From a virus: a stretch of DNA of 20,916 bases. The stretch covers positions 1-20,916 of the IMG/VR virus record IMGVR_UViG_3300036985_003676; one strand, 5' to 3'. The position numbers and the translations under genes are program-made. Positions 1-20,916 of this stretch are shown here, one piece after another; position 1 is the first letter of the stretch, and every line of letters begins with the position of its first letter. The notes under the pieces are model-generated. The model did not search any database. It was not told where the DNA came from and saw only the letters and a list, made by a program, of their open reading frames with translations.

Positions 1-527
1 AACAAAAACGAATTCAAAGAATAAAACTTGCAGAAACTGCATTGACAACCTATTCACAAAAAGTTGAAGGTGGTTCAAAAACACCACTTGCAGACACCAT
101 CAAAGACATTGCACTTTTGCAGACCTTTATTGCAACAATTCCAGCATTCGAAGATGGAACAGAAGACACTGGAAAGAATGGTCATGGTGTTGATGGAAAA
201 GGTGGTTTTCATGCAATCCTTCATCCAAATGAACGTGTTGTTCCAAAGCACTTGAATCAACAAATTGGTGCAATGTCAAATGAACAACTTGCAAAACTTG
301 CAACTGAATCAAGAACTGGAAGTCTGATGAAAGGTGACTTTCAATCTGCATCTGCACTTGACACTGCACTTCTTGCAAACAAGATTGATTTGTTGACTGA
401 AACCATTAAAAACAAACCAGAAACGAACATTGAACTTGGTGAAATAACACAATCGATGATGGAAATTGTGAAGACAACAAAAACTGGAAATACTAAAATT
501 TTTAACAGATACAAAATCAAACCATGA
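1..527 (+). CDS. Tail tape-measure protein, C-terminal part (5' end outside window)
   Basis: The frame is open from the left edge (first full codon at position 3), so this is the end of a longer gene; the TTG at 42 is not a convincing start. The visible 175 or so residues contain a Gly/Asp-rich stretch followed by AILHPNERVVP and then NQQIGAMSNEQLAKLA. This layout (Gly-rich loop, 'HPNERVV' or 'NGEYVV'-like strand, then a helix with MSN) is typical of the extreme C-terminus of tape-measure proteins of phages and prophages, which set tail length and line the tail lumen. It is followed, with a 4-nt ATGA overlap, by a tail-tip candidate, which matches the usual gene order. The assignment rests on this C-terminal pattern and on synteny, because the long helical body lies outside the window. 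Confidence 0.72.
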   Translation, partial: QKRIQRIKLAETALTTYSQKVEGGSKTPLADTIKDIALLQTFIATIPAFEDGTEDTGKNGHGVDGKGGFHAILHPNERVVPKHLNQQIGAMSNEQLAKLATESRTGSLMKGDFQSASALDTALLANKIDLLTETIKNKPETNIELGEITQSMMEIVKTTKTGNTKIFNRYKIKP

Positions 528-2248
528 AGCACTTTTTGAATGACATTGAAATTTCACCACGAAATCGGACTGACATTGGAATTGTTTCTGATTTCACTGG
601 AAATCCAGAAGTGATGAAATTGACAACTGACAATGTAATTTTACCACGTGAAGGAAATGAAATCATCAGAAATCACATTCAATCACAAGGTCTGTTTGAA
701 GGTGTTCCATATCGAATTGAATTGGATGGTGGTGTTGTTTTGAATTACTATGTTGACCTTCTTGATTCATCCACTAAATTCAAGAATTTTGAATGTGAAG
801 TTTCATTGAAGAAAAGGAAAGGTGAAGATGACTTTTTTGACAAAGCATCTGGTGCAACATTCGAATGGTTTCTTGCAAAAGGTGTCAATTACAATCTGGA
901 ATCAATTCCATACGTGGTGGTGACACCAAATCAAGTGGAACAAGCAATTTCACTTTTGATTTCACTTTATGTGATGGGAAAAGAACTTGTTTCTGCTGGA
1001 CAATCAGTTGTTGATGGAATTGCAGAAATCATTCAAGCATGTACACCAAACATCGGTGTTCCACCATCAGTTGACACTGGTGACATCATTGTTGCAGTCA
1101 TCAAAGGTCTTGCAAGGATTGCATATTTCATTCTTCTTCTTGCACTTGTTGTTGACCTTGCAACACAACTTTTCATGTTGTTATTTCCACCGATTCGATA
1201 TTTCAAAGGATGTAAATTCAAAGAATTGATGACAAAATCATGTCAATATCTTGGATTCACATTTGAATCAACATTGCTTGATTCTGAACCTAATTGGACA
1301 ATTCTTCCAGTTCCATTGGTGAAAGACAGACAATCAATTTTTGAATATCAACCAGCATTTTTGAACAATGCATTCAACAAAGGTGTTCCATCTGCATCAG
1401 ACACAACACCGACACTGCAATCATTCATTGAAGGAATGCAAACCATGTTCAATGGACAAATCAAAGTGAACAATGGTGTTGTCAGGTTTGAAAGACGTGA
1501 CTGGTGGATGAATCAAACAACAAACCAGATAATTCCAGCACTTTCACTGCAATCTGAACGTGATGATGAATTTCAATACAACACCGATGAAGTATGGAAA
1601 AGATATTACATCCATTACCAGACCGATTTCACTGAACTTCATTCATGTGATGGTGTACTTTATGACATCCACAATTGTGAATTTTCAACTGAACCGACAT
1701 CATTTGTCAATCAAGATTTGGTTTCAATCAAAGGATTGCAAGATGTGAACATTCCATTTGCACTTGGTGCAAGGAAAGAAAAACTGAACTGGTTGGAAGA
1801 AATAGCAAAAGGTCTTGCAAAAGTGATTGATGCAGTCACTGGAATCTTTGGTGGTGGAACAAACTATGAACAACAAATCGGTGACAGAAAGAATGTTTTG
1901 ATGATCTCACAACAATTTTTTGCAACAACAAAAGTCTTGTGGACAATCAATGGAAGACAACCAGTCAGTTTCAAGGACAAAGTCAGTGCAATTCAGTTGT
2001 GGAATCAATATCACTATATCCAGCAGATTCAGGAAAATGACTGGATATTGAAAAGTGATGTCAGAATTCAAATGACATCAAATGATTTCGTAACTTTGCA
2101 AGACAACAATTTTGCAATAATTGATGGACTGATGTGTGAAATCTTAAATTGTGAATGGATTGATGAAAAATCCTTCGCAAAAATCACATACAAACAAAGA
2201 AATCAATATGCAACTGGACACGTTTACACATTACAAATCAATGCATGA
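524..2248 (+). CDS. Tail-tip/baseplate-type structural protein with an internal hydrophobic segment
   Basis: A 574-residue protein starting in the ATGA overlap with the tape-measure gene. Its position directly after the tape measure suggests a distal-tail or baseplate-hub role, but no residue motif proves this. The N-terminal ~130 residues look like a beta-rich domain. Residues about 140-225 are strongly hydrophobic, with a core around 187-220 (runs such as FILLLALVVDLATQLFMLLF) that would score as a transmembrane helix or hairpin. The C-terminal half is beta-rich with many aromatic residues. A long hydrophobic segment in a virion protein is unusual and could insert into a host membrane during DNA entry; this is inference. 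It overlaps the next gene by 4 nt, so translation is probably coupled. Confidence 0.6.
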   Translation: MKHFLNDIEISPRNRTDIGIVSDFTGNPEVMKLTTDNVILPREGNEIIRNHIQSQGLFEGVPYRIELDGGVVLNYYVDLLDSSTKFKNFECEVSLKKRKGEDDFFDKASGATFEWFLAKGVNYNLESIPYVVVTPNQVEQAISLLISLYVMGKELVSAGQSVVDGIAEIIQACTPNIGVPPSVDTGDIIVAVIKGLARIAYFILLLALVVDLATQLFMLLFPPIRYFKGCKFKELMTKSCQYLGFTFESTLLDSEPNWTILPVPLVKDRQSIFEYQPAFLNNAFNKGVPSASDTTPTLQSFIEGMQTMFNGQIKVNNGVVRFERRDWWMNQTTNQIIPALSLQSERDDEFQYNTDEVWKRYYIHYQTDFTELHSCDGVLYDIHNCEFSTEPTSFVNQDLVSIKGLQDVNIPFALGARKEKLNWLEEIAKGLAKVIDAVTGIFGGGTNYEQQIGDRKNVLMISQQFFATTKVLWTINGRQPVSFKDKVSAIQLWNQYHYIQQIQENDWILKSDVRIQMTSNDFVTLQDNNFAIIDGLMCEILNCEWIDEKSFAKITYKQRNQYATGHVYTLQINA

Positions 2249-2469
2249 TGAAGGAAAATGAAACATTGAAAATGTTGGAAGGATTGACCAAAAGTCTTGA
2301 AGGAATTTTTGACATTCAAAAACAAGCAATTCAGCAAATTCCAGATGAACACATCAATCTGAAAATAAAAGCAACAAATGACATCGAATCATTGCTTGAA
2401 TCAATGAAGAAAGGTGAACTTGAAAAAATAATCGAAATTCAAAAAAGATATGCCGATTCAAATCATTAG
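2245..2469 (+). CDS. Small coiled-coil protein of the tail operon, function unknown
   Basis: A 74-residue, highly charged, helix-rich protein. It starts at an ATG overlapping the upstream TGA; a second ATG follows immediately at 2248. Heptad-like spacing of Leu/Ile through LEGLTKSLEGIFDIQ and later LLESMKKGELEKIIEIQ suggests a coiled coil. There is no signal peptide or membrane segment. Its 3' end overlaps the next gene by 20 nt in another frame. The tight packing between two large tail genes suggests a tail assembly or structural accessory role, but I recognise no family. Confidence 0.6.
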   Translation: MMKENETLKMLEGLTKSLEGIFDIQKQAIQQIPDEHINLKIKATNDIESLLESMKKGELEKIIEIQKRYADSNH

Positions 2470-4747
2470 TCAGAATTACACTGACATTTTTGGAAATATA
2501 AAACCATTTTATCAATGCAATGCTGGTGACGATATTCGTGCATCAATTGTTGTGAAATCATCGATTTCTGCATCAACTGCAACGGCTGGAACATCATTTG
2601 TTTTGAATCCAATTGACAACATTGTCACTGCATCTGGTGCAGTCAATTGGTTGACAGAAGGTTTTCGAATCGGTGACTTTGTGCAATTTATCAAATTCAG
2701 TGGTGGTGGTTCTGTCATCACTTCATGGATTACACTTGTGACAAATGTGACATCAACTGATTTGAATGTCAATTCAATTCCAACATGGATTGCAAGTGGT
2801 TCTGGTGAAATCATTCAAGTGACTTCATTGAATGTCACGTATGGACAAAAAAGAAGTTCACTGGTCATTGATGTCAATCATGTTGCAAATGGTTCTGCTG
2901 GAAGTAGTTTTTCACTGATTGATGGTGAACAAACAAGATTCACATTTGACTTGACAACTGCACTTCCAACACCACAAAGTGCAATTCAAATTGGAAATCG
3001 GTCTGGACAATTTAATTCAAGCATTCTAATCACTGATGTGACACAATCAATCACTGGTGTTCCACCATCATCATCAAATGTTTTGTATTATCGAATTGAT
3101 TATAAAACAATTCAGTCAGGAATATATGAACCTTCATATTTTGCATTCGGAAATTGCTTGAAATTCAATTCAAACATGAATTTTCAAAGAATTGCTGGTG
3201 AACCTTCGAACAACTATTTATTGAAATTGAACAATGATGCAGACACTGGTTGGTTTGATGAAGCATTCAATTCAGGAATTCCAGAAGCAACACTTGTGCA
3301 AGGTGTTTCAGAACTTGCATTCGATGCACCATCAACATTTCAAGTGGTCATTGATTCATCTTCTGCATCACATGGAATCGGTGCATCTTACATTCCAGAC
3401 AATGAACTATATTATAAAAACAAAATTCAAAGTCAGTCAGAACTTGGAATGACAATTCAATCATCAATCATTCCATTGTTTACACCAATTTCTTCACCAT
3501 TGAATCCAATCGGTGCTGGATATACATTGGAAATAATTTCGAACACATCGGTTGGAACAATTTACACAATCGATGTTGTCTTCACACCAAATACTGAATT
3601 CAACACATTCATGGATTCTTGTGATGAAGGTGACAGATTGTTCAGATTGTGGTTCAAGTTTGGAAATATAAATCTGCTTGTTTTTGATGACCAAGTGATT
3701 TCGAAACCACCAATTGGTGGACTTTTGGACATGGTTGTTTCAACATATCTTGACCATTCAGAAAATGTGACAGATTCAGGTGTTGTCAGTGCTGGATATT
3801 CAGCAGACATAGAAGATGACCTTGCATACATTGGAAAATTTAGACTTCCATTGAATGACAATTCCATTGAATCATTCACTGCACGAATTGAAGCATTGAA
3901 TGCAACAACTGGTGAATCATTCACATTGCAAAATGCATTTTTCAACATTGCAACAATTCCATTTGTGGGTGGAAAATACATCATCAATCAATCACAAGCA
4001 ATAATCACAACACTTCCAACAACATCAGTCAAACGAAATGCACTTTTGGTTCTTGAACCATCAATTGACACGATTGATCAATATGGTTTGAAAATATATT
4101 TTCCTTTCCTTTATAGGTGGGAATATTGGTTGCAACAATTGAACGCAGATTCTGATTTTTATCCAAATGATCAAACAAAAGACTGGTTTGAATATGGAAA
4201 TCATCCAGATTGGAATTTGAATCTTCATCTTGAACTTGTGAAAGGTGGTCTTGCATACATTTTTGATGACATTATTGACTTAAAAAATTACGATGCAAAT
4301 GACAACATCACATCAAACATTGAAATTTTCATTGATTCAACAAATCAAAATGTTGGAATTGTGACAGAAGGTCTTTTGATGCGTGTTGTTGGAACACATG
4401 AACTTGTTGATGGAACTGCATGGAATCCTTCTTCAATTTGGGGAATGTTGACCATTGAACCGAAAGAATCTGCACCACGATGGATTTGTTCCACAATTGT
4501 TCCGACAGATTTCAATTCACTGAATCCATTATCACCACTTTCTGGTGCATTGTGTGACTTGACTTTTCCAACACCAACAATTGCACGAATGGAATGTTTC
4601 TTCAATCCAGACAAAATCAATCTTGAAAATGGTGTGAAATTCACCACAAAAATCAAAGGATGTTCAGAATTTTACATTTCAGGAAAGCAAAAAACTGATG
4701 GAACATTGAAACAGAAAACTGATGGAACAATAAAGCAAAAATCTTAA
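2450..4747 (+). CDS. Large distal tail protein (fibre/receptor-region candidate) with short C-terminal repeats
   Basis: A 765-residue protein, rich in Ser, Thr, Asn and Ile and predicted beta-rich, with no membrane segment. The start at 2450 overlaps the upstream gene by 20 nt. Its size, composition and place between the tail tip and a jelly-roll protein suggest a tail-fibre, baseplate wedge or receptor-binding component. The last residues are a tandem repeat, KTDGTLKQ then KTDGTIKQ, followed by KS (nt 4691-4747), preceded by a partial KQ unit. Such tails could be an attachment peptide or a copy-number-variable tip. I recognise no enzymatic motif; the tail role is from context. Confidence 0.6.
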   Translation: MPIQIISQNYTDIFGNIKPFYQCNAGDDIRASIVVKSSISASTATAGTSFVLNPIDNIVTASGAVNWLTEGFRIGDFVQFIKFSGGGSVITSWITLVTNVTSTDLNVNSIPTWIASGSGEIIQVTSLNVTYGQKRSSLVIDVNHVANGSAGSSFSLIDGEQTRFTFDLTTALPTPQSAIQIGNRSGQFNSSILITDVTQSITGVPPSSSNVLYYRIDYKTIQSGIYEPSYFAFGNCLKFNSNMNFQRIAGEPSNNYLLKLNNDADTGWFDEAFNSGIPEATLVQGVSELAFDAPSTFQVVIDSSSASHGIGASYIPDNELYYKNKIQSQSELGMTIQSSIIPLFTPISSPLNPIGAGYTLEIISNTSVGTIYTIDVVFTPNTEFNTFMDSCDEGDRLFRLWFKFGNINLLVFDDQVISKPPIGGLLDMVVSTYLDHSENVTDSGVVSAGYSADIEDDLAYIGKFRLPLNDNSIESFTARIEALNATTGESFTLQNAFFNIATIPFVGGKYIINQSQAIITTLPTTSVKRNALLVLEPSIDTIDQYGLKIYFPFLYRWEYWLQQLNADSDFYPNDQTKDWFEYGNHPDWNLNLHLELVKGGLAYIFDDIIDLKNYDANDNITSNIEIFIDSTNQNVGIVTEGLLMRVVGTHELVDGTAWNPSSIWGMLTIEPKESAPRWICSTIVPTDFNSLNPLSPLSGALCDLTFPTPTIARMECFFNPDKINLENGVKFTTKIKGCSEFYISGKQKTDGTLKQKTDGTIKQKS
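4691..4738 (+). repeat. Two tandem 24-nt repeats at the 3' end of the large tail gene
   Basis: Two in-frame 24-nt units (4691-4714 and 4715-4738) share the first 15 nt exactly, AAAACTGATGGAACA, and differ only at third or silent-like positions afterwards, except for one Leu/Ile change. They encode KTDGTLKQ and KTDGTIKQ. A partial unit encoding KQ precedes them and KS follows before the stop. Confidence 0.85.
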
Positions 4748-4758
4748 AAATTTAAAAA

Positions 4759-5385
4759 ATGGCTAACGAAAAAATTCACGAATATCTTGATTCTGCAACA
4801 CTTTCAGATGTTCAAACACTTCCAGTGATGATTGATTGTGATGTTCAAGAAATCGGTGGTTGGATTTCAAAACAACTGGATGTGAAAAACATCATTGATG
4901 CATCAAATGACCAGTCAACAAGAACATTTGGTCAATTTCATGATGAAGGAAATCAGATTCACACACTTCCAAATGTTGCAAAAGCAATGAACATCAGTAA
5001 TGCTGACTATTCAAATGGTGTGTACATTGCAAATGACATTCTTGGAAATCCAACAAACATTGTTGTTTTGTCAGAAGGAATTTACAATCTTCAATTTTCT
5101 GCACAATTATATCGCACAAGTGGTGGTTCATCTGAACAAGTTTCAATTTGGTTCAGAAAAAATGGTGTTGACATACCGAATTCAAACACACACATGAATG
5201 TTGTTGCAAATTCAAGATACATGGTTGCATCTTGGAACATTTTTGTTGATTGTGATGTGAATGACACAATTGAAATCATGTGGTCTGTCACTTCAATTGC
5301 AATCACAATTCCATCAGTTGCACCAGATTTGATTGTTCCACATCCAGCAACACCATCATTGATTGTCACAATTAGCAAAATATAA
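4759..5385 (+). CDS. C1q/TNF-like jelly-roll protein, probable receptor-binding or fibre-tip protein
   Basis: A 208-residue protein with an A-rich leader (aaaatttaaaaaATG). From about residue 68 to the end it has the strand pattern of the C1q/TNF-like beta-jelly-roll seen in many Bacteroidota and Firmicutes phage tail proteins. There is a GIYNLQFSAQL strand, then QVSIWFRKNGVDIPNSNTHM, then YMVASWNIFVDCDVNDTIEI, then a final strand. The NGVDIPNS turn and the 'V-D-NDTIEI' strand are the most characteristic parts. Such domains usually trimerise and bind host surface glycans or proteins. The N-terminal ~65 residues probably attach it to the tail. It lies between two other probable tail proteins. 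Specificity cannot be read from the sequence. Confidence 0.72.
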   Translation: MANEKIHEYLDSATLSDVQTLPVMIDCDVQEIGGWISKQLDVKNIIDASNDQSTRTFGQFHDEGNQIHTLPNVAKAMNISNADYSNGVYIANDILGNPTNIVVLSEGIYNLQFSAQLYRTSGGSSEQVSIWFRKNGVDIPNSNTHMNVVANSRYMVASWNIFVDCDVNDTIEIMWSVTSIAITIPSVAPDLIVPHPATPSLIVTISKI

Positions 5386-5390
5386 AAGAT

Positions 5391-6872
5391 ATGTGTGAAT
5401 GTATTCGAATTCAATTCATGGTTGGTGATGAAATAGAAAGCACAACCATTGAATCAACTTCAACTGGAACTTATAATGGTTGGAACTTTTATCAATGGAA
5501 TCATCTTGGAATTGATTATTTCCTTTATTATAATTCATTTGGGACTGGTCAATGGGAAGTTTCAGTCGGTGGTCTTGGATTTCCAGCATTTCCAGTTGCA
5601 ACATTTTGGAAGGATTCGACACCACCATGTCCACCACTTGGTTCAATTCCAGATTGGGGACTGGGAATTTTTAGTGAATTCACAACAATGGAATGTCTTC
5701 CAGTTCAAGATTCATGTGATTGTGGAATTGATGTTTCAGTCACTGACAATTTGAATTCATATTTGTTCCAAATTCAAGTGACTGGAACAATCAATGGAAG
5801 AAACAAATATGAATGGACTGGTGACATTGGATTCGGTCTTGAAAATTTCATTTTATATTGGAATGGTTCACAATGGATTTTTGAAGGAAATATAAGTGGA
5901 ATTCTTGCATCATTGGACTACAATTCAACTTGTCCATTTTCAAGTGATTTGCATATTTGGATGACACGTTTCGAATTTCTTCGAATCAATACAACGGCAA
6001 TTGAATGTCGGACTTGTGGAACAGAAGAAAGAATTTTTCGTGAATACGATGCAATCAGACTTCCAGAAAACTTTGAAGAACCATATCGTGGATTGAAAGG
6101 ATGTTGTGAATGTGAATATTTGGTTTTTGCATCTGGAAGTTCATCAACATTTGAAAATGATGTCACATCTGCATGGATGAAATTATCTGATTCTGCTGAC
6201 ATCATCACTTTTGTTTTGGAAGATGCAAATGGAAATCCAACAATTTTTGTTCCAACACCACAAGCATTCATCAATGAACCTTTTGCATTTTACACAACCA
6301 TTCAATGGAAGGATGTGTTGAATTCAGATGGTGAAGGATGCTATACATTGAAAATTCAATATGAAATCAGTGGAATTGTTGGTTTTGTAATTTGGGGACA
6401 TTTTAAATTGCAGACTTATTCAATTCAAAATACTTTGAAAACTGCACGTGTTCGTGCATTCTTCAATGCATATCATGAAATGGAACAAATTGACTTCACA
6501 AATTCGAATGTTGAATCATCTTTTCGTTTTTATGGTTTCATCGGAAATCGACAACCAAACACTGAAATCGATAATATCATTTATCAAAATCGTGAAATGA
6601 AACGTGTGATTCGTGAAAACCTGAATCAATACGAAATCATCACTGAACCAGTTTATGAATGTTTCACAAGACCATTGATTGAATTGTTCTTGTTGTCGGA
6701 AAATGATTTGTTCATTTCAGACTATAATGCACACAATCATTCATATCGAATTCAAGACTGTCCAGTGATTGTTGAAGAATCTGCAACACTTGACTATCTT
6801 CCATTGTCAAGATATGCAATTTTGAAGTGCAAAGTCGGTGACAAATACAAAAACAAACGAACACATTTCTGA
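5391..6872 (+). CDS. Trp/Cys-rich tail protein with a duplicated ~105-residue module
   Basis: A 493-residue protein, 5 nt after the jelly-roll gene. The first ~206 residues are two copies of one module. Equivalent landmarks are C2-x-C4 and C109-x-C111, TGTYNGWNFYQW (25-36) and TGTINGRNKYEW (131-142), QW at 54-55 and 161-162, C80 and C181, and TTMEC (98-102) and TTAIEC (202-206). Each pair lies about 101-107 residues apart. Further Cys pairs follow (C206/C209 and the CCEC cluster near 240), then a C-terminal region of about 250 residues without a recognised domain. Aromatic-rich repeated modules at the end of a tail cluster suggest carbohydrate or surface binding, which is inference. The gene ends at a TGA that begins a promoter-like element. 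Confidence 0.65.
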   Translation: MCECIRIQFMVGDEIESTTIESTSTGTYNGWNFYQWNHLGIDYFLYYNSFGTGQWEVSVGGLGFPAFPVATFWKDSTPPCPPLGSIPDWGLGIFSEFTTMECLPVQDSCDCGIDVSVTDNLNSYLFQIQVTGTINGRNKYEWTGDIGFGLENFILYWNGSQWIFEGNISGILASLDYNSTCPFSSDLHIWMTRFEFLRINTTAIECRTCGTEERIFREYDAIRLPENFEEPYRGLKGCCECEYLVFASGSSSTFENDVTSAWMKLSDSADIITFVLEDANGNPTIFVPTPQAFINEPFAFYTTIQWKDVLNSDGEGCYTLKIQYEISGIVGFVIWGHFKLQTYSIQNTLKTARVRAFFNAYHEMEQIDFTNSNVESSFRFYGFIGNRQPNTEIDNIIYQNREMKRVIRENLNQYEIITEPVYECFTRPLIELFLLSENDLFISDYNAHNHSYRIQDCPVIVEESATLDYLPLSRYAILKCKVGDKYKNKRTHF

Positions 6873-6882
6873 AAATAGTGAC

Positions 6883-6890
6883 TAACTTTG
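6883..6890 (+). promoter_or_regulatory. Bacteroidota-type -7 box (TAACTTTG) ahead of the lysis cassette
   Basis: TAACTTTG matches the TAnnTTTG -7 consensus of Bacteroidota sigma-ABfr promoters. It sits in the 32-nt gap after the tail genes, inside the longer string ACTAACTTTG shared with three other intergenic sites. No good TTTG -33 box is seen at the normal distance. If used, transcription would begin around 6897, giving a leader of only about 8 nt before the ATG at 6905. Confidence 0.6.
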
Positions 6891-6904
6891 AAAAAAAATA
6901 AAAA

Positions 6905-7351
6905 ATGGAAATAAAATTGAAACAATACGAATTGAATAATTTTGGAAATTATATTTTCATCAATGAATTCTTATTAAACAAAGAAACACAAGAACGTGAA
7001 TTGATTGAAATGACAGAATTTCAAATTTCAGATTCAAGGATGAATTCAGTGACAAATTATGTCAGGGAAAAACTTGAAAAAGTTGCAGTTTCAATCATTG
7101 CTAACAATTTGAATTTGTTCACTTTTTTGAAATACACTGAAATTTCAACTATGAATGAAATTCCAGTTCTTGATGCAGATGGAATTGAAACTGGTGAATT
7201 CACAACAACAATTTCAATCGAATACATCGACAATGAATTCATTTGTAATGAAAGACCAATGTCATTTGATGAAATGATGATTTCATTTCTTTCTGAAAAC
7301 ACTGGTTTTTCAGTTGTGAAATCATTGGTTAATGCACCAGCACAATTTTAA
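6905..7351 (+). CDS. Unknown protein, first gene of the promoter-led lysis cassette
   Basis: A 148-residue soluble, acidic protein with an A-rich leader (aaaaaaaataaaaaATG). It contains no signal peptide, membrane segment or metal-binding motif that I can see. A central helix-like stretch (VTNYVREKLEKVAVSIIANNLNLF) is flanked by beta-like strands. It lies directly downstream of an ACTAACTTTG promoter-like site and 2 nt upstream of the holin candidate, so it is probably co-transcribed with the lysis genes or is a last virion gene. I do not recognise a family. Confidence 0.6.
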   Translation: MEIKLKQYELNNFGNYIFINEFLLNKETQERELIEMTEFQISDSRMNSVTNYVREKLEKVAVSIIANNLNLFTFLKYTEISTMNEIPVLDADGIETGEFTTTISIEYIDNEFICNERPMSFDEMMISFLSENTGFSVVKSLVNAPAQF

Positions 7352-7353
7352 AA

Positions 7354-7680
7354 ATGAAAGGAATGGAAAATTTGACTGATTTGATTGCAATGTCAATTGG
7401 TGTTGTTGGTGCATTGTTGAAAGGAATAAAAAAGAAATTTAACAAATCCACCATTTTCATTGGAATGTTGATTGCTGGTGTTTTGACATACGCAACAACT
7501 GGACTGATTGAAATGTTCTTCACTGATGTTTCACAAAAGGTCATCATCTTGATTTCATTTTGTGTTGGATGGATTGCAAATGAAGTGACTGAAAAACTTG
7601 ATGAATTCGTGAATGATGTTTATGACATTGTTATTGACTGGATTCGAAGAAAATTCAATTCAAAAAACAAACAACCATGA
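7354..7680 (+). CDS. Holin-like membrane protein
   Basis: A 108-residue protein with three predicted helices, about residues 8-23, 32-54 and 61-77, followed by a charged cytoplasmic-type tail ending RRKFNSKNKQP. Size, helix number and the position just before a putative spanin-like protein and lytic enzyme fit a phage holin, which permeabilises the inner membrane at a timed moment. Two starts are possible: ATG 7354 (MKGMEN) and ATG 7363 (MENLTD). A dual-start arrangement is known to tune some holins, but here it is only a possibility. It overlaps the next gene by 4 nt (ATGA). Confidence 0.68.
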   Translation: MKGMENLTDLIAMSIGVVGALLKGIKKKFNKSTIFIGMLIAGVLTYATTGLIEMFFTDVSQKVIILISFCVGWIANEVTEKLDEFVNDVYDIVIDWIRRKFNSKNKQP

Positions 7681-8027
7681 AAAAAACATTAATTGCAATT
7701 AGTTTCATTTTGATGACATCTGCTGAACTTTATTCTGCAAGTGACACGAATGGACAAGAAAGTTCAAAAAGTCTTTCAGAAATGATAAAAACAACACAAA
7801 ATGATGATTCATTGTTGTATTCAGACACCATTGTGAAACACAACACAAAAGAAATCGATGGTCATCTGGTCATTCAGGACACAATAATCATCGAAAAAGT
7901 TCTTCAACATGAAGTTGAAAAGTTCATTCAGGATGATTCGAACAAACCACTGGAAAAAGTGATGGTCATTCTGGTCTTCACTTTTGTCATTTCTGCATTA
8001 ATTTATCGAAAAAAGAAAAATGGTTAA
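7677..8027 (+). CDS. Signal-peptide plus C-terminal-anchor protein, spanin-like topology
   Basis: A 116-residue protein. It begins with MKKTLIAISFILMTSAELYSA, a classical secretion signal with a possible cleavage after the Ala near residue 21. It continues with about 70 polar residues likely to be periplasmic, and ends with a membrane helix at about 95-110 followed by RKKKNG, placing the C-terminus in the cytoplasm. Its neighbours are a holin-like gene (4-nt overlap) and a lytic-enzyme candidate (8-nt overlap). This resembles unimolecular spanins, which link outer and inner membranes, but the N-terminal signal has no lipobox Cys. The role is therefore uncertain; alternatives are a holin modulator or an envelope accessory protein. 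Confidence 0.6.
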   Translation: MKKTLIAISFILMTSAELYSASDTNGQESSKSLSEMIKTTQNDDSLLYSDTIVKHNTKEIDGHLVIQDTIIIEKVLQHEVEKFIQDDSNKPLEKVMVILVFTFVISALIYRKKKNG

Positions 8028-8592
8028 AAACTACACTGATTCACAACTTTTAAACAAAGTCAAGTCACTTCCATCATTCAAGCAATTTCCGAATGAATAC
8101 TGGATTCTTGGTGTTCAGTCACAAGAAGACACTTTCAATGTCTTTGATGATAAATTTTATCTTTTTAAAGGTCAACAATTCATCATGGTGACTTCTGGAA
8201 CAACCAATGCTGGAAAGAATGGTTTGATGAATTATAACACATACAATGCAGAAGGTGTTGCAGTCATAAAAACAAACGAATTTTATTATAATGTTTGGAA
8301 GTTTGGTCTGCATCGTGGAAAAATGGAAGCACTTCGACAAGTGAAACCATTCTTGATTTCACGTGATGGTGACAAAGACCAGAAGATTGAAGAAGGTCTT
8401 TCACTTCCAGTGATGTGTGGAATCAATTTCCATTCAAACACATACGATTTGACTTCAACTGAAATCAAGGAAATCATCGGTGGTTGGTCACTTGGTTGTC
8501 AGGTGGTCAACAACAAAAAGAAATATCTTGAAATCATTGAACTGATCAAACCACAAAAAGTGGTTTCTTATTGCTTATTGAAAGAATTTTAA
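8020..8592 (+). CDS. Candidate lytic enzyme with YkuD-like His...SxGC motif
   Basis: A 190-residue protein with no signal peptide, overlapping the upstream gene by 8 nt and followed by a terminator. Near the C-terminus it has G-I-N-F-H138, then an 18-residue gap, then S157-L-G-C160. This resembles the catalytic pattern of the L,D-transpeptidase (YkuD) fold (His, 15-17 residues, S/T-x-G-C), in which the Cys is the nucleophile acting on peptidoglycan stem peptides. The position at the end of the holin cassette makes an endolysin-like role plausible. Access to peptidoglycan would then depend on the holin. The rest of the protein shows no lysozyme or amidase motif that I recognise. The family call rests on the motif and context only. 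Confidence 0.6.
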   Translation: MVKNYTDSQLLNKVKSLPSFKQFPNEYWILGVQSQEDTFNVFDDKFYLFKGQQFIMVTSGTTNAGKNGLMNYNTYNAEGVAVIKTNEFYYNVWKFGLHRGKMEALRQVKPFLISRDGDKDQKIEEGLSLPVMCGINFHSNTYDLTSTEIKEIIGGWSLGCQVVNNKKKYLEIIELIKPQKVVSYCLLKEF

Positions 8593-8648
8593 AAAAATAA
8601 TTCAATTTATTTTTGATTCTCAAACCATTGAATTCATTCGGTTTTTCG

Positions 8649-8679
8649 AAAACCATGATGGTTTTGATGGTTTTTTTTT
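8649..8679 (+). terminator. Intrinsic terminator after the lysis cassette
   Basis: AAAACCAT (8649-8656) pairs perfectly with ATGGTTTT (8667-8674) around a 10-nt loop and is followed by further T residues to 8679. An alternative tighter hairpin pairs 8649-8655 with 8659-8665. It lies 56 nt after the end of the lytic-enzyme gene and just before the first early promoter. Confidence 0.75.
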
Positions 8680-8691
8680 CACCTTGTTGGT

Positions 8692-8719
8692 ATCACAAAA
8701 GAAAAAAAGGATATATTTG
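8692..8719 (+). promoter_or_regulatory. Early promoter P1 (18-nt box plus TATATTTG)
   Basis: The box ATCACAAAAGAAAAAAAG (8692-8709) is followed after 2 nt by TATATTTG (8712-8719), which fits the Bacteroidota -7 consensus. The same 18-nt box with the same spacing occurs at 12406-12433. Both are preceded by T9C and 10-11 nt. A TTG at 8687-8689 may serve as the -33 element. The predicted transcription start is around 8726. Confidence 0.78.
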
Positions 8720-8751
8720 TGAAGTCAATGGTGACAAAAAAAACAGAAATT

Positions 8752-9114
8752 ATGACAACAGAAACGACACAAACACTTGAAAATCAGTTAATTATATTGA
8801 AGAACAACCTTAAATTTGCACAACATTTTGAAGTTGTTTGTCAAGCACAAATGGAAAAAGAATCATTTTCTTTCACTTCATTATATCGTGAAGTGGAATT
8901 GTTCAAAGAAACAACCTTCATTTATGGTTTATCATTCACTTTAAATGATGTGAAATTTTTTGAAGAAATGTTTGAAATATGTTGTGACAGAAAAATTGAC
9001 AATAAAAACTGGATTCAGGTCATCAAGTCAATGAAGTATGTTTTGAAGCACATCAATTCAGATGACAATGGTGAAATTGCATACAACATCGCAAATGAAA
9101 TTTTTAATAAATAA
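8752..9114 (+). CDS. Unknown protein, first gene of early operon 1
   Basis: The start is taken as ATG 8752, behind an A-rich leader. In-frame GTG 8719 and ATG 8728 lie inside or just at the start of the predicted P1 transcript and are unlikely. The product is 120 residues, MTTETTQTLENQ..., mostly helical and charged, with no membrane segment. Its N-terminus (TQTLENQ and the following helix ending in QAQMEK) resembles the start of the protein at 12453, which sits behind the twin promoter P2. The two may be distant paralogues. The gene is followed by a run of small unknown genes that leads to the replication genes. The function is unknown. Confidence 0.55.
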   Translation: MTTETTQTLENQLIILKNNLKFAQHFEVVCQAQMEKESFSFTSLYREVELFKETTFIYGLSFTLNDVKFFEEMFEICCDRKIDNKNWIQVIKSMKYVLKHINSDDNGEIAYNIANEIFNK

Positions 9115-9140
9115 TTTAATCAATCTAAAAACAGAACATC

Positions 9141-9296
9141 ATGAAAACATTCGAATTCCATTGGTTTGAAATCAGTGCAGTGACCTTCAAAAGAATTGCA
9201 CTGCACAAAACCATCATTCAAGCAGAAAGTCTTTCAGAAGCAAAAATCAAAATCGACAAACATTCATCAATCATCAAAAAAATCATTCAAAAATGA
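9141..9296 (+). CDS. Small basic protein, function unknown
   Basis: A 51-codon gene starting MKTFEFHWFEISAVTF and ending KKIIQK, with an ATG preceded by a typical A-rich leader (aaaaacagaacatc). Its stop overlaps the ATG of the next gene (ATGA), which supports it as a real, translated gene. The sequence is basic, with beta-like N-terminal and helical C-terminal halves. No family is recognised. Confidence 0.55.
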   Translation: MKTFEFHWFEISAVTFKRIALHKTIIQAESLSEAKIKIDKHSSIIKKIIQK

Positions 9297-9478
9297 AAAA
9301 TCAAAGAACCAAACCACAAGAAAAGGAAATTGAAAACGTGTTCATTCCTTATCCACCAGACATCATGCACTGCATCAAGTTTTGGAAGAACCAATCATTG
9401 ACACAATGTGATGACAAAGGTGGTTCATTCAATGTGAAATTATATCTTGATTATCTTGAAATCAAATACAAATCATGA
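9293..9478 (+). CDS. Small protein, function unknown
   Basis: A 61-residue protein with 4-nt ATGA overlaps at both ends, so it belongs to a coupled run of three small genes. It starts with a Lys/Glu-rich segment and then has PYPPDIMHC and a Trp/Lys-rich stretch. No signal peptide, membrane segment or recognised domain is visible. It is probably an early accessory protein. Confidence 0.55.
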   Translation: MKNQRTKPQEKEIENVFIPYPPDIMHCIKFWKNQSLTQCDDKGGSFNVKLYLDYLEIKYKS

Positions 9479-9717
9479 AAAAACATCCATACAAAAAAAA
9501 GGAAATTATCATCAAAATTCAAATTGAAGATATTTCAGAAATTTCATCCACATTGACAATGGTTTCACACCAGCTTATGAATGGAACACAAATGAATGAA
9601 TTCCGATCTGGAAGTGCAGTTGTGTCTTATTCAATGGAATTCATGCAGAAATCGGATTTCAAAGAAATTGAAATTGATGGTGTTTGGTTTCATGTCATCA
9701 AATCACGAATGGAATAA
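9475..9717 (+). CDS. Small protein, function unknown
   Basis: An 80-residue protein beginning MKKHPYKKKEIIIKIQIEDI, coupled by ATGA overlap to the previous gene. It has a basic N-terminus, then beta-like strands and a helix (SSTLTMVSHQLMNG), and ends near the promoter-like site at 9702-9730, part of which it contains. No family is recognised. The codon pattern matches its neighbours. Confidence 0.55.
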   Translation: MKKHPYKKKEIIIKIQIEDISEISSTLTMVSHQLMNGTQMNEFRSGSAVVSYSMEFMQKSDFKEIEIDGVWFHVIKSRME

Positions 9718-9730
9718 AAAAGTATATTTG
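9702..9730 (+). promoter_or_regulatory. Promoter P3 ahead of the replication genes (ATCAC ... AAAAAAG TATATTTG)
   Basis: TATATTTG (9723-9730) matches the Bacteroidota -7 consensus. ATCAC at 9702-9706 lies 21 nt upstream of it, against 20 nt in P1 and P2, and an A-tract ending AAAAAAG sits directly before the -7 box. It is a divergent relative of the P1/P2 element, without the T9C tract. The site starts inside the upstream gene, and the ATG at 9755 follows after 24 nt. Confidence 0.6.
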
Positions 9731-9754
9731 CAAAAACAATCAAAACAATCAATC

Positions 9755-10360
9755 ATGAAAAAAACATCATTCATCCTTCACATGGATGCACTTTCAGTTC
9801 TGGATGAACTGACAAATGAACAATCTGGAATCCTTTTCAAAGCAATTCGTGACTTCAATTCTGGAAAAGAACCAGAATTGGACTTTGCAATGAAGATGTG
9901 TTTCATTCCTTTCAAGAATCAATTCACACGTGACTTCGAAAAATATGAAGTGAAATGTGAAAAGAATCGTGAAAATGGAAAATATGGTGGAAGACCGAAA
10001 AAGACAGAAACCGAAAAAACCGACATGGTTTCTGAAAAACCGAATCAAACCGAATCAAACCGAAAGAACCACGATAGTGATAATGATAATGATAATGATA
10101 ATGAAAATGATATTCTTTTGTTTGACATCTTCTGGAATTTGTATGGAAAGAAAATTGACAAAGCAAAATGTTTCAAAGCATGGAAGAAGATTCCAAAAGG
10201 AAAAAGAACATGGATTCAAGAACAAGCAAGAAAGTATGTTCAATCAACACCAGATGTCAAATTCAGAAAAAATCTTCTGACATGGTTCAATGGTGAATGC
10301 TGGAATGATGAAATTGAAGAAGTCAAAGTTGTTTCAACAAAATACATTCCAACACTATGA
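9755..10360 (+). CDS. Phage replication protein (DUF6291-type N-terminus, initiator/loader-like)
   Basis: The start is ATG 9755 (MKKTSFILHMD), just downstream of P3; the frame is open further upstream but lacks a good start. The product is 201 residues. The first ~85 residues match the DUF6291 pattern: an acidic 'LTNEQSG-LFKAI-DF-SGKEPELD' helix pair ending in the Gly/Arg/Lys turn GKYGGRPKK. A low-complexity linker with alternating Asp-Asn follows. The C-terminal ~75 residues (FWNLYGKK ... KAWKKI ... WFNGECWND) resemble the C-terminal domain of phage O-like or replisome-organiser proteins. The 4-nt overlap with the helicase gene supports a role in origin binding or helicase loading; which one cannot be decided here. 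Confidence 0.7.
   Translation: MKKTSFILHMDALSVLDELTNEQSGILFKAIRDFNSGKEPELDFAMKMCFIPFKNQFTRDFEKYEVKCEKNRENGKYGGRPKKTETEKTDMVSEKPNQTESNRKNHDSDNDNDNDNENDILLFDIFWNLYGKKIDKAKCFKAWKKIPKGKRTWIQEQARKYVQSTPDVKFRKNLLTWFNGECWNDEIEEVKVVSTKYIPTL
10077..10101 (+). repeat. Short GATAAT hexamer run encoding an Asp-Asn linker
   Basis: Four in-phase copies of a GATAAT-type hexamer (AGTGATAATGATAATG...) encode alternating Asp and Asn between the two domains of the replication protein. It is a flexible linker and a possible slippage site. Its AT-rich nature could also ease strand opening, but nothing shows this. Confidence 0.6.
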
Positions 10361-11631
10361 AACCAGCAATTGAACAAATTTTCGGTTTGATGATGCAACA
10401 AACAAGAACTGATTGCATTGAAACTTTCAGTCGAATTGATGAAAGATTCTTGAAGACTGGCTTTCAGAAACGAATTTATCAATCAATCAGTGAACTAATC
10501 AAACAAAAAAAGGACATTGACTTGTTGACCATCACATTGCAATTCAAAGAAAATGGTTGGTTTGACCAGAAAGTTGTTGTCCAGATTTCAAAGTTGACAT
10601 CAGAATCGTATTCATTAACCAGTGTTCTTCGATTGTCATCATTGTTTGAACAATGCATTCAAGAAGTTGTCTTTGAAAAAGCACTTGCAATCAGAAATCA
10701 AATCGATGTTCTTCTGGAATCAGAAAACTTGACCATGTCGAAATTTCATGACATCATTCAATCTGGAAATGATGTGAAGTTTGACCAGAAGAAAGACAAA
10801 TCCAATGTTGATGTGATATTTGAAGTTGTCGATGACCATATCAATGCAAAAGAAGGAAAGATTTGTGGAACTGGAATCGGTTATTCTTTCCTGAATCAAG
10901 TTGTTCTTCTTGAACCAGTGGATGTGATGGTTGTTGGTGCAAGACCAGCAATGGGAAAAACTGCATTCGGTGTCAACACAATGGTGAAGATGGTCATGCA
11001 AGGAAAGAAAGTTGCATTCTTTGCACTGGAAATGACAAAGAAACAGATGATTCGAAGAATAGTTGCAAACATTTCTGGAATCGATTCCAACAAAATAAAA
11101 TTCGGAAATTGCAGTCAAGAAGAAATGAATCGAATTTACAAAGTGCAAGAAATGGACATCTGGAAGAATCTTTTCATTTTTGAAGGTTCACATTCCATCA
11201 ATGACATTGCATCTGAAATGAACAAATTGAAACGTGAACAACAAATTGATTTGTTCTTTGTTGACTACATTCAAAAAATACAACCAAAAACATCACGTTC
11301 AAGATATGAAGTTGTTTCTGAAATAAGCAATGGACTGAAATTGATTTGTCAGAATCTTCAAATTCCTTGTCTTGCACTTGCACAACTTTCACGTGATTCA
11401 TCCAAAACTGGAAAAAGACCATCACTTCCAGACTTGAAAGAAAGTGGTGAAATTGAACAAGATGCATCAATTGTTGCATTCCTTCACAGACCTGAATACT
11501 TTGGTGAAGGTGAAACATACAATGGAAATGATTCAACAAATGTTTGTGAATTGATCATTGCAAAGAATCGTGAAGGTGAAATCGGAATTTGGGAAATGGT
11601 TGTTGATTTGAAAATTTCAAAATTCACTTGA
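10357..11631 (+). CDS. Replicative DNA helicase, DnaB family
   Basis: A 424-residue protein, close to the usual DnaB length. It has an N-terminal helical domain (about 1-100), then a RecA-like ATPase domain. Walker A is GARPAMGKT at 194-202. Walker B is LFFVDY with D303. The segment LALAQLSRDSSKTGKRPSLP followed by DLKESGEIEQDAS is the classical DnaB-type motif region. It should form a hexamer that unwinds DNA at the phage fork. It is translationally coupled by ATGA to the upstream replication protein, the likely loader or initiator, and its stop overlaps the next start (TGATG). No primase domain is present, so priming probably comes from the host or from outside this window. Confidence 0.93.
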   Translation: MKPAIEQIFGLMMQQTRTDCIETFSRIDERFLKTGFQKRIYQSISELIKQKKDIDLLTITLQFKENGWFDQKVVVQISKLTSESYSLTSVLRLSSLFEQCIQEVVFEKALAIRNQIDVLLESENLTMSKFHDIIQSGNDVKFDQKKDKSNVDVIFEVVDDHINAKEGKICGTGIGYSFLNQVVLLEPVDVMVVGARPAMGKTAFGVNTMVKMVMQGKKVAFFALEMTKKQMIRRIVANISGIDSNKIKFGNCSQEEMNRIYKVQEMDIWKNLFIFEGSHSINDIASEMNKLKREQQIDLFFVDYIQKIQPKTSRSRYEVVSEISNGLKLICQNLQIPCLALAQLSRDSSKTGKRPSLPDLKESGEIEQDASIVAFLHRPEYFGEGETYNGNDSTNVCELIIAKNREGEIGIWEMVVDLKISKFT

Positions 11632-11846
11632 TGAAAGCACAAATCATTGCAACAAGACAAATCATTCATTCAGATGATGCAAATGATTTCATCAGTGATG
11701 ATTTTGAATGGTTTGACAGACCGATTGAATCAGAAATGAAGAATCATGTCATGAACAATCAAAAGTTCCTTAAAATGCTTAAAAATGAAGAAATCATTTT
11801 AATTCATAAAAATCAATTATCAATATTTGACCATGAAGAAATGTAA
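11631..11846 (+). CDS. Small acidic protein between helicase and NinG, function unknown
   Basis: The ATG at 11631 overlaps the helicase stop (TGATG), and the product is 71 residues. It is acidic, with a helical middle (MKNHVMNNQKFLKMLKN) and a C-terminal QLSIFDHEEM. It overlaps the NinG gene by 14 nt. No family is recognised. The C-terminal QLSIFD resembles the sliding-clamp-binding (beta-clamp) consensus QLSLF, so it might be a clamp-interacting peptide; this is a motif-level suggestion. Confidence 0.55.
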   Translation: MKAQIIATRQIIHSDDANDFISDDFEWFDRPIESEMKNHVMNNQKFLKMLKNEEIILIHKNQLSIFDHEEM

Positions 11847-12384
11847 AAATTGCAAACAACCATTTGAACCACGATTCAGTTCACTTGAAAAGTTCTGCTG
11901 GAATCAAGATTGCAAACTGATTGAAGCAATGGAAAAGTTGTCGAAAATCAAGAAGAAACAAAAACTGGATGACAACATCAGATGGAAGGAAAAGAAAGAA
12001 TCATTGAAGACACTTCAAGACTATCTTCAAGAATTGCAGACACTGGTGAACACATTTGTTCGTTTACGTGACAGAAACAAAAGATGCATTTCATGCAACA
12101 AACCATTGAAAGCAAAATTTGATGCTGGACATTTTTTTTCAGTTGGTTCATATCCATCAATCAGATTCGATTTGACAAACATTTTCGGTCAATGTGTTCA
12201 CTGCAATCAACATCTTCGTGGAAATGTCCATGAATACAGAAAAAACATCACTAAACGAATCAGTCAAGAAGAACTGGAAGAACTTGAATTCAAAAGTCAA
12301 AGACCAGCAAACTTCATGAAACATGAAATCATTGAAATGATTGAAGAAATGAAAAAACGAATCAAGGAAATCAGATTGAATTGA
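11833..12384 (+). CDS. ninG: NinG-family recombination protein (HNH/zinc-binding)
   Basis: The start is taken as ATG 11833 (MKKCKNCKQPF); the upstream in-frame TTG is not needed. The product is 183 residues, near the length of lambda NinG. The first zinc site is C4-x2-C7 with C22 and C27. A charged helix (about 35-75) and FVRLRDRNKRCISC follow. Then comes DAGHFFSVGSYPSIRF, with the AGH and the G-SYPS-R-F pattern typical of NinG, and the second Cys pair QCVHCNQHLRGN with YR. NinG proteins take part in phage recombination and are thought to process branched or single-stranded intermediates. Here it closes the helicase operon and precedes the second early operon, which holds other recombination genes. 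Confidence 0.9.
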   Translation: MKKCKNCKQPFEPRFSSLEKFCWNQDCKLIEAMEKLSKIKKKQKLDDNIRWKEKKESLKTLQDYLQELQTLVNTFVRLRDRNKRCISCNKPLKAKFDAGHFFSVGSYPSIRFDLTNIFGQCVHCNQHLRGNVHEYRKNITKRISQEELEELEFKSQRPANFMKHEIIEMIEEMKKRIKEIRLN

Positions 12385-12405
12385 CTTTTTTTTTCTGAAA
12401 TGTGA

Positions 12406-12433
12406 ATCACAAAAGAAAAAAAGTATATCTTTG
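12406..12433 (+). promoter_or_regulatory. Early promoter P2, twin of P1
   Basis: The same 18-nt box ATCACAAAAGAAAAAAAG (12406-12423) as in P1 is followed after 2 nt by TATCTTTG (12426-12433), which fits the Bacteroidota -7 consensus. T9C (12386-12395) lies 10 nt upstream of the box. The predicted start is near 12440, about 13 nt before ATG 12453. Confidence 0.78.
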
Positions 12434-12452
12434 AAGGAACAAAACGGAAAAA

Positions 12453-12764
12453 ATGAAGACTAAAAACACACAATCAGTTGAAAATCAAGCACTTACAATG
12501 ATTAAGTCACTGGAAAAGACAATGGATGAATGTCAATTTTATGTGGTCAGAAACCAAAGTCAGTTTGAAAAAGTAAAAAAATACATGAAAATCAATCATC
12601 CAGAATTGTTTTTGAATGAAGATGATAATCATGATTCAATTGTGATGGAATTCAGCATCAAGAAATCTGATGAAGAAAGACTTGCATACAACTTGAAAAG
12701 AACAATGTTGGATTGCATGATAAAAATCAGACCTTCATTGTTGCATTCTGAAATGTTCAAATAG
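12453..12764 (+). CDS. Unknown protein, first gene of early operon 2
   Basis: A 103-residue protein with an A-rich leader, directly downstream of P2. Its N-terminus, TQSVENQALTMIKSLEKTMDECQFYVV...QFEK, resembles that of the protein at 8752 (TQTLENQ...QMEK), which lies behind P1. The rest is charged and helical, and it ends at SEMFK. It has no signal or membrane segment. It may be an early regulator or accessory protein; I cannot name a family. Confidence 0.6.
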   Translation: MKTKNTQSVENQALTMIKSLEKTMDECQFYVVRNQSQFEKVKKYMKINHPELFLNEDDNHDSIVMEFSIKKSDEERLAYNLKRTMLDCMIKIRPSLLHSEMFK

Positions 12765-12785
12765 TAATCAATAAACCAATATAAA

Positions 12786-13400
12786 ATGGAAAAACAGAAA
12801 AGAACCAGAAGACCGAATCTGTCAACATCGGACTATCTTGAAGCATTCAAGAAGATGAAAATGGAAATTGACATCAATCCAAAAGTCAAGACTTCCAAAA
12901 TCAGTAAGGAAATAGGAATTTCAAACGTATGTGTTGCAAAACTCAAACAACTTGGAATCATTAATGAAACTGCACATGGTTTGTTTTGGTCTGGTATTGC
13001 ACCAACATCACAAATGGTGAAATCAGTCAAGTCATTGTTCAATGTTCCACCAGTGAAGAAAACTTCAAAGACAACAATCGGAACATCAGAACCAAAGAAT
13101 CTTGCACCACAAGGTGAAATTGAATTCAAAGAACCTGAATCAATCATTGACAAGCACTGGAATGAATCAATCAAAGAATGGAACACACGTGTTTCAAGTC
13201 AGATTGCAGAAAAAACACAAATGTTGATTCAGGACAAAGCACTTGTTGATTCATCATGTGTTTCTGATTTGATTGAATACGATTCACCAGAAGTTCCAGA
13301 AGCACCAAAAAAGGAAAGACAAAAAAGAACCACAAAATCGAAAGAAAGAATCTTTGAATTGAAGATTTTCGGTCTTGTTTTATTTACAATCAAATACTAA
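12786..13400 (+). CDS. Putative DNA-binding protein with N-terminal helix-turn-helix-like region
   Basis: A 204-residue protein. Residues about 35-70 (KTSKISKEIGISNVCVAKLKQLGII) have the helix-turn-helix spacing with a Gly in the turn. The middle is low-complexity (Pro, Lys, Thr, Ser), followed by a helical part (about 125-160). A very basic stretch (KKERQKRTTKSKERI) precedes the final FELKIFGLVLFTIKY, which looks like two beta strands. It sits between two unknown early genes upstream of the recombination genes. A regulatory or DNA-metabolism role is plausible but unproven. Confidence 0.6.
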   Translation: MEKQKRTRRPNLSTSDYLEAFKKMKMEIDINPKVKTSKISKEIGISNVCVAKLKQLGIINETAHGLFWSGIAPTSQMVKSVKSLFNVPPVKKTSKTTIGTSEPKNLAPQGEIEFKEPESIIDKHWNESIKEWNTRVSSQIAEKTQMLIQDKALVDSSCVSDLIEYDSPEVPEAPKKERQKRTTKSKERIFELKIFGLVLFTIKY

Positions 13401-13404
13401 AAAA

Positions 13405-13734
13405 ATGAATTCAGAAGAAAAAAATGTCAATGAATTGACACCGATGGAAAAATTGATTTTCACACTTGGACAATTGTCTGAAAAGTCAAAGGATGTAAAA
13501 AAGAAAAAAGTCTTGACAGAAGTCATGGAAATCATTCAGCACGTGATTCTTGATGACATTGAAGAAAACTTGTTCATCAAGTTTTATGTCATGACCAGAT
13601 TGTTTGTTGTGGATGAAATGACAGAAGAAGATGTTGAAACGTGTCATCTTGAAGCAACTGCATCATTCAAGGTCATGTTCAATGCAAAGACAATGTTTGA
13701 AGAATCAAATGAATATCAATCAAAAAACAATTAA
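13405..13734 (+). CDS. Unknown acidic protein upstream of the annealase gene
   Basis: The start is taken as ATG 13405 behind aaaaaa; an earlier TTG in frame overlaps the previous gene and is less likely. The product is 109 residues, acidic and helix-rich (LTPMEKLIFTLGQLSEKSKDVKKKK region, then EIIQHVILDDIEENLFIKFY). There are no Cys clusters or membrane segments. The gene lies 3 nt before the ERF gene, suggesting a role in the recombination operon. No family is recognised. Confidence 0.58.
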   Translation: MNSEEKNVNELTPMEKLIFTLGQLSEKSKDVKKKKVLTEVMEIIQHVILDDIEENLFIKFYVMTRLFVVDEMTEEDVETCHLEATASFKVMFNAKTMFEESNEYQSKNN

Positions 13735-13737
13735 AAA

Positions 13738-14316
13738 ATGGAATTCGAAATGCACAAAACAGAAACACCGATTGAATTGTTCAAAGCACTTGCACAATTT
13801 CAATCAGAATGTCCAATCATTCCAAAAGGAAAGAAAGGTTTTGGATATAACTACGCAGAACTTTCAAAGACAATTGAAATCATCAGACCGATTCTTCACA
13901 AGAATCAAATCGGTTTCACACAACTGATTCATGGAAATGGAAATTTGAAAACAATCATCTTTCACACTGAATCTGGACAATCACTTGAAACTGACTTGAT
14001 CCTTCCATCTGGAATCGAATTGAAAGGAATGAACCTTTTTCAAACCGATGGTGCAAAATTCACATATTACAAAAGATATTGTCTTTTGTCGATGTTATCA
14101 GTGTTCAGTGAAGATGAAGACATTGATGCAAAAGGTCAAGTGAAACAAACACCACCAGCACCAGAACAACCAGTTCAGAAGAAGAAACTGAATGAACATC
14201 AATTCATTTCAATTCTTGGTGCAGTGAATGCTGGTCAATACACAAAAGAAGAAGTCTTGAACACTTTTGACTTGACAAATGAACAAAAGGTCACAATCGA
14301 ATCAATCAATCATTAA
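13738..14316 (+). CDS. erf: ERF-family single-strand annealing protein
   Basis: A 192-residue protein. It shows the ERF pattern: an N-terminal helix, then KGKKGFGYNYAELSKTIEII (about 30-49), RPILHKNQIGFTQ, and later DGAKFTYYKRYCLLSMLSVF followed by an acidic EDEDIDA. ERF proteins anneal complementary single strands in phage recombination and genome circularisation. The C-terminus (about 140-192) is Pro/Gln-rich and then helical. The gene is followed by a PD-(D/E)XK nuclease and an SSB-like protein, forming the expected exonuclease-annealase-SSB set similar in logic to lambda Red. The length is close to that of known ERF proteins. Confidence 0.87.
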   Translation: MEFEMHKTETPIELFKALAQFQSECPIIPKGKKGFGYNYAELSKTIEIIRPILHKNQIGFTQLIHGNGNLKTIIFHTESGQSLETDLILPSGIELKGMNLFQTDGAKFTYYKRYCLLSMLSVFSEDEDIDAKGQVKQTPPAPEQPVQKKKLNEHQFISILGAVNAGQYTKEEVLNTFDLTNEQKVTIESINH

Positions 14317-14337
14317 AAACAAAAAAAACAATTAATC

Positions 14338-15069
14338 ATGGAAAAGAATCAATTTATTGCACGTGCATCACAAATCGGAAAGTTGATGACAAATGACAGA
14401 AGTGGAAAGAAAATCGGTGCAACTGCACTGACTGCATTGAAAGAAATTGTCTTGTTTGACAAGTATGGTTTCAAAAAAGACATCACTTCAAAATATCTGG
14501 AAAAAGGAATTCAGAATGAAAAAACATCAATCAGACTTGCATCAAAGGTTCTGAACTGGTTTGATGTTGATGCTGAAACTGAACAACAAAGACTGGTGAA
14601 TGACTTCATCACTGGAAAACCTGACATCAACACAAAATCAGTTCTTGCAGATGTCAAATCATCTTGGAATGCATTGACATTTCCGATGTTTCATCCAGAT
14701 GATTCAGAAACTGACATTCCAAATCAAGATTATTTTTATCAGATGATGTCTTATTGCTGGTTAACAAACAAGAACCGATGTGAACTGGTGTATTGTTTGA
14801 CTGATTCACCAGAACAAATGATTTTGGATGAAGTCAATCGTGCAGTGTGGAAGAATCTTGGAAATCCACATTTTGAAGACTTGACACAAAGCGAAATTGA
14901 AGACCATTTTGATTCGGTTATCAGACAACAAATGACATTCGGAAATGTTCCAGATCAGAAACGTGTGAAAAGATTCATCATCAATGCAGATGAAGAAGTG
15001 ATTGACAAAATGAAAGCACGAATCGAAGAATGTCGGGAAATATATTCAACTTTATATTCAATAATTTAA
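14338..15069 (+). CDS. PD-(D/E)XK (YqaJ-like) exonuclease of the recombination module
   Basis: A 243-residue protein. Candidate catalytic residues follow the PD-(D/E)XK order: E61 in the helix EKGIQNE, D96 in GKPD (93-96), D105 and K107 in VLADVKS, and the downstream helix YFYQMMSYCWL with Q135, as in YqaJ/lambda-exonuclease-type enzymes. These degrade one strand of duplex DNA to expose a 3' end for an annealase. The upstream neighbour is the ERF annealase and the downstream one an SSB-like protein. The start at 14338 follows an A-rich leader (aaacaattaatc). Exonuclease polarity cannot be read from the sequence. Confidence 0.82.
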   Translation: MEKNQFIARASQIGKLMTNDRSGKKIGATALTALKEIVLFDKYGFKKDITSKYLEKGIQNEKTSIRLASKVLNWFDVDAETEQQRLVNDFITGKPDINTKSVLADVKSSWNALTFPMFHPDDSETDIPNQDYFYQMMSYCWLTNKNRCELVYCLTDSPEQMILDEVNRAVWKNLGNPHFEDLTQSEIEDHFDSVIRQQMTFGNVPDQKRVKRFIINADEEVIDKMKARIEECREIYSTLYSII

Positions 15070-15089
15070 ACAATAAAAACAAAGAAAAA

Positions 15090-15506
15090 ATGGAAAATCC
15101 AATCATCAAAATAAGTGGACAAATCATCCACATCGGACAACTTGAAGTGATGTCTGAAAAATTCAAAAAACGTGAATTTGTAATTCAAACAGAAGGAAAA
15201 TTTCCACAAGAAATTCAAGTTCAGGTCACACAAGACAGATGTGACATTCTGAACAATCTGAAACATGGTGACATCATCGATGCATCCATCAATATTCGTG
15301 GAAGGTCATGGACATCAAAAGAAGGTGTCAAAAGGTGGTTCAATTCAATTGAAGCATGGTCAATAAATTACGGAAATTCATCTGGAACATCATTTGAACA
15401 AAAAACATTCCAGCAGATGGAACAAAAAGCACCAGAACAACCAGCACAACCAGAAAAGAAATCATTGTCATCATTCATTGATGAAGCAGATGACCTTCCA
15501 TTTTAA
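15090..15506 (+). CDS. DUF3127-family OB-fold, SSB-like protein
   Basis: The start is ATG 15090 behind aaagaaaaa; an in-frame earlier start lies inside the nuclease gene. The product is 138 residues. The OB-fold core carries KISGQIIHI, EKFKKREFVIQTEGKFPQ, QVTQDRCDIL, GDIIDASINIRGRSWTSKEG and FNSIEAWSI, which match the DUF3127 family of Bacteroidota and its phages. The C-terminus is a Gln/Pro-rich linker ending in DEADDLPF, very close to the acidic DDDIPF tip that bacterial SSB uses to recruit partners. It probably coats single strands made by the neighbouring nuclease. Confidence 0.85.
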   Translation: MENPIIKISGQIIHIGQLEVMSEKFKKREFVIQTEGKFPQEIQVQVTQDRCDILNNLKHGDIIDASINIRGRSWTSKEGVKRWFNSIEAWSINYGNSSGTSFEQKTFQQMEQKAPEQPAQPEKKSLSSFIDEADDLPF

Positions 15507-15517
15507 AAACCAAAGAC

Positions 15518-15730
15518 ATGAAATCAGAAGAATTGAAAGAACTGAATGCAAATGTGAAGCAGATGATTCAGTCACACATTGACAAGAATCACATCACATT
15601 GACCGAATTTGCACGAAATGCAAAGATTCATCAGTCACATTTGTGGGAATTCATGAACACCAAAGACAAGAAGAAAGGAATGCATTCCAGCACACTTGAA
15701 AAAATTGGTGAATTCCTGAATAAAAAATAA
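15518..15730 (+). CDS. Small XRE/Cro-type helix-turn-helix regulator
   Basis: A 70-residue protein; most of it is a single helix-turn-helix domain, with ITLTEFARNAKIHQSHLWEFM as helices 2-3 and a closing SSTLEKIGEFLNKK helix. It resembles the Cro/CI-type XRE fold, in which a short protein dimerises on operator DNA. It ends the recombination operon and is followed by a strong inverted repeat (15757-15783), which may be its operator or an RNA hairpin. Without a divergent promoter or integrase nearby, a lysogeny switch is not shown. Confidence 0.75.
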   Translation: MKSEELKELNANVKQMIQSHIDKNHITLTEFARNAKIHQSHLWEFMNTKDKKKGMHSSTLEKIGEFLNKK

Positions 15731-15756
15731 TTAAAAATAAATAATCAAATCAAATC

Positions 15757-15783
15757 AGACTGGTGTGAAATGCACACCAGTCT
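15757..15783. promoter_or_regulatory. Perfect 11-bp inverted repeat, 5-nt spacer
   Basis: AGACTGGTGTG (15757-15767), AAATG, then CACACCAGTCT (15773-15783). The dyad is much more GC-rich than its surroundings and lies in the 76-nt gap between the XRE gene and the next start. On the + strand no T-run follows, so it is not a classical terminator; it may be an operator or a leader/processing hairpin. Confidence 0.7.
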
Positions 15784-15806
15784 TCACATCTTAAAAAACA
15801 GAAAAC

Positions 15807-16217
15807 ATGAATCAAAAAACAACAAATCAGTTCATCAGTCTTGCATCAAGACTTGCAAAGTATGCAATCAGAAATTCTTTTTCAATTGGACATACTGAAA
15901 TCAAACCACAAGAATCAACAATGCTTGTCAAAATCTATCTTGCAGAAAGAACAGATGACAGATGGTCAATATCTTTTCAGAATCGAATCACGTATGAATC
16001 AATTGAAGTTGCTGGATATTCAAAGAAATTCAACTATGACTGGAACTTGACACAAAAAGACTTTGATGAAATGATTGTTCAGTTGATTGAAATCACTGCA
16101 AAACTTGAATCAGAAGAAGATGGTCAAGATGAAGTATTGATTCAATACAACACCATCAAAAGTCAAATTCAAGACTTGCAGAATGAATTGTCTGAAATTT
16201 CAAAAAAACTGATATAA
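15807..16217 (+). CDS. Unknown protein with C-terminal coiled coil
   Basis: A 136-residue protein with start MNQKTTNQFISLASRLAKYAIRNS. The first ~90 residues form a mixed alpha/beta region with several aromatic residues, and the last ~30 are a heptad-like helix (IKSQIQDLQNELSEISKKLI). No signal peptide or membrane segment is seen. Its stop overlaps the next ATG (TAATG), so the two are probably coupled. It lies after the hairpin region in the accessory segment. The function is unknown. Confidence 0.6.
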   Translation: MNQKTTNQFISLASRLAKYAIRNSFSIGHTEIKPQESTMLVKIYLAERTDDRWSISFQNRITYESIEVAGYSKKFNYDWNLTQKDFDEMIVQLIEITAKLESEEDGQDEVLIQYNTIKSQIQDLQNELSEISKKLI

Positions 16218-16600
16218 TGAAAAGCAGAAACTGGACACTGGAAATCGAACACTTTCAGAATGATGAAGGATTCGGAACAATCAAGTTCAATGGAAGAACT
16301 AATTTGATGTTTCAATTTGATTTTGACATCAACACAAGGTCACATGATGGAAATGGAAGGTTTGATGACATTGATGTCAAACTGCATTCATTTGAATTCG
16401 ATGATCAAAGGAATCACAAGGTTCAAATCAATCAAAGAAACACCACATTCATTTGCAATCTGATTGAAGAAATCATCAATGATGATGTCACTGCATTCGG
16501 TTTTGATTTTGATGACCATGATGAACTGATATTCGATGAAGAACCGACAATCTGGTCAACAATGTATTCTGGTCATCCATCACGTGTTCGTGACCTTTGA
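16217..16600 (+). CDS. Unknown acidic protein
   Basis: A 127-residue protein, acidic, with repeated Phe-Asp combinations (MFQFDFDIN, FEFDDQRN, FGFDFDDHDEL). Strongly acidic small phage proteins are sometimes DNA mimics that block host DNA-binding enzymes, but no evidence here goes beyond composition. It is coupled to the upstream gene by TAATG. Its TGA stop starts the string TGAAAATAAGTCACTAACTTTG, a promoter-like element. Confidence 0.58.
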   Translation: MKSRNWTLEIEHFQNDEGFGTIKFNGRTNLMFQFDFDINTRSHDGNGRFDDIDVKLHSFEFDDQRNHKVQINQRNTTFICNLIEEIINDDVTAFGFDFDDHDELIFDEEPTIWSTMYSGHPSRVRDL

Positions 16601-16611
16601 AAATAAGTCAC

Positions 16612-16619
16612 TAACTTTG
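16612..16619 (+). promoter_or_regulatory. ACTAACTTTG-class promoter box before a run of small genes
   Basis: TAACTTTG matches TAnnTTTG. The surrounding 29 nt from the upstream stop codon (TGAAAATAAGTCACTAACTTTG plus an A-tract) nearly match the element at 6870-6897, with one inserted and one changed base. The predicted start is near 16626, about 6 nt before ATG 16632. Confidence 0.6.
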
Positions 16620-16631
16620 AAAAAAAAGATA

Positions 16632-16814
16632 ATGGAAAAAGCAGAAAATACAAAGAAGAACATCGTGAAAATCGGTGTTCTTTTTCCAGACCATGATTTT
16701 GTTCTGGTCAATGGAATAAGCAAACGAATTGACAAGGAAAAGGAAATTGAACTTCCAGAAGATATGGAAGGATTCATTATTGAAATTCCATACATTGAAG
16801 ATGAAAAATCATGA
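16632..16814 (+). CDS. Small acidic protein, function unknown
   Basis: A 60-residue protein. The start is ATG 16632, directly after the promoter-like box; an earlier in-frame ATG lies inside the upstream gene. It is beta-rich (IVKIGVLFPDHDFVLVNG) with an acidic C-terminus. It heads a chain of four genes joined by 4-nt ATGA overlaps. No family is recognised. Confidence 0.58.
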   Translation: MEKAENTKKNIVKIGVLFPDHDFVLVNGISKRIDKEKEIELPEDMEGFIIEIPYIEDEKS

Positions 16815-16888
16815 AAAAAGCACTTGAAAAGGTTTCAGACATCATTTTTTTAATAGTTTTATCAATTTTATATAAAAATTTAGAATGA
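16811..16888 (+). CDS. 25-residue putative membrane microprotein
   Basis: The ATG overlaps the upstream TGA, and the product MKKALEKVSDIIFLIVLSIL then YKNLE is an amphipathic N-terminus plus a hydrophobic helix. Its stop overlaps the next ATG (ATGA). Its length, overlaps and helix suggest a genuine small membrane peptide, but very short genes carry a real risk of chance. Confidence 0.42.
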   Translation: MKKALEKVSDIIFLIVLSILYKNLE

Positions 16889-16977
16889 AAACAATCATCA
16901 GATGGTGGAAATTGATGTCATTCGTGACATCTGAAACACAAAAATGCAGAAACAATGGATTCGGTTCACATCAATGA
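16885..16977 (+). CDS. 30-residue microprotein, function unknown
   Basis: The product begins MKTIIRWWKLMSFVTSETQK. The gene is joined by ATGA overlaps on both sides. It is basic, with a double Trp near the N-terminus. No family is recognised; only the overlap pattern and the shared codon style support it. Confidence 0.38.
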   Translation: MKTIIRWWKLMSFVTSETQKCRNNGFGSHQ

Positions 16978-17006
16978 AGAAAATGTCGCAAATCGAAGAT
17001 AAATGA
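16974..17006 (+). CDS. 10-codon minigene linking two ATGA overlaps
   Basis: ATG 16974 to TGA 17006 encodes MKKMSQIEDK. Its start overlaps the preceding stop and its stop overlaps the ATG at 17003. It may serve only as a translational bridge to carry ribosomes to the next gene. It could be chance. Confidence 0.28.
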   Translation: MKKMSQIEDK

Positions 17007-17293
17007 AAATAATCAGATGCAAAATTGAATTTGACAATGGATTTCCAACTGAAAGAACCATCAAATGTTTGATGTCAGGTTATGGAATCGATTTTGAAGC
17101 AATTACATTCAGTGATGAATTCGGTCTTCAAGACAAATGTGAAATCTTCTGGAAAGAAGAAACAATCAAACAAAATATGTCCACATTCAGAAAGTTCCTT
17201 GAATTCAATGACATTCCATTGAAGAAGTTCAAATTGCATGGTCAAATTCATTCCATTACATTCAAACAAAAAGATTTTGTAACTTTGCAATGA
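17003..17293 (+). CDS. Unknown protein at the end of the overlap chain
   Basis: A 96-residue protein of mixed alpha/beta character with a Lys-rich C-terminal part. It has no signal, membrane segment or recognised motif. It starts in an ATGA overlap. Its final codons contain a promoter-like GTAACTTTGCAA (17279-17290) just before a terminator-like hairpin. Confidence 0.58.
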   Translation: MKIIRCKIEFDNGFPTERTIKCLMSGYGIDFEAITFSDEFGLQDKCEIFWKEETIKQNMSTFRKFLEFNDIPLKKFKLHGQIHSITFKQKDFVTLQ

Positions 17294-17305
17294 TTGATTG
17301 TTTTG

Positions 17306-17360
17306 AAATGGTGGTGCATCTTCGATTTTCTGTTTTGGTTTGGTGCATCATCATTTTTTT
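17306..17360 (+). terminator. Intrinsic-type terminator after the small-gene cluster
   Basis: AAATGGTGGTGCATC (17306-17320) pairs with GGTGCATCATCATTT (17342-17356) through 15 positions, with three G-U wobbles, and is followed by T residues to 17360. The loop is about 21 nt. The two arms also share the direct repeat GGTGCATC. It lies 13 nt after the preceding stop. Confidence 0.6.
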
Positions 17361-17377
17361 AACTTAAAAACAAAAAC

Positions 17378-17605
17378 ATGAACAAAAACGAAATTTTCAA
17401 ATTCATCATCGGTGTCATTTTAACACCAATACTTCTTGCAATTTACTTTGTTGACAGACAATTGCTGGTCATTTTACCACATTTGCAGTTGATGACCATC
17501 AGAAAGTGGTTTGAAAAGGTGGACAACATCATTCAATCATCAGTCAGAATTGTTGCAATCATTGCAATTGTTCTTCTGGTGAAGTTCTTTTTCTGGTTGT
17601 TCTGA
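17378..17605 (+). CDS. Small two-helix membrane protein
   Basis: A 75-residue protein with hydrophobic helices at about 8-24 and 56-75 and a basic connecting loop. Its stop overlaps the next ATG (TGATG). It is the first gene after the terminator-like hairpin, with an A-rich leader. It might be a second holin-like or superinfection-exclusion protein, but nothing specific shows this. Confidence 0.62.
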   Translation: MNKNEIFKFIIGVILTPILLAIYFVDRQLLVILPHLQLMTIRKWFEKVDNIIQSSVRIVAIIAIVLLVKFFFWLF

Positions 17606-17856
17606 TGTTCTTTCCAGATATGCACGAACATGAAGAAGATTCATTCGAATCAAGAATCAGAAATTCAGAAACCATGTCATCAGAATTCGATTGTTGCATT
17701 CTTGGTCAATCAAAAGATGGTCATGACATCTATTCATGGAAAAAGATGTTGAAAGTGGTCATGTCATTTGGTCTTGATGAATACGAATCAGAAGACTTCT
17801 TGTTCAGGACATCAATGTGTTTTGCAGATGACATCATCATCATGATGGACAACTAA
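17605..17856 (+). CDS. Unknown acidic protein before terS
   Basis: An 83-residue protein starting in the TGATG overlap (ATG 17605; ATG 17620 is an alternative). It has many Asp, Glu and Met residues and three Cys, with no membrane segment. No family is recognised. The stop lies inside a set of TAATCA half-sites that precede terS. Confidence 0.58.
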   Translation: MFFPDMHEHEEDSFESRIRNSETMSSEFDCCILGQSKDGHDIYSWKKMLKVVMSFGLDEYESEDFLFRTSMCFADDIIIMMDN

Positions 17857-17881
17857 TCAATAAATGATTAAAAACTAATCA
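17854..17881. promoter_or_regulatory. Three alternating TAATCA half-sites with 11-bp spacing upstream of terS
   Basis: TAATCA (17854-17859), its complement TGATTA (17865-17870) and TAATCA again (17876-17881) start exactly 11 bp apart, so they face the same side of the helix. They lie immediately before ATG 17883. The region is AT-rich and TAATCA occurs in other leaders, so it may be chance. Confidence 0.35.
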
Positions 17882-17882
17882 A

Positions 17883-18269
17883 ATGAATCAAGACAATATC
17901 GACAATTATAAAAAACAAATGATTGAAGCACTGCATCATTCCAATGGTGTTGTGACAACTGCAATTCAATCAGTCAAAATTCATCGGTCAACATTTTACA
18001 ACTGGATGAAAGATGATGAAGCATTCAAGCAAGAAGTGGATGACATACGTGAATCTGCACTTGATTTTGTTGAATCAAAGATGTTCGAAAGGATTGAAAA
18101 TGGTTCAGACACCATGATAATCTTCTTTTTAAAGACACAAGGCAAGAAACGTGGATATATCGAAAGGACACAACTGGATGTTCACAACACTGCACCAGAC
18201 TTTTCTGGTCTTTCAACTGATGACATCATCAATCTTTTGAATGAAAATGACACAAATTCAATCGAATAA
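17883..18269 (+). CDS. terS: Terminase small subunit
   Basis: A 128-residue protein. Residues about 8-45 form a helix-turn-helix of the terminase-small-subunit type (VVTTAIQSVKIHRSTFYNWM), followed by a conserved-looking DEAFKQEVDDIRESALDFVES helix and a FLKTQGKKRGYIER turn. These features are typical of TerS proteins that recognise the packaging site on the concatemer and present it to TerL. The length is typical. The C-terminus overlaps terL by 29 nt in another frame, which fixes the partnership. The packaging type (cos or headful) cannot be read from this gene. Confidence 0.87.
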   Translation: MNQDNIDNYKKQMIEALHHSNGVVTTAIQSVKIHRSTFYNWMKDDEAFKQEVDDIRESALDFVESKMFERIENGSDTMIIFFLKTQGKKRGYIERTQLDVHNTAPDFSGLSTDDIINLLNENDTNSIE

Positions 18270-19641
18270 GTCAATTCAGTTGAAGGAATTGTTGAAGTTT
18301 GAACTTTGCAAAAGACAATTCTGGATGTTCTGTCTGCACTATGACAGACAATTCTTCATGCAAAGACCTTTCTTGAAGGAAATTGCAGATGCATTTCAGG
18401 AAATCGAAGAAAGAACCATCACATCATTGTCAGTAAGTCTTCCACCACGTGCTGGAAAATCTTATATCACATCATTGTTTTGTGCATGGACAATTGGAAG
18501 GAATCCAGATCAGTCTGTCATGCGTAACACTTGCACTGCAACACTATTCTTGAAATTCAGTTACGATGTCAGAACAATTGTCAAATCAGAAAAATTCAAG
18601 CAGATATTCACCGATGTGGTCTTGTCTGATGACAAATCAAATCTTCAAGGATGGAACACCAACAAGACAAAACAAGTTGCATACTTTGGTGCTGGTGTTG
18701 GTGGAACAATCATCGGATTCGGTGCATCAAATGTTGCAATCACTGATGATTTGTATCGTGGAATTGAAGATGCATTAAGTGATACCATCAATGACAGAAT
18801 CAATTCATGGAAGGAATCAACACATGATTCACGTTTTGAACGTGGTTGTGCAAGGATTGACATTGGAACACGATGGTCATTGAATGATGTCATTGGAAAG
18901 AATATCGAATCAAATTCATATCAAAAGACCATCATGGTCAAAGCACTGGATGACAATGACCAGTCATTTTGTGAATCAGTCATGTCAACTGATGAATATC
19001 TTGACAAACGAAAGAAGACTGCAAATGAAATTTGGTGTGCAGAGTACCAGCAAGAACCAGTTGACATTGCTGGAAGGACATTCACTGACATCAGAAGCAT
19101 TTCAAAAGAAGAATTTGAAGACATTTCGAAAGGAAAAGATGAACAAGGAAATCCAATTTCATTGATTGAAGGTTGCATCGGATATGTCGATGTTGCAGAT
19201 GCTGGAATTGATTACACTGCACTTGCAATTTGTGCAGTCATCAAGAATGATTTGTTCATTGTTGACTATGTTTTTTCACGTGACAACACTGATGTGACCA
19301 TTCCATTGATTGCAGACAAATTGAACCAGTGGAATGTCAATTATTGTCGTGTTGAATCAAACAATGTCGGTGCAATGTTTGGAAGGAATCTTCAAAAAGA
19401 AACGAAATCACGAATCCTTCTGGTTCACAATTCAGTCAACAAGATGACCAGAATCATGATGCAGTCAGCATTCATTCAAAATCGGTTCATTTTCGTGAAA
19501 ACTGGTGACCAAAATCAAGAACTTTTTATTCAAAATCTTCTTTCATTTACCAAAGAAGGAAGGAACAAAAACGATGATGCACCAGATTGTTGTGCTGGTC
19601 TTTCAATATTTGTTCAATCAATGTTCAAAAATCTTCACTAA
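18241..19641 (+). CDS. terL: Terminase large subunit (packaging ATPase-nuclease)
   Basis: A 466-residue protein of typical TerL length. In the ATPase domain, Walker A is LPPRAGKS (67-74), and the Walker B strand is NVAITDD with D169-D170, where D takes the usual E place. In the RNase H-like nuclease domain, the acidic residues are D317 in YVDVADAG, E372 in RVESNNVG, and D445/D449 in DDAPDCCAG. It cuts concatemeric DNA and drives it into the prohead through the portal, whose gene follows. It contains the only GAG triplet I could find in the window (19042-19044). The start at 18241 (MKMTQIQSNK) lies within terS. Confidence 0.95.
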   Translation: MKMTQIQSNKSIQLKELLKFELCKRQFWMFCLHYDRQFFMQRPFLKEIADAFQEIEERTITSLSVSLPPRAGKSYITSLFCAWTIGRNPDQSVMRNTCTATLFLKFSYDVRTIVKSEKFKQIFTDVVLSDDKSNLQGWNTNKTKQVAYFGAGVGGTIIGFGASNVAITDDLYRGIEDALSDTINDRINSWKESTHDSRFERGCARIDIGTRWSLNDVIGKNIESNSYQKTIMVKALDDNDQSFCESVMSTDEYLDKRKKTANEIWCAEYQQEPVDIAGRTFTDIRSISKEEFEDISKGKDEQGNPISLIEGCIGYVDVADAGIDYTALAICAVIKNDLFIVDYVFSRDNTDVTIPLIADKLNQWNVNYCRVESNNVGAMFGRNLQKETKSRILLVHNSVNKMTRIMMQSAFIQNRFIFVKTGDQNQELFIQNLLSFTKEGRNKNDDAPDCCAGLSIFVQSMFKNLH

Positions 19642-19646
19642 CTTTG
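19639..19646 (+). promoter_or_regulatory. ACTAACTTTG-class promoter box before the portal gene
   Basis: TAACTTTG fits the Bacteroidota -7 consensus. It overlaps the terL stop (TAA 19639-19641) and is part of CACTAACTTTGTAAA, which recurs before the next gene. The predicted start is near 19653, giving a leader of about 16 nt to ATG 19669. A TTTG at 19609-19612 is slightly too far upstream for a standard -33 box. Confidence 0.6.
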
Positions 19647-19668
19647 TAAAAATCAAAAAGAAAAAAAT

Positions 19669-20871
19669 ATGAATCTGAACTTTTTTGATGCATTTTTCGG
19701 TTTCGGTAACAATGCAGACAATCGAATCATCAATGACATGAATCGAATCTTTCCTTTTGTAAACCAAATTTGGGGTGTAAAGGAAGCCGTTTGGATTGAC
19801 ACCAATGACTGGTGGAAATTATATCTGGAAATTCCTGAACTTCGAATGGTCATTGACAGACGTGCATCAATGATGTCATCAAACAAACCATGTCTTGTTG
19901 ATGCAGATGGAAATGAAGTCACAAATCATTGGTTCAATGATGTCCTGAACAAACCGAATCCAGTTCAGTCATGGTCTGATCTTGTTTATTCATTATCAGT
20001 TCAAGATGCATTGTATTCAAATTCATTCATTTATGCACCAAAAAGGTCATTTGACATCAGAAATTTGTTTGTTCCACTTCCATCAAACAAGATTCAAATC
20101 AATCTTTCAGGAAAGAAATTGAAGCAGATGGAACAAGAAGGTCTGATTGATTCATTCGTATTCCAATACGATGACAAGAACACTGAAAAAATTGAATTTG
20201 ATGACTTGATTTATCTGATGACAAATGATGGAATGAACATTGTCAAACCAGTTTCAAGAATGGAATCATTGAAATTTCCATTGTCAAACATCAAAGCATC
20301 CTATCACAAACGAAATGTTCTTCTGGAAAATATCGGTGCAATTGGTATTCTTTCGACACAAAACAATGATGTCGGTGGTGCAATTCCTATGACACCAGAA
20401 GAAAAGAAACAGATTCAACGTGACTGGTTCAGAAGACAGAAGGATGAATTGATAATCACTGAAAGTCAAGTTGACTGGAAGCCAATGTCATTTCCGACAA
20501 AAGATTTGATGTTGTTCGAAGAATTAACTGCAGACAAGATTGCAATCATTGACACGTTTGGAATGTCTTTGAACATCTTTTCAAGTGAAAAAGGTGCAAC
20601 ATTCACGAATGTTCGTGATTCAATCAGAATGTGTTATCAAGACACCATCATTCCAGAAACACAACAAATGTACGATGCAATCGGTCAACAAATTGGATTG
20701 ACTGATGAAGGATTGAAATTGATTGCAGAATTTGACCATCTTCCAGTGATGCAAGATGATGAAGTTGCAATTGCAACAACCATGAAGTTCAAAGCAGAAA
20801 CACTTGAAAAATTGAAAGTTCTTGGAATTGACATGACATCAGATGAAATGAAGACACTTCTTGGAATATAA
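19669..20871 (+). CDS. Portal protein (HK97-like)
   Basis: A 400-residue protein, the usual size for phage portals of this type, placed directly after terL. It shows a portal-like order: an N-terminal strand-helix part, PELRMVIDRRASMMSSNKPCLV, then the WFNDVLNKPNPVQSWSDLVYSL helix common to HK97-type portals, a central IKASYHKRNVLLENIGAIGIL helix, and a long C-terminal helical region ending with EVAIATTMKFKAETLEKLKVLG. It should form the dodecameric channel at the capsid vertex that binds TerL. The promoter-like box upstream suggests it opens the head-gene operon. Confidence 0.87.
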   Translation: MNLNFFDAFFGFGNNADNRIINDMNRIFPFVNQIWGVKEAVWIDTNDWWKLYLEIPELRMVIDRRASMMSSNKPCLVDADGNEVTNHWFNDVLNKPNPVQSWSDLVYSLSVQDALYSNSFIYAPKRSFDIRNLFVPLPSNKIQINLSGKKLKQMEQEGLIDSFVFQYDDKNTEKIEFDDLIYLMTNDGMNIVKPVSRMESLKFPLSNIKASYHKRNVLLENIGAIGILSTQNNDVGGAIPMTPEEKKQIQRDWFRRQKDELIITESQVDWKPMSFPTKDLMLFEELTADKIAIIDTFGMSLNIFSSEKGATFTNVRDSIRMCYQDTIIPETQQMYDAIGQQIGLTDEGLKLIAEFDHLPVMQDDEVAIATTMKFKAETLEKLKVLGIDMTSDEMKTLLGI

Positions 20872-20879
20872 AAAAACAC

Positions 20880-20887
20880 TAACTTTG
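20880..20887 (+). promoter_or_regulatory. ACTAACTTTG-class promoter box before the next gene
   Basis: TAACTTTG in CACTAACTTTGTAAA, 8 nt after the portal stop. TTG at 20861-20863 lies 16 nt upstream and may serve as the -33 element. The predicted start falls at about 20894, at or next to ATG 20893, so the transcript could be leaderless. Confidence 0.6.
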
Positions 20888-20892
20888 TAAAC

Positions 20893-20916
20893 ATGAAAGA
20901 AAATCAACTTTATTCA
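20893..20916 (+). CDS. Start of a gene cut by the window edge
   Basis: ATG 20893 with the first residues MKENQLYS, 21 nt after the portal stop and preceded by a promoter-like box and an A-rich leader. The position after the portal suggests a head maturation protease, scaffold or capsid gene, but eight residues cannot show this. Confidence 0.5.

Follow-up and report, generated by a model that had tools for sequence, protein, structure and literature searches.

Avoidance of short words by phages is usually weak, or falls on palindromes of 4–6 bp. Rusinov et al. 2018 observed that phages avoid mainly the sites of orthodox Type II systems, not those of Type I or Type IIG, and hardly those of Type III (PMC6286503). 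With BREX and Type IIL systems, asymmetric 6-bp sites such as GGTAAG and GATCAG are methylated on one strand (PMC11842806, PMC11341690). Nickases and methyltransferases with short targets have been described from chloroviruses, among them Nt.CviPII (CCD), Nt.CviQXI (R/AG) and M.CviQII (AG) (PMC7019647). Here we describe a phage genome fragment, and the clade of small phages of environmental metagenomes to which it belongs, from which the trinucleotide GAG and its complement CTC have been removed almost completely.

The stretch analysed (the window, 20,916 bases) comprises positions 1–20,916 of IMG/VR record IMGVR_UViG_3300036985_003676, one strand, and holds one GAG and three CTC against 353.6 expected for the pair under a first-order Markov model. 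The original prediction, read by eye, had placed the GAG at 19042 and the CTC at 1906, 8619 and 12942, in exact agreement with our count. These copies are given below together with the corresponding letters in G396, the full and near-complete record (31,598 bp) of the relative L003, which contains GAG/CTC once in all against roughly 600–660 expected.

1–20916, no strand: entire window; about 1% of the expected GAG/CTC, with TA, GGC, GCG, CCC, GACG and GATC purged too
1906–1908, + strand: CTC (GAG on the − strand), overlapping the GATC at 1903; TTC in G396
8619–8621, + strand: CTC, the sole intergenic copy; CTG in G396
12942–12944, + strand: CTC, in-frame Leu codon of a gene without assigned function (12786–13400); no aligned sequence in G396
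19042–19044, + strand: the sole + strand GAG, in-frame Glu codon of terL; GAA in G396

By the Markov, shuffle, room and intergenic counts alike, neither composition nor codon usage nor protein constraint accounts for this depletion. When codons were shuffled within each gene, which keeps both protein and codon usage, 168 GAG/CTC (96+72) were expected in the cross-codon phases, where only 1 occurs; this is far outside the range of such shuffles, the comparison proposed with the original prediction. Redrawing codons by base composition gave a minimum of 380 genic copies in 100 draws (3 observed), and intergenic DNA (1,124 trimer starts) contains 1 copy against 15 expected. Measured against the protein-allowed minimum, which is zero for GAG/CTC, the window retains 1% of the room left by its proteins. 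Codon bias is ruled out by the cross-codon and intergenic counts. On the coding strand the window has one GAG and two CTC, and G396 one GAG and no CTC, so that the depletion is duplex-symmetric; avoidance of Shine-Dalgarno sequences, which had been set aside earlier, is indeed no explanation, as CTC is purged equally.

The same pressure is visible in synonymous choices at codon borders, where the pattern described earlier is upheld: before G, Gly is GGT in 89 of 89 cases in the window and Arg is CGT in 43 of 45, never AGA or CGA. Met-Arg is written ATGCGT and ATGAG is absent, as had been claimed, although the two positions given were one base off (actual 4379 and 18520). In G396, Gly before G is GGT in 168 of 168 cases and Arg is AGA or CGA in 0 of 70; T is the last base of all T/C-ending codons that precede Ser-TC (197:0), Lys and Gln before AG are A-ending (48:0), and Glu is GAA (753:1). 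Escape in G396 involves all three GAG positions through transitions, transversions and two-step codon changes, and is nearly complete; with equal escape at all three positions, no single type of substitution is sufficient. The window and G396 share 91% DNA identity, and between them the third base differs at 52 of 436 Lys (12%) and 40 of 255 Gln codons (16%) but at only 1 of 402 Glu codons. We conclude with high confidence that the purge is due to selection on duplex DNA, and neither to codon bias nor to point-mutation bias. The proposal of selection at the duplex level is thus well supported by both strands, all codon phases, intergenic DNA, escape by transversion and depletion beyond codon-preserving shuffles.

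GAG avoidance had been presented as the headline; it does concern the strongest word, but this is one among many, and TA, at 0.21 of its Markov expectation in the window, is the largest in bulk. Across codon borders the window has 113 TA against 668 expected (codon-preserving shuffle), and TA is held at 10–17% of room in the window, G396 and G399. Strong avoidance also concerns GGC, GCG, CCC, GACG, GATC, AGCT, CCGG and ACAG[CG]. CCC (0), GCC (3), GGC (5) and GATC (11) are as rare in the window as had been described, whereas AGG, which had been called common, occurs only 125 times, about half the i.i.d. expectation. With 35 short words included in a synonymous-choice model, log-likelihood over 6,130 codons rose from -6115 to -3012. 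Counting, under a codon-preserving null, only words without a shorter avoided word inside, we found 34 avoided words in the window and 70 in three clade genomes jointly, compared to 11 apiece in two control groups, an excess that partly reflects sample size and TA-containing words. Several restriction-like palindromes are avoided (AAGCTT 0/16, CTGCAG 0/16, GTCGAC 0/11, GATATC 0/26), and CTGAAG is likewise among the dozens of words avoided by clade members. GAG itself is non-palindromic; palindromes are enriched among avoided 6-mers (odds ratio 5.8, p 0.003), with a p of only 0.08 for 4-mers. The tetranucleotide TGCA is 3.7-fold over-represented in the window and holds most of its GC dinucleotides, apparently because AGC, GGC, CGC and GCC are avoided. 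TA pressure seems to reach the proteins: compared with aligned G413, Tyr, whose codons contain TA, is missing from G396 at 77 sites and extra at 35.

The following genes of the window bear on its relationships and replication:

10357–11631, + strand: DnaB-like replicative helicase; no DNA polymerase recognised in near-complete G396
11827–12384, + strand: NinG/Rap junction endonuclease; no other HNH-like nuclease was recognised
18241–19641, + strand: terminase large subunit (terL), query for relatives and basis of the tree
19669–20871, + strand: portal protein (PF04860), nearest named relatives in Flavobacteriia phages

For gene content, 39 proteins of G396, with the tape measure protein left out, were compared with Pfam and PHROGs (best 25 PHROGs families). 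Terminase, portal, protease, capsid, DnaB, NinG, Erf, exonuclease, single-strand binding protein and DUF6291 were recognised; neither Pfam nor the PHROGs matches listed revealed a methyltransferase, a DNA polymerase or any gene for base modification. G396 therefore probably replicates with host enzymes, and the loss of words is the only evident protection of its DNA. Phages of this clade look lytic. The HNH fold of NinG probably accounts for weak PADLOC matches (PtuB-like).

Relatives were gathered by TerL searches of IMG/VR and placed on a FastTree TerL tree, in which the window, L002–L009 and L014 form one clade (support 0.99), with L009 (GAG 0.16) nested inside. The GAG purge is a trait of this clade. 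GAG/CTC totals are 4, 9, 26 and 53 in the relatives G399, G405, G398 and G397, respectively. Most of the relatives L015–L055 are ordinary (GAG about 0.7–1.0 of room). Sister lineages (L060, L079, L082, L030, L061–L065) avoid the whole of AG/CT, down to 9–20% of room, and also TA to a varying degree; in L079 and L082, where AG/CT is at 10–12% of room, CCGG and CGCG are in 5–7 fold excess. A group unrelated to the window clade (L109, L113, L117 and L119), traced by way of a NinG gene that is about 42% alike, has GAG at 0.17–0.27 and ordinary TA, and another (L110–L112, L118, L120–L122) avoids CG (0.06–0.13) and not GAG. The relatives thus display graded and alternative states, involving AG/CT, CG, GATC and GCG. 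Flanking bases have little effect on GAG in G396, G399 and G405 together (14 copies against 677, or 0.02 of the codon-shuffled expectation). In the partly depleted group F, GAGCT (2/42), GAGCG (1/17) and GAGAC (3/23) are nearly lost, while GAGCA (46/51; p 3e-10 against GAGCT) and GAGTC (15/18) are kept. A longer single motif hidden behind GAG was not seen in the window clade, flanks mattering in the partly depleted groups.

Some words have returned. GATC is present in the window (at 1903, 4076, 4169, 8544, 9605, 11553, 13998, 14953, 16403, 18508 and 19978), in L002 and in L005, and is missing from most other close clade members; none of the 11 sites is GATC in G396. Avoidance of GATC was apparently relieved recently in the window lineage. 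In G397, GCG stands at 65% of room and GAG still at 7%. The return of GATC and GCG implies that relaxation is quick once pressure lifts, and that GAG did not return when other words did implies that the pressure on it has lasted.

The nearest named relatives of the tail and portal proteins belong to phages of Flavobacterium, Polaribacter and Cellulophaga, and to judge by these proteins the host phylum is probably that of Flavobacteriia-like bacteria. No TerL relatives were found in bacterial genomes, and avoidance of GAG or AG on a comparable scale is missing from five Cellulophaga phages and one Polaribacter phage. Phages FpV4 and FpV9 are both recorded on Flavobacterium psychrophilum strain 950106-1/1. 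FPSV-S2, sampled to stand for the FpV9 type on account of tail gene matches like those of FpV9, avoids AG, GAG, TA and CATG, whereas FpV4 avoids CG (0.05) and keeps GAG. The present host alone thus does not set the words: either the long-term hosts of the two differ, or one is protected otherwise, or the cause is phage-borne. CG is nearly absent from the 88–90 kb phages FpV4 (L230, 0.05) and FpV21 (L232, 0.07), which the CG-poor group around L110–L122 resembles in its CG loss; the annotation of FpV4 lists no methyltransferase.

As the best explanation, in which our confidence is evenly divided, we suggest that many restriction-type defences with asymmetric sites were escaped by erasing their shared core, with purifying selection against GAG/CTC ongoing until recently. 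Hosts would be Flavobacteriia-like bacteria with many sequence-specific defences, for which restriction-modification systems and their kin, such as Type IIG/IIL, Type III and BREX, are candidates. Many of the asymmetric sites may have AG or GAG as a common core in which the methylated adenine lies beside G, and erasing that core would bring escape from all sharing sites at once, so that the purged unit would look 3 bp long here and 2 bp long (AG/CT) in the sister clades. Many further asymmetric recognition sites contain GAG, and the loss of some GAG contexts and retention of others in group F is expected if several longer sites contain it. We infer an immune enzyme as the agent, several systems sharing the GAG core, and the identity of the hosts. 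The original prediction of one restriction or BREX-type system acting on GAG is borne out as to selection on a duplex word; the single system does not follow, given dozens of purged words, the AG/CT avoidance of the sister clades, differing contexts in the partly depleted phages and differing words in two phages of one Flavobacterium strain. Several observations speak against a shared core. Nearly every GAG context is purged alike in the window clade, which fits one 3-bp target too; TA is avoided, which to our knowledge is not usual as a restriction signature; and the contrast between the two F. psychrophilum phages and the pattern of Rusinov et al. (PMC6286503) leave our confidence in the mechanism only moderate, while in duplex selection it is high.

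The other readings differ in how much of this they cover. We consider it rather unlikely that one immune agent alone (a nuclease, a nickase or a methylation-guided defence) has a true 3-bp GAG/CTC target and drives the purge, the sister clades having met an AG/CT variant. The small effect of context in G396, G399 and G405 and the existence of chlorovirus enzymes with comparably short targets (PMC7019647) would suit it; however, in the literature consulted we met with no bacterial enzyme that targets GAG as a 3-bp word, dozens of further words are purged, and the partly depleted groups vary by context. GAG/CTC could instead be a CRISPR PAM, removal of every copy leaving no usable protospacer. 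PAMs are typically 2–3 bp, asymmetric and independent of frame, and partial PAM depletion is known in phages (PMC12174588, PMC4246573). We judge this improbable, since such depletion has so far been reported only as partial, the palindromes and other words are left unexplained, and a search of 396 Flavobacteriales genomes gave no clear spacer match, only short, repeated or coding-like ones. For one 30-bp stretch of G397 (L179, 10931–10960), matches turn up at several positions in many Flavobacteriales genomes, spaced by about 100 bp in one genome; they are probably coding repeats, not spacers. That the bare 3-bp duplex motif is the target of an immune agent of Flavobacteriia-like bacteria, or of a CRISPR type in them with a GAG PAM, the clade having become invisible by deleting all copies from a 31 kb genome, is a proposal that we put forward tentatively.

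Explanations without host immunity fare less well. A phage's own nuclease of short specificity, e.g. the HNH-like NinG, might degrade host DNA, its word being purged from the phage. Phage lineages differ in their word sets even when they share one host strain, and chloroviruses do turn short-site nucleases on host chromatin (PMC7019647), but relatives with ordinary GAG, G413 for one, carry NinG too, and the matches listed for G396 include no further nuclease of this sort, which makes this quite improbable. Context-dependent mutation through editing, repair or methylation damage would delete GAG without selection, and the window's excess of CA/TG where TA and CG are low (Markov) is what transitions would yield. 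We regard this as very improbable: the unusual mutational process offered earlier is disfavoured because each of the three positions has been escaped almost completely, and not only through transitions but through transversions and two-step codon changes too; no phage polymerase, deaminase or methyltransferase was recognised in G396 among the matches listed; and the sampled bacterial genomes show no such depletion. A phage methyltransferase combined with deamination was considered and rejected, no such gene being recognised in G396 (GAG-free) or G411 (CG-poor). Finally, the phage might copy the codon usage or genome signature of its host, as phage composition often resembles that of the host. 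Cross-codon and intergenic depletion render this very improbable, as does the ordinary word use of the temperate F. psychrophilum phage 6H. GAGGAG is present in 395 of 395 Bacteroidota genomes (minimum near 57 per Mb), and 18 stretches from those of lowest density have GAG at at least 0.41 of expectation; the host-wide depletion that had been named as a counter-test is therefore absent from the sampled Bacteroidota genomes, which may not include the true host.

A near-complete phage genome has lost more than 99% of its expected copies of one trinucleotide, and the series of relatives shows how far selection can recode a genome. If erasure of defence sites is the cause, the missing words would be a readable record of past defences and could predict the targets of the hosts' immune enzymes.

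This is similar to restriction-site avoidance (PMC6286503) in that short duplex words, several restriction-like palindromes included, are lost from both strands of a non-temperate-looking phage with no recognised modification genes, but the top word is a non-palindromic trinucleotide, shorter than the usual sites, and dozens are purged together. As in PAM depletion (PMC12174588, PMC4246573), the word is asymmetric, 2–3 bp long and affected in any frame or strand, although the loss is near-complete here, with no CRISPR link found, and partial there. Chlorovirus enzymes demonstrate that targets of 2–3 bp, AG included, do exist; those viruses, however, infect eukaryotic algae and protect themselves by methylation, and AAG, part of the R/AG target, is not avoided in the window (PMC7019647). 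Phage avoidance of BREX and Type IIL sites is not commonly reported, and no such system has been tied to these phages, but the sites are likewise asymmetric, 6 bp long and in some cases AG-ending, comparable to the avoided CTGAAG, ACAG, CAGG and GAG (PMC11341690, PMC11842806). Set beside these systems, the purge looks like site erasure against bacterial immunity, carried further than in the cases found in the literature.
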